This document shows positions 1 to 64,000 of a stretch of DNA of 64,000 bases, one piece after another. Source of the DNA: Bursaphelenchus xylophilus (taxonomy: Eukaryota; Nematoda; Chromadorea; Rhabditida; Aphelenchoididae). The DNA is taken from positions 2,108,001 through 2,172,000 of the forward strand of contig CAJFCV020000003.1 of the NCBI GenBank assembly GCA_904066235.2, written 5' to 3'. How positions within the stretch are numbered: the stretch's first letter is position 1; each line of letters opens with the position of its first letter. The translations under genes were made by a program, and so were the position numbers. The notes below the pieces were generated by a model. That model had not been told where the DNA came from. It saw only the letters and a program-made list of their open reading frames with translations, and searched no databases.

Positions 1-309
1 CCATCGAGGCTTTGGGGTGGATTTTTGTGCGAAAAGTGTGGAGAATTTTTTGTCGGTGGGTGGGAGCAGAAAAAGACTTGAAAAACAATACACGAAGAGT
101 GCACACATCCTGCGCCCCGACTACACGTCAGTCGGAGAGAGCGGCGCGACGGCCATGGAGAGAGTTGGCGTTCCGCGGAGGGTCCAAAGAGTGGGCGAGG
201 TGCGCCCTTGGGAGGGCGGCGGAAAGCGGCTGGAATCGGGAGCTTTCGTTGCGGGCAGATGCACAATATCCAGCTGCCTCGGTTCCAACCATCACGCCCC
301 GCTTTCTGG
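1..309. other. GC-rich stretch, no gene recognised
   Basis: The stretch is richer in G and C than most of the window. It is open in more than one frame, but no splice sites, signal peptide or known domain can be seen. The open frames overlap each other and look compositional. It may be promoter-proximal sequence of a gene beyond the left edge, which cannot be tested here. Confidence 0.4.
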
Positions 310-770
310 GCCAGCCAGAGAGCGGGCGACGCGTGGAGAGCGCGAGAGAGCGCTAAATTGGCCAGAGAACCGAGAAATAGCAGGCAGAATGAGGAGAACG
401 GCGAAAATGAAGAGAGAGTGGAAAAAATGAGGAGGGCGTGAGAGAAAAGATTTGAGAGAGAAACGTCAGAGGAAAAGAGGGAGCGCGAGAAGTGAGAGAG
501 CGGCGAGAGAATTGACCAAAAGGGATTTCGGAGAGAGAAAAGAGAGAGCGTGTGCTTCGGAGAGAGCGGTCCGACAATTTTTTCCAAAAGAAGTAGTGGA
601 TAGAGAAAAAATGAGAGATCGTTATTTTTGGAGAGGGCATCCGAGAAGAGTTTCAACAAGATATTAGCCAGAGAAAATCAGAGAGCACGCAAAGTCGAGA
701 GACGGTTAGAGAAAAGATAAAGAGAAGGGGCATAATTGAGATACGACGGGAAAATGGTGGTTAAAAATGG
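310..770. repeat. purine-rich GAGA tract
   Basis: The plus strand is strongly purine-biased and GAGAG or AGAGAG occurs dozens of times among scattered GCG. It is an imperfect, degenerate GA repeat, not a clean microsatellite. Such tracts can bind GAGA-type factors or form triplex DNA; that is general knowledge and not shown here. Confidence 0.7.
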
Positions 771-1149
771 GACAGTAGTTATAGAAAGATTAAAAATATC
801 CTTCGAAACTTGAAGAAGGCTATTTCAAACCGAAAAATGGGATGTTTAGTGAGGATATTGCCCAAAATATCAAGACCAAAGACTCTTTTATGGATACTAT
901 AAATCCGAGTGAGGTGAAAGAAATGTTTTTTCGACCGGAAAACGCCCGTAAATTTTACGCATCTCAAGGCGCGTTATGGTGAACCCTTGAACTCGAAGGC
1001 GAAGGGAAATGCGCGCTGCGAACATCAAACGGACTTCGTGTCTCGCCCGTTTGAGGTCGGTCGGGCGGTTTAATTAGCATGATTTGACAGTTCTGCCCCA
1101 AGGGCATCGCAGATTTCAAGCGCCGCCGAACTAGTGGATGACTCGGAGG

Positions 1150-1830
1150 AAAATGCAGGAAAATGCGTCATAATGACGGAGTCTTGGGAAATTTTCCTTT
1201 GTAAATGGAAGATTATGAGATCGGCTTTCACACACAATACGGATTTTTCTAATTTTACCATTGCGGATTACTGTAACAATGTATTTTACAAAAAAGTCAC
1301 AGAAAATCGGGTGTTTTGAAAATCCTCCAAAAAATCGGTCATGGTGACGGATTTTTTTAAAATTTTTGATTTTACTGGAAACCCTATGATGGTATTCTTC
1401 AAGCTCTGCCTAAATTTTTAGCAAGCAAAATTAAAATACGCAAAAATCCGGCACTTTTTCAGCAGGGCTCGAAATTTTGATGATCCCAAAGAATGTCCAA
1501 AAAATCAGACATGATGACGAAATTTCTCATCGATTTCTGTCACAATCTGAGGCCTACTGTATTAGCTTTGATACCACCTCAATTTTTTTCACCATGCCTC
1601 ATCAGAATATTCAAAAAAATTGAAATTATCCCAAAATATCCAAAATCCAGGGCATTCCAAAGGTTGTCCAAAAAATCAGTCGCGATGACCAAATTCCTCC
1701 CCACTCCCTGTTCTAATCCAAAGCCTAAGGCATTGGCTTTCGGGGGCGGTGATCGGCGATCGACCCTTGGCTGTCGCGCAAGAGTGAAAATCGGCTTTTT
1801 TCCTCCGCCTCCATTTACCCACCGAACTCG
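1150..1830. repeat. diverged tandem repeat, period about 171 bp
   Basis: A block beginning TCCAAAAAATCRG followed by CATGGTGACGG-like sequence recurs at 1325, 1496 and 1667, exactly 171 bases apart. A weaker copy sits one period earlier near 1154 (GCGTCATAATGACGG). The units have diverged heavily. No coding potential is seen. Confidence 0.7.
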
Positions 1831-2417
1831 CGCGCCCCTCGTCGTCGCGCGCTGAGGTATCACGGCCGGGAACTCAAGTATTATTGGGTCGCGCGGCGAG
1901 GGATGGTACAACAGAGTATTCTCCGCTCGCGCACCACCCCGGACACAATGGGGGGAGAATGGAAAGGTCATTTCGTTGCGGGACCGCCGCCAAAAAAAGG
2001 GTTAATCAAACTGCGCTCCCGAACTCGGCGGATATATTGCACAATCGGCGTTGTCGCGGCGGGCAGGACGGTTTCTGCTCAACCGCCGATCCCCGCAAGC
2101 ACTCGAAATGAATTTTTATGCACTGAGAATGGACTTATACGGCCTCAGGATGGACTTATGCTTAACTGAGGTCGGAAAAGTGAGCGGAAAGCGGGCGATT
2201 TGCATTTTTCGCAAAACAAATTTGCATTCCCCACCTCGGAAATGCGGGCCTTCACATGCGGGAAGGAAGGAAAAGCATGCAAGTGCCGGAAAATGGACCC
2301 TCCAACTTGACTGACGACCTTTTCCACATTGCTTCGGGCCGTCGGCCAGACAGTAGACGGAATTTCGGCGTAAACACACAAATTTCGATCATTTTCGGGG
2401 GTTTTAGGACAAAATAA
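1831..2417. other. GC-richer unique island, no gene recognised
   Basis: The composition is close to that of worm exons and the stretch is long without dispersed repeats. All frames that stay open overlap on both strands and show no domain, signal peptide or credible intron borders. It could be regulatory or a decayed exon. Confidence 0.4.
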
Positions 2418-2535
2418 ACGGTTTCTGGAGCCCGTAGATTATATTCGATATGTAAAATATATCAAGTTGTTATTAGTACTATAAGATTTTACATTTTAGA
2501 AAAAAAATCCAAAAATTTTTTTCAACTTTCGGCCC

Positions 2536-2574
2536 GCACAGTTTTTGCACTAGCTCGTAGTGCAAAAACAGTGC
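2536..2574. repeat. 39-base hairpin palindrome, copy 1
   Basis: A 15-base arm, GCACAGTTTTTGCAC, is followed by a 9-base loop and the inverted arm, with one mismatch on the right (AACAGTGC for AACTGTGC). CTTTCGGC flanks the left side. It is one of six copies between 2.5 and 9.4 kb. Confidence 0.9.
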
Positions 2575-2746
2575 AAGACGAAAAGTGACAAAAATTTTTG
2601 AAAATTTATTTGAAAAGCTTTCTGTAAACGGTTTCTAGAGTCCGAAGATTATATTCGATATGGAAAAAATATCGAATTGTTATTAGTACTGTAAGATTTT
2701 ACATTTTAGAAAAAAAAATCCAAAAATTTTTTTCAACTTTCGGCCC

Positions 2747-2785
2747 GCACAGTTTTTGCACTAGCTCGTAGTGCAAAAACAGTGC
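2747..2785. repeat. 39-base hairpin palindrome, copy 2
   Basis: It is identical in arms and loop to the copy 211 bases upstream, including the same arm mismatch, so it arose by the local tandem duplication. Confidence 0.9.
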
Positions 2786-2838
2786 AAGACGAAAAATGCC
2801 GAAAATTTTTGAAAATTAATTCTAAAGGTTCTCTAAAC

Positions 2839-3551
2839 AAAAAAATAAAAAAAAAAAAACTGTCGTGACCGGTCATTAAACCCCTTGCGGTCTTGGAAAA
2901 ACCTCCCGAACGACCCAATAAACATTCGCGAACGTGGAGGTCAGCAATTTTAAAGGGCAAAAAAACATTTCAAAACCTTTAAAGATGCTGGTAAAGAAAA
3001 AATTTTTAGGGTAGAAAAAGAATTTTTTTTGCACTCTTAACGAAACTTTACCCATCTTTTTCCGAAACAAAAAAGAAAAAAAAGTTTTTTCGCACCAGCC
3101 CGTGTTTTGCGCCCTTTTCGGTTTCAAACCCGAAGCGGTGTGTTGTCCACTCCCCGGACAACAAAGGTCGCACAGTCATCGCCCGAGCAGCGTTTGCGCT
3201 CCATCGACCAATTAGGTTGGGTGGAATTAACGGCACTCCCGCTGGGAACCTTCGGTTTTCATATTGCGAATAAATGTTTGCGGATTCGTGAGTTCGCGGT
3301 AATTTATGTCGATAAATGGAGAAGTGAAGGGCTGCTGCGGCACCTGCTGAGCGAAAATTAAGTGGTGAAAAGGGTTTTGGAGGGATTTTTTTTGAATTTT
3401 TGATCTTATTTTAGCTGGGAACTGGTCTAGTTGACCTTCGAATCGCTTAATTTAGTCCTTATGGTACTTCTAGAACCACTTTTTAATAGATAATTAGTAA
3501 TTTAGAGCTGTTTCCCAACATTTCCCAAAAATTTTCCTCAACTTTCGGCTT
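2839..3551. other. intergenic stretch, nothing recognised
   Basis: It contains homopolymeric A runs near 2840-3080 and a GC-normal segment at 3100-3360. Short frames are open on both strands without domains or splice signals. No repeat family of the window is recognised in it. Confidence 0.4.
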
Positions 3552-3590
3552 GCACAGTTTTTGCACTAGCTCGTAGTGCAAAAACTGTGC
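3552..3590. repeat. 39-base hairpin palindrome, copy 3
   Basis: The arms GCACAGTTTTTGCAC and GTGCAAAAACTGTGC match perfectly around a 9-base loop (TAGCTCGTA). The outer CTTTCGGC and GCCGAAA extend the inverted repeat. Confidence 0.92.
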
Positions 3591-4018
3591 ATGCCGAAAA
3601 TTGTCAAAAAAAGTTCAAATTTGCCCGGGATTACTGTGTAACGAAAAAAACTACTACGCCAATGTACTAAATATGATATTCCAGCCATATATCACCCTAT
3701 CCACAGCCCATCAACCTCCATATTCTGCAATAACGCATTCATCCAAACACTTTTCCCCGGAGGGCATCCATTATGAACCGCGAAAAAAATTCGTAAAATC
3801 CAGACCCGACGCAATTTACAACCGTTATATAAATTCCGGCGCCCGATATCAGAGACGCATAAACACAAACCACATGGGGCCATAAAACGGCGCCGATTAT
3901 TCTTGTCGGGGGAAATTAGTTGGCACAGCGAGATGGGTGGTGTAATCCCATTCGAACCGCCCCTTAAAATGATCGTTATGATGAGCGGATCGAGTTTTTG
4001 GCAAAAAATCGAAAGTGT

Positions 4019-4080
4019 GCTCGGATGGCGCAACTGGTTGTGGGGTGGATTTTTGGCGCGGGTTCGAGTCCGGGTACAAA
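4019..4080 (+). pseudogene. tRNA-like sequence with A and B boxes
   Basis: TGGCGCAACTGG (4026-4037) matches the internal A box of tRNA genes and GGTTCGAGTCC (4061-4071) matches the B box, with close to normal spacing. No acceptor stem or usable anticodon arm forms, so I read it as a tRNA-derived relic that may still recruit TFIIIC. Confidence 0.6.
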
Positions 4081-4144
4081 CAAGAGGAGGGGAAATGAAA
4101 AGAAAATTATTCCTAATGTCCAGAGAGGCGAGTAGACAAATTTT

Positions 4145-4212
4145 GAGTTCATGGCGCAGTGGATTTCGTCTTGAAAAACCAAAATTTTGATGAAAGTTCG
4201 AATCCCGGCCGA
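4145..4212 (+). pseudogene. tRNA-like sequence with A and B boxes
   Basis: TGGCGCAGTGG (4152-4162) and AGTTCGAATCC (4195-4205) are A- and B-box matches 33 bases apart. The anticodon region is AT-rich and unpaired. It lies 65 bases after the previous tRNA-like sequence on the same strand. Confidence 0.6.
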
Positions 4213-4700
4213 AAAAAATTAATTTTTGTTCAAAAAGTCATCTCTACAGCTACGACAGAGCCATATGCAAATAAATCATCTCAATTAAATCGACATCCTT
4301 AAACTACAAAACCCCCCGCGTCAACAAATCGGACATTCTGGCGGCTGTCGAGCAGGCGTCCAGCTCCCAAATGAAAAACCGAAAAATCCCCGCTGCCAAC
4401 GCAACACCACCCCGAGTCAATTGGTGGAAGAAATGAGAAGGCACATTACGCAACATGGCGCGAAGACAATCTTCAATTTTTGGGGGCGACATCGCGGCTT
4501 GATTTGCATGCGTGCATCCGTTTTGAATGGAGTTGGAAGAAGGTCCTCCCTCACCCCAGCTGCGCAGTTGGAAGGGAGGGCGGGACAAGTTATTTGTTCA
4601 CTAGAGTCTACAGAGTCTATAGAAATACGGCAGGAGAAATTTTGGTCAGTGAAAATTTAAATATTTGCATAAAAATGAAAAGTCATCAAAAATAAGAAGG
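4213..4700. other. intergenic stretch, nothing recognised
   Basis: A GC-normal segment lies at 4310-4610 and is open in several overlapping frames. None shows a domain, a signal peptide or paired splice sites. Confidence 0.35.
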
Positions 4701-5058
4701 AATTTAAAAAAATGGTTGTAAAATTTTAACCGCCCGGGGGAAAAAGACAAAATTTGGCCAAATGATGCCCTAAGGGTTTAAAAACAACATAGTAAAAAGT
4801 CAGCCCGATTCGTTTGGAAAAATCGACCGAAAAATTAAAAATACCGACAAGGCCCGGAAAAGACCAAGACTCCAAAGGAAGTTTAAAAAAATATCTGTAA
4901 AATTTGAACCGCCTGAGGGAAAAAGACAAAATTTAGTCAAATCATGCCCAGAGGGCCTGAGAACATGGTATTAAAAATTCACCCCAATTCGTTTTGAAAT
5001 ATTTTCCAAAAAATGAAAAATCCCACCAAGTCCCAAAAAAGACCCACAACTCCAAGAA
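4701..5058. repeat. tandem duplication, period about 179 bp
   Basis: Two diverged copies start at about 4701 and 4879. Each runs TTTAAAAAAAT, then an AACCGCC block, GGGAAAAAGACAAAATTT, a CCNATTCGTTT block and a final ACTCCAA. Many substitutions separate them, so the duplication is old. Confidence 0.75.
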
Positions 5059-5684
5059 CCCCCGATTTCTCCACAAATTTCCAAAAAAAATTCAAAGTCA
5101 AGTGCCCGTTGACCTAACCCCGACCTCAAGTCCATACGCTTCCACAGCCTAATCCAGATCGCTCGGTTTTTCCGGCTCTAATCCATCCCTCAAAATCGAA
5201 GTCCATAAACACAGCGAGTAAGCGGATTAATGGTCAGCCTGGGAAACCCGCCAAAAATTGGGGTCGCTGCACCTCCGAAAAGCCTTCAAGAATCGCCGAA
5301 ATGCCATGTAGCAGATGGTCAGTGCATGTGGCGGAATGGCGTGCCAATTCCATCATGGTTGAGCTGAAAACCTGATGTTAATGGGGGAATTATCGAGAAA
5401 CCCGAAGATTAAACGTCACGGAATGGAATTATAATATGTGGGAGAGAATATTTGAGGGCTCTGGGGAATAGAGAGCTTTGCTGAGGGTGAAAAAAAAAGA
5501 AAGTAGATTTAGAATTAGGAAAATGGCCAGAAATAGTCAAAAATTTGGGATTTCTTCAGTTTTTTGGGTAAATTACGTCTATTTTAGCAATCTCTTATAT
5601 TTTAATTAATCTATAAGTGCTCAAAAATATCCAGCATTCTTTAATTTTTACTGGAAAAATTTAAAAAGGACGTTTTCGACCTTC
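5059..5684. other. intergenic stretch, nothing recognised
   Basis: The composition is mixed, without long frames. No transposon ends of the families seen elsewhere in the window are present. Confidence 0.35.
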
Positions 5685-5762
5685 CGCTCTAGGCGGAATC
5701 GAACCCGGGACCTCTCGACTGAAACTTGAACTCACAACCTCTCAACCACACAGGTACACCTG
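5685..5762 (-). pseudogene. tRNA-like sequence on the minus strand
   Basis: Read on the minus strand, TGTGGTTGAGAGG (5738-5750) resembles an A box of serine or leucine tRNAs and GGTTCGATTCC (5695-5705) is a perfect B box. The T arm is plausible, but the anticodon arm does not pair, so a functional tRNA is unlikely. Confidence 0.6.
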
Positions 5763-6308
5763 CGATTTTTTACCAAAAAATCAATGTCAACAATAGTACA
5801 AGTACTGCTGAGGTTTTTAAATCACTTTTTAACGACCTCTATAACTATTTTTAGGCATTTTAAGGCACTTTTTGACCAAATTTCCGCAAATTTTTTGCAA
5901 AAATGCACCCCGGAGTAAACAAATAAATTACTGAGCAAAAATCTCGTCCGTTGTCTTATGATCCGACGGATGATTGGTGTTTTTACCATCCGACGTTATA
6001 ATTCATTCCTTTTCGTGCCGGATTCGGAAGCGAAATGGGCGAAAACAGCGCCGACGTTACTTTGTTCGGATTATTTTTTGTTTACGTTGTTGGTTCGAAG
6101 AGAAAATGGAATCCGGTTTTGCTGCTCAGCTCCGTAAACCGTCGTCAGAGTTACTGTTTAAGGAAATGGGAAATTTTCATGAAGAAATGGGAAACTAATG
6201 CTAATTTGGTCGAAAAAGTAGTTAAAGAGTATAGTAAAATTTGTAAAGTTGGTGGTTCTGAGACCAATAGAGGGTGTAGAACGATTTTCTGGCCTAAAAT
6301 CGGCAATG

Positions 6309-6383
6309 TACCTCTATGGCGCAATTGGTAGTGAGTTGGACTTTGACTCATAAAGTCGCAAGTTCGAATCCCACTGGAAGCAA
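6309..6383 (+). pseudogene. best-preserved tRNA-like sequence of the cluster
   Basis: TGGCGCAATTGG (6317-6328) and AGTTCGAATCC (6361-6371) are A and B boxes. GACTTT and AAAGTC (within 6340-6357) pair as an anticodon stem with a 7-base loop, but the base where tRNAs carry U33 is not T. The acceptor stem is poor. It is about tRNA length. I would not assign an amino acid. A decayed gene or the head of a tRNA-derived SINE are the main readings. Confidence 0.6.
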
Positions 6384-6784
6384 AAACAAAAATTGACAAG
6401 AGAAATGAAATATATAGACCTATAGGAGCTGGAACAACACTTTTCGCCATTATATTATCCATGAGACATCAAAATTTTGGAGGTATTTCCAAAATAATAA
6501 CATAATCCGAGAATACGTGTCGTTCGTCTCTATAGCCTCAAGAAAAATAGAAAAAAACAATAGAACCGGAACTCGATTGTTTTTTGTTGATGTCTATGGG
6601 GTTATTGGTCATGAAGAGTAAGAATTATGTGAAAGGGATAAATATTTATGGAGAAAAAACAAAAAAAAGTTATTGTTTACGTGCCGGGCCCCGTCTGGAT
6701 GTTAATGGGAGGGTCATGGTGCACAGAGAAATCAAATTCCAACGGGTTTTTGCATTACGACGTGAGAAAAATGAGTTTTGAGCA

Positions 6785-6851
6785 ATAAAAATCGAACCTT
6801 CCTCAATAGGAAAGTTCGAGGAAAAAAGTGAGAAAACCACTGCGCCATGAG
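6785..6851 (-). pseudogene. tRNA-like sequence on the minus strand
   Basis: On the minus strand TGGCGCAGTGG (6838-6848) is an A box and GGTTCGATTTT (6787-6797) a degraded B box. The spacing is tRNA-like. It shares its A box exactly with the relic at 4145-4212. Confidence 0.55.
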
Positions 6852-6929
6852 GACACAAGAAAAGAACATACTTCAAATTCAATTTTAAGGCTATTTAGAA
6901 CATCTTCTGCGAGTTTCAGCAAAAATTTT

Positions 6930-6994
6930 CTGCCCGGACTCGAACCTGGCCCAAATTTGGGCTGACCTCACTGCCACTGCGCTATTCCGGCACA
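6930..6994 (-). pseudogene. tRNA-like sequence on the minus strand
   Basis: TAGCGCAGTGG (6974-6984) and GGTTCGAGTCC (6936-6946) on the minus strand are strong A and B boxes. GCCCAAATTTGGGC lies between them where an anticodon arm should be, and it is a self-complementary 14-mer, not a normal anticodon stem-loop. Confidence 0.6.
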
Positions 6995-6999
6995 TCCCT

Positions 7000-7571
7000 A
7001 ATTTTTGGTCAAATTATGATCTCTTGCTCATTGATCATTTTAAACCACCCTAAATTAACGCCCACAACTGTCTAGGCTGTTTAGAAATCAAAGATTAGCG
7101 GCCGAAGAGATCAAATCGAGAAAACAGATAGAAAAAACTCGAAAGACTATCACATTTCTGACCACTTCCCTCCCCACCAATCTTGAGGCCCAGAACGATG
7201 GTCCACAAGCCTGAGGCCATCTATTTTCCGGGATAAAAAACAACAAAATTCGGAGCAAATGCAAACTGGAAGCATGGAAAAGGAAGGCGGCAAGATCGCG
7301 TTGCCCAATCTCCCCGTTGGAAGGTGAATGCTAGCCTTTGTAGCATCTATTGTTGTTTTTTCCGTTTGTAATATTAATAAGTGTGGGCTGAACTTGTTTT
7401 TGGTCGAAAAAACGGAAGAAACCCCTTTTTGAGAACTTTCAGTGAGTCAAAGGCGTTTCAAAACTTGTTTTCCTTGACTACTGCTCAAGAGTTAACTAGT
7501 AGAATATTTAAATTACTATTTAGACTACTGATTTTTTAAGTTTCTGCAATTTGTTCAAAAACTTTCGGCAT
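7000..7571. other. intergenic stretch, nothing recognised
   Basis: The sequence is mixed and without a long frame or dispersed repeat. A GC-richer segment lies at 7150-7330. Confidence 0.35.
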
Positions 7572-7610
7572 GCACAGTTTTTGCACTACGGCGTAGTGCA
7601 AAAACTGTGC
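7572..7610. repeat. 39-base hairpin palindrome, copy 4
   Basis: Both 15-base arms are perfect and the loop is TACGGCGTA, so the whole 39-mer is almost a continuous palindrome. CTTTCGGCAT precedes it. Confidence 0.92.
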
Positions 7611-8419
7611 GGGAGGAAAATTGATGACAAAGTTTTGGAAAAAGCCTATTACTAATTAAGAAAGTGGTTGTAACTAATAGTAGGCCTTATTTGGCACTCC
7701 ATAAAGCTGAATTATAGTAGTTGCAGTAGTCTTAAAGTACAAAAAATGCAAAATTTATTCAAAAAATGATGATTTTGGCAATAAATCGCTAAAATCTCGA
7801 ACTCCAAAGGAAATGGTGACTCTTCAAGACCGTATTTTACGTTTTCCCAACATTTTACACTTTTATCCTCAGACCTTCAACACTTTTTCCTTGGAAAAAG
7901 TCATTCTTTCGGCCGAAAATGCAAATCTTTTGGGCCGAAAGCAAACACTTTCGGCCGCCCCCTCCGAAATGGACGGCTTTTTTGGGGAAATATCGAATTT
8001 GAGAATCGGAAAATGTTTTGTGGAAAGGCTTAAGGCCCTCAGGGCCTTTGGGCTTTTTAAGGAAATTAGACCGCTCTCTTTGTATATTCTTGGAGCGGCC
8101 AAAAAATAAGCAATTGAGGGGGAAGGTGGCTCAAGTGGTTGAAGGGGGTGGCGGAGGGCTCAAGCAGGGTGGCCACAAGTGCTAAATACGCTTGGCAGTG
8201 ATGGTAGAAGTAAGTTTTACGGCCAGAAAATGCAAGAAGTATGGAAAAATAGCGAAAAAACGAAAAAAATGGCAAAAAATCCCAAAATTTGGTTGTAAAT
8301 TACTATTTAACTGACGTATTAGCACCCTACAATCTCACTGTGACAGTTTTACAACTACAATTTACAATTTACAATCGAATTTTGGCACTTTTAAAAAAAT
8401 TTTCACTAATTTTCGGCCC
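7611..8419. other. intergenic stretch, nothing recognised
   Basis: Two overlapping open frames at 7813-8109 lie on opposite strands over a segment where CTTTCGGCC recurs. This is the same motif that flanks the palindromes. TGGCTCAAGTGG at 8126 resembles an A box but no B box follows. No gene is supported. Confidence 0.4.
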
Positions 8420-8458
8420 GCACAGTTTTTACCCTACGACCTAGTGCAAAAACTGTGC
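8420..8458. repeat. 39-base hairpin palindrome, copy 5
   Basis: The left arm is altered (GCACAGTTTTTACCC) while the right arm GTGCAAAAACTGTGC is intact. CTTTCGGC-type flanks are present on both sides (TTTCGGCCC and GAGCCGAAAG). Confidence 0.88.
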
Positions 8459-9377
8459 GAGCCGAAAGTTGGCCCGAAATTCCGGGATATTTCCCAGAAT
8501 CCCTTACAATTTCGCAGTAAACAACGCTAGCCTTCTGGGAACGCAACAGGAGCACGAAACAGAGCTGTTTTGATGTCTGAAAGAGCATGAAAATTCGGAA
8601 AATAACCGTATTTTCGGACTTTCTGTCCAAATTTCGGCACGCAAATGGCGAGTATAAAAAGCGGCGGAAATGATGGGTATAATAAATTATTGTGGGAGGC
8701 AAAATTGCAAAAAATGAGACTTTTCGGAGATGAGGAAGCAAATGGAAGAGAGGGGGATTCAAGTTTTGCGGCGAAGATTTATTGCGCGCTCGCGGAAAAA
8801 TGGCCAAAGGCTATTTTTGCAAGGCCAAGGAACCGGGAGGGCTTGGGAGTTGCCTCAGGGGGCAAAAACCGATTTTCTGAGATGATATTAGCTTTAAAAT
8901 TTCAAAAAACTTTAATTTTAAAAAATTTCAAAAATCACTAAAATACGATTTAATTTTGGAAAACCGCAGCTATAACGTATTTTACACCCACAATAGCCTT
9001 TTTTTATCTAAACGCCCCCGAGAAACCGCCAAAATTTCTTTCCAAAATAGCTCAAAATCCAATTTTGCAAAAAAAAAATCCGTAAAACTTGTCTCGAAAA
9101 AAGAAGTTGTATATAACGCCGAGGCCCGTCTCATGCTTGAATGGGACTACTAGTGTTTCTTTTGTGCGAATTTCGTCGAAAAACGCCGGAATTTATTATT
9201 CATGGGGGTTCGAAAGTTTGGAAAAAAGGACGAATTTCGTAGGAGTCTCGAGTCCAGCCCTCAGGCTAGAAATTTTTTTTGGGCCTTCAGAAGGATTCTG
9301 AAGCAACTCTGAAGCATTTGGAGATCATTTACACTGATCTCCAAAGTTTCGCAATGTTTTTCGGCAACTTTTGTCAT

Positions 9378-9416
9378 GCACAGTTTTTGCACTACGAACT
9401 AGTGCAAAAACTGTGC
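9378..9416. repeat. 39-base hairpin palindrome, copy 6
   Basis: The arms are perfect with the loop TACGAACTA. GCCGAAAGTT follows on the right, as in copies 3 and 5. This is the last copy in the window. Confidence 0.92.
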
Positions 9417-10472
9417 AAGCCGAAAGTTGAGGAAAAATTGAAAGAGAAGGTGATAAGAGCTGTTGAAAGTTGTAAAATACGAAGGAAGAAAGTGAGTTAG
9501 TCAGTTTTAAGATGATTTTGAGCAAATCGACCGGTCGAAATGAGAAAAATTTTGCCATCAAAAAAAATTTTTTTTTGAAATTGCAAAAAACTGGCAATTT
9601 TTTTATTAAAGCAGGTAGTTTTTTGTAAAATACGTGTTTTACAGTGACCCGTTTCTAAAATACGATGGTTTTTTGCTAAAAAAAAACAAAATTTTCCAAT
9701 ATTTTTTCAGTTTTTTTTTTTAATTTTTCTGCTGAAGCCATGAAAAAAGCAAAAATTCAGAGCTAAAATTGTAAAATACGAACAGTCTTGGTCGCGTCTA
9801 TATCATCATTTTTTCTTTTCCCCTCAAAAAACCTCAAAATTCACAAAAAATCGAAAAAAATTGAAAAAAACCCAAAAAATTTCATTTCAAAAATAATCGC
9901 AAAACTTCCCGTAAGCCTTCTCGTATTTTCTAGTCTTTTCGACCACTCATTCCTTGTTCAAACAAGGGTCCAATGGCGATGAAGAAGTGATATAATCGGG
10001 CCGGTCTTATCACTCTTTTTTCGTATTTGTTTTCGAGACTTTGGGATTAAAGACTCATCGCTCTTTTCCGTGTTTTCCAAAACCCTTCCGAATGTCTAGA
10101 CATTTGCCGGGAGTGAAGTGGAGGGTCAGGGAGTTGTAAAATTGGACGTGAAGTCTCGGATTTCCACCTGGTTTGAAGGGAATTTGGAATTTGGGATTTT
10201 TTGAGGGGGGAATTGGAGAATTTTGAGAAAATTGAGCTAAAAAAAGATGAGAAAATTATATAAAATGGGTTTTAAATGAAAGCTAATGGTGAATCTGAAC
10301 CTACAGATGATAAAATATTCTTTGCCTAAGGGTAAAATTCAAATTACAGCGGAAAATATAGAAAAAATCGGAAAAACCGGCCAAAATTGATAAAAAATCA
10401 AAATTTCAAGCAAAATAAGACGCAAAACATATTGTTTTTTTACAATCCATCTTTTTTATAGCCTCAGCATTA
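9417..10472. other. AT-rich intergenic stretch
   Basis: It holds poly-A and poly-T runs and the short motif GTAAAATACG at about 9470, 9625 and 9770. No coding frame is convincing. Confidence 0.4.
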
Positions 10473-11089
10473 CATCAGACGGCGTCGCGACACTTGCGGG
10501 CAACCACTTTGCGGGCAACCAGTTTGCGGGCAAATTTTTTGCGGGCAACCACTTTGCGGGCAAAATTTGGGGGGTCACATTTGCGGGCAGCTGAAACATT
10601 TGCGGGCAGCTGAGACACTTGCGGGCAGCCGACATTTGCGCGCAACCGGAACCTGAGGGTAACAGGGTGGAGGTGGAAATATTACTGCGATATTTTGGAA
10701 ATTTGCCGACATTTGCGGGCAGCCGACACTTGCGGGCAACAGGAAAAAACAATCACACAGACTGTATAGGAACTTTTGGAACTGTTGCCCGCAAATGTCG
10801 GCTTCCCGCAAGTATTGCCTGCCCGCAAATGCCGGAAATTTTCCTAAATATCGAAGTAATTTTTCCACGTCCATCCTGTTACCCTCACAATCAGGTGTCG
10901 GTTGCCCGCAAATGTCGGCTGCCCGCAAATCTTCCAGGCTGCCCGCATCTGTCGACCCTGCCCGCAAATGTCCCAGGCTGCCCGCAAATGCCGGTGCTGG
11001 CCGCAAATGTCGGCTGCCCGCAAAAAAATTGCCCGCAAACTGGTTGCCCGCAAAGTGGTTGCCCGCAAGTGTGCGCCCGCCCATCAGAC
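10473..11089. mobile_element. H1 foldback element of GCGGGCAA repeats with 8-bp target duplication
   Basis: The element itself is 10481-11081. CATCAGAC is duplicated directly outside it (10473-10480 and 11082-11089). The ends are inverted: GGCG followed by six to seven variable bases and then CACTTGCGGGCAACC. Both halves are made of a 12-16 base unit containing TTGCGGGCA, in one orientation on the left and the opposite on the right, around a centre near 10740-10785. There is no transposase. The 8-bp duplication is typical of hAT elements. The repeat unit lacks stop codons, so frames up to 188 codons stay open on both strands by composition and should not be read as genes. Confidence 0.9.
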
Positions 11090-11959
11090 TCTATTTTTCA
11101 TCACTTAAAATCGATAAAAATCAATTTCTGGGGCAAAAACTTCCAAAAATCGACAAAAATCGCGCATATTTTGAAACCCCCGTAAAACAGTAGTTGTAAT
11201 TCCTATGTAAAAAACCTTTTCACAGCTGAAACATCAACTCTTTAACTTTACAAAAACCAAAGATAGTCGCCACAACTCGCCCTTAACTTATTCCACCAAC
11301 GCTCGAAAGTCGCGGGCTCCGAGATCCGGCGAAAATTGCAGGGGCTTCCGAAAGCGGCCCCAAAAAACGTGACCACTCCCGATTCCTCGAATGCCCATTT
11401 CGGGCCGAGTACGAGGAGCGAGGCCCGAGGCACGGGACTTTCATTTTCACGTCAAGGCCACGAGTTTTTTTTGAGTTTTTCGTCCCGCAAAATTTTGCGG
11501 ATAAATGGATTTGGGGGGAGGGCGAAAACTGCGCAATTCCTCATTTACAACTTGGCCGCAAATGGCGAAAAAACGAGTTTTGAGGCCTTGCGGAGAAGCT
11601 TGGCTAATTAATTCGTGGCCAAAAGTTCGAAGAGATGTTTGGGAATTTCAGAAGAAATTTTTGAATTATTTAGGAATTTGGGGAAAAATTTTAAATTTTA
11701 ATGTGAAATGAGTGGTGTTGAAAGTGAAATTAAGAGAGAATAACAAATTTAAAAGTCAAATAAGAACGAAAAATTACAAAAATAATAAAAAAAACAAAAA
11801 AATTTTTTTTTGTTACAGTAACATTTTTTTTAATTTTGATAAAACACAAGTTAAATTTAAAATAGATTTTTATAAGACGTATCTGGGATTTTTAGTTCGT
11901 GTTTGACAGTAAGAAAATTTTAAAAAAATATGAAAAAAGTAAAAAAAAAATTTTTGTTT
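11090..11959. other. intergenic stretch, nothing recognised
   Basis: 11250-11620 is GC-normal with overlapping frames on both strands and no domain. After 11700 it becomes strongly AT-rich. Confidence 0.35.
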
Positions 11960-12480
11960 AAAAAAATTAAAAATCTCAAAAAATCCCTTAAAGAATCAAA
12001 AAGAAATGCAAAAAATGTTTTTTTTTTATTTTTAAATTTTTAAATTCAAAAAAAAATTAAAATTTTTTAATTTTTTAAAATTACAAAAACTTAAAAATCT
12101 CAAAAAAAATCGCTTAAAAAATCAAAAAGAAATGCAAAAAATGTTTTTTTTAATTTTTTAATTTTAAAAAAAAAAAAAAATTAAAATTTTTTAATTTTTG
12201 AAAATTAAAAAAAATTAAAAATCTCAAAAAAATCCCTTAAAGAATCAAAATGAAATGCAAAAAATGTTTTTTTTATTTTTTAATTTTTAAATTAAAAAAA
12301 ATTAAAATTTTTTAATTTTTTAAAATAAAAAAAAAATCTCAAAAAAATCTTTAAAATATTTTAAAAATTTTTTTTTCTTTTTTTTCGTTTTTTCATAAAC
12401 TCCTAAAAATTACTCAAAAATTAAAAAAATTTTTTAATTTTTAAATTTTTTAAATCTCCAAAAAATCCCTCAAAAATCAA
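11960..12480. repeat. AT-rich tandem repeat, about 120-bp unit, five copies
   Basis: The marker ATCTC followed by A runs recurs at 11973, 12097, 12221, 12336 and 12454. The first three intervals are 124, 124 and 115 bases. Each unit carries GAATCAAAANGAAATGC and then long T and A runs. It is simple-sequence-rich and non-coding. Confidence 0.8.
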
Positions 12481-12839
12481 AAAAAAAAGAAAAGAAATGG
12501 ATCCGTCATTCCTCTCGCCCCCGGGCCTGTTTCTCCATTTTCTCCGAGCGTTTTTTGCATGAGCTCTTACCCTCTTTCAAGAGGCCTCTCGAACCACATT
12601 TTGTTCATGTTTTGCATCCGTTCTGCCTCTGAAACCGAAGAAACTTTGTGAGATGCAGCAAACAAATCGTAGGGTAAACGCGCGATTTGACACGCAAAAC
12701 GCTGAATGGAGAGCAAATAAACAGAGGGGAAAGTGGATCAAACAGAGATTTGTTTTTTTGCAGTGGAAAAAAATGAAAAATTTTTTAAAAAAAGTGAAAA
12801 AAATAAAAAAAAAGTAAAAAAATTTCAAAAAGTTTCAAA

Positions 12840-13320
12840 AAAAAAAATCAAAAATTATTACGATAAAAAAGCAAAATTTTAATCATTAATCCCTCTAGCA
12901 ACACAAAAAAAATACGAAAAAATCAAAAAATTTAAAAAAAAATAAAAAAAAAATAAAAAAATTTCAAAAAACTTTAAAAAAAATGAAAAATTATTACTAT
13001 AAAAAAGCAAAATTTTAATCATTAATTCCTCTAGCAACACAAAAAATACAAAAAAATCAAAAAATTTCAAAAAAAAAAATAAAAAAAAAATAGAAAATTT
13101 CAAAAAAAAATCAAAAATTATAACGATAAAAAAGCAAAATTTTAATCAGAAATCCCTCTAAAAATACAAAAAAAAAATCAAAAAAATAGAAAAATTTCAA
13201 AAAAAAATTTAAAAAAAATAAAAAATTTCAAAAAAATAAAAAAAAAATCAAAAAAAAATACTATAAAAAAGCAAAATGTTGATCAAAAATTCCTCTAACA
13301 ATACAAAAAAATCAAAAAAA
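12840..13320. repeat. AT-rich tandem repeat, 126-138-bp unit, four copies
   Basis: GCAAAATTTTAATCA or a close variant recurs at 12871, 13007, 13133 and 13271, followed by TCCCTCTAGCAACAC or a variant. The rest of each unit is A-rich. It is unrelated in sequence to the array at 11960-12480. Confidence 0.8.
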
Positions 13321-14277
13321 TAGAAAAATCCCTCGATTATGAGCAAAAAAAATCCCATGAAAAACGTGCAAAACCCGTGACAAAACCCGGAAAAACATAG
13401 TAAAAAACACGGAAAAATATTGGACCTGCTCTCAAAAATGATGCAACAGGGAGAAGATGCAGCAAGGACACGCGAATTACCGTGTTTGTAAACAAAAAAC
13501 AGGCCACAGAGCATGTCGAGAATGGACTCTGAGAAGGTTAGAAAAAGGGTAATACAAGTTCAGGTCGTTTTTTCGAAAAATTGTCATGTGAAATTGGCTT
13601 TTTTGGGGGAAAAATAGGACAATCTCATGCGAAAGATCTCAGTTTTAGACGTGGTTTACTACAGTCACCTTGGTATATATATGGCATTTATACATATATA
13701 TAAATTACTTTGAAAGATGAGAAAACTTGAGCTTAAAAATGAGAAAAAATCCCAAAAATTAGTCATCATTTTCAGCTGGAAAAACGATGATATTTGTCGC
13801 CTGGGGCCGAAACAAAATAAATCAAAAAATCTGAGATTTGCACTTTGAGCAATTTCACTTTGAACAGTCAAACTGTCGGGAAAATAATGTGGATTTCTCT
13901 CAAGAAATTTCATACCGTCACAACGCGAAGATAGCCGATTCCAAGGCTCCAACATGAACTGCACAAAAAATTCAGGGTTCTGCAGCCCAAAAAACAATAA
14001 TGAACGGTGTAAAACATGTCGCCGAATTACTTCAGCGACTTTGCGAGCGGTTGCTGCCTTTCCACGGAATGTTTTCGTCTTCCTGTCCTTATTTTACCAT
14101 TCACCAAAAAAATGAATTTTTTGTTTACCCCTTCAGATCACTTGCTTCGAAATCTTTGACCATTGATTGATGACAACTCAAGGTTTTGTTGGAAAAATTT
14201 GCATAAAATTTGAGCGACAGATGGTCAGAATTTTACTTAAGACTTAATGACATAATTTTTCGGTCTTTTGGAAATGG
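13321..14277. other. intergenic stretch with a Q-family fragment
   Basis: CTGTCGGGAAAATAATGTGG at about 13872 is a lone left end of family Q followed by a decayed body. Otherwise no feature is supported. ATATATATGGCATTTATACA near 13675 is low complexity. Confidence 0.4.
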
Positions 14278-15350
14278 AAAATAATGTGGATTTGTCGCGG
14301 AAAAAAGAAAATGTCACCAAGTCGCAGCGGCGGACCAAATTTCCAGTTGGGGCTATTATTTTCCCGACAGACTGATATTTAATATCGATCCGTCGGAAAA
14401 ATAATGTGTATTTATCGTGACAAAGATTTGTGGTCTTGTTGCAACCATATCTTCAGCCGCGGCTTGCCATCCTACTAAAGCGATGATGGGCAATTCTAAA
14501 GCGCGACAAATCCATATTATTTTCCCGACAGATTGATATCAGTTTTGTCGGGAAAATAATGTAAATTTTTATCGCCTCCCCAGTCGCGGCTAGCCGTCGC
14601 AAAGCAATCATAAACGATTCCAAAGCGCGATGAATCCACATTATTTTCCCGACAGATTGATATCAGTCTGTCGGGAAAATAATGCAGATTTTTCGCAGCC
14701 AAATTTATCGCCTCTCCAGCCGCGGCTAGCATCCTACTAAAGCGATGATAAGCGATTCTAAAGCTCAGAAAATCCACATTATTTTCCCGACATATTGATA
14801 TCAGTCTGTCGGGAAAATAATGTAGATTTTTCGCATCCAAATTTATCATCTCTTCAGCCGCGGCTAGCCATCCTACTAACGCAATGATGGGCGATTCTAA
14901 AGCTTGACAAATCCACGTTATTTTCCCGACATAGTAATATCAGTCTGTCCGGAAAATAATGTAGATTTTTCGCATCCAAATTTATCATCTCTTCAGCCGC
15001 GGCTAGCCATCCTACTAACGCAATGATGGGCGATTCTAAAGCTTGACAAATCCCCATTATTTTCCCGACATAGTAATATCAGTCTGTCGGGAAAATAATG
15101 TAGATTTTTCGCATCCAAATTTATCATCTCTTCAGCCGCGGCTAGCCATCCTACTAACGCAATGATGGGCGATTCTAAAGCTTGACAAATCCACGTTATT
15201 TTCCCGACATAGTAATATCAGTCTGTCCGGAAAATAATGTAGATTTTTCGCATCCAAATTTATCATCTCTTCAGCCGCGGCTAGCCATCCTACTAAAGCA
15301 ATGATGGGCGATTCGAAAGCTCGACAAATCCACATTATCTTCCCGACAGA
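14278..15350. repeat. tandem array of family Q inverted-repeat units (eight copies)
   Basis: Eight consecutive units each begin with a version of CAGTCTGTCGGGAAAATAAT and end with its inverse, spaced by a few bases. The last starts fall at 14941, 15080 and 15219, exactly 139 bases apart. Copies at 14941 and 15219 share the variant GTCCGG and are preceded by CCACGTTATT, whereas the one between has GTCGGG and CCCCATTATT, so a 278-base two-unit block was duplicated. The unit interior carries CAGCCGCGGCTAGCCATCC. No coding function is seen. Confidence 0.9.
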
Positions 15351-16194
15351 CTAATAATAATAATAATGTCAGCAAAAAACTTTACTCGATCCTCTCTATG
15401 ACTTTCTCTGCCTTTATCAACCCCCTTTCGCTGTCAAAAAAAACAAAGTCGAAACCCCAAACATCATCGATGAATCATCAATTATATTGATCTGATGACA
15501 TCTTTTTTCTCTCTTTTTTCACTACCCGTTCACCTTCTCCAATTTCGAACAAAATAAAAGACAATTCAGGCCCCCTTAATGTTAGGTCCCCCCTAATGAT
15601 CCAATTTCGGAAATGGAATATTCGCGAAGGAGTGGAAAAGATCAATTTCCGAACTCCTGATAAAACGAAACATTTCGCCAATAAACAACGCAATCTCTGA
15701 AGAGCAAGAACCGCGGGCGTTGCATTTTTTGAGACTTCCAGTGTAGTTTCAATTTTTGTTGTGGAGAATTTGCTGATTGCTGATAAAAATAATCCAGATT
15801 ATTTTCCCGACAGACTATAAACAAGACGTGACAAATAAACTTTAGAGGCTTCTCCAAGGTAAAGCTATGCCAGAAAATGAAAACAATTTGAATTTGCGGC
15901 GACACAAGTCATTTTTTCATGCGATTTTCAAAGCCTCGGAGCGCTCACTATTTTCCCGACAGACTATAAATAAGACGTGAGATAGCGGCTTCTCCAAGGT
16001 AAAGCTATGCCTAGCGACAAGGCAAGAAATTTTGTCACAAGATATCTCGAAGGTAATCGCACAAAAACGTACTTCCGTAACGCAACCTCTATGCAAACAA
16101 CCAATCATACCGCGTTTATATGGGCAAACAGAATCAAAAGATCACTTCATACAAGTCTTTATACAAGTCATACTTTCTACAGTCAAGTCTGCAA
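15351..16194. other. intergenic stretch with broken family Q ends
   Basis: TTTTCCCGACAGACTATAAA occurs at about 15801 and 15951. Both are followed by AAGACGTGA and, a little later, GGCTTCTCCAAGGTAAAGC, so this part was duplicated. 15360-15780 shows nothing recognisable. Confidence 0.5.
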
Positions 16195-16319
16195 TGTCTG
16201 TCGGGAAAATATTAAACATAATTTCGCTGCAAAATGTCTCGCCTCGTCACAGACCGTCACAAAGCGAGGATAGGCGATTCCAACGCGCCAATCCACATTA
16301 TTTTCCCGACAAGTTGATA
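16195..16319. mobile_element. family Q element, GTGGATT-type
   Basis: The left end GTCTGTCGGGAAAATATTAA pairs with the right end ATTATTTTCCCGACAAGTTG. The interior has the GGCGATTCCAACGCGCCAATC form seen in other copies of this subtype. Confidence 0.8.
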
Positions 16320-16346
16320 ATCTACCAGCAAAAATCTTGCTTGATC

Positions 16347-16505
16347 TATCAGTCTGTCGGGAAAATTATGACACAATGTCGCTGCGCCGTTCGTGTCGCT
16401 AAAGTGAAAAGAAATTTGATTTTGTCGCAACACAATTAATTTTCCCGGCGGCGATGAGATTTTCGCTACGAAAGAGCGCTCATTATTTTTCCGACAGACT
16501 GGTAT
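16347..16505. mobile_element. family Q element, GAGCAC-type
   Basis: It runs from TATCAGTCTGTCGGG to CCGACAGACTGGTA. The interior carries ATGTCGCTGCGCCGTTCG and GGCGGCGATGAGATTTTCGC, which mark the second subtype of the family. Confidence 0.85.
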
Positions 16506-17834
16506 AACGGCTTTCTTGGGTTTACCTAGGACATTACGATACTTTAGGGCTCTACAGAATAAAATTGTAGCATCAATTCCAGTTCGCAAAATAAAAATAT
16601 ATTTCAAGCTTCCCCGCCGACATTTGGCCCTATAAATGGACGGTCTTTTTCCCCCACACTCCTTCAAACACCCTGTAAAAAGAGTTAAGAATATACATAG
16701 AAAATATATATAGAAAAGAGTGATCATTATTTTCCCGACAGCCTGATATAGCAGATATAATAATAAATACATATAAGCAAGGATTTCTTGTGAAGGAAAG
16801 AAAATTTGTCCCCAGTCGTATCATACCTATAAATCGCGTTTTAATACAGTATACGAAACAAAATTTCTGGGCAATTACTGCACCTATTGTAATATTTAAG
16901 AGCAACGGGAAGAAATTATGGTTACTTTCTGCATGTGTACTAATACTAGTCTTTCCAGAAAATGAAAACAATTTGATTTTGCGGCGACACAAGTATTTTT
17001 TCATGCGATTTTCAAAGCCTCGGAGCGCTCACTATTTTCCCGACAAACTAATAATATTTTTGCTATTTGAAACTTTATAGTTTTTCGTGGCAGGAGACAT
17101 AAAATTTTCTTGTAATTTCATTCTTCAAGCCGTCAAAAACGCGGATTCAAACTACACGAATCAACTTTTTTCCCATAATTTTGGATTAGGGCTAAATTAC
17201 TTTGATTTGATCCAAATATGACAAATGATATATCGAACGAAAGCTTGAGTTCTCGACTACAGAACGTTGCAATATTCCGATATTTTATTGTCGTATACCT
17301 TTTTTATAGACTTTGCAAACCGCCACTCTCGAAAACGACATTACTTCTTGGACAACCTAAAATCTTCTCCCCCCGCTCTCCTCCCCTTCTCCATGAGATC
17401 TTCAGCGAAACCAAGTGCTGATCGTCAAATGTGTGTGAGATGTGGGAAACTCAACGTTCATTCCGTATGATCAATTGGAGCCCAAAAAAACACCTGAACT
17501 TGAAGGGGAAGCGATGAAAAAAAGTGATCGGAGATGAACTGTTGCAAAGTCGGTTGATAAAAACGCAAGCCCGTGTCAAGGAAACCTCGGAACACATGAT
17601 GGCCGGAGGGGTTTTTATGAAGGGGTGGGAAGGTAATTTTCTCGGAGGATTAATTGCGCCCTTGTTTATAAGACAAGTGTTTTCCGAGGAGGCGAGTACA
17701 AAGACCGCAGATCGTAAACATACTATTTGCGGGCGGCTGCAAAACAATTCGTCCGTGAAATTCGGCTGCAAATGTGCATGTGGAATGGGGGTTTTGTCTG
17801 GCCAAGTGCATATATACTAGTACATATACAGACA
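16506..17834. other. intergenic stretch with Q-family fragments
   Basis: Single Q ends lie near 16725 and 17032. 17460-17820 is GC-normal but open on both strands without a domain. No gene is supported. Confidence 0.4.
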
Positions 17835-18715
17835 ATGTCCTTGGAGAGGAAGTGGTCCAAGTGCGACGCAAAGATTTTGATTAGACTTGGGACAAATTTA
17901 GATTAGTTTTTTGTAAGATATATGCGAGACTTCTAGCTGGAATTTAGATTGAGTCTCTCTGAGAAGTATACCGAGATTTTTAGATTGCGCTTTGCAGAAA
18001 TGACCCAGATTTTTAGTCGGTCATTTCTGCATATCGGAAAAAAATATGCCTTTTCTGCAAATTTTAAGATATACAGTTCATATCTATGTATATACCGGCG
18101 CTACGACTTTTGGGGTCAACGATACTATGGATCACATGGTTTGTTATTCTATTCATAGGGGAGGTTAGAAGAAGACTCAGTTAGTAGAGATAATAAGACT
18201 TATTGCGTCCCAGAATAGCCTATCACCTATTTTGAGGCATTTTGCTTCGACACACGTCAATAATATCTAGATAAAATTCATAGATCGTCGTTTTTTGCCA
18301 CAAATTTTGAGCTTTTATAAGCTACAATACTATAGGGCAGAGAAAACTAACGTTATTAATACCAAGGCTAAAATTATTAATGAAAAAAGTGGACATATTG
18401 CAAGTCTTCGGCGAGCCTTCGCCGAGCCCTCGCCGAGCGTCCGCCGACTATCCAGCGGCTTTTCCAGGCCCCGGAGGCACTTCCTACAACCTTTGTTTTG
18501 GGGGTGTCCACCTGCCCTATCCTCAGTATCTATCGATTTTTATGTTTACCCGAACCATATTTGTCAACACAAATTCCGTACCTCTGCCATAAAGATTGTA
18601 GAATATTTCGGCCGCACCTATATAGCGCGAGCTAGAATTTTCAGGAATTGATGTATGGCCCATAGCAAATCTATGTGCAAAATTGCAGAAAGAACCAGCG
18701 TCGCGCTTGTGACTT
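17835..18715. mobile_element. decayed family S (Tc5-like) element
   Basis: The left side reads GAGAGGAAGTGGTCCAAGTG with GCGACGC after it. The right side has GGAATTGATGTATGGCCC and CCAGCGTCGCGCTTG. These are the diverged ends of the family described at 23913-24361. The interior contains CGCCGAGCCCTCGCCGAGCG, a short tandem at 18411-18455, and unique sequence. Confidence 0.55.
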
Positions 18716-18779
18716 TCCCCATGTTTGCGCTAGCTGCCGTATTGAGGCACCGAAGAATAACTAGAATAACTAACCTCGG

Positions 18780-19140
18780 CTTATCGCCCACTCCTAATTA
18801 GGCCCGCGTTTTCTTGAGTTCAGCACAAGACAAACACGGGACCGGCGGCGACAAAACAATCGCCGGCCCCGCAACTCTCTCAAGTCCACTCGACAAACGG
18901 GCCGCATTAACCAACGCAGCAGGTAGCCGCCGCGCTCTTGACGCACCGCAAAGCGAAAGATTAGTGCGGAGAATACGATGAGGATATTCGGGCTTCCGAA
19001 ATACGAGGGATAAGATGGAGAGCGGCTCAACAAGATTAGTCTGTAAAGTTGGTAATCGGAGAGGAAACTGGGCTGCGGATTGAGCAGCGGATGAGGAAGG
19101 AGGGGAGAGTTCTTTACAGAGCTTGCAAATCGCTTTAAAG
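18780..19140. other. GC-rich unique island, no gene recognised
   Basis: The island has GCCGGCCCCG-type sequence and low stop density in several frames on the minus strand. No frame has a domain or matched splice sites. It stands out from the AT-rich surroundings. Confidence 0.4.
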
Positions 19141-19223
19141 TTTGTACACAAGATAATATTTTACAGGAAAAAGTTCACAGATTTTATGGAAAAGAACTCC
19201 ATATACGACGCTCGGATTTTCTT

Positions 19224-19376
19224 TATCAGTCTGTCGGGGAAATAATGTGGATTTGAGGCGTCTTGGAATTGCTCATCATCGGTTTGCGAAGGCTGGCCGC
19301 GACTGGGGATTTGGTGGCGATAAGGCCACAATCTTTGCCAAAATAAATCCACATTATTTTCCCGACAGATCGATAT
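19224..19376. mobile_element. family Q element, GTGGATT-type
   Basis: The left end TATCAGTCTGTCGGGG and the right end TTTTCCCGACAGATCGATAT are inverted. The interior GGCTGGCCGCGACTGGGG is shared with the copy at 20529. Confidence 0.85.
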
Positions 19377-19380
19377 TATA

Positions 19381-19532
19381 TATCAGTCTGTCGGGAAAAT
19401 AATGAGCACTCTGTCGCATCGAAAATCGCCTCGAGAAAATGAATTTTGCCTTGACAAAATCAAATTGCTTTTCACTTGAGTGACTCGATTGGCGCAGCGA
19501 CATTGTTCTCATTATTTTCCCGACAGACTGTT
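19381..19532. mobile_element. family Q element, GAGCAC-type
   Basis: The inverted ends TATCAGTCTGTCGGG and CCCGACAGACTGTTA enclose ATGAGCACTCTGTCGCATCG and GGCGCAGCGACATTG. It follows the preceding copy with a 4-base gap. Confidence 0.85.
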
Positions 19533-19584
19533 AGTTACAAGCCTTTTTTTGGAGTCCGCAGACTAAGAACAGATTCTCAGTTCA

Positions 19585-19810
19585 TTGGAGACATTTCATA
19601 CGGTGAAACATGTCCAGATCTCGCTCAGATATGTTTCATCGTATAACATGTCGATTTCCGGAAACAAATCGTAGCATGACCCAAAATTGGTGTCATATCT
19701 CTTATTATGCCCAATAAACATCCGTACAACGATCGTTGGGGACACTTTATACGATGAAACATGTCCAATCCCCGTTCATACATGTTTCATCGTATAACAT
19801 GTCGATTTTT
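19585..19810. repeat. two direct copies of a palindromic CATCGTAT repeat
   Basis: ATACGATGAAACATG and its exact inverse CATGTTTCATCGTAT face each other in the second copy (19735-19810) and nearly so in the first (19585-19655). CATCGTATAACATGTCGATT ends both. The CATCGTATAA word recurs in the satellite arrays at 32-37 kb. Confidence 0.75.
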
Positions 19811-20421
19811 TTTTAAAAAACTCTCAACGTTTTTCAGCAAGAGTTAAAGTCCAAACCAATAACCTATACAACTCAGTTTTTACTTGCAAACAAATTTGTA
19901 ATAAACAGAAGCTAATACCTCATAACGCAACCGCTCCCAAAGCAAGTCAATGACGGCTCCGCGACAGTAAACAATATAACGAGGAGTTCGCGTTTGACTC
20001 CTTCGTTGCGTCGTGGGATCCGAACAAATCCCAGCGCCGCGACGCAAAACACGACTGCAGATTGGGTCCGATAAAAAGCCATCACTCAACGCGATGCCTA
20101 TCAGCGCCCGAAACTGGAGCACGCCCGAGCGGGGAGGGTGGGGGGTGGAAATGCGGTAAACAAACCGCCGGACAAGCTACATTGTACACGAGATTGCATT
20201 TTAATTGGCCCCGTAATAACGCACCTTACACGGAGAAAGTTTGAGTCCCGTGGGAGCGCGGTGAAACACTCCCGCGCCCTTTCCCTATCATGAGTTACAT
20301 GGTAAAGGCATTTCGAGCGATGTTACACACACAAGACGGGTGTAAAATGTGCGGTGGAACGGTTTGTCAAAAGCCTTGTGGACTGTTAAATCTCCACTCT
20401 AACATGTATTATGCAGTAGAG
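19811..20421. other. intergenic stretch, nothing recognised
   Basis: 19900-20290 is GC-normal and carries overlapping short frames on both strands only. No gene is supported. Confidence 0.35.
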
Positions 20422-20528
20422 TATCAGTCTGTCGGGAAAATAATGAACATGCTGTTGCAGAGAAAATCGCATTGCCGCGGAGAAAATGGAGTTTGTCGAA
20501 CCCCATATACGACACTCAGATTTTGCTA
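20422..20528. mobile_element. truncated family Q element, GAGCAC-type
   Basis: A left end TATCAGTCTGTCGGG and the interior CGCATTGCCGCGGAGAAAAT are present. The right end is missing, replaced by a CATATACGACACTCAGATTT segment that also precedes the copy at 19224. Confidence 0.75.
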
Positions 20529-20679
20529 TATCAGTCTGTCGGGAAAATAATGTAGATTTGACATGCATTGGAATCGCTCATCATCGGTGTGCCAAGGCTG
20601 GCCGCGGCTGAAGATCCGGTCGCGACAAGGCCACAAATTTTGCTGCGATAAATCCACATTATTTTCCCGACAGATAGAC
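20529..20679. mobile_element. family Q element, GTGGATT-type
   Basis: Inverted ends TATCAGTCTGTCGGG and TTTTCCCGACAGATAGACA enclose GGCTGGCCGCGGCTGAAG. The copy abuts the next one. Confidence 0.85.
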
Positions 20680-20826
20680 ATCATTCTGTCGGGAAAATAA
20701 TGAGCATTCTGTGGCAGTAGAGAATCGCATCGCCGCGGGGAAAATGAAAAAATCGAATTGCTTTTCACCTCAACGACGCCATTGACGCAGCGACATTGTG
20801 CTCATTATTTTCCCGACAGACTGATA
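20680..20826. mobile_element. family Q element, GAGCAC-type
   Basis: CATTCTGTCGGGAAAATAAT begins it and TTTTCCCGACAGACTGATAT ends it. As at 19224-19532, one element of each subtype sits side by side in the same order. Confidence 0.85.
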
Positions 20827-22126
20827 TTTCTAATATCTCAGCAGCCCCTGCAAAGGGCCAGCTAAAACTTTCAGGAATTGATCTGTGTCTTACGCGAGAC
20901 ATGTGTGCAAAATTTGAAAAAAACTTAAAGAAAATATGAGCCTCGCACTTGAAGCCCTCATCTTGTCAATGTTCATCTTGCAAGATCTCATTTGCCAACT
21001 CTTTTTCGTATTCCAGAAAAAGGTTTGGCAAGAAGGCGCCTCTGATTCTTGCCGTATAATCCGCTTGCGCAACTCGTCCTTTTTCTCGCCATTATCGCGC
21101 TCATTACCATCGGCAAATCAAAGCGACATCCGCATATTCCCCAGGTGCTTTTCATGCAATAAAAGGTCAGATTAATTAGCGGCGAAAAGACGCCATGCTC
21201 TTTGTATCCGTGGATTTGGTCGAGATTCATCCCAATTTGGGTCGGAGAATCGTGTTAAGATAAACATACTATGCCGCTGATTTTAGCATTTCATAAAGTG
21301 CATAGTCAGTACGGGTGCCTTCATGAATTTAGAGGGGCTATTTTGGTGGACAAGAAATGGGGTGTGTCGGCTCTAATTTGATATAAATTTTATAGAAATT
21401 GGTGGATTTTTGGCGAAGAAATACCTGGAAACAGTTTGGGAGTTTCGAGCCCCCCCCCCCTGTAGATATATTATATTAGGATGGATAAAGTCTGCAAAAA
21501 TGGTATTCATGCGGCAGTTTAGTAAGTATAATGGTATGTAACGTATAGTAGACTCTAGTAGTATGTAGACGTTGCCTTCTAACCCTTTATTAGAGAGTCA
21601 ACGATGTGATAACTTTCGCTATGGTCTTATACCGCCATGTAAACAAAATCATCTTTTGGGTAGGACGGAAAAAATTAGCTTTTGAAAAAACATTACTCTT
21701 TACTGCAGAAATAGGTATGAAACTTTCCATATCAAAATTCGTAAAAAAGGGTGACATTTTTGCCAATTTTCAGGCTAAAATCTCGGACGTTTCTGCAAAG
21801 CACAAGCTTAAAATCTCGGCATACTTCTCAGAGAGACTCAATCTAAATTTGCCCCAAGTTTCGTCAAAATCTGAGCCTCGCACTTAGTGTACTACCCCTC
21901 AAAAGTTGCCTCAAGTTTTGTCAAAATCAAGACGTTACCCCTGGCGCTCTTATCCCCCAGAATGGAAAATCAAAGCCACAAAAAAACCCTCCACAAGCCA
22001 TTTCAGGCCCTTACACATAAGCTATTTCAGGCCCCGCAAACCTTTTTGCAGATCTGTATAAGCCGTTTAGCCCGTAAACAGAATCAAACAAATGGCCACA
22101 CTTCCGATTATCCGCATCATCCGAAC

Positions 22127-22165
<39 letters not shown>

Positions 22166-22386
22166 ATCGCCGCGAAAACTACACGGCTTAATCACAAAAG
22201 GAATGTGACGAAGCTGCTTTCCTTGGCGAGAAAACTTTTTTATGAATAATTTGGTTGAATAGCACGGAGCAGCAGAATGAATACAGCGAAACTGCGGAAA
22301 CTCCGGGCGCTTTGTGCGACCGGATATTTTCGGAAGTATCAGAGTCAGCTTCTTTAATTATTGTCCGTAATTTTGAAGAGTTACTG
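20827..22386. other. intergenic stretch with family S remnants
   Basis: 20850-20960 has GCTAAAACTTTCAGGAATTG and GAGCCTCGCACTTGAAG, the right half of a family S element. 21700-21900 has CATTACTCTT...GAAATAGGTATGAAACTTT-like and CTGAGCCTCGCACTTAGTGT parts of another. A run of 11 C lies at 21450-21460. The rest shows nothing recognisable. Confidence 0.5.
22128..22164. repeat. (CA)n microsatellite
   Basis: About 18 uninterrupted CA dinucleotides. It lies in unique sequence and is likely length-polymorphic. Confidence 0.97.
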
Positions 22387-22542
22387 TATCAGGCTGTCGG
22401 GAAAATAATGTAAATTTGGTGCCGCTTGGAATCACTCATCATAAGTTTGCGATGTCTTGCCGCGGCTAGAGATTTGTTTGCCACGAGCCGAGAAATCTTG
22501 CTGCAACAAATCCACATTATGTGTATATTTTCCCGATAGATC
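22387..22542. mobile_element. family Q element, GTGGATT-type
   Basis: The left end TATCAGGCTGTCGGGAAAAT faces a right end interrupted by a short GTGTAT insertion (CCACATTATGTGTATATTTT). The interior TTGCCGCGGCTAGAG is typical of this subtype. Confidence 0.8.
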
Positions 22543-23092
22543 ATCAGCCTGTCGGGAAAATAGTGAGCACTTCGTTGCTTCAAAAATTATATCGTTGATG
22601 GCAGAGATTGCCACGGTCAAAATTTGGGCTCCGGCTCCGGCTCTTAGCTCCCAGAGCCGGAGCCGAGGCCAAATTTGCAGCTCCGGCTCCTGGCTCCCGG
22701 CTCCCATGAAAAACATAAAAAGGTCTGCGGCTCCGAATCCCGGCTCCCGTGCAAAATTTTTTTTTTAAATGTTTTTCCAAAAATAGACATTATTAGTGCC
22801 AGAGATCATACACCCAAGTTGTATGTAGCACATCCTTCCCAGTATTTTCCAAGCAACTTGGTTTAACAAGATCATGAAAATTTTACTTTTCTGAACGCTG
22901 AAAAGCCTGGCTCCGACTTTGAGCTTGGGAGCCGGCACCGCTCAGAGCCGGAGCCAAGAGCCGGCTCCGGAGCCGTGGCAATCTCTGGTTAAGAGAATGA
23001 ATTGTGTTGCGACAAGATAAAAAAATTTTTTCGCTTCAGCTACGCGATTAGCGTAACGACAAAGCGCTCATTATTTTCATGACAGACTGATA
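22543..23092. mobile_element. family Q element split by a nested H4 element
   Basis: The left part (22543-22601) begins ATCAGCCTGTCGGG and the right part (22988-23092) ends TTTTCATGACAGACTGATAG. Together they have the length and order of other GAGCAC-type copies. The intervening 386 bases are a separate element. Confidence 0.8.
22602..22987. mobile_element. H4 element of GGCTCC repeats
   Basis: CAGAGATTGCCACGG at the left and its inverse CCGTGGCAATCTCTG at the right are perfect 15-base terminal repeats. Next to them are arrays of GGCTCCGGCTCC and the inverse GGAGCCGGAGCC. The flanks GTTGATGG and GTTAAGAG agree at five of eight positions, which may be a decayed 8-bp target duplication. There is no open frame of note and no transposase. 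The element is inserted in a family Q copy. Confidence 0.85.
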
Positions 23093-23455
23093 GTTTAGAG
23101 GGGAAGTACTCAATGTGCAAGGCTCAGATTTCTATGAAACCTGTCAAAAATTTAGATTAAATCTTGTTAGGACATCAGCGAGCTTCCCAGCTTGCGTTTT
23201 GCAGAAACAATCGCGGTTTTTAGATCGAAAGTAGGCCAAGCTAACAAGTAACTCCAAACAACCCGCAACTTTAGGCAAATTTCAAAACGAATAGTATTGC
23301 ATTACTAGTTCGTTCACAAAGTCGCTAGAGTGATTTTTACAAAATGCACAGTGCGAAAATAAGAGTTCACTTTTCACTGTGCAATTTGCTGTTTTTTGCA
23401 CTGTGCAATAGACTTTTTTGGACTGACTTTTTTTTAACAAAATTTATGTTGCTAA
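23093..23455. mobile_element. left-end fragment of a family S element
   Basis: GAGGGGAAGTACTCAATGTG, GCAAGGCTCAGATTTC and CGCGGTTTTTAGATCGAAAG follow the left-arm order of the family S copy at 23913. The right half was lost or displaced. The part after about 23300 is not recognised. Confidence 0.6.
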
Positions 23456-23871
23456 CAAGGAAAGTACTTTTATGGGGGCTCCTACTTTTTGACAGGACGT
23501 ATCTCAAAAAATCAGAAAAAAATGTGCTGATCAGGGATATATAAAAATTGAGAACGCCGCACGGGTTCGATTTCCTTTATGGGCCGAATCAACTTTTTTT
23601 GAAGTTGAAGGTCCGAAAAATAATTTTTGTGCCAACACTGATTTATTACGTCTTAGAAACTCAATAAACATCATTTTAAGCCAAAATGAAAATTGCAAAC
23701 CTGTGAAAAATTAAGCGAAAAGGGGTTTATATAGGACTTTTAGTCAACTTCCGACTGATTTTTCACCCCTAAAAACCTAAAATGGGCAGCTAAGTTTCAT
23801 ATATCCTTGCATATTTTTCTGATTTTTTGAGATATGTCAATATAGGAGCCCCCATAAAAGTACTTTCCTTG
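23456..23871. mobile_element. family T element, truncated tRNA-like head, TAA target duplication
   Basis: Inverted ends CAAGGAAAGTACTTTTATGG and the inverse, ending CTTTCCTTG, are flanked by TAA on both sides (23453-23455 and 23872-23874). The interior keeps the B box GGTTCGATTTCC but has lost the A box present in the copies at 31114 and 36335. TNA duplications are a mark of the Tc4/Tc5 group in C. elegans. Confidence 0.88.
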
Positions 23872-23912
23872 TAAAATCACTCCAACGACTTTGCAGACGG
23901 CCCAGAAACTTA

Positions 23913-24361
23913 CAGGGGAAGTACTCCAAGTGCGACGCTCAGATTTTGATGAAACTTGGCACAAATTTAGAGTAATTTTTTCTAAGATATATGCGAGAAT
24001 CTTGGCTCGCGCTTTTTAGAAACAACCGAGATTTTTAGATCGAAAGTCGGCCAAAATTTAGGACTTTTTGCCGAATTTCGACACGAAAAGTTTCATGCCT
24101 ATTTCTACCGTAAAGAATAATGTTTCTACAAAAAACCAAATTTTTCCGCACGAAACTGTCAAAGTTATGGCCAAAAAGCGTTATTCTCTCTGACCGCTCT
24201 CCATGTTTAGCGTGCTCTCTCGGCGGCAAAAATGGTTCGATATCTCGGCGGCGCCCGCAAAGCGAAAGCTAAAACGTTCAGAAATTGATATTTAGTCCAT
24301 ACCCGACATGTGTGCAAAATTTAAAGAAAATCTGAGCGTCGCACTTGGAGTACTTCCCCTG
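23913..24361. mobile_element. complete family S (Tc5-like) element, TTA target duplication
   Basis: The ends CAGGGGAAGTACTCCAAGTG and its inverse enclose a 449-bp element that is itself largely an inverted repeat. TTA flanks both ends (23910-23912 and 24362-24364). Next inward comes GCGACGCTCAGATTTTGATG. The centre has a conserved block running GACCGCTCTCC, GTGCTCTCTCGGCGGCAAAA and GATATCTCGGCGGCGCCCGC. There is no transposase. I use it as the reference copy of the family. Confidence 0.9.
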
Positions 24362-24364
24362 TTA

Positions 24365-24782
24365 GTTTATATCAGAGGGCCTTCCATACAAACCGTAACC
24401 GCTACGAGCGCAGAAATAACAAATAATAAAAACTGCAAATTGGGATCCATTCTTTGGCCCGGAGGGGGTTTCAAAACATCCCCTCGCGACCAAAATATTT
24501 TCACTTTCATAAAAAAAACAAGCCCCGCTGAAAGACTTCCGCCTCGGCCCCGCTTCCGTGCAAATTCATGGGAGTTCGGAGACGGCTTCAATCTTTCGTC
24601 TAGACATCCCACCACACGGCTATTGAGTTTTGGATCAGTGTCGGGATCTCCTAATTTGTTTTGGTGTGTGGGAAATCAATTAGCGGAATTCGATTACGGC
24701 GAATTTACGCTCAAGTTGAGTGAGTTTGGTAAAAGCAACCAATTTTGGCTTGAATTGGGACATGTGAGGAGGGCGTGGTAAA
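24365..24782. other. unique GC-normal stretch, no gene assigned
   Basis: A plus-strand frame entering from the family S element stays open to 24781, but its first part is transposon sequence and the unique remainder (about 120 codons) has no recognisable domain or splice sites. I leave it unassigned. Confidence 0.35.
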
Positions 24783-25244
24783 TATCAACATGTCGGGAAA
24801 ATAATGTGGATTCTTTGCCTCAAAGTTATGCGATTTTCAATCCGACATTTCGCTCGTTATTTTCCCGACAGACTGATATTAGTACTTTCACAACAGTCTG
24901 TCGGGAAAATAATGTGGATTTTTCGGATTTTTTTTGCCTCAAAGTGAAGCGATTTTCAATCCCACATTGTGCACATTATTTTCCCGACAGACTGATATTG
25001 GTAAGGATATATTTTCATATCAGTATGTCGGGAAAATAATGTGGATTTTTGCCTGAAAGTTATGCGATTTTCAATCCGAAATTTTGCTCATTATTTTCCC
25101 GACAGACTGATATTATTGTCTTCATTTCAGTCTCTCGGGAAAATAATGTGGAATTTTCGCAGCAAAATGTCAAACCGTCGCAATGCGATGATTGGCGATT
25201 TCAACGCACAACAAATCCACATTATTTTCCCGACAGACTGATAC
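24783..25244. repeat. cluster of four family Q units
   Basis: Units lie at about 24783-24879, 24893-24998, 25018-25112 and 25128-25244. Each has inverted CTGTCGGGAAAATAATG ends. The first three share the interior AAAGTNATGCGATTTTCAAT, are only about 100 bases long and are separated by short AT-rich spacers. The fourth has a different, longer GTGGATT-type interior. Confidence 0.88.
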
Positions 25245-25996
25245 TAATGTGCAGGGTGTTCAAAACTTTTTTTATGAAAGTAAACATGAATATTTCCCTC
25301 GTAGCTTGATGTTTTTAGTCAAAATCAGACGAGAACGAACCATATGAATCATGTCGATGGTCCAAATTTAAGCTGTCATAGCACACTCAATATTAGATCA
25401 TAATTTTTGAATTTTTTCACATCAATTATACATCGTTTCTAGTTTACCGTTGCAAAATTTCAACTAAAAATATGAAGGTAACGCGGAGATATTCACGTTT
25501 TTTATCTAAAAAAATTTTACGAAACCGCTGTAAACAACCTCTATGAAAAACTTAATTTTTCCCGTCCCTTCGCAAATCACCTGTAATCTTCGATCGGCAC
25601 CAGTAAATTTCACATCTGAAATGGGAAAAAATAAGGTTAAGTCATCGTTTTCTCCACGCCAGTCGCGACAACGGAGCGCAAATCTCGATCCCTACAACAC
25701 AAGTCAGTTCCAAAGCAGCCGACCGTCTGAAGGCGGCAAAGATCAAAGAGCACAAACAATTTCCCCGTAAGCGTTCGCTGGGAAGAAGCAATAGGTCAGA
25801 GTCCTTCGCCTGCCCAAATTACAAATTAATGAGACGAACGGTCATTAGAAAAAAATAACGAAAAAAAAGACGTCAGCGTTCAAGATGGGAAACCCTTTTC
25901 GGGGATGGCGACAAACCGGGTGGGAACAAACAAAAACGCTTTTTCAACGGTTGTAAAAGTTGATAGTGGTAAACAAAACTCTAATTAAGAATTGAA
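25245..25996. other. intergenic stretch, nothing recognised
   Basis: GCAGGGTGTTCAAAACTTTT at 25253 resembles the ACAGGGTG end of mariner-like elements but no partner end is seen. 25540-25770 is GC-normal without a credible gene. Confidence 0.4.
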
Positions 25997-26820
25997 TATC
26001 AGTCTGTCGGGAAAATAATGAGCACACTATCGCTGCGAAAAAGAGAAAATAAAATTGCTACGGCTGAAGGTCTGGTGCCCAACTGAGGGGGAAATTTTAC
26101 AAATCCACATTATTTTCCCGACAGACTGATGTGAAAATACTAATATCAGTCTGTCGGGAAAATAATGAGCAAAATTTCGGATTGAAAATCGCATCACTTT
26201 GAGACAAAAAATCCACATTATTTTCCCGACAGACTGATGTGAAAATATGTACCTACTAACATCAGTCTGTCGGGAAAATAACGAGCGAAATGTCGAATTG
26301 AAAATCGCTTCATTTTGAGGCAAAAAATCCACATTATTTTCCCGACAGACTGATGTGAAAATACTAATATCGGTCTGTCGGGAAAATAACGAGCGAAATG
26401 TCGGATTGAAAATCGCTTCACTTTGAGACAAAAAATCCATATTATTTTCCCGACAGACTGATATGAAAATATGTACCTACTAATATCAGTCTGTCGGGAA
26501 AATAACGAGCGAAATGTCGGATCAAAAATCGCATAACTATAAGGCAAAAAATCCATATTATTTTCCCGACAGACTGATATGAAAATATGTACCTACTAAT
26601 ATCAGTCTGTCGGGAAAATAGTGAGCAAAATGAAAAATTCATTTTCTCTGCGGCAATGCGATTTTCAAAGCGACAGAGTGCTCATTATTTTCCCGACAGA
26701 CTGATATTAGTAAGTATATGTTTTCACATCAGTCTGTCGGGAAAATAATGTGGATTTTTACCTCAAACTGATACGATTTTCAATCCGGCATTGCGCTCAT
26801 TATTTTCCCGACAAACTGAT
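25997..26820. repeat. tandem array of seven short family Q units
   Basis: Left ends fall at about 25997, 26144, 26260, 26369, 26484, 26600 and 26727. Each unit has inverted ends, a core with GATTGAAAATCGC or its inverse, and a spacer such as GTGAAAATATGTACCTACTA that is repeated with the unit. The shared spacer shows that the units spread by tandem duplication, not by separate insertions. Confidence 0.92.
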
Positions 26821-27291
26821 ACTACAACTCTTAAAAATTTTCAAAAAGTGCGTAGACTTTTTTTCACTATGCTTTTTCACACGGCATTTCACCTTTTGCC
26901 CAGATTTCGCTTTTTGGCACAGCGGCAAAAAGACTACATTTTTGAATTGGAAAGAGCATGATGACACTTTTTTTCAAACGAATTCCAGACACCGATATGC
27001 ATTATTACTGTCTAAAAAATAAAATTAATATCGAAACCGGAGCAAAGGGCGAAACCATCCGAGAAGTCAGACTTGAATCGCCCGATTGCCCTTATAATGG
27101 CTAAAAAACGCTTCTTCAGAGAAAAAATGCTGATTCTTTGAAAAACGCGTGCATAAAATTTCAATTAGAAGACCCGCAAATGGCTGGCGTCTGGAGTCAT
27201 AACCATCACAGAGGGATGGAGCAAAAACTACAGATCCAGAAAAAACCACCGTTTTTGTAGGCCAGAGGGGCCGTCAAAATCGTCGCTCTGA
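26821..27291. other. intergenic stretch, nothing recognised
   Basis: The sequence is mixed without dispersed repeat ends. Short frames on both strands are not supported. GATGGAGCAAAAACTACAGA near 27216 reappears in inverse form near 51660. Confidence 0.4.
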
Positions 27292-27749
27292 CAAGGAAAA
27301 GTCTCCCGAAGTGCGACGCACGCATTTTTTTTTTTTTTTTTTTTTTTTTTATTTTGCCCACACTTCGAGCATAGACCACATATCAATTCCTAAAAGTTTT
27401 AGCTCACGCTTTGCAACGAGAGCCGAGATATTAAACGATCTTTGCGGCCGAGAGAGTACGCGAAATGCGGAGAGCGGTCAGAGAGAAAAAAGACTTTTTT
27501 GGCCGTATCTCTGCCAGTTTTGCTAGGAAAATTTTTATTTTTTGTGGAAATGTCACCTTCTACGGTAGAAATAGCTATGCAACTTTTCATGGGAAAATTC
27601 GCAAAAAAAATAGTTACATTTTTTTTGAATTTTGATCTTAAAATCTCGGTTGTTTCTGCAAAATGCGAGCCAAAAATCTTACAATTTTTTTAGAAAAAAA
27701 TCTTCTAAATTTGTGAAAAGTTTCATCAAAATCTGAGCGTCGCGCTCTG
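27292..27749. mobile_element. family S element with a poly-T run
   Basis: CAAGGAAAAGTCTCCCGAAG and GCGACGC start it and ATCTGAGCGTCGCGCTCTGT ends it. A run of about 26 T (27326-27351) lies next to the left end. The central GAGAGAGTACGCGAAATGCG block is present in inverse orientation relative to 23913. Confidence 0.75.
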
Positions 27750-27966
27750 TAAGAAATGTATTTTAAAAATCAACTTTGACTGTCTCCTCGTTTTGCGTAC
27801 TCTCTCGAATGATCGTCCAATATCTCGGCGCTGGCGGCAAATTGAAAGCTAAAATTTTCAGCAATTGATATCTGGCCTAGACAACGTGCATATGCTAAGT
27901 TTCAGGAAAATTTGAACAGAGAGCCTCGAGCAATTTTTGTTTAAAGCAGTCCCCACCCCTTTGAAC

Positions 27967-28198
27967 TATCAGTCTGTCGGAAAAAAATGTGGATTTTTCG
28001 CAACGCCAGTTTTGTCAAAATCTAAGCATTGCGTTTGGAGTTTCAGTCTGTCGGGAAAATAATGACCACCATGTTGCTGTGCCGATCGCGTCGCTGAATT
28101 GAAAAAAAATAATGATTTTGCCGCGAAGACAATTCATTTTCTCTTCGGCGATGCGATTTTCGATGCGAAAATGTCATTATTTTCCCGACAAACTGATA
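27967..28198. mobile_element. family Q copies, one fragment and one complete
   Basis: A left-end fragment TATCAGTCTGTCGG (27967) breaks into family S sequence and is followed at about 28040 by a complete GAGCAC-type unit that ends TTTTCCCGACAAACTGATAT at 28198. Confidence 0.75.
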
Positions 28199-28597
28199 TT
28201 TTCCCCTGTGAAATATCAGAAGCCGCGGCTCCCAGATGAACAAATTGAACGAGGAAGATGCGAGTGGAAATGCGCTTATCACCGCCGAAAAAGAGCGCAA
28301 TCAGCGGAAATCTATCGCCAAACCCGTTGAATGTGTTGTGTGCGGGCGCCGGTGGGGAGAAAAGCGCCAGCCCGCCGCAGCCTGACACTGTCTTCTTCTT
28401 TTTTTTCATCCACAAAAAAACAAAAAAGGAGAAGAAGATCTTTGGTAAATAAACACATCATAAGTCGACAAAGATAAGGGAGTATCGGATCGCGTAAATA
28501 TTGAGGGAATGGAGCGGCGGACAAAGGCGGTCATAGTCATCTTTTGAAGACCTGACCTACTGTACTTTGATTGCTGTAGGGATTGTTGTGTGTCTGG
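28199..28597. other. unique GC-normal stretch, no gene recognised
   Basis: Overlapping frames on both strands are open across a GCGCCGGTGGGGAG segment. No domain or matched splice signals are seen. Confidence 0.35.
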
Positions 28598-28729
28598 CAG
28601 TCTGTCGGGAAAATAATGAGCATTTTGCGGCAGCGAAATAAAGTCGCCGCCGAGAAAATGAAAATCAAATTGCTTTTTTCAACAACATGATTTGCGCAGC
28701 AACTTTGTTCTCATTATTTACCCGACAGT
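28598..28729. mobile_element. family Q element, GAGCAC-type
   Basis: CAGTCTGTCGGGAAAATAAT and the inverse end TTATTTACCCGACAG enclose the AAGTCGCCGCCGAGAAAATG interior. Confidence 0.85.
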
Positions 28730-29053
28730 GTTTCTATATACCCCAGAAAACCCTAGGAATTTTGCCCCGAATTCTACTTTGACCCCGACATCGTACGTTG
28801 CGTCTAAAACCCCATATACTGATATTATATAAAGGGTCTTTCAAGAGACGTGAAGGAAAGTCAGAGGCAATAACTTTTGGCGGACGCGGCGCAGAGAGTC
28901 CTGTGTTGGAATATGCATTTTGAAACAACACAATTTTTTGTCTATGAAACAACAAGATGTAAAAGTGCAAACTGAGGTCGCTACGGTATCTTGAAGGCCC
29001 TGTAAAAGCAAAGAAAATGTGCCAAAAAGACTCAAAAATGAGCTCTGATTCAA

Positions 29054-29521
29054 CAAGGGAAGGGTTCAAGTGCGACGCTTAGATTTTCTTTAAACTTTTC
29101 ACACATTTCAAACATTGGCCAGGCATCAAGTCGTGAAAATTTTAGCTTGCGCTTTGCAGCGGAAGCTAAGAAATTCAATGAGCTTTGCGGCCGAGAGAGC
29201 AGGCAAAACGTGGAGAATGATAGAAGGATCGGAGAGAAAACACTTTTTGCCCATATCTTTGCCAGTTTCGCGTGGGAAAAATAGAAATTTTTTGTGGAAA
29301 CATTACAGTCTACAGTTGAAATAGGCATAAAACTTTTGGTGCCAAAATTCGTGAAAATGTATCAAAAAGTATCATATTTTTGTCGACTTTTGGCCTAAAA
29401 ATCTCGGTCGTTTTTTGTAAATCTGCAAACTAGGAGTTTCAAATATTTCATGGAAAAAATGAATTTAAATTTGTGACAAATCTCATCAAAACCGAAGCAT
29501 CGTATTTTGTGAACTTCCCCG
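29054..29521. mobile_element. family S element
   Basis: CAAGGGAAGGGTTCAAGTGC with GACGC at the left and GTGAACTTCCCCGG at the right are diverged family ends. The inner block GCGGCCGAGAGAGCAGGCAA is in the inverse orientation to the copy at 23913. Confidence 0.78.
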
Positions 29522-29920
29522 GTAAATAAGAGCCTCTTTATATCTTGTGCCCGACCAAGGAAACCAACTCATCTCCAGCCCACGGAAATTCTAGAACCCC
29601 CTAATGGACGGGCTAAATCGCACGCTGAAAAATTTGAATGCCCCTTGCATGCGGCGCTTCGCAACGACCCAACGGGAACACCTGTCGACCGACTTTTGAC
29701 TTGCCTGAAACACTCCCTCCCCGTTCCCCGCTCGTCAAACACCCCCCTCCTCTCCATGAGCCCCTTCCCGACATGAGCCATACGAAAAAACAAACAGCAG
29801 GAACAGAAGACGTGAAAAGGGGTCGACTTTACAACTTTTTCAGCATTCCAATAACTGGAGTGTTTTCGAAAACACTGTCTGCACCTCAAAATACGGTAGA
29901 GTGATACACTGGCGAGATGT
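29522..29920. other. unique GC-normal stretch, no gene recognised
   Basis: Open frames of about 90-105 codons exist on both strands over the same bases, which argues for composition and not coding. Confidence 0.35.
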
Positions 29921-30026
29921 TGTTACAATGTCGCGATTTTCAATGCGACAGAGTGCTCATTATTTTCCCGACAGACTGATATATGTAATATCAATCTGTC
30001 GGGAAAATAATGATACTTTTACAATA

Positions 30027-30173
30027 CCAATCTGTCGGGAAAATAATGTGTAATTGTCGCAGCAAAATATCTCGCTTTGATACCAAATCTCGAGCCGCGG
30101 CTAGCCATCGCAAAGCCATGATGGGGGATTCCAAGACGCTGCAGACCCACATTATTTTCCCAGCAGACTGATA
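30027..30173. mobile_element. family Q element, GTGGATT-type
   Basis: CAATCTGTCGGGAAAATAAT and the inverse ATTATTTTCCCAGCAGACTG enclose GAGCCGCGGCTAGCCATC. Two further loose Q ends lie just upstream at about 29963 and 29990. Confidence 0.85.
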
Positions 30174-30389
30174 GGGCTCAGAATTTTGCTAGTCCGGCCA
30201 TCCCTTTCCTCCACATTCCATGAAACACCCAGTACAAGGAGCAAAGAATATGCGACGCAGATTGCTTTGTTATTATCCTAACTTGTGACCGGGCTGTTTT
30301 TCTCATCGCTCATTCCTCCCATCATTATGCGGAATTCACAAAGTTTTGGGCTCTATTGAAAAAAATCTGTCGGGGAAATAATGAGTATA

Positions 30390-30612
30390 ATATTTTGCAC
30401 CCGAGAAGTTTCAAAAAATGTGGCAAAATGCCGCCCTTTACAAGCGAAAAAGAGACTGTATTTTTGTAGGGCGCGCCTTTCCCTCACAAAAAAAATCGGA
30501 CGCGCTTCTGAAATCGGAGTTTTTCACGTGGATAGGGAGGTATTTTGCCACACTTTTTGATACTCCCCGGATGCAAAATGGTACGTTTTTTGCCACTGGA
30601 TCAGGTCGACTG
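30390..30612. mobile_element. M2 element, left end truncated
   Basis: The right end (TGGATGCAAAATGGTACG-type, ACTGGATCAGGTCGACTG) and most of the body match the complete copy at 45914-46171. The left terminus has been replaced by a Q fragment. Confidence 0.78.
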
Positions 30613-31110
30613 TGATAGACTAAACAGAAAATTCTCTCATTTCCCACCTACGCCAAGCGAATGATCAATGTTTTCAGAGCAAAACTAGTGCACTAACTAT
30701 AACAATGCGTCGCCAGATGCCCTTTTTTCTCGAAATTCAAACAAAATTCGCACGGAAATGCCCTTAGGCCTTAAAAAAACCTCAGAAAGATTCGATTTTC
30801 TTCTCCAGAGCCTCCGGGCTTTGATACGCAATATGCTTTTGAACGAGAGGACGCGGAAAAAGAACGCCATAAACAATAAAAACGACAGAGGAAAGAGAAA
30901 TATATCGCGGAAATTGCGTGGGTTTCGGATCATGGGATCACCGAGCAGATCATAAACGCGAAGGCCAAAGGTCACGCTCGTAAAACGAGCAGTCGGTTTA
31001 TGGGCTACAGGTGTCGGCGTTAATTAAAATTGCGGTCGACCTTGATGGACTTGAATTTTATGGCGATCTGTGGGTGTTTCGTAAAATTGATGACTAAAAT
31101 TTACCTTATT
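30613..31110. other. intergenic stretch, nothing recognised
   Basis: Overlapping frames lie on both strands at 30697-30975 without domains. No gene is supported. Confidence 0.35.
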
Positions 31111-31113
31111 TTA

Positions 31114-31705
31114 CAAGGAAAGTACTTTTATGGGGGCTCCTACTTTTTGACGGGACATATCTCAAAAAATCAGAAAAAATGTGCTGATCAAGGGTATATA
31201 AATCTTAGCTGCCCATTTTGGGTTTTTATGGGTGAAAATGCCCCAAAACTGGCCTAATTCCTTACAAAAGGCGCAGGCATTCGAAACGATAAAAAGCGCA
31301 GTCGGTCTCTTCCTTCGGAAGAGAGCGGTGTGGCCGAGTGGCGAGTGCTGTAGTCTGGGAATCAAGAGGGAGAACGCCGCACGAGTTCGATTTCCCTTTT
31401 GGGCTGAATCAACTTTTTTTGAAGTTGAAAGTCAGAAAAATAAATTTTTGGGCCAAGACTGACTTATTACGTCTTAGAAACTCATTAAACATAATTTTAA
31501 GCCAAAATAAAAATTGTAAACCTGCGAAAAATTAAGCGAAAAGGGGTTCATATAGGACTTTAAGTCAACTTCCGATCGAGTTTTCACCCCTAAAAACCTA
31601 AAATGGGCAGCTAAGATTTATATATCCTTGATCAGCACATTTTTTCTGATTTTTTGAGATATGTCCCGTCAAAAAGTAGGAGCCCCCATAAAAGTACTTT
31701 CCTTG
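31114..31705. mobile_element. family T element with tRNA-like head, TTA target duplication
   Basis: Perfectly inverted ends CAAGGAAAGTACTTTTATGG extend about 90 bases and TTA flanks both sides (31111-31113, 31706-31708). The interior carries a tRNA-like sequence and, beyond it, a unique body ending in a segment with CACCCCTAAAAACC. There is no open frame of note. Mobilisation would depend on a Tc4/Tc5-type transposase supplied elsewhere. Confidence 0.9.
31324..31398 (+). pseudogene. tRNA-like sequence inside the family T element
   Basis: TGGCCGAGTGG (31331-31341) is a perfect A box of the serine/leucine type and GAGTTCGATTT (31383-31393) a near-perfect B box. The extra bases between the anticodon region and the T arm fit a long variable arm. 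The anticodon stem does not pair, so this is a relic with a possible pol III promoter. Confidence 0.6.
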
Positions 31706-31909
31706 TTAGGTCAGACAAAAAGTCGTCACAAAACAGAATTTCTTGTGCATTAAATTACCGCAAAAACAGGACAAATCTTGGCCAAATTTTTATGTTTTAC
31801 GGTATATACCACAGTTATTAACAAGAGAAAATATTAACCGCAGTTTGCTGAAAGCTTCAAAGATGGCGCTATATCAGTCTGTCGGGAAAATAATGTGGAT
31901 TTTTTTTGA

Positions 31910-32275
31910 AAAAATGAGGTGTGACATGTTATACGACAAAAAGTTTTTTTTCAAATTGAGAAGAATGAGGTGTGACATGTTATACGATGAAAAGTTTTTT
32001 TTCAAATTGAGAAAAATTGGGTGTGACATCTTAATTTGAAAAAAAAATTGCATTGTGTAAGATGTCACACATAATGTTTTTCAGTTTAAAAAAAAACATC
32101 GTATAAGATGTCGCACATATTTTTTTCAATTTAAAAAAATTTCATCGTATAAGATGTCACACCTCGTTTTTTCAATTTGGAAAAAACTTTTCATCGTATA
32201 AGACGTCACACATATTTTGTTTCAATTTGTAAAAAACTTCCATCGTATAACATGTCACACCTCGTTTTTTTCAAT
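31910..32275. repeat. GATGTCACAC satellite array, copy 1
   Basis: About seven units of some 48 bases carry AGGTGTGACATGTTATACGA or the inverse (GTATAAGATGTCACACC). The first units run forward and the later ones inverted, so it is a foldback. The left side abuts a lone Q end at 31872. Confidence 0.85.
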
Positions 32276-32400
32276 TTTCAAAATGGGGGAGTGTTCAAAA
32301 AGGGGGAGACTTCAGATTTTTTGGTGAAAATCAAAAAGGGGGGAGAGTTCAGGCTCAACCCAAAATTTGGCGAAAATCTGAGCGTCGAACTTTGAACGCC
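32276..32400. mobile_element. right end of a satellite-foldback element nested in family S
   Basis: GGGGGAGTGTTCAAAAAGGG and GGGAGAGTTCAGGCTCAACC match the ends of the complete element at 35989-37642. The following AATCTGAGCGTCGAACTTTG is a family S right end. Confidence 0.7.
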
Positions 32401-33110
32401 TCCCTTGTAAATTCATTATGTGTACCAAATGTTTATCAACTCTATTGCATCACATTTAGGGTACCTTTTTATCTCCTGCCAATGTGTTTTTCACCCTCCA
32501 AAACACTTGATAGGCATAAAACAAATAAATTCCCTGCGGCCTCAAATGTATTTCTCATGGTTTCCCTGTCAATTCCCGCAACATTCACGACCTTGTGATC
32601 CGAATTCCCGAACGTTTCACTTTTTCCGATCCCAATTTTCCGTTTTTCGAACCCCACTTTGTCGCCGACATTCCCAGTTCCTTTCTCGAAAAATTCGATT
32701 GCAATTCGCTGATATAAATATTCATAAAACCCTTCTTGAACGACCAAATGAAATGAGGGAAAATGGGCTGAATATTCAATATGGAATTGGGGCCGCTAAG
32801 AGGGCAAAAATTGAGATTTTGATGGGAAATTTGGGGTCGTTAATTGGAATGGGGGCCACGTGATTGAGAAATTAATTTTTGAGAAAATGCCTGAGGGCTT
32901 AAAATTGAAATTTTTTTTTTTTTTTTTTTGAAAAAAATTTTAAATATTTTAAAAAAATATGTGCTATAAATTTATTGAGAATTACAAAAAAAAATTAATT
33001 TAAAAAAATTTATGGCAAATGCGATATGTTTTGCCCACGATTTTTATAAATTTTTGAGATTTTTTGAAAAAAAAAAATTGAAAAAAAAATAATTTTTTTC
33101 TATTTTTTTG
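32401..33110. other. unique stretch then AT-rich sequence, no gene assigned
   Basis: 32400-32870 is open for up to 147 codons on the plus strand and for 92 on the minus strand over the same bases. Neither shows a domain. 32880-33110 is poly-A and poly-T-rich. Confidence 0.35.
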
Positions 33111-33419
33111 GCATAAAAATTTGGCGATTGTTTGTAGCAGCTAAGTACATTATTCTGATAAAAAATCACTTTTTTCCCTCGAAAATCCGCAAAGATATAG
33201 GCAAAAAAGCAATTTTTCTCTGTGACTCTCCGCATTTTGCCTGCTCTCTCGGAAAAAATCATTGCGCAATATCTCATCTCTCATCCTATATAAACAGCTA
33301 ATATTTGCAGCAATTAATCTTCCCACCACGTAGATTATAACCACCAAATTTCGAGAAAATCCAACAACTCTAAAGTATCCTATGAAAATCCCAAAGACTA
33401 GGTACTCCAACCGAAAAAA

Positions 33420-34084
33420 AATTGAAAATTCGGTCATGCGACAGTTTTATAAACAAAAAAAACTTGCGTGAAAGCGAAAATCACAAGGCAGCGCTCCCTT
33501 TTATTCGGTTTGTTTTGCCTCCAAAAAACAAAAACAACCCGGAGGAGAAGTCCAAGAAACAAACATCAGATAGCTACAATAATATCGCGAAAAGAAGGTA
33601 TATCAAGATTGGAAGGCCTGATCCTACGGAACAATTGAGGGAGCAGAAAAACGGAGAGAATTCCAAAACAAATTCACGTGACCACGTGAAAAATTGGTGG
33701 AAAAACAAAGTGTTGTGAGCGAATATTTTGTGGGCTACTCGCTTGGGGAGGGGCCGGAAGAAGATAATGAAAGGGGGGAGAATGTAAAGAGGAGCGTGAT
33801 CAGAATGCACAGCATAGTGAAAAGAGCTGAGTAGAGGTCAAAAATATCTGTATTTAACAGCGGAAAGATGTAAAAAAGATGAGAAAACATACATGTATAA
33901 GAGCAGGCCAAAGGTCGGTCAAAACGAAACTTTATTTAGACTGTAACTCCCTAAATACTAGGCCGTTTTTCGTGGTAATTGTATTGAAATGGCCCCAATA
34001 ATAATAGTTTTTCAGTCATCCGTTTTAAAATTTTTTTTATGCCCTTAGGAAATCAAAAAAATAAAAATTTATCTAATTTAGCCC
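33420..34084. other. intergenic stretch, nothing recognised
   Basis: A family S core remnant (TTTGCCTGCTCTCTCGG) lies just before it at 33236. The stretch itself is unique, with short overlapping frames only. Confidence 0.35.
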
Positions 34085-34536
34085 ACAGAGGAGCCCCTCA
34101 AAGTGCAAGGCTTATATCTTGACAAAACGTGGCACGAATGTAGATTAAATTTTTCCAAGACATATGCGAGATTTGCGCTTTGCAGAACGCTTGCGCTTTG
34201 CAGAAACGACTGAGATTTTCTAGTCAGAAGTTGACCAAAATGAGGCCCTTTTTTGCAAATTTTTGGAACGAAAAGTTTAATGCCTACTTTTACCGTAGAA
34301 CGAAATGGTACCACAAAAAACATTTTTCCACGCTAAACTGGCAAAGATACGACGAAAAAAGAGTTTTTCTCTCTTACCGTTCTCCTCGTTTCCCGTTCTA
34401 TACTGTCCGCAAATATCGCTGGATATCTCGGAAAGCTTGAGCCAAAATTCAAAGGGCTTAATAATAAATGGCCTGTTCACAAACTATGTGCAAAATTTAA
34501 AGAAAATCTGAGCGTTGCACGTGGGGTAGTTCCCTT
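34085..34536. mobile_element. family S element
   Basis: GAGGAGCCCCTCAAAGTGC at the left and GCACGTGGGGTAGTTCCCTT at the right are diverged ends. The core (CTTACCGTTCTCC and AAATATCGCTGGATATCTCG) is recognisable. GCGCTTTGCAGAACGCTT shows a small internal duplication. Confidence 0.75.
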
Positions 34537-34670
34537 GCAAATATAGTATCATCAATTTCGGGCTTCAAAATTTGAATGAAAATGTCAAAGGTCAGAACGG
34601 AGGCCTCCATGAACTTGGTCCCGTCATATTTGGTGGACAAAAAATGGTGTGTCTCAGCTTCAATTTGATG

Positions 34671-34796
34671 GGCACAATGTAGCTGCGCCGATAACATTGC
34701 TGAAATGAAAAGCAATATAATTTTGCCGCGATACAATTCATTCTCTCGGAAACGATTTTCATTGCGACAAAGTTCACTATTTTCCCGACAAACTCA
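34671..34796. mobile_element. family Q element lacking its left end
   Basis: The GAGCAC-type interior (AATGTAGCTGCGCCGATAAC) and the right end CTATTTTCCCGACAAACTCA are present. The left terminus is gone. Confidence 0.7.
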
Positions 34797-35387
34797 TATT
34801 AATATAAAATGAAAATCTTAAATTTTTCTTCCACTATAGCTGTCTCAAGTCGAAATTGAGACCCACTTACAGAATAACAAGTTAGAAAGTTGCGCGGGGG
34901 GAGCAAAGTTTCTCGTCGAAAACAACATTTCGAATTTGCGACAACCACAAAAACATCCGAAAACCCGTTTGGCGAAAAAAAAGAGGGAAGGTTGTTTTGG
35001 GAACTCGCGGGGAAACTTTGTTCCATTTTGACTTGGGCCTGCTGCAAAGACAACTTTCAGTGGGGTCTTTGTTTTGAAAGAATAACAAAATTGCAAAAAA
35101 AAAGATTACGAATCGTACGTGACGAAAAATATTAGTTACAAACGGATTTTGTTCAGCCTAAAATCAAACCCAGATACTTCTGAAATGGTCTGTCAAAGAC
35201 AGGTTATCTAGTAGTGGAGTTCCCTGTACTGCATTAAAGAAAAAAGAATTTTAATCGACCAGGCCAATTTTTTGCTCAAAGGAGACAGTATCTACATATC
35301 TACAACCTCGTATTTTACAAATAACAAATTGAATCTTTTATAAAACGACCCTGACTATGTACATTTATAATATAACCCACGGGTCTT

Positions 35388-35870
35388 TGGTAGTTCAGCC
35401 CCCACGGCAACCCAGGGAGTCTCCTGCCTCGTTTTGGCGCTTCGCCCACCTAGTATCGGTTGAATTCAAACGAAATGTCAAAAATGAATTTTTCGTGTGG
35501 TTTTCCGACCGAAAAATATTTTTCTCGGGATTATTTTATTTCTTTTGTGAATTTTGACACTTCGTTTGGACGAAATTCAAAAGTGGGCGGGAGACATTTT
35601 TGTTCCATTTGGGTTGCCCTGAGCCTGCGCATTTCACACCCCCCATAATGAAAAAATTAGAATAATACAAAAAATGCAAATTAGAGTAAAGCGACCCCCG
35701 GCGTTTTAGCTCAAACCCCCAGTTACCGTCCAAGTTCGTTCTTGTGGTTCAGGCAACGATGATCGTAGCCGAGAGAACCCAATCACAAGTAGGCGGTTCA
35801 GCTTGGATGAGGGGGTTTATACTGGGTCATGGGGGGGGCTGAACTGGACTGGGGGGTTGTACTACCTTAG
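35388..35870. mobile_element. H3 element, diverged copy
   Basis: GTCTTTGGTAGTTCAGCCCC on the left and the inverse TTGTACTACCTTAGCC on the right are the ends. The interior has AGAATAATACAAAAAATGCA and GCGTTTTAGCTCAAACCCCC as in the copy at 51349. No target duplication can be read with confidence. Confidence 0.8.
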
Positions 35871-36334
35871 CCATAAGACATTTCAACCGTTGTACGAAAA
35901 ACACCACTATAACCATAAAAAACATTTTAGAAGCCATTCTGCTTACAGGGGAAGTAGTCCAAGTGCGACGCTCAGATTTTGATAAAACGGTTGAACCTGA
36001 ACTCTACCCCTTTTCTGAACTTTACCCCTTTTTCAACTCTACCCCTTTTTGAACTTTACCCCTTCAGAACTTTACCCCTTTTTCAACTCTACCCCTTGAA
36101 TGAACTTTACCCCTTTTTGAACACTACCCCTCATTTTGAAAATTGAAAAAATGAGGTGTGACACCTTATACGATGAAAATTTTTTTCAAATTGAAAATAA
36201 TCAGGTGTGACATCTTATACGATGAAATTTTTTTTTCAAATTGAAAATAATAAGGTGTGACATCTTATACGATGAAAATTTTTTCAAATTGAAAAAACTA
36301 GGCGTGACATCTTATACGATGAAAAATTTTTTCA

Positions 36335-36926
36335 CAAGGAAAGTACTTTTATGGGGGCTCCTACTTTTTGACGGGACATATCTCAAAAAATCAGAAAAAA
36401 TGTGCTGATCAAGGATATATAAATCCTAGCTGCCCATTTTAGGTTTTTAGGGGTGAAAATGCCCAAAAACTGGCTTAATTTCCCTACAAAAAGCGCAGGC
36501 ATTCGAAACGATAAAAAGCGCAGTCGGTCTCTTCCTTCGGAAGAGAGCGGTGTGGCCGAGTGGCTAGTGCCGTAGTCTGGGAATCAAGAGAGAGGACGCC
36601 GCACGGGTTCGATTTCCCTTTTGGGCTGAATCAACTTTTTTTGAAGTTGAAGGTCGGCAAAATAAATTTTTGTGCCAAGACTGATTTATTACGTCTTAGA
36701 AACTCAATAAACATAATTTAAGCCAAAATAAAAATTGTAAACCTGTGAAAAATCAAGCGAAAAGGGGTTCATATAGGGCTTTAAGTCATCTTCCGATTGA
36801 GTTTTCACCCCTAAAAACCTAAAATGGGCAGCTAAGATTTATATATCCTTGATCAGCACATTTTTTCTGATTTTTTGAGATATGTCCCGTCAAAAAGTAG
36901 GAGCCCCCATAAAAGTACTTTCCTTG
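36335..36926. mobile_element. family T element with tRNA-like head, TCA target duplication
   Basis: The same perfect ends as at 31114 are flanked by TCA on both sides (36332-36334 and 36927-36929). The insertion sits inside a satellite unit, at TTTTTTCAAATTGA, so the empty site can be read from neighbouring units. With the TAA and TTA copies this shows a TNA target preference. Confidence 0.93.
36546..36622 (+). pseudogene. tRNA-like sequence inside the family T element
   Basis: TGGCCGAGTGG (36553-36563) and GGTTCGATTTC (36606-36616) are intact A and B boxes. Aligned to class II tRNAs, the anticodon loop would read CTGGGAA, i.e. GGG, but the supporting stem is broken. The T stem pairs at four of five positions including one G-T pair. 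I treat it as non-functional. Confidence 0.62.
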
Positions 36927-36929
36927 TCA

Positions 36930-37490
36930 AATTGAAAATAATAAGGTGTGATATCTTATACGATGAAAATTTTTTTCAAATTGAGAAAAATCAGGTGTGA
37001 CATCTTATACGATGTAAAATTTTTTCAAATTGAAAAAACTAGGTGTGACATCTTATACGATGAAAATTTGTGTGACACCTTATTATTTTCAATTTGAAAA
37101 AAAATTTCATCGTATAAGATGTCACACCTCATTATTTTCAATTTGAAAAAAAATTTCATCGTATAAGATGTCACACCTGATTATTTTCAATTTGAAAAAA
37201 ATTTTCATCGTATAAGATGTCACACCTCATTATTTTCAATTTGAAAAAAAATTTCATCGTATAAGATGTCACACCTGATTATTTTCAATTTGAAAAAAAT
37301 TTTCATCGTATAAGATGTCACACCTCATTATTTTCAATTTGAAAAAATTTTTCATCGTATAAGGTGTCACACCTTATTATTTTCAATTTGAAAAAATTTT
37401 CATCGTATAAGATGTCACACCTGATTTTTCTCAATTTGAAAAAATTTTTCATCGTATAAGATGTCACACCTTATTTTTTCAATTTTCAAA
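36930..37490. repeat. GATGTCACAC satellite array, copy 2
   Basis: Three forward units are followed by about nine inverted units of CATCGTATAAGATGTCACAC with TTATTTTCAATTTGAAAAAA spacers. Neighbouring inverted units are nearly identical and alternate between CCTCATTATT and CCTGATTATT, a two-unit period. Confidence 0.9.
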
Positions 37491-38042
37491 ATGGGGTAGT
37501 GTTCAAAAAGGGGTAGAGTTCAGATTTTTTGGCGAAAATCAAAAAAGGGGTAGAGTTCAGCCTTTTTTGGGGTAGAGTTGAAAAAGGGGTAAAGTTCAGA
37601 TTGGGGTAAAGTTCAGAAAAGGGGTAGAGTTCTGCCGCAACGTGATAAAACTTGGCACAAATTTAGAATAATTTTTTCTAATATATGCCAGAATATTAGG
37701 TCGCGTTTTGCAGAAACAACCAAGATTTTTAAAGTCGGCGAAAATTTAGGACTTTTTGCCGAATTTCGGCACGAAAAGTTTCATGCCTATTTCTATCGTA
37801 AAGGATAATGTTTCTACAAAAAATCAAAATTTTCCGCACGAAACAGCCAAAGTTATGGCCAAAAAGCGCTTTTCTCTCTGGCCGCTCTCCGCGTACTCTC
37901 TCGGCGGCAAAAATCGTTCGATATCTCGACGGCGTCCGCAAAGCGCGAGCTAAAACTTTCAGGAATTGATATTCAGTCCATACCCGACGTGTGTGCAAAG
38001 TTTAAAGAAAATCTGAGCGTCGCACTTGGAGTACTTGCCCTG

Positions 38043-38385
38043 TAAAACAAGTTGTTATACTGGGAAAAAGGAATAGAAGCCGTATTTTAAAATTAAAAAA
38101 CAAGATTCCTAATGTCATTCTCTGTAAAATAATCTAACCATGAACACGTCTTATTAGCTCATAATCTATATAATACATGTATAATAGCCCTGCAGCATTT
38201 TCTCGATGGTTCCGGGGAGATCAAGAGGAACATCGCAAATATAATATTTTCCCCGTCTTATGCTCTATTGTCTTCGTTGGAGAGGTTATTGCGGTAGTTA
38301 TTACAATACGATTATAAAGAGAGATGAAAGAAATGATGGTCAAGGAAATTATGATTACATCAAACTCGTATTTTAATCAACGGGG
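38043..38385. other. intergenic stretch, nothing recognised
   Basis: AT-rich unique sequence between two family S elements. There is no frame of note. Confidence 0.4.
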
Positions 38386-38827
38386 GAAGTACCCCAAGTT
38401 CGACGCTCAGATTTCCTTTAAAATTTCCACATACGTCGGGAAAGGACTAAATATCAATTCCCGAAAGTTAGCTTGCGCTTTGCGGGCGCCGCCGAGATAT
38501 CGAACGATTTTTGCCGCCGAGAGAGCACGCTAAACGTGGAGAGCGGTCAGAGAGAAAAACGCTTTTCGGCCATAACTTTGGCAGTTTCGTGCGGAAAAAT
38601 TTGATTTTTTGTGGAAATATTACCCTCTATGGTAGAAATAGGCATGAAACTTTTCGTGCCGATATTCGGCAAAAAGTCCTAAATTTTGGCCGACTTTCGA
38701 TCTAAAAATCTCGGTTGTTTCTGCAAAGCGCGAGCTAGGATTCTCGCATATATCTTAGAAAAAATTATTCTAAATTTGTGCCAAGTTTCATCAAAATCTG
38801 AGCGTCGCATTTGGGGTACTTTCCTTG
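38386..38827. mobile_element. family S element
   Basis: CGGGGGAAGTACCCCAAGTT at the left and GCATTTGGGGTACTTTCCTT at the right are the ends. The centre has GCGGGCGCCGCCGAGATATC and GCCGCCGAGAGAGCACGC. It lies in the inverse orientation to the copy at 23913 and is nearly as complete. Confidence 0.85.
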
Positions 38828-38873
38828 TAAGAAAAATATGGTTTTTTCCTTAGCTCTTCGATGATTTTTTACA

Positions 38874-39776
38874 AAGAAATTTCACAACTGCGACGCTCAG
38901 ATTTTCTTCAAATTTTGCACAAATTTTTGACATAGACCATATATCAATGGCTGAAAATTTTAGCTCGCTCTTTCCAAGGACAGCCTAGATATTCAACAAT
39001 CTTTGCAGCCAAGAGAGTACGCAAAAGGCGGAGAGAGGTCAGAAAAAAAATATTTTTTTTGGCTTTTTGATCAATTTTCCGCTAAATTGAATTCAATTGC
39101 AATTAAAACATCGATTTATGCATTCAGATTTTATCGGTTCCGGTTGGAGAAAAAATTGGAAAAATAAAAAAAATGAGAAAAAAAAATGATTTTTAATTTT
39201 TCGAACGAATGGTTTATATGAATCATCTGGAAATCATTTCAACTTTTTGATTGAATAAAGTACAAAAAAATAAAAGTCCAAACGAGCCTATGAAACATTA
39301 TGATCATATATGGTAATTTTGAGATTTTAGAGAAAAAAATGTTTTTTTAAAATACGGAATTACTTGTGTAGTTATTTTTTGTCGAAATTTACACATGATT
39401 TTCTAAAAAATCAGGATTTTTTCGCTAAAATTTTCAAAAAAATTTTGATTTTTTATCAAAAATTGTAAAAAATCCTATTTTTCAATTTTTTTTACTTTTC
39501 TTCCGTGAAAAACTCAATTTTTTTAAACCAATTACAAAACTTTTTCAACAAAAAAGTCAATTTTTTCCCCCAATGATCAGCCCTACCACCAAATCACATT
39601 TTTTCTCTAACCACTCTCTTCATTTCTCATACTCTCTCGCTAAAAGACCGTTGATTATCCGGGCTCTCCCTGCAAAGCAAAAGCTGAAATCTTTGGGAAT
39701 TAATATATGGCCCACGTCCGACGTATGTACAAAATTTAGAGAAATTATGAGGGTCGCACTTGGGTACTTCCCTTAT
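38874..39776. mobile_element. family S element with an AT-rich middle
   Basis: CTGCGACGCTCAGATTTTCT near the left and GGTCGCACTTGGGTACTTCC at the right are family ends. The inner 450 bases (39060-39560) are AT-rich and unlike other copies, so this may be two elements fused or a longer variant. Confidence 0.6.
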
Positions 39777-40660
39777 TCTTATCATCATTGTCTAAAAATC
39801 AAAAAAATCAGAAAAAAATCATAATCATCCATAATTTACGACAACAGCAAGACCAATGAAAAAATGGGATGATCATTGATGTCATCGCAGCCTTTTTTTC
39901 ATAATATTTGCGCAGCCGGCTACGCGAGCTCGGGATTTGCGGTTTTGGACAAATATGGGCTCAGGGGGTCAGCTGCGGAAGTATAATGCTCTGATCATGT
40001 GGCTTGGCAGGTAGATTAGAGCGAAATATTAGGTTTAGAACTATAACTTTGCCGTTTTTTGCGGCTCATAATTTAAACCAAAACAAAAAACTTTACACTA
40101 AAGCCTGTTTAATTATTATTACCACTGCTATCTACGACATTTCCCATCAATTTGGCCAACTTTTGAATACCATCAGTGAAAGCTTTTTTTTTGTTTTGAG
40201 GCGATTTAGTCATCGGGCCAATTTTTGACATTTTTATATTCAGCAAAGCGTTGCGGCCTCAGATCGGGTGTCATCGATCGAAACACGTGTTAGTTCGAAA
40301 GTACGGTGTCCGGAGAGTATGGCGGGTGCGGGAACACCTCAATACAATGTGAGGATGTGCGAAAAAACAACGAAAATACTGTCAGTATGTATTTACTATG
40401 CCTTGAAAAAAAAATATTATTTTTGTCGGGACTTGACAAAAAAAATTACAGCATCCCAGTACAATAAAAGTCATCAAAAAAATAAATTTGCTATAGAAAG
40501 GTTTTATCATACATACGGAGATTCATTTCGGCCTACAATGGACCCCAAGAGCCTATAAAATAGTTTGTTATAGGCAGTTTTTACTTGTTATACAGATATA
40601 TGTACCATATTTATTATACAGAGGCTCCACTGTACTATTAAAGAAAAATTTTTTCAAATT
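39777..40660. other. unique stretch, no gene assigned
   Basis: A plus-strand frame at 40268-40558 is open but has no domain, and its flanks show no credible acceptor and donor pair. The rest is unremarkable. Confidence 0.35.
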
Positions 40661-40789
40661 TTAGTCTGTCGGGAAAATAATGAGCACAATGCCGCTACGC
40701 TGATCGCGTCGCTGAAGTAAACAGTTTAAAAAGACGACACAAATTTCAACGCGACAGAATGCTCATTATTTTCCCGACAAACTGAAAAA
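40661..40789. mobile_element. family Q element, GAGCAC-type
   Basis: TTAGTCTGTCGGGAAAATAA and the inverse end TTTTCCCGACAAACTGAAAA enclose ATGCCGCTACGCTGATCGCG. Confidence 0.83.
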
Positions 40790-42065
40790 TCATCCATAGA
40801 CCCTCTAAATTGCCATTTATAAAGATCCATCCCTATCCCAGTCAGAGATAATTACATTTCCGAGCTGAGAAAGCCATCAAATCATGCGCTATACCATCCC
40901 TATAATTTTGCCTGCCCTCTTCCACCCGCAGCGGCCAATAAATCCTCAATGTTTATTATGCAAATACGGGGATATCACGGAAGACTGCTCGCCATGTCAC
41001 TCAAACTGATGAATAAGAAAGGCGTTTTCGGGGATCGTCATGAAAGCGCTTCGTCATTAAAATGAAATTTATATTATTTATATATTATAATTGGGTGATA
41101 ATGATGAATGAGTTCAATAGGCATAATCTCGCATTTGGTTATGACTTTTGGTATATTTTATGAGGTGATTAGAGTGTCTGGAGAATTTAGAGATGATCTG
41201 GAGCGGGAAATAGACAGCTGGATTACTGTAACATGCGAAAAAAATGAGTCGTATAAAACAACCCGAAATTTTTTTCAGTCTCAAATTTCATGGTTTGGAA
41301 ATGTAAAATACGAATTATAAACCTAGTCATAATCTTGTTCATAGTCTGTAAAATAAATTTCAACTTCATATTGCCTCATAAGATTACTGTAACTTTCCAA
41401 AATTCAAAATTTTTATCGAGATCCCCCCAAAAAACGCTGATTTTTGGAAAAAAACCTCAAATTTCCTAAAAATTCGAATAAAAAATCAAATTATTTTTGC
41501 CCCACAAAAAAATCAGAAGACTCAACAATACAAACGAATACGATTATCCTCCCTTTTCATCCACATTTATCCCATAAATTCGACTTTTGTAAAGGGATTC
41601 ATGTGTCAACGGGAGGAATCGTCTGAAAAGGAAATCGCATATAAAAAAATACAAAAAATACATTCATATTTTATGCATGCGATCAAAATCAGGTTTCGAA
41701 AAGGCTTATGCTAAGCTATAATCGAAAAAAATTTGCATAAAAATCGAAAATTTTCCAAGTTGTGATCAAAAATCGCAACTGTTTGAAAGGAGAAATGTTG
41801 AGAAATCAGTTCTCTCTTGAGTTTTTGAAGCTATTGTGAGAAGAGGAATGATACTTTGATGAATAATCTAATTGGAGAAAAAGTCCGTTTCGCCGAAAAA
41901 AACACCTTTCAAACATTTGCTCCCGACAAGAGAATGGGGTCCGTTTGCGTTGGCGAATGATTGTCTGGACTCGAGGAAGGCAAGAGACGTATCGAGGCTA
42001 CTGTACAATAAATTTCAAGGGACAAAAAATGGCTGTAGAAGGATTTTATGGTACCTTGATTATAG
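40790..42065. other. unique AT-rich stretch, nothing recognised
   Basis: GTAAAATACGAATTATAAAC at 41302 contains a word frequent in the window. No gene, RNA or element end is supported. Confidence 0.4.
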
Positions 42066-42660
42066 GGAAGTACCCCAAGTAAGACACTGAGATTTTGATA
42101 AAACTTGGGGCGAAACTAGAACATTCTTTTCAAATTGCTCACTTCAGCGACGCGATTGGCGCAGCGACATTGTGCTCACTATTTTTCCGACAGACTGATG
42201 GTAAAATTACTCGCTCCATAAAGAATTAACAATTTTATCGCGGATTCGCGCGCGAAAATAGGGGTGAACTTTTGCGAGAGTGCACGCCGCTAGTGCAAAG
42301 AGGAAGAATCGCCGAGGTAGGTTTGAAAGTTCTCAGAAAAGCGTTTTGCTTTGCAAATCGCCGGGACTTTATAACGCAAATAGTATCCTCTATTTTCCCA
42401 CATCACATATTTCTCTTGTAAGAGCACCTCAGACCAGTCTGTCGGGAAAATAATGAGCACAATGTCTATGGGATGGCTGATGGCGTCGCAACATAATTCT
42501 TTTTCTAGGCGGCGAAAAATCTCGGTTGTTTCTGTGAAGCGCGAGCTAAGAGCCTCTCGTTAAAAAATTAGCCAGAATTTGTGCCAAGTTTTATCAAAAT
42601 TTGAGCGTCGCACCAAATCTTTGCCCTAAAATTTCGAGTAGTCCCCTGCTAGCCTAAAAT
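42066..42660. mobile_element. mosaic of family S and family Q fragments
   Basis: A family S left end (GGGAAGTACCCCAAGTAAGA) runs directly into a Q right half ending TTTTTCCGACAGACTGATGG. After 240 bases of unique sequence a Q left end (CCAGTCTGTCGGGAAAATAA at 42434) runs into a family S right arm (TGAGCGTCGCACC). The two halves appear exchanged, which suggests recombination or insertion of the unique block. Confidence 0.65.
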
Positions 42661-43340
42661 TGACTCTATGGACTGTGCGGAAGGGAACAAATGTTCATAT
42701 ACTGCAAGAAAATACATAAAGCACATGTATTTATATGCTAAGATCCTCTGTTATCTCACGTCAAATACTTCTCTTTTAAGAGTACCTCATAAATTTTACT
42801 GCCATATCAACTTTTACAGTAGAACAAACTTCAAAAGTCAAATTGTCAGACTCCCATCAATCCATTGTTACAACCCAAAACTCATCCCTTACCCTCTCGC
42901 CCCCTTCCCATGCAAAAAACACCTGCCCTCTCCGAAGCCATTTTCGAGCGGCCCCATCGCCCTGAGACTGTTCGGAAAATGGTATTGTCAACGCTGTTCA
43001 GCATCTCCCTTCGTTCCCATCGCCCCCAGAAAACCAGTTCCACTCTCACTTTTATTCCAGCCTTTTTTTATCACCAAAAAAGGCCTGACAATGTTCGCGT
43101 TACTATCTAACAACCACCTGAAGAAAGTGGGGATGATGAATTGGGGGGCTGTACTGAAAAAGTGGCCGAAAATGGAAGGTCTGTAAAGCCATTCAAACAG
43201 CGATGAGAAGAGTAAAAGTCCAAGAAAAAAGAGGGGGGATTACGGTAGTTTGAAGGGGGTTGAATGTCATGTGAAAAATTGAGAAAGCATACAGTAAATC
43301 GTTGAGACAAAATGACCGATTTTTTTAGAAAACAAAATTT
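42661..43340. other. unique stretch, no gene assigned
   Basis: The plus frame from 42668 is open for 172 codons, but codon choice, lack of a domain and a pyrimidine-rich composition argue against a gene. A shorter second frame overlaps it. Confidence 0.35.
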
Positions 43341-43344
43341 TTTA

Positions 43345-43819
43345 CAAGGGAAGAAAAAGGGGTCCAAGAACTCCAATTTAAAACTATGCTCGATTTTTTT
43401 TTTTTTTTTTGTAATTTTTCACACATGTTTGCTATAGCCCACATATCAATTCCTGAAAATCTTAGCTCATGCTTTGCAGGCGCACCCAAGATATTCAACG
43501 ATTTTTGCGGCCGAGAGAGCACACAAAATGCGGAGAGCGGTCACAGAATAGAAAACACTTTTTCGCCGTATCTTAGCCAATTTCGCATGGAAAAAATTGA
43601 TTTTTTGTGGAAACATCACTCTCTATAGTAGAAATAGGTATGAAACTTTTCATGATAAATTTCGCAAAAAAAAATTTTGACTTTTTTCCAACTTTCCACC
43701 TAAAATCTCAGTGGTTTCTGCAAAGCGCGAGCTAGAAGTCTTGTATATACCTAAAAGAATGTTATTCTAAATTTGCGCCGAGTTTCATCAAAATCGGAGC
43801 GTCGCATTTGGAGTACTGA
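43345..43819. mobile_element. family S element
   Basis: CAAGGGAAGAAAAAGGGGTC at the left, a poly-T run at 43394-43411, the GCGGCCGAGAGAGCACAC core and the right end GCGTCGCATTTGGAGTACTG are present. Confidence 0.75.
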
Positions 43820-44540
43820 CCATTTCTCCCGCACTCACAGCCCTCCCAATTTTATGGCCAAGTTGGTTTGGCCAAATCTTTGCCCTAAATCCGCCATAAA
43901 TCTCCCAAAATTTACCCACAGATCCATAAACTTTTAACGCCGGATTTCAATAAAATTTTCATTTTCACCCTTTTTATCGACTCCAAATGCTCGTTGACCG
44001 CGCTAAGTCGCCATATTGTACCAGCCAGTCTAATCGGCTTAACGCCAATTGCAATAAAAAGCGTTCGAAAAAACGTTTGAAAGTAGCCATAAAAAATGCG
44101 ATGATAAGGTCGGACGAGATAGACAAGCCAACAATGGGCAAGATTTGAAGTAACAGCAAAGGTAAAATAAGGTAAGATACGCGTAACAGCAAAGGTAAAA
44201 ATAAGTAAAATAAAGTAAATCTATCCTCATAAAATGTTTGGCGCGTTTCCGACGAACCAGAGAGGCCTCAGAAAGCCGTATTTTTGAAAGGAAGCGCGCC
44301 AAACAAAGTTCAAGAAGACAGTGTCGTTCATAAAAAATGTAGGACCGAAAAGCTATAACTCTTTATTTTTTGCTATCTCCTTTTTGCTAAAAATCGCATA
44401 CGTCAGACTTTTCTGCAAAGCTAGTTTATGTCATCGTATTTTTCAAGGCAGAAACAAAAAGCAAAGCCGCTGTTTGTCTGCCCGACTCTCTTCAGTTTGC
44501 CTGCTCTCTCCGCAAAAAAGAATACAAATGGCCAGACTGC
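43820..44540. other. intergenic stretch, nothing recognised
   Basis: AACAGCAAAGGTAAAATAAG is repeated at 44152 and, slightly altered, at 44186. The remainder shows short overlapping frames only. Confidence 0.35.
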
Positions 44541-44549
44541 TTTATTGTT

Positions 44550-45399
44550 ATGGATTTTGATGAAACTTGCCACTAATTTAGAAAAATTTTATAAGGCCAA
44601 AAGTTTGAAAAAAGGGCGCGGTAAGTTTCGGGTGTGGACCAAAGAACATTAACAGAAAAATAGCACATTTTGATGAAGAAAATTACAACAGTTTAGTCAT
44701 ATGTGAGATTCCTAGGTCACGCTTTGCGGAAACAAACGAGATTTTTAGGCGGAAATTTGTGATAAATAAGCCATTTTTCTCGAATTTTGGCATGAAAAGT
44801 TGCATGCCTATTTCTACTGTAGAGTGTAATGTATGCACAGAAAAACAATTTTTTCCACACATGACTGGCAAAGATACGGCCAAAAAATGTTTTTCTCTGA
44901 TCACTCTCCTCATTTCTCATACTCCCTCGGCCGGAAAGATCCTTGAATATCTCGGTTCTCCTTGCAAAGCGCGAGCTAAAACTTTCAGCAATTGAAAACT
45001 GTCCTATACCCGAACTGTCTGCAAAATTTAAAGAAGACCAGAGCAATGTGATTTTTCGGCGGAAAGTTGGAAAAAAACCTTTTTTTGCAAATTTTGGCAT
45101 GGAAAGTTCGATGCCTATTTCTACTGTAGAGTGGAATGTCTATGCGAAAAATCAAAATTTTTTACCTAAAACTGGCAAACATATGGCTAAAAAGTGTTTT
45201 TCTCTTACCGTTCTCCGCATTTCGCCTACTCTCTCACCCGCAAAAATCGTTCAATATATCAGTATTCAAAGTTGAATATCTCGACTCCCCTTGCAAAGCT
45301 CGAGCTAAAACTTTCAGCAATTGAAAAGCGTCCTATCCCCAAACTGTCTGCAAAATTCAAAGAAAATCCGAGCGTCGCACTTGTGGTCCTTTTCCCTTG
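44550..45399. mobile_element. two or three overlapping family S elements
   Basis: The right-half sequence of the family appears twice in the same orientation: GCGCGAGCTAAAACTTTCAG at about 44967 and the similar GCTCGAGCTAAAACTTTCAG at 45298, with CCTTTTCCCTTG closing the second at 45399. The first copy lacks its right terminus, so one element probably inserted in or was duplicated next to another. Confidence 0.65.
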
Positions 45400-45913
45400 T
45401 AAATAAACACCTCGCCTTGCCGGTCCGCAGATCCCGCAGCTTTCCAAGTCGTCCTTCAGAGTGTGCACTCTTACGTTTCGAAAGGATCTCCGTTCGTTTG
45501 TAACATTTCTCCCCGCGCCAATCATCCCCGCAATCCACGGGGTGTTTCTCCCATTTTCCGATTCCTTTTTTTCTTTGCGTTTTGGCGGGGCCAAACGCGG
45601 AGGGTGACACAAGGTCGTACCGGCACGGTCGCCTTTGCGGCTATTGTAAGTTCTTTTTTTTCCGACGCGCAACTCTCCACCCCCTCTGCCGGAGAATTGA
45701 TTGGCAGCCGTTTTTCGGCGCCCCTAACGGACGCATCTGCATATAATGAGTAAGGATTTTGACATAAAACATGATTGATTGAGGCAGGGAGAGGCGGGAG
45801 GAATGAGGTGGACATTCAAATTACTTTGCACTTTTATATGTAAAAGAATCCAAAAAATGGAGGAAAGAGTCAAAAGAAGATCCCGGAAAAATATTTTTTA
45901 CAGCCCACAACCA
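45400..45913. other. unique GC-normal stretch, no gene recognised
   Basis: Frames of about 100 codons are open on both strands over the same bases (45460-45815). No domain or credible splice pair is seen. Confidence 0.35.
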
Positions 45914-46171
45914 CAGTAAGGGGCCTGATCCAGTGGCAAAAAACGTATCATTTTGCATCCGGGAAGTATCAAAAATGTGGCAAAATGCTTCCCTCTCCAA
46001 GTTAAAAAAACTTCGTTTTGAAGGGCGCGCCCTTTCCCTTACAAAAAGAGCGGGCGCGCTTTTGAAATCTGAGTTTTTTCACTTGGAGAAGGAGGTATTT
46101 TGCCACATTTTTTTGATGCTTCCTGGATGCAAAATGGTACGTTTTTTGCCACTGGATCAGGTCCCCCACTG
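45914..46171. mobile_element. M2 palindromic element, complete
   Basis: The ends CAGTAAGGGGCCTGATCCAG and, inverted, CAGTGGGGGACCTGATCCAG extend into AGTGGCAAAAAACGTAYCAT for about 80 bases each. GGGCGCGCCC lies near the middle. TA follows the right end and CA precedes the left, suggesting a TA target with one mutation. TA targets and CAGT ends suit the Tc1/mariner group. Confidence 0.85.
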
Positions 46172-46791
46172 TATCAGTCTGTCGGGAAAATAACGTGGAT
46201 TTGTCACGAAAAAATGCCTCATCTTCTCTAAGGCATGTCAAAAAAAATCGGACACTGCAAAGTATAATATCTTCCAAAAAATCAATCATCTAAATTGCTA
46301 ATTGCAAAAGTTTTGAAAATATAATAATTTTTGTATGGATCTTCTAGGCAGTATCCATGCTATCTACAGCCGTTTTTTATATCTTTTTCAAATGCAGTTG
46401 TTTTGGTCTTTAAAAAATTCTTTTTTTTGGGTTCCTTTGATCCCTTTACTCATTTTTTGCTGCTTTTAGACATAAAAGTGCAAAGTAATTTGAAGGCCCA
46501 CCTCATTCCTCCCGCCTCTCCCCCGCTACTCCCTAATCTTGGTCTTTTGAGTCCAGTTCTCAAAGCGATTTCTCCGATCTCCCTCAAAACTTGCTTGTGT
46601 AGACAGATGATGCACATCAAAAACATTCTTCCGTAAAATTGAAAAAAAACAAAGAATCTCAGATCATTGACTTTGTGCCATAGAATAATCGAATTCGAAA
46701 AATTATCTTTCTCTTCGAAAACCCCCAAAAAATAGCCCCAATCTTTCTCAAAGTCAAGTTATCCAAAGCCCAGAGGGCCTGGAGGTAGCTC
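46172..46791. other. lone Q end followed by unique sequence
   Basis: TATCAGTCTGTCGGGAAAAT starts immediately at the TA that borders the M2 element. No right end follows. 46320-46730 is unique with overlapping short frames. Confidence 0.5.
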
Positions 46792-47159
46792 GGGGCTTCG
46801 GTAGTTCAGCCCCCCAGGAAAGGTAGTTCAAACCCCCACTGTTTTGCCCGTTTCACACCCCACATAATGAACAAATTAGAATAATACAAAAAATGTAAGT
46901 GGGGGTTTGATCTACTACGTTGGGGGTTTGATCTAAAACGTAGGGGGCTTGACCTAGAACGTAGGGCGCTTTTTCTAAAACGTAGGGGGCTTTTTCTAAA
47001 ACGGAGGGGGCTTCATCTAAAACGTTGTGCTGGACCATACAACTTGGATTAATTCTTTGAAATAAATTTTGGGGTTGAGAATGGACGAGGGGGGGTTGTA
47101 CTGGGTCATGGGGGGCTAAACTGGACTGGGGGGCTGTACTACCTTAGCCCCGGTAGCTC
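46784..47159. mobile_element. H3 element with 8-bp target duplication
   Basis: The element is 46792-47151. GGTAGCTC lies directly outside both ends (46784-46791 and 47152-47159). The inverted ends are GGGGCTTCGGTAGTTCAGCC and GGGGCTAAGGTAGTACAGCC. The interior iterates a GGGGGYTTGATCTAAAACGT-like unit about six times (46896-47025). There is no transposase. The 8-bp duplication suits the hAT group. Confidence 0.92.
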
Positions 47160-47651
47160 AAGGGGCGAGCATATATTTTTTTATTGGAAAGTTCAATTTT
47201 AATTTGAAAGTCCTTTTCAGCCAATGCAGAAACCTCGACACTTTAATTTCCTCAAAGCTTGCTTGTATAGAGAGACATAGCTATGTAGGCGACAACCGAG
47301 CTAATAGCTCGGCCCTCGAAACGATAGGTCATGTCCGTTCAAGGCTATATGGAGCCTAGAGCAACTTCAGAAAAACCCTAGCCTAGTCCCAAAAAGAGTC
47401 CCGATCTTTCTCAAATTCAAATTTCCCAAAGCCCGGGGGCCTGGAGGTTGGTCAATGGGAGAGCATAATTTTTTTTATTAGAGAGTTCAATGAAGTCCTT
47501 TATGGCCACTGCTGAAAAATCGACGGTCAAGCAAGTTTTTTTCCTCAAAACTTGCTTGTATGTATAGACAGACATAGCTATGCGGGCGCCGGCTTTGGTC
47601 GCTCCCGAGCCAACCGGCCCTCGACACAATAGACCAGGTACGTTGAAGGCT

Positions 47652-48024
47652 ATCTGGAGTAAACATGGCTGCAAACCGGGCCAGCCCGGCCCGGGACCGG
47701 ACTTGGAAAATTTGGAAAGCCCGGCCCGGTTCGACCCGGAAAATTTTTATACTAGGTTGGAAAGAAAGAACGCGGGAAATAAAAGGAAAATTATGGCAAA
47801 TTTTCGCAAAATGTAAAGAAAATTTTAGCAAAACCTAGGTACATAAGGTCACTTTACTACTTAGTACGTTCGCTATCAGCAGTGTGTTCGAAAAAATGAA
47901 AAATTGTATCGAAAAAGCTTATTTTTTCCTTCTTTTCGAGCAAAACTCAGATTTCAAACAAACCGGGCCGGCCCGGGCCGGAAAATGTTGCAAAGCCCGG
48001 CCCGGAGCCACGCATAATCTGGAG
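47652..48024. mobile_element. H2 element of GGCCCGG repeats with 8-bp target duplication
   Basis: The element is 47660-48016 and ATCTGGAG repeats exactly on both sides (47652-47659 and 48017-48024). The ends TAAACATGGCT and, inverted, TATGCGTGGCT lead into GGGCCGGCCCGG-type repeats that face each other around an AT-rich middle. It is non-coding. Confidence 0.9.
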
Positions 48025-48900
48025 GCTGTAAGATCTCTTTTCCCAACCCCTTAGGGCTACTTCAGCGACACCGAAACCCAGCCAAAAAAAAGCCCCTATC
48101 TTTTTTCAAATTCAAATTTCCCAAAGCCCGCAGGACCTGGAAGTTACCCAAGCAGTCATCATAAATTTAACTGAATATAAAGTTCAATGCCAACTCGAAA
48201 TTGGGCTGTCCGTCGACGAAATTTTGCGAAATTTCCGTGGGAGAATAATCAAATTCGATAGACGCGTGAAAGGTCGTCGGTCTTGTGACTTTTGGCGACA
48301 AAAAGCGACGATGATGCAGGCTTCAAGGTGAAACAATCTGCTCTTGAGATTCGGCATTTGATAGCTTAAACGGTTTTCTCAAAAGTCATGGAAGTTTTTT
48401 GGAACGAAATTTGCCAAAATTCTGATTTTTGAAGACTTAAAAAAATATTGTGCATTTTTTGAAATTTTTTGATTTTTACCATGAAGATGATGGGATTTCT
48501 GGAGATATTTGGTATCAGACAAACACTAAAACTCTGTAGATTCAGGAACAAAAAGAATCTTAAGATTTGGCCAAAAAATGAAAAAGTTATGGCCAATTCA
48601 AATTTGGCTATAAAAATTTCCCATCTTGAACATGATATGTATACAGGGCATGAGTAAAAATTTTTCCGAAAAAATCAAGTTTTTTTGGATAGAGAATCAC
48701 AAAGATACAGCGGAAAACCTCTATTTTTGTCTGGCCTACTCTCCTCTTTTCATGTACTCTCTCGAAAAAAAGATCAGTTAATATCTCCGCTGCGGATGCA
48801 CATAGCAAGCCAAATTTTTTTGCATTATATACTCGATCCAGACACAACATGTATGCCAAATTTCAAGCAATTCCGAGCACTTTTATTTTTGGCGCCAACT
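48025..48900. other. intergenic stretch with a distant family S relic
   Basis: 48600-48890 keeps TGGCCTACTCTCCTCTTTTC, TACTCTCTCG and GTATGCCAAATTTCAAGC in family S order but is strongly diverged. The rest shows nothing recognisable. Sequence at 48090-48140 (AAAGCCCGCAGGACCTGGAA) repeats part of 46770 and 47430, three diverged copies of a unit around CCCAAAGCCC. Confidence 0.45.
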
Positions 48901-48986
48901 GGACCTTGTACTAGACAACAGCTCAAAAAAAAGTTTTTGATCCCTCCCCAAAGAATCGGGGGCGGCAGATCACCGCTCCATCGCAG

Positions 48987-49199
48987 GTGTGGTCCCTCGC
49001 ACTAATTAAGGCCGAAATAAAGGCGCATCTACACTTTGGGAACAGCGATATTGTCTCGGAGCGATCGGTCTGGGCCAATCCGCCGCAAAAGTGCAAAGAA
49101 TCTTGTTTCGAATTGGTCCCGGATGTTCCCACAGACAAACTAACGACTTTTGTGAGAATTTGGAGAGAGGAATCTGAACAAATAAAGGCCATTGATTAG
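48987..49199 (+). CDS. weak candidate terminal exon, unknown protein
   Basis: A frame open from about 48917 ends at TAG (49197-49199). The last 70 codons have a protein-like mixture of charged and aromatic residues, including ERSVWANPPQKCKESCFELV and a charged end WREESEQIKAID. TCGCAG at 48981-48986 could be a splice acceptor, though it lacks the T-rich stretch nematodes prefer. I recognise no family. Two minus-strand frames are also open over the same bases, so composition alone may explain it. It could be a terminal exon, a decayed exon, or nothing. Confidence 0.22.
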   Translation: MWSLALIKAEIKAHLHFGNSDIVSERSVWANPPQKCKESCFELVPDVPTDKLTTFVRIWREESEQIKAID

Positions 49200-49430
49200 G
49201 GAAATCACGTAGAATTTTGGAAAAACTGACAAATTCCGGGAATAGAGGGGTATAAGTACTAAAAAACGCTGATAAAATATAAAAAATCATTATTTTAGAC
49301 AAAACCAGAAGCATGTTTAGGAGGTGGAGGATACTGTCGCACCCGTACGATAAAAGTTCTTGACCAAAAAATGATTTCCAGACGGCTTTAATGCCTCTTT
49401 TCTTTTTTGTGACCGCAACGCAAACTTTTT

Positions 49431-49559
49431 ATGGCGTCTACGAAAAGGTCAACGAATAATAGTACGTTGGACGGATCAAAAGGCGGGATCTCGAAATGGC
49501 AACACGTGGCAGACAGTGTAGTTGGAATTGGAAGCGTTTGGGACACGGTGGAATTCCAG
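49431..49559 (+). pseudogene. short open frame interrupted by the M1 transposon
   Basis: An ATG at 49431 opens 43 codons up to the TA where the M1 element inserted (49560). If the element is removed the frame continues across the TA for 13 more codons to TAA, giving about 56 residues. The part before the insertion is serine-, threonine- and glycine-rich. No family is recognised. The continuity of the frame at the empty site is suggestive only, as 13 open codons are not rare by chance. Confidence 0.2.
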
Positions 49560-50485
49560 TACAGGGTGGGCCACTCGAAGCTGACAAGTTGGTTCTTTGA
49601 ATTTCTCCGCCGAGACTCCGCCGATTTTTCTAAAATTTAGATTTTTCTGGAGCTGAGACCCGCCATTTTCAATCGACTGAATTTTAAAAAAACATATTTT
49701 AAATTGACCTTTCCATGCCCTCTCAAAGTTTTGAAAAATTATTTTCAGGCCGAAACCGCTAAAACTTAGAAAATTTTTGGAATGATTTTCAATTGTCTTT
49801 CTCGGACTTGGAAAATTTTTGGTTTTTTTTACGGAAATCGCGGTGTAAAAAGTTGCTAGTGCTCGCCTTAAACTTGTTTAAAGAAACTTGAAAGCCACAA
49901 GAGGGTTGTTTACCATTCACGAAAATTCAAAAAAAAAAAAAAAGATTTCAAAAAGATTGAAAAATTCGACGTCAATGGTTATCGAGTCAGGCCTGGGGCA
50001 TCTAGAAGCTCAAAACCCGGCCTGATTGAAGTTTTAACTTTAAAAACCATATCCACGATACGCAATTCTAGCTGCGCATGACTCTCAAAGGCACTGCAAG
50101 TTTGTGATGTTAGAGGAGGTGGGCATAATAACTCAGAAAGAAGCATTAATAATCATATTGTTAAATAAAATTGTTTTTGGAACAATATATGACAACTATC
50201 TGAGGTAAAACAACGAAAATTTCACCCAAAAACTCGGAAAAATGACCAACTTTTCAAAATCATTCCAAAAATTTTCTAAGTTTTAGCGGTTTCGGCCTGC
50301 AAATATTTTTTCAAGACTTTGAGAAGGCATGGAAAGGTCAATTCAAAATATATTTTTTTGAAATTCAGTCGATTGAAAATGGCGGGTCTCAGCTCCAGAG
50401 AAATCTAAATTTTAGAAAAATCGGCGGAGTCTCCGCGGAGAAATTCAAAGAAACAACTTGTCAGTTTCGAGTGGCCCACCCTGTA
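49560..50485. mobile_element. M1 long-inverted-repeat element with TA target duplication
   Basis: The element is 49562-50483 between TA dinucleotides. The ends CAGGGTGGGCCACTCGAA and the inverse extend about 235 bases each (to roughly 49795 and from 50250) with few mismatches, for example GAATTTCTCCGCCGAGACTC against its inverse. The 450-bp middle is AT-rich without a transposase. TA flanks and CAGGG ends suit a Tc1/mariner-type non-autonomous element. Confidence 0.92.
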
Positions 50486-50559
50486 TGACAAATCGCAAGC
50501 GACCGAAAAATTTTGCTCTTCCTAAGCGAGATGTTGTTTTCTTATCCAAAAAAGATTTA

Positions 50560-50995
50560 CAACACTCGTATTTTCTTTAAATTTTGCACAAATATCAGGC
50601 ATAGGCTACATATCAATTCCTGAAAATTTTAGCCAACGCTTTGCAGGGAGAACCGAGATATCCAACGATCTTTGCAGCCGAGAGAGCACGCGAAACGCGG
50701 AGAGCGGTCAGAGAGGAAACACGTTTTGGCCGTATCTTTGCCATTCTCGTGCGGAAAAAATTGATTTTTTTGTGGAAACATTTCTCTTTACAGTAGGAAT
50801 AGACATGAAACTTTTAATACCAAAATTCGCAAAAAACGTGTCGCATTGTTGCCAACTTTTGATCTAAAAATCTCAATCATTTCTTCAAAGCGCGAGCCAA
50901 TGTTAAGATGACGCTTTGGCATCAAAAGCTTTACGTCTATTTCCCCCGTTGAGAATAAAATTGCCCCCAAAAATCAATTTTTTCCGCGAAACTTA
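50560..50995. mobile_element. family S remnant
   Basis: CATATCAATTCCTGAAAATT, GCAGCCGAGAGAGCACGCGA and CTCAATCATTTCTTCAAAGC follow the family order in the inverse orientation. The right part is cut by the next element. Confidence 0.65.
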
Positions 50996-51297
50996 CAAGG
51001 AAAGTACCCCTTTTTGGCACGAAAAGTTTCATGCCTATTTCAACCGTAAAGGATAATGTTTCTACAAAAAATCAAATTTTTCCGCACGAAGCTGGTAAAG
51101 ATACGGCGAAAAAGTGTTTTTCTCTGACCGCTCTCCGCATTTCGTGTGCTCTCTCGACCGCAAAGATCGTTGAATATCTTGGCTCTCCCTGCAAAGCGCG
51201 AGCCAAAACTTTCAGGAATTGATATGTGAACTATGCCCAATACCTGTGCAAAATGTAAAGAAAACCTGAGCGTCGCGCTTGCGGAGACTTTCCTTTG
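50996..51297. mobile_element. shortened family S element
   Basis: CAAGGAAAGTACCCC jumps straight to TTTTTGGCACGAAAAGTTTC, so about 150 bases of the left arm are missing. The core and right arm (GAGCGTCGCGCTTGCGGAGA) are intact. Confidence 0.75.
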
Positions 51298-51340
51298 TCA
51301 ATTTGACGATTTTGACGCCTAGCCTTCGAAAATTGGATAG

Positions 51341-51644
51341 TTCCTTTTGGGGCGTTGGTAGTTCAGCCCCCCATGAAAGGTAGTTCAAACCCCCATTGTT
51401 TTGTCGGTTTCACACCCCCCGTAATTAAAAAATTAGAATAATACAAAAAATGCAAATTAGGGTAAAATGACCCCCGGCGTTTAAGCTGGAACCCCCAGTT
51501 ACCGTCCAAATTCGTTCTTGTGGTTCAGGCGTAGCCGAGAGAACCCAATCCCGAGTAGGCGCTTCACATTGGATGAGGGGGCTTATACTGGGTCATGGGG
51601 GGCTGAACTGGACTGGAGGGTTGTACTACCTTAGCCTTCCTTTT
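51341..51644. mobile_element. H3 element with 8-bp target duplication
   Basis: The element is 51349-51636. TTCCTTTT repeats outside both ends (51341-51348 and 51637-51644). The left end GGGGCGTTGGTAGTTCAGCC and the inverted right end GGCTAAGGTAGTACAACC match the copy at 46792. The interior shares GGTCATGGGGGGCTGAACTG with the other two copies. Confidence 0.9.
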
Positions 51645-52540
51645 TCTGAATCTGTAGTTTTTGCTCCATCCATCGGAGATGGTTATGACTCCAGACGCCA
51701 AATTGCAGGGGTACTTCCCTTGTAAGTTTCACCGGTTTTTGGCTCCATAATTTTGATGAAAATGTCAAAGGTCAGAACGAAGGCCTCTATGAACTTGGTC
51801 CCGTCTTATTTCTTGGGCAAAAAATGGGGTGTCTCATCTTGAATTTGATGTAAATTTTATAGGAATTGGTGCATTATTGCCTGAGAAATACTTAAAATAA
51901 GTGTGGAAGCTCCGGCTGAACCACCCTGTAATATATGTACCTACTTTTCGGAACTCATTTTTCTTGCAAAAAACCCCAAAACTTGTCACAAGTCTGACCA
52001 CAAGTCCCACTTCTAACCCCTATTCAAACATTGGTCACTTTGACACCTCTCTCTTTCCAAAATCTCTTATGCAAATTCCCTCCGTTCTTTAATCCGCTTT
52101 AAAAGTTTTTCCCCTCGCCGCTAGACGTCTCGAGGTGTGCAAACTCGTAGACTATTTATTGCAAAGGTCATTCAAATAAATGAAATTCGAAAGGATGCTT
52201 CAAAAGAAGTTGCTGGTTTTGAAAAAAAACGGCGACGGAAAGTTCAAAGGACAATGGCCAGCTACTGTAGGAAAAGCATGGGAATTCTTGGAGGTCAATA
52301 GAAATGGTTGCAACGCGAACGAGAATAGAAAATTGGAAAGATCGAAGAGGGTAAAAAGCAGTTGCAATTGTCAGGGAATTTTTGGCTTCAAAAAAATGTT
52401 AGTATTTAATTACATACAGGAGAGATAAAATCTCAATTTTTATGGAACTAAAGGCAAATAGCGGTTACAATCTTCAACGACAAACAAGATTTCCAACCAC
52501 CAGTGATGCCAAGATGATTTTCAAGCCGAAACTAAAGGAA
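51645..52540. other. unique stretch, nothing recognised
   Basis: GCTGAACCACCCTGTAATAT at 51913 resembles a mariner-like right end without a partner. 52180-52430 holds a short plus frame with no domain. Confidence 0.4.
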
Positions 52541-54380
52541 ATATCGTATAATGTTTCAACAAAAAAGCAATGTTTTTCGACAACACTGGCAGAGACGGAC
52601 AAAAAAGTTTTTTTCTCTCGTCCTCCGCGTTCCGCGTACTCTCTCGGCCGCAAAGAACATTGAATATCTCGGCTGCTCCTGCAAAGGGCAAGCAAAAATT
52701 TTCAGGAATTGATATGTGGCTCCTGCCAAACGTGTGGGCAAAATTTAAGGAGACATGTAATTGGGGACGAAACCCGAAAAAAAAATCAATTTTTTACCAT
52801 ATAAGAAGGGTGCGTTATATTATTCCAAAAAGTTTCAAACTTACTTCATTTTTAGCCTACATGAAATTTTGTGGCCTACTTCAAAATCTGGTCTGCCTAG
52901 GTGAAAAAATTTCATGTGGGCCAAAAAAAAATTATTTTTTTTTTGGCATAGGTGGTTTCTTTTCATGTGGGCGAAAAAAAAATTTTTTTTTTTGGCATAG
53001 GTGGTTTCTTTTCATGTGGGCGAAAAAAATTTTTTTTTTTTTTGGCATATCAGTCTGTCGGGAAAATAACGGCGGATCGTCGCGCCTCGGAATCGCCCAT
53101 CATCGCTTTGCGACGGCGAAGTTTGTGATCTCAGAAATTGGAAAGATGAAGAAATGGAAGTAGGCTAAAACCGAGATTTTGGCCTAGTTCATGCAGTCGG
53201 TGAAGATGTAGGCCAAAACCGAGATTTTGGGTTTTCGCCTAGTTGATTAAATCGAAGTTGACTAAATCGAACTAGGCCAAAACCATGATTTTCGCCTACT
53301 TCCTGCCCGCTTGGATAACTAAGCCAAATCCACGTTTCCGCCCAGATCATAGAAAATCCTAAAACAGGTGGAGTTATATATCCAAAAATTCGCAAAATTT
53401 TTCTGATTCAGAATATGTAAAAATTTGCTGCCTAATTTTGGTTTGTAAGGGTGAAAAATTCCTCAAAGCTTTTCTCGCAACACCATGAAAATGCGTTTTT
53501 GACCAAGTTTTTACCAAATCAAATGCTTGAAAAAACATTGCGAAATCAACAACTTGTTTACCAATAGGACGCCTCTTGAACAGAATGCCAAATAATTATT
53601 TTCGTGCCGTGACGCGAAATTGCTGTGGGCAAGACACATTTATCCATTGAATTTTTATTTTCTTATTGGTAAAAACTTGGTCAAAAAGGCATTTTCATGG
53701 TGTTGCGAGAAAAGGTTTGAGGAATTTTTCACCCTTTCAAACCAAAATTAGTCAACAAATTTTTACATATTCTGAATCAGAAAAATTTTGCGAATTTTTG
53801 GATATATAACTCCACCTGTTTTAGGATTTTCTATGATCTGGGCGGAAACGTGGATTTGGCTTAGTTCATCCAAGCGGGTAGGAAGTAGGCGAAAATCATG
53901 GTTTTGGCCTAGTTCGATTTAATCAACTTCGATTTAATCAACTAGGCCAAAACCCAAAATCTCGGTTTTGGCCTACATCTTCACCGACTGCATGAACTAG
54001 GCCAAAATCTCGGTTTTAGCCTACTTCCATTTCTTCATCTTTCCAATTTCTGAGATCACAAACTTCGCCGTCGCAAAGTGATGATGGGCGATTCCGAGGC
54101 GCGACGATCCGCCATTGCTTTCCCGACAGACTGATATATGAAAAAAAAACCACCTATGCCAAAAAAAAAAAAAAATTCGCCCACATGAAAAAAAACCACC
54201 TATGCCAAAAAAAAATAATTTTTTTTTGCCTAGATTAAAAAAAAACAAAAATTTCATGTAGGCTAAAAATGAAGTAAGTTTGAAACTTTTTGGAATCATA
54301 TAACGCACCCTTCTTATATCCGACTAAAAATTCTTGGTGGTTTCTGCAAAGCGCACGCTAAGCATCTCGAAAATTAATTT
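52541..54380. mobile_element. family S copy split by a 1.5-kb foldback
   Basis: 52541-52760 (GCAAAGGGCAAGC, TCAGGAATTGATATGTGGCT) and 54323-54380 (ATTCTTGGTGGTTTCTGCAA) are family S halves on either side of the foldback. The flanks do not show an exact target duplication. Confidence 0.6.
52799..54319. repeat. 1.5-kb foldback with about 700-bp arms
   Basis: ATATAAGAAGGGTGCGTTAT at the left is the inverse of the right end. The arms match through CCTACATGAAATTTT, the CATGTGGGCGAAAAAAA blocks, a Q end (53048 and 54128), ATGAAGAAATGGAAGTAGGC, GGATATATAACTCCACCTGT (as read on the right arm) and GACCAAGTTTTTACC, up to about 53515 and from about 53665. The loop of 150 bases is unique. The left arm is about 65 bases longer because of an extra GGTGGTTTCTTTTCATGTGG unit. 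No coding frame is convincing. Confidence 0.9.
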
Positions 54381-55670
54381 GAAAATAGTGATTTTAATTT
54401 TGGACTCATCACAATAGAAAAATTAAAGTTTTTTAATCAAAAAACAGGAATTTTTGCTTCGGAAGTCACATTTCCCCCTCAAAATGACTGTTACTGTCCC
54501 TCGGCTGGCACAAATTCGAACAATGTAAAATGGACGATGCCGTAAACAAGCCATAAAGAAGAGAACTGACTGTTTTCGGAATGGACATTTGGCTCGATTC
54601 CAGCACAAATCGCCCTCCTTTCTCCTGAATGTCAGCTGACTTCGGAGGCGCGCTCTTTTTTCGAAAAACCGACGACCGCGCGCTTCATACCGTATTTTAT
54701 GGAAAAGCGGGAATAGAAAAAACGCGGAGGGGATATTGAATATTCAAATGGGAAGGTTGCCAAAACATTGAAGTGGGGGAAAAATAAAAAAAAATAAAAA
54801 AATATGAAAATATTCAAAAGAGAAAAAAACGCAAGTTAAAGGCAGCATTTTCAAAGACTATTTTATATATATATATTTTAGCTCGCGCTTTTTTTGATAT
54901 TCGCTTCTTTGGACTCTAAATGGCAGTATTTTTATGCGTTTTTCTTTGCTTCATTCCTTGTACCAGCTTTTCCAAAAGACTCGCTGTAATCGCCGTTCTT
55001 ACGAGCAATTTTTTTGAAAAATCGCTGTATTTGCTGTTGATGACCTTGCAAATGGCAAAAGTGTTGCCGCTGCGTCTTTCACTTCCCAGACGTTTACTGT
55101 TGATGTCAAGCTACTTGCATTGTGTGATTACTTTCGACACAACGTCCTTTCTATACTGAGCAAGTTAACAATTCGAACAGCTCCAAAAAAGGTCCAAAAT
55201 CGAGGTCTCTCTGTTTGACATTCAAAAAAACCATGCTAAATATTCGGTATGACCATGAAAGTCACAGTACTAGGACAGAAAAACACGGAGAATTTAATGG
55301 TAGCAGAACCATTTGGCTATACGTTAACATTTTTGCGCCAGGACGCATGAAAGAAAGTTTCCGTTTTTTCTTGCCACCCTTTATGTAGTAGAGATCAGAC
55401 CGTTTCAAGTTTGCGTTTTTTTATGAAATCGGCGTTATTCGTGAGCAGGGTGTGCCTGGAAATTTTAGCTCCCGCTTACAAATTGTTAGGAAGCACCAAG
55501 TAAAATACGATAAGGCAAAAAATAATCCTTTTCATACATATCTTTGCGAATTTCGTTTGGAAAAAATTATTTTTTTTTTTTTTGGAAATAATGTTCTAGG
55601 TATTGTATATATACTGTAGACAAAGGCAAAACATTATTCTTTGAAAAGAATTTTTAGGGCAACACTCTGT
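54381..55670. other. intergenic stretch, nothing recognised
   Basis: A plus frame at 54920-55159 begins with a hydrophobic, signal-like stretch, but the sequence before it (TAGCTCGCGCTTTTTTTGAT) is a family S relic and there are no splice signals, so I do not call a gene. TATATATATAT lies at 54866. Confidence 0.4.
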
Positions 55671-56219
55671 GTTAGAAATAGACTTGGCTGCCGGGCTGGG
55701 CCGGGCCGGGCCAAAGCAAAATTGAAACGGGCCGGGCCGGCCCGGCAAAATTAAAATTTTGAATTTCAAAGCGGAAAGTTGGATTGCCAATAAAATTAAA
55801 ACGCAAAGCCAAGAATGGGGTTTATATCTTTCTCCCAGTAAGCATAATTTTATAAAAATAAAGCACGGAAGTACTCAAAAATGGCTAATAATAAGTAATT
55901 TTACTAGTAAAATCTATTGAATACTAATGTATATCAGTGTTTGTTGTAATTTTTTGAACAAACACTCAAAATATGTAAACGTAACTGACATCCTTAAAAA
56001 CACAATTAAGAAGTCGTGTGAAGCAACACTATCATCTGGAAGTTGAAAATCTTGATAAACGTGGTTCCACCTTTGCTGAATCTATAAAATTAATCTTGGG
56101 GCAATTTTTAATAGTCTGAAAACGGATCTCGGGAATTTTTTGATTAATTTTTAACCGGCCCACGGGCCGGGCCGCGTTTTTCGGCCCGGGCCGACCCGAG
56201 AGCCAAGTCTGGTTAGAAA
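55671..56219. mobile_element. H2 element of GGGCCGG repeats with 8-bp target duplication
   Basis: The element is 55679-56211. GTTAGAAA repeats outside both ends (55671-55678 and 56212-56219). The inverted ends are TAGACTTGGCTGCCGGG and CAGACTTGGCTCTCGGG. GGGCCGGGCCGG arrays follow at each end, facing each other, and the middle is AT-rich. It shares ends and motif with the copy at 47660. Confidence 0.92.
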
Positions 56220-56640
56220 TAGGAGCATCGCAACTTCCCCATTTCCACCGGAAACAGAACTGTATAAACTGATCCCTTTGGTCACTTTTTAACATCTCAA
56301 AACCGCTCTTTCTCCTCAACGAAGAGGAGCGTTTTACACAATATCCGCTACAATACGACCCTTCCACTTTCAAGTGCTGTTTGAAAATCCCATCGAAGGC
56401 TCGCACGCACGGTTCGAACGAGCTCACAGATTTCCCCACCGCTTATCTCGTCTCTCTGTTTTTGCGTCGCGGCTGCGAAAAACATTGGCACGGAACGACA
56501 CAAAAGATCTCCACTTTGTTTTTCCGCTCCGTTCAGCGGCGATTTATTGAGCCTCGTGAGCTCGGGCGGGAATTAATCTTGCAAAGGTTTGGAGGTAATT
56601 GGGGAAAGGACTTTGGAAAATAGTGAAAAAAGAATTAGAA
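56220..56640. other. unique GC-normal stretch, no gene assigned
   Basis: Frames on both strands (up to 135 codons on the minus strand, partly transposon) stay open here. There is no domain or paired splice site. It may be regulatory DNA or a decayed exon. Confidence 0.35.
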
Positions 56641-58046
56641 CAAAAATAGCAAAAGAATTAGAAAAAAAGCAAAAAAAAATCTTTTTTTATGTAAAAATAA
56701 TTTTTTGAAGTATGTATTTTTATTCAAAAAATGACTTTTTTAAACATATTTTTTAGATCAAAAAACAACTTTATTTATTTATTTAATTTTCTTTTTTTTT
56801 TTTGAAAAATTAAATAAAATCATTTATTAGGCATTGCAAAACAATTATAATAACCCCTTATTCGTATTTTACAACTTTTTTACTTGAAAAGTTGTCAGAA
56901 TTTAGAAGAAAAATAGCAAAAGAATTAGAAAAAAAGTAAAAAAAAATCTTTTTTTATGTAAAAATAATTTTTTGAAGTATTTTTACCCCAAAAAAATGAT
57001 TTTTAAATTAATTTTTTTCGGTCAAAAAAACTTTTTTATTAAATTTTTATATTTAATTTGAAAAATTAAATATAAAAGCATTTTTTGGCAGTTAAAAATT
57101 ATAATTACCTTATTCGTATTTTACAATTTTTTTTATTTGAAAAGTTATTTTTTATTTTTTTTCAGATAAAGGAAGTTTTTTAAAATCATTTTTTATTCTG
57201 GAAATTTGACTAATTCTTTATAAAAAAAATATTTTTTAAAATTTCAAAAAAAAAATTTTTTTTCATTTCTGTAAAAAATTTTTACTTTTTTTTGCTCAAC
57301 ACGAAAAATCTTCAGAAAAAAATAAAAAAAAAATATTTTTTTTATTTAAAAAATAAAAATAAAATTTTTTTGTCCGAAAAAGTTTTTAAAAAAATAATTT
57401 TTCTAGTAAAAAAAATTGTAAAATACAAACGAAAAAAACAATCATAATATTTAAGCTACCCTTAAAAATTTTTAGTCAATTCAAAAAAATAGTCCCAATA
57501 TTAGGACCACCCAAATCGCACTTTCTCAACTGTATAAACAAACAAAAAAAAGTCGCAAAAAAGCAAAATTGACTGCGTCAAGTGCTGGGTGGTGACCGGA
57601 CACGGCCCAAAAAATTAATTTGAAACAAAAATATGAACATAAAAAATTGGAATTTTTTGGAAAAAATTCTGTTTTCTCGACCAAATTTTAACTTGAAAAG
57701 CCAAAAAATCGATCAAAAAACAATTTATTATGATTTCTAGCCAAAAAAAACAAAAAATTTCAAAAAATTTAACATTAATCACCTAAAACAATATAAAATT
57801 CTCAAAAAAATCGTTAAAAATTGAGGCAAATGCAGAGAATGTCTCGAGATTTCGTTGAAAATGACTGTGACATATCAGAAAACCATAAAAAAATCATTAA
57901 AAATCTTAAAAATAAAAAAAAAATTCAAAAAATCTCAAAAAATAAAATCTCAAAAAACCGCTTTAAACTGGATAAAATAAGATACAATATCACCGTATGT
58001 ACATAAAATTTGTTCCCCAACCTATTTTCGATACAAAAATCGTATC
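56641..58046. other. AT-rich tract with a local duplication
   Basis: AAAATAGCAAAAGAATTAGA occurs at 56643 and 56910. The following 180 bases (AATCTTTTTTTATGTAAAAA through TTATTCGTATTTTACAA) are repeated too, a tandem duplication of about 267 bases. The rest is poly-A and poly-T. No gene is seen. Confidence 0.6.
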
Positions 58047-58176
58047 TTAATAGGCGTATTGAGGGGGCGCATCGGTCGGTCGGCCTTGCTGATACTTGTT
58101 ATTCTTCACGTTCTGGCAAATTTTGTATACAATAAATGCGCCGCACGAGCCCAGAAGGAGCAGGATGATCAACGAA
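58047..58176 (-). CDS. terminal exon of an unidentified membrane protein (partial)
   Basis: On the minus strand TTTATTTGCAG ends at 58177 and makes a good nematode splice acceptor. The exon then runs 130 bases to TAA (58047-58049). It encodes a single hydrophobic span (SLIILLLLGSCGAFIVYKIC) followed by a 23-residue polar tail containing NVKNNKYQQGRP and ending APPQYAY. PPQY fits the PPxY motif bound by WW domains. The shape suits the end of a type I membrane protein with a short cytoplasmic tail. The exon begins in phase 2 (its first base completes a codon), so a preceding exon must exist, but I found none on the minus strand up to the CX gene at 60926. It lies downstream of that gene in the same orientation. 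It might be a lone surviving exon of a decayed gene. Confidence 0.5.
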
Positions 58177-58526
58177 CTGCAAATAAAACTCTGTTTTTGA
58201 CGAAAAATTGGGGAAATTATATTATACTTGAGATCAAACGAAAAAAATCCCAAATTTTCGATAAATAAAATGAAAATACTCAGTAAATATGTTTGATTCC
58301 GTGAGAATAAGACTCTGGGAGTGTTTATTAAAGATAAATCCTACGCTTGGAGGTAACGTTTCTATCAAAAGTTTAATTTTTTTTATCCGAAAATTGAGGT
58401 TGATCTGAACATCGTAGATTAAAAACAAACAGTCTGACACTTCCCAGAACTCGTATTTTAAAAACTCATCAATTTACGGCGAAAAATCATTATTAAATTC
58501 GTCAAAACAGCCAATTTCAATTCAAG

Positions 58527-59095
58527 GCCTGGGCGCAGGCTGCCAACTCTAAATTTTCCGTATTTTCATATAAATACTCTAGATTCAGTTGTCTAATAAC
58601 CTAGTCTCCGTATTTCCCTAGATTACCCGACAAGAAGCCTATTTTTCACCGAAGCCTGGGCGCAGCCTGCCAACTCAAAGAATGGCGGACAATCTCCGGA
58701 TTTTTCATGGAAACACCCCAGAATACGCTGTCTGATAACCTACTGGCCGTATTTTTTCATATTACTCCGCAAAACGCCTATTTTTTCACTGAAGCCTGGG
58801 CGCAGCCTGCCAACTCAACAAATAGCTGGCAATTGTCGGATTTTCATAGAAACACTCCAAATTCAGTTTCCTGATAACCTACTGGCCGTATTTTTTCATA
58901 TTACTCCGCAAAACGCCTATTTTTTCACTGAAGCCTGGGCGCAGCCTGCCAACTCAACAAATAGCTGGCAATTGTCGGATTTTCATAGAAACACTCCAAA
59001 TTCAGTTTCCTGATAACCTACTGGCCGTATTTTTTCATATTACTCCGCAAAACGCCTATTTTTTCACTGAAGCCTGGGCGCAGCCTGCCAACTCA
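58527..59095. repeat. tandem repeat, 139-140-bp unit, with a GC-rich core
   Basis: GCCTGGGCGCAGCCTGCC (GGCTGCC in the first unit) occurs at 58527, 58654, 58794, 58933 and 59072, at intervals of 127, 140, 139 and 139. The last units are virtually identical over their length (CTGATAACCTACTGGCCGTA, CATATTACTCCGCAAAACGC). The GC core also marks the ends of the foldback in intron 3 of the CX gene. Confidence 0.92.
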
Positions 59096-60925
59096 AAAAT
59101 CGCCGTAAATCCGTCTAAAAACCTCCAAATCCCATCCAAAATCCACTCAAACTTATTCCAAAAGCAATTCGAACACAAATTCGGGCACATTTATGCACAA
59201 AAAACTTCAAATTTGGACCGACAACACAACTAAAATTCTCTTCCGTTCAAAAAAAAATATCGTTTATTGCGCAAAATTCTGTTCGAATCACCTTTAGCGA
59301 AAAAAAAACAAAAATTGAAGCAATAAAAGTCTAAAATACGAGTTCGTTGGCAAGACTATTTACAAATGCGGGGTGAAAGAGAGATGCGGATACGTTTTTA
59401 GACCGATAATCCAATTCGATGAGCGAAAGAAAATAAGCGTTCCAAGACCGGGGAGAAATCACCGTCAACGACTAGAATTGATTGAATATTTGGGGTTTTA
59501 GACCGACACCGGAGTCGATAATGGGGAGTTACAGTCGTATTTAAAATGAAAATCTTGATTTCAGAAAAAGTTTTGGACAAAAAAAATTATTTTAGGTAAC
59601 AACTGATAAAAATTTTTTTTAAATCTTATTTTTCTGGCAAAATAGCTTCGAAAAAAATTTAAAACAAAAGATTCATCTAATTTCCGATGTGTTTGATCAT
59701 AATTTAGGCCATTTTAGATCAAAAAAATATTATTTTAGTCATCAAATTTTTCAAAAAAAAAACAAAAAATCTCGTTTTTCGGTCAAAAAATCAATTTCAA
59801 AAAAATTAAAAAAATCCAAAAAATATCAAAAATTAATCTTACATAATTTTCCACCACCTTTTCATCCAAAATTTTTCAATTTTACACCAAAAATTTCAAA
59901 AAATTTCAAAAAAAATCCAAAAAACCTCAAAAATTTTTTTAAAAACAACTGCAACTCGTCAATATCAAGGCAAGACCTTGTTCAGACCGGATAAAAAAGT
60001 TTTCTGCACTGTTCACCAGTCGTCGTTCGAGCTTTCGGTGGGATTAGAGGTGGTTTCTAGGGGTATGTCATGATTGTCATTATTATGGCCAATATGGTCT
60101 TGGTGCATATATGGCGGGTTCGCTGAACGGCTTAAAAAATTTTTAGCTTTCATTTCGGTTACTTTCTACTCTCTACTCGGTGAAATTTTGTTAGAAAACC
60201 GCAAAAAATTTAAAAAATTTTTCGACGTCCTATTAGGTTAAAAAGCGTGAAAATCTCCCAAAATATATCGTATTTTAGGTTGTAAAATACGACAACTGTC
60301 ATCGAGACACTATATTAGCCATAATCTATCTATTTACTTGCATCTTTTTATCAAAAAAATGCAAAAAAATTCAAAAAATCGAAAAAATTGCCAAAAATCA
60401 CCTAAAATAAGGTGGCAGCCCTCCAAAACTCCTTTCAAAATTATTTTCAACCAATACCATACAATCTACAGACCCTACAGTCTAATCCACGCCGACTCTC
60501 CCGGCCAAACAGTGCAATGTTAGTAGGGAAAATAGCGGAATTAAAGAAAAATGGCAATATTTTTAAGAAATGGCTTAAAAAGAATTAAAAAACGATATAA
60601 AAGTAAGGTAAAATATATTTTTTAGACCAAATACACTATGTTAAACTAAAAACTAAGTCTTATATGACCTAATTCGATCAAAAAATGGGTGAAAAATCCA
60701 AAAAATCTCTAAAACTTTGCAATTTTTACATTGCACTTGGCAAATTAGGTCATTTTTCTAATTTTTAAGGCTTTTACACACCGAAAAAATCTTAAAAAGA
60801 CCTTTGATAAGCTAAATCAAAGTCTAAAACTCTTTTTTTTACAAAAAAAAATAAAAAAATTCGAAAAAATTGGCCAAAACTGAAAAAAAAAATTCAAAAA
60901 AAGACCTCAAAAAAAGAAAAGACGT
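59096..60925. other. intergenic region downstream of the CX gene
   Basis: It is mostly AT-rich. 59340-59540 and 60000-60130 are less biased. TTTTAGACCGA occurs twice (59397 and 59497). GTTGTAAAATACGACAAC at 60279 is a complete palindrome around the word GTAAAATACG. No exon of either flanking gene can be recognised here. Confidence 0.4.
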
Positions 60926-63360
60926 CTAAAAAAGCCATCGAATGGCGAGGATCACCCAAAACGCGTACCCGATTCCGATTCCACTGTAGCCATTGCGGCC
61001 GTAGTAGCCTCCGCCGCCGTATCCGCCGCCGCCGTACCCGCCGCCACCGTAGCCGCCGCCGCCGGGGCAGCACTCGTAGCCGCAGCACTGTTCGTTGAAG
61101 CCGCAGGACCAGACGATTTCCTTGGGCCGGGTCTGGTCTTGGAAGTAGATGCTGCCGAATTGCGGGTCGCCCGGCTGCAGGGGCATCCGGCACATCTGGT
61201 AGTTGGGCCGGGGCTGGTAATAGCTCTGGCCCCAGTAGTAGGGGCGGTTGTTCCACCTGGAAAGCAAAATATTGTTGCATTTTTGAGCACACTATTTAAA
61301 AAGTGCCTTTTTACCGGAGTTGGACGATTGGGGGAACTTTTATTTAAGGCAGCCTGCGCCCTAGGTTGTACTCAAATTTTGAGAATTTTTTTTGGTTTTT
61401 CGGTAAAAATGGAACTGGGACGATCGGGGAAAAAGACGATTGGGAAAAGTACAATTAGGGAAACCGAAAAGTATTATTTTTCTTCGATGCAAGTGTCGAA
61501 GCTAGGATAATATTATTTTTACCGAGGGTGCTAATTTAGAAAATGACATTCTGTCTCTTTTTTGATCCTTAATTTTTCTTTAAGTAGTACTGTAAAGTAA
61601 CAATTTTTTGAAATTTTTTCACAAATACTCGATTTGGAGGGTTTCGACCTTGCTGATTTCGAAAATCTTATACATTTTTTTTGAGTTGAAAGCAGCAACA
61701 TCGAACCCCCCCCCCCCCAATCGAGAATTCATAAAAAAAACCAAAAAATAACAACTCTAGAGTACTACTGGAAGAAAAATCAAGGATCAAAAAAATGAAT
61801 GTCATTTTCGAAATCAGAAACCTTGATTATCCTAATTTCGACACTTGCATCGAAGAAAAATAAAACTTTTCGGGTTCCCCAATCGTACTTTCCCCCAAAT
61901 CGTCTTTTCCCCAATCGTCTCAGTTCCATTTTTACAGAAGACACCAAAAAATCTCAAAATTTGAGTACAACCTAGGGCGCAGGCTGCCTCAAATAAAAGT
62001 TACTCAAAATCCAAAAACGAAAACTAAACTTACATCATGGGGGCCATTGCCGAGCGAATTAAATGTTTTCCGGCTTGGTATGTCAAGTATCCAGCGGCAG
62101 CACCAACAATCATGTTCTTGAAGGTATCCGACCTGCTTCTTGAACCCAATCCCGAACCGGAACGCCATCTAAAAGAGAATATATGTTATAAATCACACCA
62201 TTAGTATCTTAGAAAGCAACATTATCATTTCCGCAAACTTTACGGCAACTTTCAACTTCAAGCTAGGGCGCAGCTTGCCAAAGACAAAACTTCTCAAAAG
62301 TCCGCCGAAACCTTGGACAAATGTAATTGCAAGTTGCCTAAAGACAGAAACAACAAAAATAAAAAGAAACATACGTGGAAGTAACCGGCTGTCGATAGTT
62401 GTGTTGCTTATTCGACGATCCGAATCCACCAAAAATCCCGCCCTTGTTCCTTTGATTATTCGTGTTGGATCCACTGCTGAACATTCCACCTCCGGTGTTG
62501 TGCGTGCCATGACTGGGACGCGATTGGCCTGAGGAGCTTCGCGATCCACCAAAGATTCCACCACCGCCGCCGGTACGGCCTCGGCCAAACCCACCTAAAG
62601 AATGAGGGTAAAATACGGCGTCTTCCTAGTTTAATCAGAAAAGAATAGTAAGGCAAAACTATTCAAATATTAATTTCAGACCTCTTAGTTTTTCGAATTT
62701 ATCTGATGTTAGCCCCGGACAAATTTGATGCCCTGGCAGCTGCGGCTTTGTAAAACCCAATTTTCCATCATTATCTGATTCTCATTGTCATACTACCACT
62801 AAATTTCAAAAAAATTTCAGAAACGGCGTAATTTGCAATAAAATTTATGTTGTACTTGACACCTAAAAAAGTTTGGCTAAAACCCAATCTTAGAGGCTTT
62901 TCTTTCGAATGAAACAAACTCTGCAAGCAAGAGGATGATCTCAGCTTGCTCCAAAATGTAAAAGCATGCCTATATCTCAAAAATCAAATTAACAACAGCC
63001 GTTTTTATATTACACTACGCATTCAAGAAGTTTCTCAAAGTTTCTCCACTTTAAATCCTTTCATAGCCTTAAATCCTGATAAAATACGTCAATCGCGGGG
63101 TTTGACACCCTTTCTACATTATTCACCATCACTTTCCAACATTTTTTATATTATACTAGACATCAGGCGTCTTTTCATCCATAAATCCTCAATTTCTGCC
63201 TAAACCAGCAACAAAAAAAGTCTAGAAGCATACCTGAAGATCTGCCGGCGCTGGAGCCTCGTCCAAATCCGCCTCCGCCGCCTCTTCGACTGTTTATGGG
63301 CTCGATGAGCAAGGCCAGAACCACCAGGAGGACCACAAATTTCCTGCGGGACCAATTCAT
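60926..63360 (-). CDS. secreted glycine-rich CX-module protein, four exons
   Basis: Exons on the minus strand are 63360-63234, 62594-62375, 62168-62034 and 61256-60926, joined at CAG/GTATGC, TTTAG/G, CAC/GTATGT, TTTTAG/A, GAT/GTAAGT and TTTCCAG/G. The frame is kept across all joins and gives 270 residues. Residues 1-24 are a signal peptide (FVVLLVVLALLIEPINS). 25-116 are glycine-, serine- and arginine-rich with repeated GGGGG, GGIFGG and SNTNNQRN. 135-161 are weakly hydrophobic (MIVGAAAGYLTYQAG). 179-225 form the CX module with six cysteines at 183, 212, 218, 219, 223 and 224 (EQCCGYECCP). Then GGGGY repeats four times, and a hydrophobic C-terminus (254-270) could be a membrane or GPI signal. 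CX proteins are nematode secreted or surface proteins of unknown function. The start is set by the signal peptide and the acceptor just upstream. Confidence 0.9.
61336..62000. repeat. 665-bp foldback inside intron 3 of the CX gene
   Basis: ACTTTTATTTAAGGCAGCCT at the left is matched by its inverse, ending GCTGCCTCAAATAAAAGT, at the right. The arms continue through GCGCCCTAGGTTGTACTC, GACGATTGGGGAAAA-like sequence, CGACACTTGCATCGAAG and CTTGATCCTT-like sequence for about 250 bases. The loop holds a run of 10 C near 61708. It fills most of intron 3 and ends 33 bases from the donor of exon 3. In the transcript it would form a long hairpin. Confidence 0.88.
62262..62284. repeat. short relative of the GC core in intron 2
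   Basis: GCTAGGGCGCAGCTTGCC resembles CCTAGGGCGCAGGCTGCC of the intron 3 foldback and GCCTGGGCGCAGCCTGCC of the 58.5-kb array. It is a solo copy in the 206-base intron 2. Confidence 0.7.
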
Positions 63361-63369
63361 GGTCTAAAA
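63361..63369 (-). promoter_or_regulatory. probable spliced-leader trans-splice acceptor
   Basis: On the minus strand TTTTAG ends at 63364, three bases before the ATG of the CX gene (TTTTAGACCATG). A strong acceptor so close to a start codon, with no upstream exon in view, is the usual pattern for SL1 trans-splicing in nematodes. A conventional short 5' exon upstream remains possible. Confidence 0.55.
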
Positions 63370-63371
63370 CA

Positions 63372-64000
63372 CGTCAGACTAATGAAAAATGCCGATTGAC
63401 ACGCATTAGTGGGGTCATGTGAGCGAGAATTTCGCAAAAAACGAAGGCCAAAAATTGTTTTCGGCCAAAAAGGGGGGTTGTTGCGGAATGCCAAGAACTT
63501 GGATTTAATGCCAATTTTGCGGGAAATTTGAGTGCCGACGTACAAAATAAGAGGTAAAGGGACAGTTTTTGGTGAAATTATAGTCTAGAAGCACTTTTTA
63601 ACTACTTTTTAACCCTTAGTTTATTTAAAAATCCAAAAATTTGGGAGAAAACGCCCATTTTTTGATGAATAAGGTCAATAAATAGCAAGTACAACATAAA
63701 TTAAGGCTTGAAATTGCAACCAGACCCAATGACAATAATTTTAATGCATTTTACATCCCATTTTACAATCCAATCATCACATTAATTTTCAAACACACTA
63801 ATTATATTTCAAAAAACCAATTTCCCCTGAGGCAGAAAATGAAAAATCGTCTCAAAACTCCTCTCTTATCATTGTTTATGAAGCGGAAAGTCTGTTGACG
63901 ACAATCAGTTGATCATTTGATATAAACAAAGCTCTTGAAAGTCGATGGCGGAAGGAAAGCCCCCATTTTTTCATAAAAACCACCTGTTTTTTAACGATTT
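63372..64000. other. upstream region of the CX gene
   Basis: This is probably promoter sequence for the minus-strand CX gene. A purine-poor AT-rich part (63600-63840) is followed by mixed sequence. No exon of another gene is recognised before the window ends. Confidence 0.45.
63865..63871 (-). promoter_or_regulatory. GATA-factor site upstream of the CX gene
   Basis: TGATAAG on the minus strand lies about 500 bases upstream of the start codon. It matches the extended GATA motif used by intestinal and epidermal GATA factors in C. elegans. One such site is expected by chance every few kilobases, so this is a weak pointer. Confidence 0.25.

What the first reader, a model, noticed from the sequence alone, without database searches (positions are those of the whole stretch)
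10473..56219. A possible common class: short-iterated-motif elements with 8-9-bp target duplications
Five unrelated-looking families (GCGGGCAA, GGCCCGG, GGCTCC, GGTAGTTCAGCCCC and the CCCCTTTTTGAAC satellite foldback) share one plan: short unique ends, then arrays of a short motif in opposite orientation on the two sides, no coding capacity, and 8- or 9-bp duplications. My inference is that one or a few hAT- or Mutator-like transposases mobilise elements in which sub-terminal binding sites have been amplified, and that this plan has arisen repeatedly in this genome. This is the most novel pattern in the window.
Basis: inference. Interest (0 to 1): 0.75.

Follow-up and report, generated by a model that had tools for sequence, protein, structure and literature searches.

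The report
Small transposons with repeated binding motifs
The window, apparently from the pine wood nematode, holds five families of small, non-coding jumping elements whose ends carry many copies of a short motif and which duplicate 8 bases on insertion; one family is tied to a hAT transposase, and the overall plan is already known from other nematodes and insects.

Summary
The window lies in what appears to be Bursaphelenchus xylophilus. The five families are real, repeated, non-coding DNA transposons. Perfect 8-bp duplications flank 22/26 (A, GCGGGCAA), 19/25 (B, GGCTCC), 12/12 (C, GGCCCGG), 7/7 (D, GGTAGTTCAGCCCC) and 5/7 (E, satellite) of the copies read with both ends; none has 9, and shuffled flanks give none. 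Mirror-image arrays hold for A and E, mostly for B, weakly for D, not for C. C is hAT: a copy at C5:9106723-9107713 has 8-bp duplications, the same 11-bp left end as a window copy, GGCCC motifs at both ends and broken hAT transposase code; other transposase loci agree. B has hAT-like ends and target choice but no transposase copy was found. A, D and E have other ends, and A and D other target preferences, so more than one transposase is likely; none was found for them. The plan is known: hAT subterminal repeats, and Mutator foldbacks (Muta1; Tm1 of root-knot nematodes), for which independent origins have already been proposed. Ordinary kind, locally striking.

The parts
10481..11081 (.). Family A (GCGGGCAA) element; 8-bp duplications CATCAGAC at 10473-10480 and 11082-11089; 10 GCGGGCA forward in the left half, 11 reverse in the right half; unlike ends GGCGTCGCG / GGCGGGCGC
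22602..22987 (.). Family B (GGCTCC) element; both ends CAGAGATTGCCACGG; flanking 8-mers GTTGATGG/GTTAAGAG agree at 5 of 8
55679..56211 (.). Family C (GGCCCGG) element; ends TAGACTTGGCT / CAGACTTGGCT; 8-bp duplications GTTAGAAA at 55671-55678 and 56212-56219
47660..48016 (.). Family C, second subfamily; ends TAAACATGGCT / TATGCGTGGCT, the left one identical over 11 bp to the transposase-bearing copy at C5:9106723; 8-bp duplications ATCTGGAG at 47652-47659 and 48017-48024
46792..47151 (+). Family D (GGTAGTTCAGCCCC) element; ends GGGGCTTC / GGGGCTAA; 8-bp duplications GGTAGCTC
51349..51636 (+). Family D element; 8-bp duplications TTCCTTTT; right end lacks the outer two bases seen in other copies
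35381..35880 (+). Family D copy with a changed left end and other internal sequence; no duplication found; borders approximate
35988..37642 (+). Family E satellite foldback; left array 35998-36131, right array 37485-37632, 49-bp satellite inside; ends CGGTTGAACC / CGTTGCGGC; 8-bp duplications TGATAAAA
36330..36931 (.). Separate inverted repeat (130-bp arms, 98% complementary) inside the family E copy
32277..32358 (.). Fragment with a family E-like end and array, seen by eye; partner end not found

Best explanation
The five families are non-autonomous cut-and-paste DNA transposons moved by at least two, probably three or more, different transposases that make 8-bp staggered cuts. Family C is made of shortened relatives of a hAT transposon; its GGCCC motifs are the subterminal repeats that a hAT transposase is expected to bind in addition to the tips. 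Family B is most likely hAT as well. A, D and E have foldback-type composite ends (short end motifs that differ between the two ends, then iterated subterminal motifs; weak in D) and a transposase not identified here. Shown: repetition, ends, 8-bp duplications, arrays, and the link of C to hAT. Inferred: the number of transposases; that the motifs are transposase binding sites; that array length changes by slippage or unequal exchange; that the present elements were mobilised in trans by enzymes of which mostly relics remain.
For: 8-bp duplications in all five families. hAT C-terminal domain at C5:3637953 (62 bits), similar to Hermes in the PDB (E 8.3e-9), with a GGCCCGG array about 210 bp after the stop; a second copy at C5:9107141 is 86.6% identical over 574 bp including the array, so the array belongs to the transposon; the array is 80.7% identical over 114 bp to arrays of family C copies L076, L075, L073 and L070. 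The second copy is bounded by TAAACATGGCT ends and GTCTCGGG duplications. C1:14728773 has a left end TAGACATGGCTCCCGGGCCGGGCC joined to the transposase 3' end. Target choice among perfect duplications, both strands pooled: B G-T-T with T at position 2 in 32 of 38; C G at position 1 in 17 of 24; D A at position 2 in 12 of 14; A T at positions 3 and 4 in 22 and 24 of 44. Literature: hAT transposases bind subterminal repeats (Hermes, PMC10368747, passages; Herves, PMC3143072, abstract and discussion).
Against: No transposase was linked to A, B, D or E. The copies read are those best matching the window (A, B), some of the best (C, E) or the first listed (D), so they are biased; D and E target counts rest on 7 and 5 copies. 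Family C ends lack the G at position 5 that I recall for hAT. Only one transposase-bearing C copy has both ends, and it is broken. A peptide inside family C that looked like a zinc-finger remnant to the eye is not recognised by Pfam. Binding was not tested.
Confidence: 0.72

Rival explanations
1. A, D and E are Mutator-type foldback elements like Tm1 of Meloidogyne and Muta1 of Aedes, moved by a MULE transposase.
For: Similar architecture: short end motifs that differ between the two ends, then tandem motifs of about 15-17 bp in mirror image (A, E); compare PMC3169594 and PMC5225508 (passages and one section each read). By eye, E's left end CGGTTGAA resembles Tm1 motif A1 CGGTTAA. MULE domains exist in this genome (3 hits).
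Against: Tm1 duplications are mostly 9 bp (8-10) and Muta1's are 8 or 9; here 34 of 40 A, D and E copies with both ends have perfect 8-bp and 0 have 9-bp duplications. The one MULE locus read (C5:368900-372460) is split into several open pieces and shows none of the five families' arrays or ends. The other two MULE loci were not read.
Confidence: 0.35
2. A and D are moved by Merlin transposases: their tips begin with GG and they duplicate 8 bp, as Merlin elements do.
For: PMC8101967 (passages read): conserved terminal 5'-GG and 8- or 9-bp duplications. Three Merlin domains in this genome, one in an open frame of 374 codons, stop to stop.
Against: In the three loci read (2.5-3 kb each) no pair of GG tips with exact 8- or 9-bp duplications was found, and A or D motifs occur at most once. 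E does not begin with GG.
Confidence: 0.2
3. One hAT transposase moves all five families.
For: All have 8-bp duplications, and hAT transposases use subterminal repeats.
Against: Five different ends and motifs, and different target preferences for A, B/C and D.
Confidence: 0.05
4. The arrays are satellites or chance low-complexity repeats, not parts of transposons.
For: Family E contains a 49-bp satellite array; motifs are short.
Against: Sharp ends and perfect duplications at unrelated sites; shuffles give none.
Confidence: 0.01

Closest known systems
Tm1 Mutator/Foldback family of root-knot nematodes (PMC3169594)
   Same: Nematode of the same suborder (Tylenchina; for Meloidogyne recalled); short end motifs that differ between the two ends, then variable numbers of about 14-bp tandem motifs in inverted arms; mostly non-coding copies
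   Different: Duplications mostly 9 bp; other motif; a Phantom-type transposase is known; here 8 bp and no transposase for A, D, E
Muta1 and other Aedes MULE families (PMC5225508)
   Same: Terminal motif plus 9-15-bp subterminal tandem repeats, hundreds of non-coding derivatives, 8-9-bp duplications
   Different: Mutator transposase with both 8- and 9-bp duplications; family C here is hAT
hAT elements with subterminal repeats: Hermes (PMC10368747), Herves (PMC3143072), Ac, Tol2, Tag1
   Same: Short tips and several short motifs near the ends that the transposase binds (as stated in those papers); 8-bp duplications (for hAT recalled)
   Different: The 12 fetched family C copies have 23-37 motifs each, where Hermes has five in the first 55 bp of each end; binding unproven here
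Merlin (PMC8101967)
   Same: 5'-GG tips and 8-9-bp duplications, as in A and D
   Different: No transposase copy with A or D ends found in three loci read

Membership tests
hAT (family C) | 8-bp target duplications | tested here: met
   12 of 12 fetched copies with both ends (of 14 fetched), plus both window copies
hAT (family C) | hAT transposase inside the same ends | tested here: met
   C5:9106723-9107713, ends TAAACATGGCT, 8-bp duplications, broken hAT C-terminal code; supported by C5:3637575 and C1:14728773
hAT (family C) | Tip pattern with A at 2 and G at 5 (recalled) | tested here: inconclusive
   TAGAC / TAAAC: A at 2 met, G at 5 not
hAT (family C) | Subterminal motifs bound by the transposase | not testable with these tools
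   Motifs are present at both ends; binding needs an assay
hAT (family B) | 8-bp duplications with T at 2 and A at 7 (preference recalled) | tested here: met
   19 of 25 perfect; among 20 with at least 7 of 8, T at 2 in 16 and A at 7 in 18
hAT (family B) | Tip with A at 2 and G at 5 (recalled) | tested here: met
   CAGAG at both ends in 13 of 15 copies listed
hAT (family B) | Transposase-bearing copy | tested here: inconclusive
   Four hAT domains genome-wide; the B end motif was not found in the hAT loci read, L083-L085 and L094-L096
Mutator foldback / Tm1 type (A, D, E) | Composite ends: unlike short tips, then tandem subterminal motifs in inverted arms | tested here: met
   A and E clearly, D weakly
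Mutator foldback / Tm1 type (A, D, E) | Duplications of mostly 9 bp (8-10) | tested here: not met
   A 22/26, D 7/7, E 5/7 perfect at 8; 0 at 9
Mutator foldback / Tm1 type (A, D, E) | MULE transposase inside the same ends | tested here: inconclusive
   3 MULE hits, 1 read, no such ends
Merlin (A, D) | 5'-GG tips and 8- or 9-bp duplications | tested here: met
   definition from PMC8101967
Merlin (A, D) | IS1595-type transposase inside the same ends | tested here: inconclusive
   Three loci read, no matching ends or arrays; ends further out, and other copies, not excluded

The most novel reading that the evidence does not exclude
In one small nematode genome, at least three unrelated 8-bp-cutting transposases have each independently produced families in which iterated subterminal motifs have multiplied, up to ten or more copies per end in the largest, and these families outnumber and have largely outlived their transposase genes. 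That would make motif iteration a recurrent, selected outcome of competition among non-coding elements for transposase.
Probability: 0.45. Interest if true: 0.5.

Novelty: new member of a known kind. Interest (0 to 1): 0.35.

Why it matters
It gives sharp ends, target sites and, for one family, the transposase class for five repeated element families of the pine wood nematode. A 2024 survey (PMC11118728, passages read) reports DNA/HAT as absent from the Bursaphelenchus and Aphelenchoides lineage, though another passage lists hAT among recent activity in B. xylophilus; the hAT relics and their dependants found here show that hAT was present. Five families side by side in one genome are a workable test bed for whether motif iteration is selected in non-coding elements.

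Tried and rejected
Merlin: three transposase loci compared with each other and scanned for duplications with inverted tips; nothing matching A, D or E. Mutator: 3 MULE domains; one locus read, no arrays. KDZ and P-type domains: 0 matches, but the control genomes were silent too, so absence is not shown. BED zinc fingers: 5 in the genome, none at a family C place listed. A possible zinc-finger remnant inside family C (seen by eye in three copies) was dropped after Pfam gave no such domain in the two pieces searched. A phage search with family A found nothing. ARAGORN found no tRNA in the window. Amplification only in non-coding copies: the complete transposase-bearing copy has 9 GGCCC on both strands, the 12 fetched non-coding copies 23-37 and the window copies 11 and 7; but the transposase locus at C5:3637575 has a dense array at its one visible end, so this is not claimed. 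A comparison of motif number with copy number across families was not done: five points and capped copy counts would not support it.

Samples and dropped rows: A and B are the 30 best-scoring places each of 40 scored; C is 14 of 40 scored places; D is the first 8 places listed of 121 motif matches, plus 3 copies in the window; E is 15 of 40 scored places plus the window copy. Copies without both ends by my patterns were dropped: A 4 of 30 loci; B 6 of 30 loci (one locus gave two pairs); C 2 of 14; D 4 of 11; E 9 of 16. For A, pairs were sought only with unlike tips; one search then showed the first tip type at one end in 28 of 30 loci and at both ends of an element in none, but its pattern for the second tip type matched nothing, so copies with the second type at both ends were not tested. 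One search used subsets: A 16, B 15, C 12 plus two window copies and the transposase copy, D 7, E 4; two window C copies were cut one to three bases off their exact ends there.

Full report
What was examined. The window is G000:C3:2108001-2172000 of a 78.25-Mb genome in 8 contigs. A hAT-domain protein of Bursaphelenchus xylophilus in the protein database lies on a contig of 12,633,386 bp, the length of C5 here, and a Merlin protein of the same species is 100% identical over 75% of a query from this genome. I therefore take the host to be the pine wood nematode.

Observation. All five motif families are present at the stated places. I mapped ends by comparing copies from across the genome and asked, without assuming a length, whether the bases outside the two ends repeat. 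Perfect repeats occur at 8 bp and at no other length from 4 to 12: A 22 of 26, B 19 of 25, C 12 of 12, D 7 of 7, E 4 of 5; with ten more E places fetched, E is 5 of 7. Shuffling the right flanks 2000 times gave no match in any family. The window copies agree, except B, whose flanks match at 5 of 8, and one of the three D copies, for which no duplication was found.

Some misses are informative. In locus L054 two B elements in opposite orientation, 137 bp apart, lack duplications of their own, but the left flank of the first is the exact reverse complement of the left flank of the second, and the same holds for the right flanks. This is what an inversion by recombination between the two elements leaves behind. 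One A miss (L012) becomes a perfect duplication if one extra base at the left end is allowed.

Ends. A: GGCGTCGCG at one end and GGCGGGCGC at the other; the first type was found in 28 of 30 loci, and at both ends of one element in none (the reverse case was not tested). B: CAGAGATTGCCACGG at both. C: TAGACTTGGCT at both, with a subfamily TAAACATGGCT / TATGCGTGGCT at 47660-48016. D: GGGGCTTT or GGGGCTTC at one and GGGGCTAA at the other. E: CGGTTGAACC or TGGTTGAACC at one and CGTTGCGGC at the other.

Arrays. Counted by half and strand: A 198 forward and 6 reverse on the left, 4 and 193 on the right (16 copies); E 25 and 0, 0 and 24 (4 copies); B 73 and 29, 21 and 76 (15 copies); D 13 and 7, 2 and 8 (7 copies). 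In the 12 fetched C copies the bias is the same on both sides, so C does not follow the mirror-image plan; its motif is close to its own reverse complement. The shared plan is therefore looser than described.

Family C and hAT. A profile search for the hAT C-terminal domain gave four places in the whole genome. The best, C5:3637575-3638198, resembles Hermes (E 8.3e-9). About 210 bp after its stop codon lies a GGCCCGG array. A second copy of the same gene end, C5:9107141-9107382 (broken by stops), is 86.6% identical over 574 bp that include the array, so the array is part of the transposon; the array of the first locus is 80.7% identical over 114 bp to arrays of four family C copies. Reading outward, the second copy is a 991-bp element, C5:9106723-9107713, with ends TAAACATGGCTCC and TAAACATGGCTCG, GGCCC motifs at both ends and duplications GTCTCGGG. 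Its left 11 bases are those of the window element at 47660. A third locus, C1:14728773, has the left end TAGACATGGCTCCCGGGCCGGGCC, between the two subfamilies in sequence, joined to the transposase 3' end. A fourth, C3:713529, encodes a distant hAT piece (28% identity; domain just below the cut-off) close to GGGCCGGGC motifs. I conclude that family C is hAT.

Family B. Its tip CAGAG and its target site (G-T-T on each strand; T at position 2 in 32 of 38) are those I recall for hAT. No transposase copy was found.

Families A, D, E. Their tips lack the hAT pattern that I recall. D inserts at sites rich in A then T (A at position 2 in 12 of 14), A favours T at positions 3 and 4; both differ from B and C, though D rests on 7 copies. 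E has too few copies to say. A and D begin with GG, as Merlin elements do (PMC8101967, passages read), but in three Merlin loci read no such ends were found. A and E have the composite ends of foldback elements. In Tm1 of root-knot nematodes (PMC3169594; abstract, passages and the section on TIR motifs read) unlike 7-bp tips are followed by about 14-bp tandem motifs, with mostly 9-bp duplications and a Mutator-type transposase. In Aedes, ten of twelve MULE families with long ends have 9-15-bp subterminal tandem repeats, with 8-9-bp duplications (PMC5225508, passages and one section read). The one MULE locus of three that I read has no such ends. The constant 8 bp here speaks mildly against Mutator. 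The class of A, D and E stays open.

How it works. By analogy with Hermes and Herves (PMC10368747 passages; PMC3143072 abstract and discussion), a hAT transposase holds its transposon at short subterminal motifs besides the tips. The arrays are most simply read as such sites, multiplied by slippage or unequal exchange; elements without a gene that bind transposase well would spread at the expense of the coding copies. The copies, ends and duplications are shown; binding and competition are inferred.

Novelty. Iterated subterminal motifs, foldback ends, 8-bp duplications and non-coding dependants are all known. PMC3169594 already states that foldback-like elements are not necessarily related, since different transposases lie within such ends, and cites proposals that they evolved independently. 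The paper searches that I made listed no paper on these particular families, but they cover open-access papers only and two lists were cut (15 of 20, 15 of 181). I rate this as new members of a known kind, with some interest in the side-by-side occurrence of what are probably several enzyme systems.

Noticed in passing
L054:990-1927 (G000:C2, near 11534430): Two family B elements in opposite orientation whose flanking 8-mers are swapped as reverse complements: the footprint of an inversion of the 137 bp between them.
   Followed up: yes
L087:958-2079 (G000:C4:7517694): Merlin-type transposase in an open frame of 374 codons (stop to stop) with no terminal repeats found; eight best relatives outside the species, in unnamed records, are 43-57% identical. 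Possibly a domesticated gene, or its ends lie outside the stretch read.
   Followed up: partly
L084 (G000:C6:8296244-8298488): A BED zinc finger and a hAT C-terminal domain about 2 kb apart on one strand, with none of the five families' end motifs in the 4.3 kb read; may be a host gene derived from hAT.
   Followed up: partly
L086:2037-2600 (G000:C4): Open frame of 188 codons beside a broken Merlin copy that by eye reads like a family-B DNA polymerase of a Maverick-type element; not searched.
   Followed up: no
window 53035-54149 and 49560-50485: Long inverted repeats with 95-98% complementary arms of 201-282 bp; other large hairpin elements in the window.
   Followed up: no
window 14446-15356, 24931-25157 and 26101-26632: Tandem arrays with 115-139-bp units containing the inverted motif TTATTTTCCCGACA...TGTCGGGAAAATAA, which by eye also recurs singly in the window and in fetched loci.
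   Followed up: no
window 36330-36931: Inverted repeat inside the family E copy whose centre (about 36545-36625) looks tRNA-like by eye; ARAGORN called no tRNA.
   Followed up: partly
window 58562-59100: 139-bp tandem repeat of about four copies, not part of the five families.
   Followed up: no
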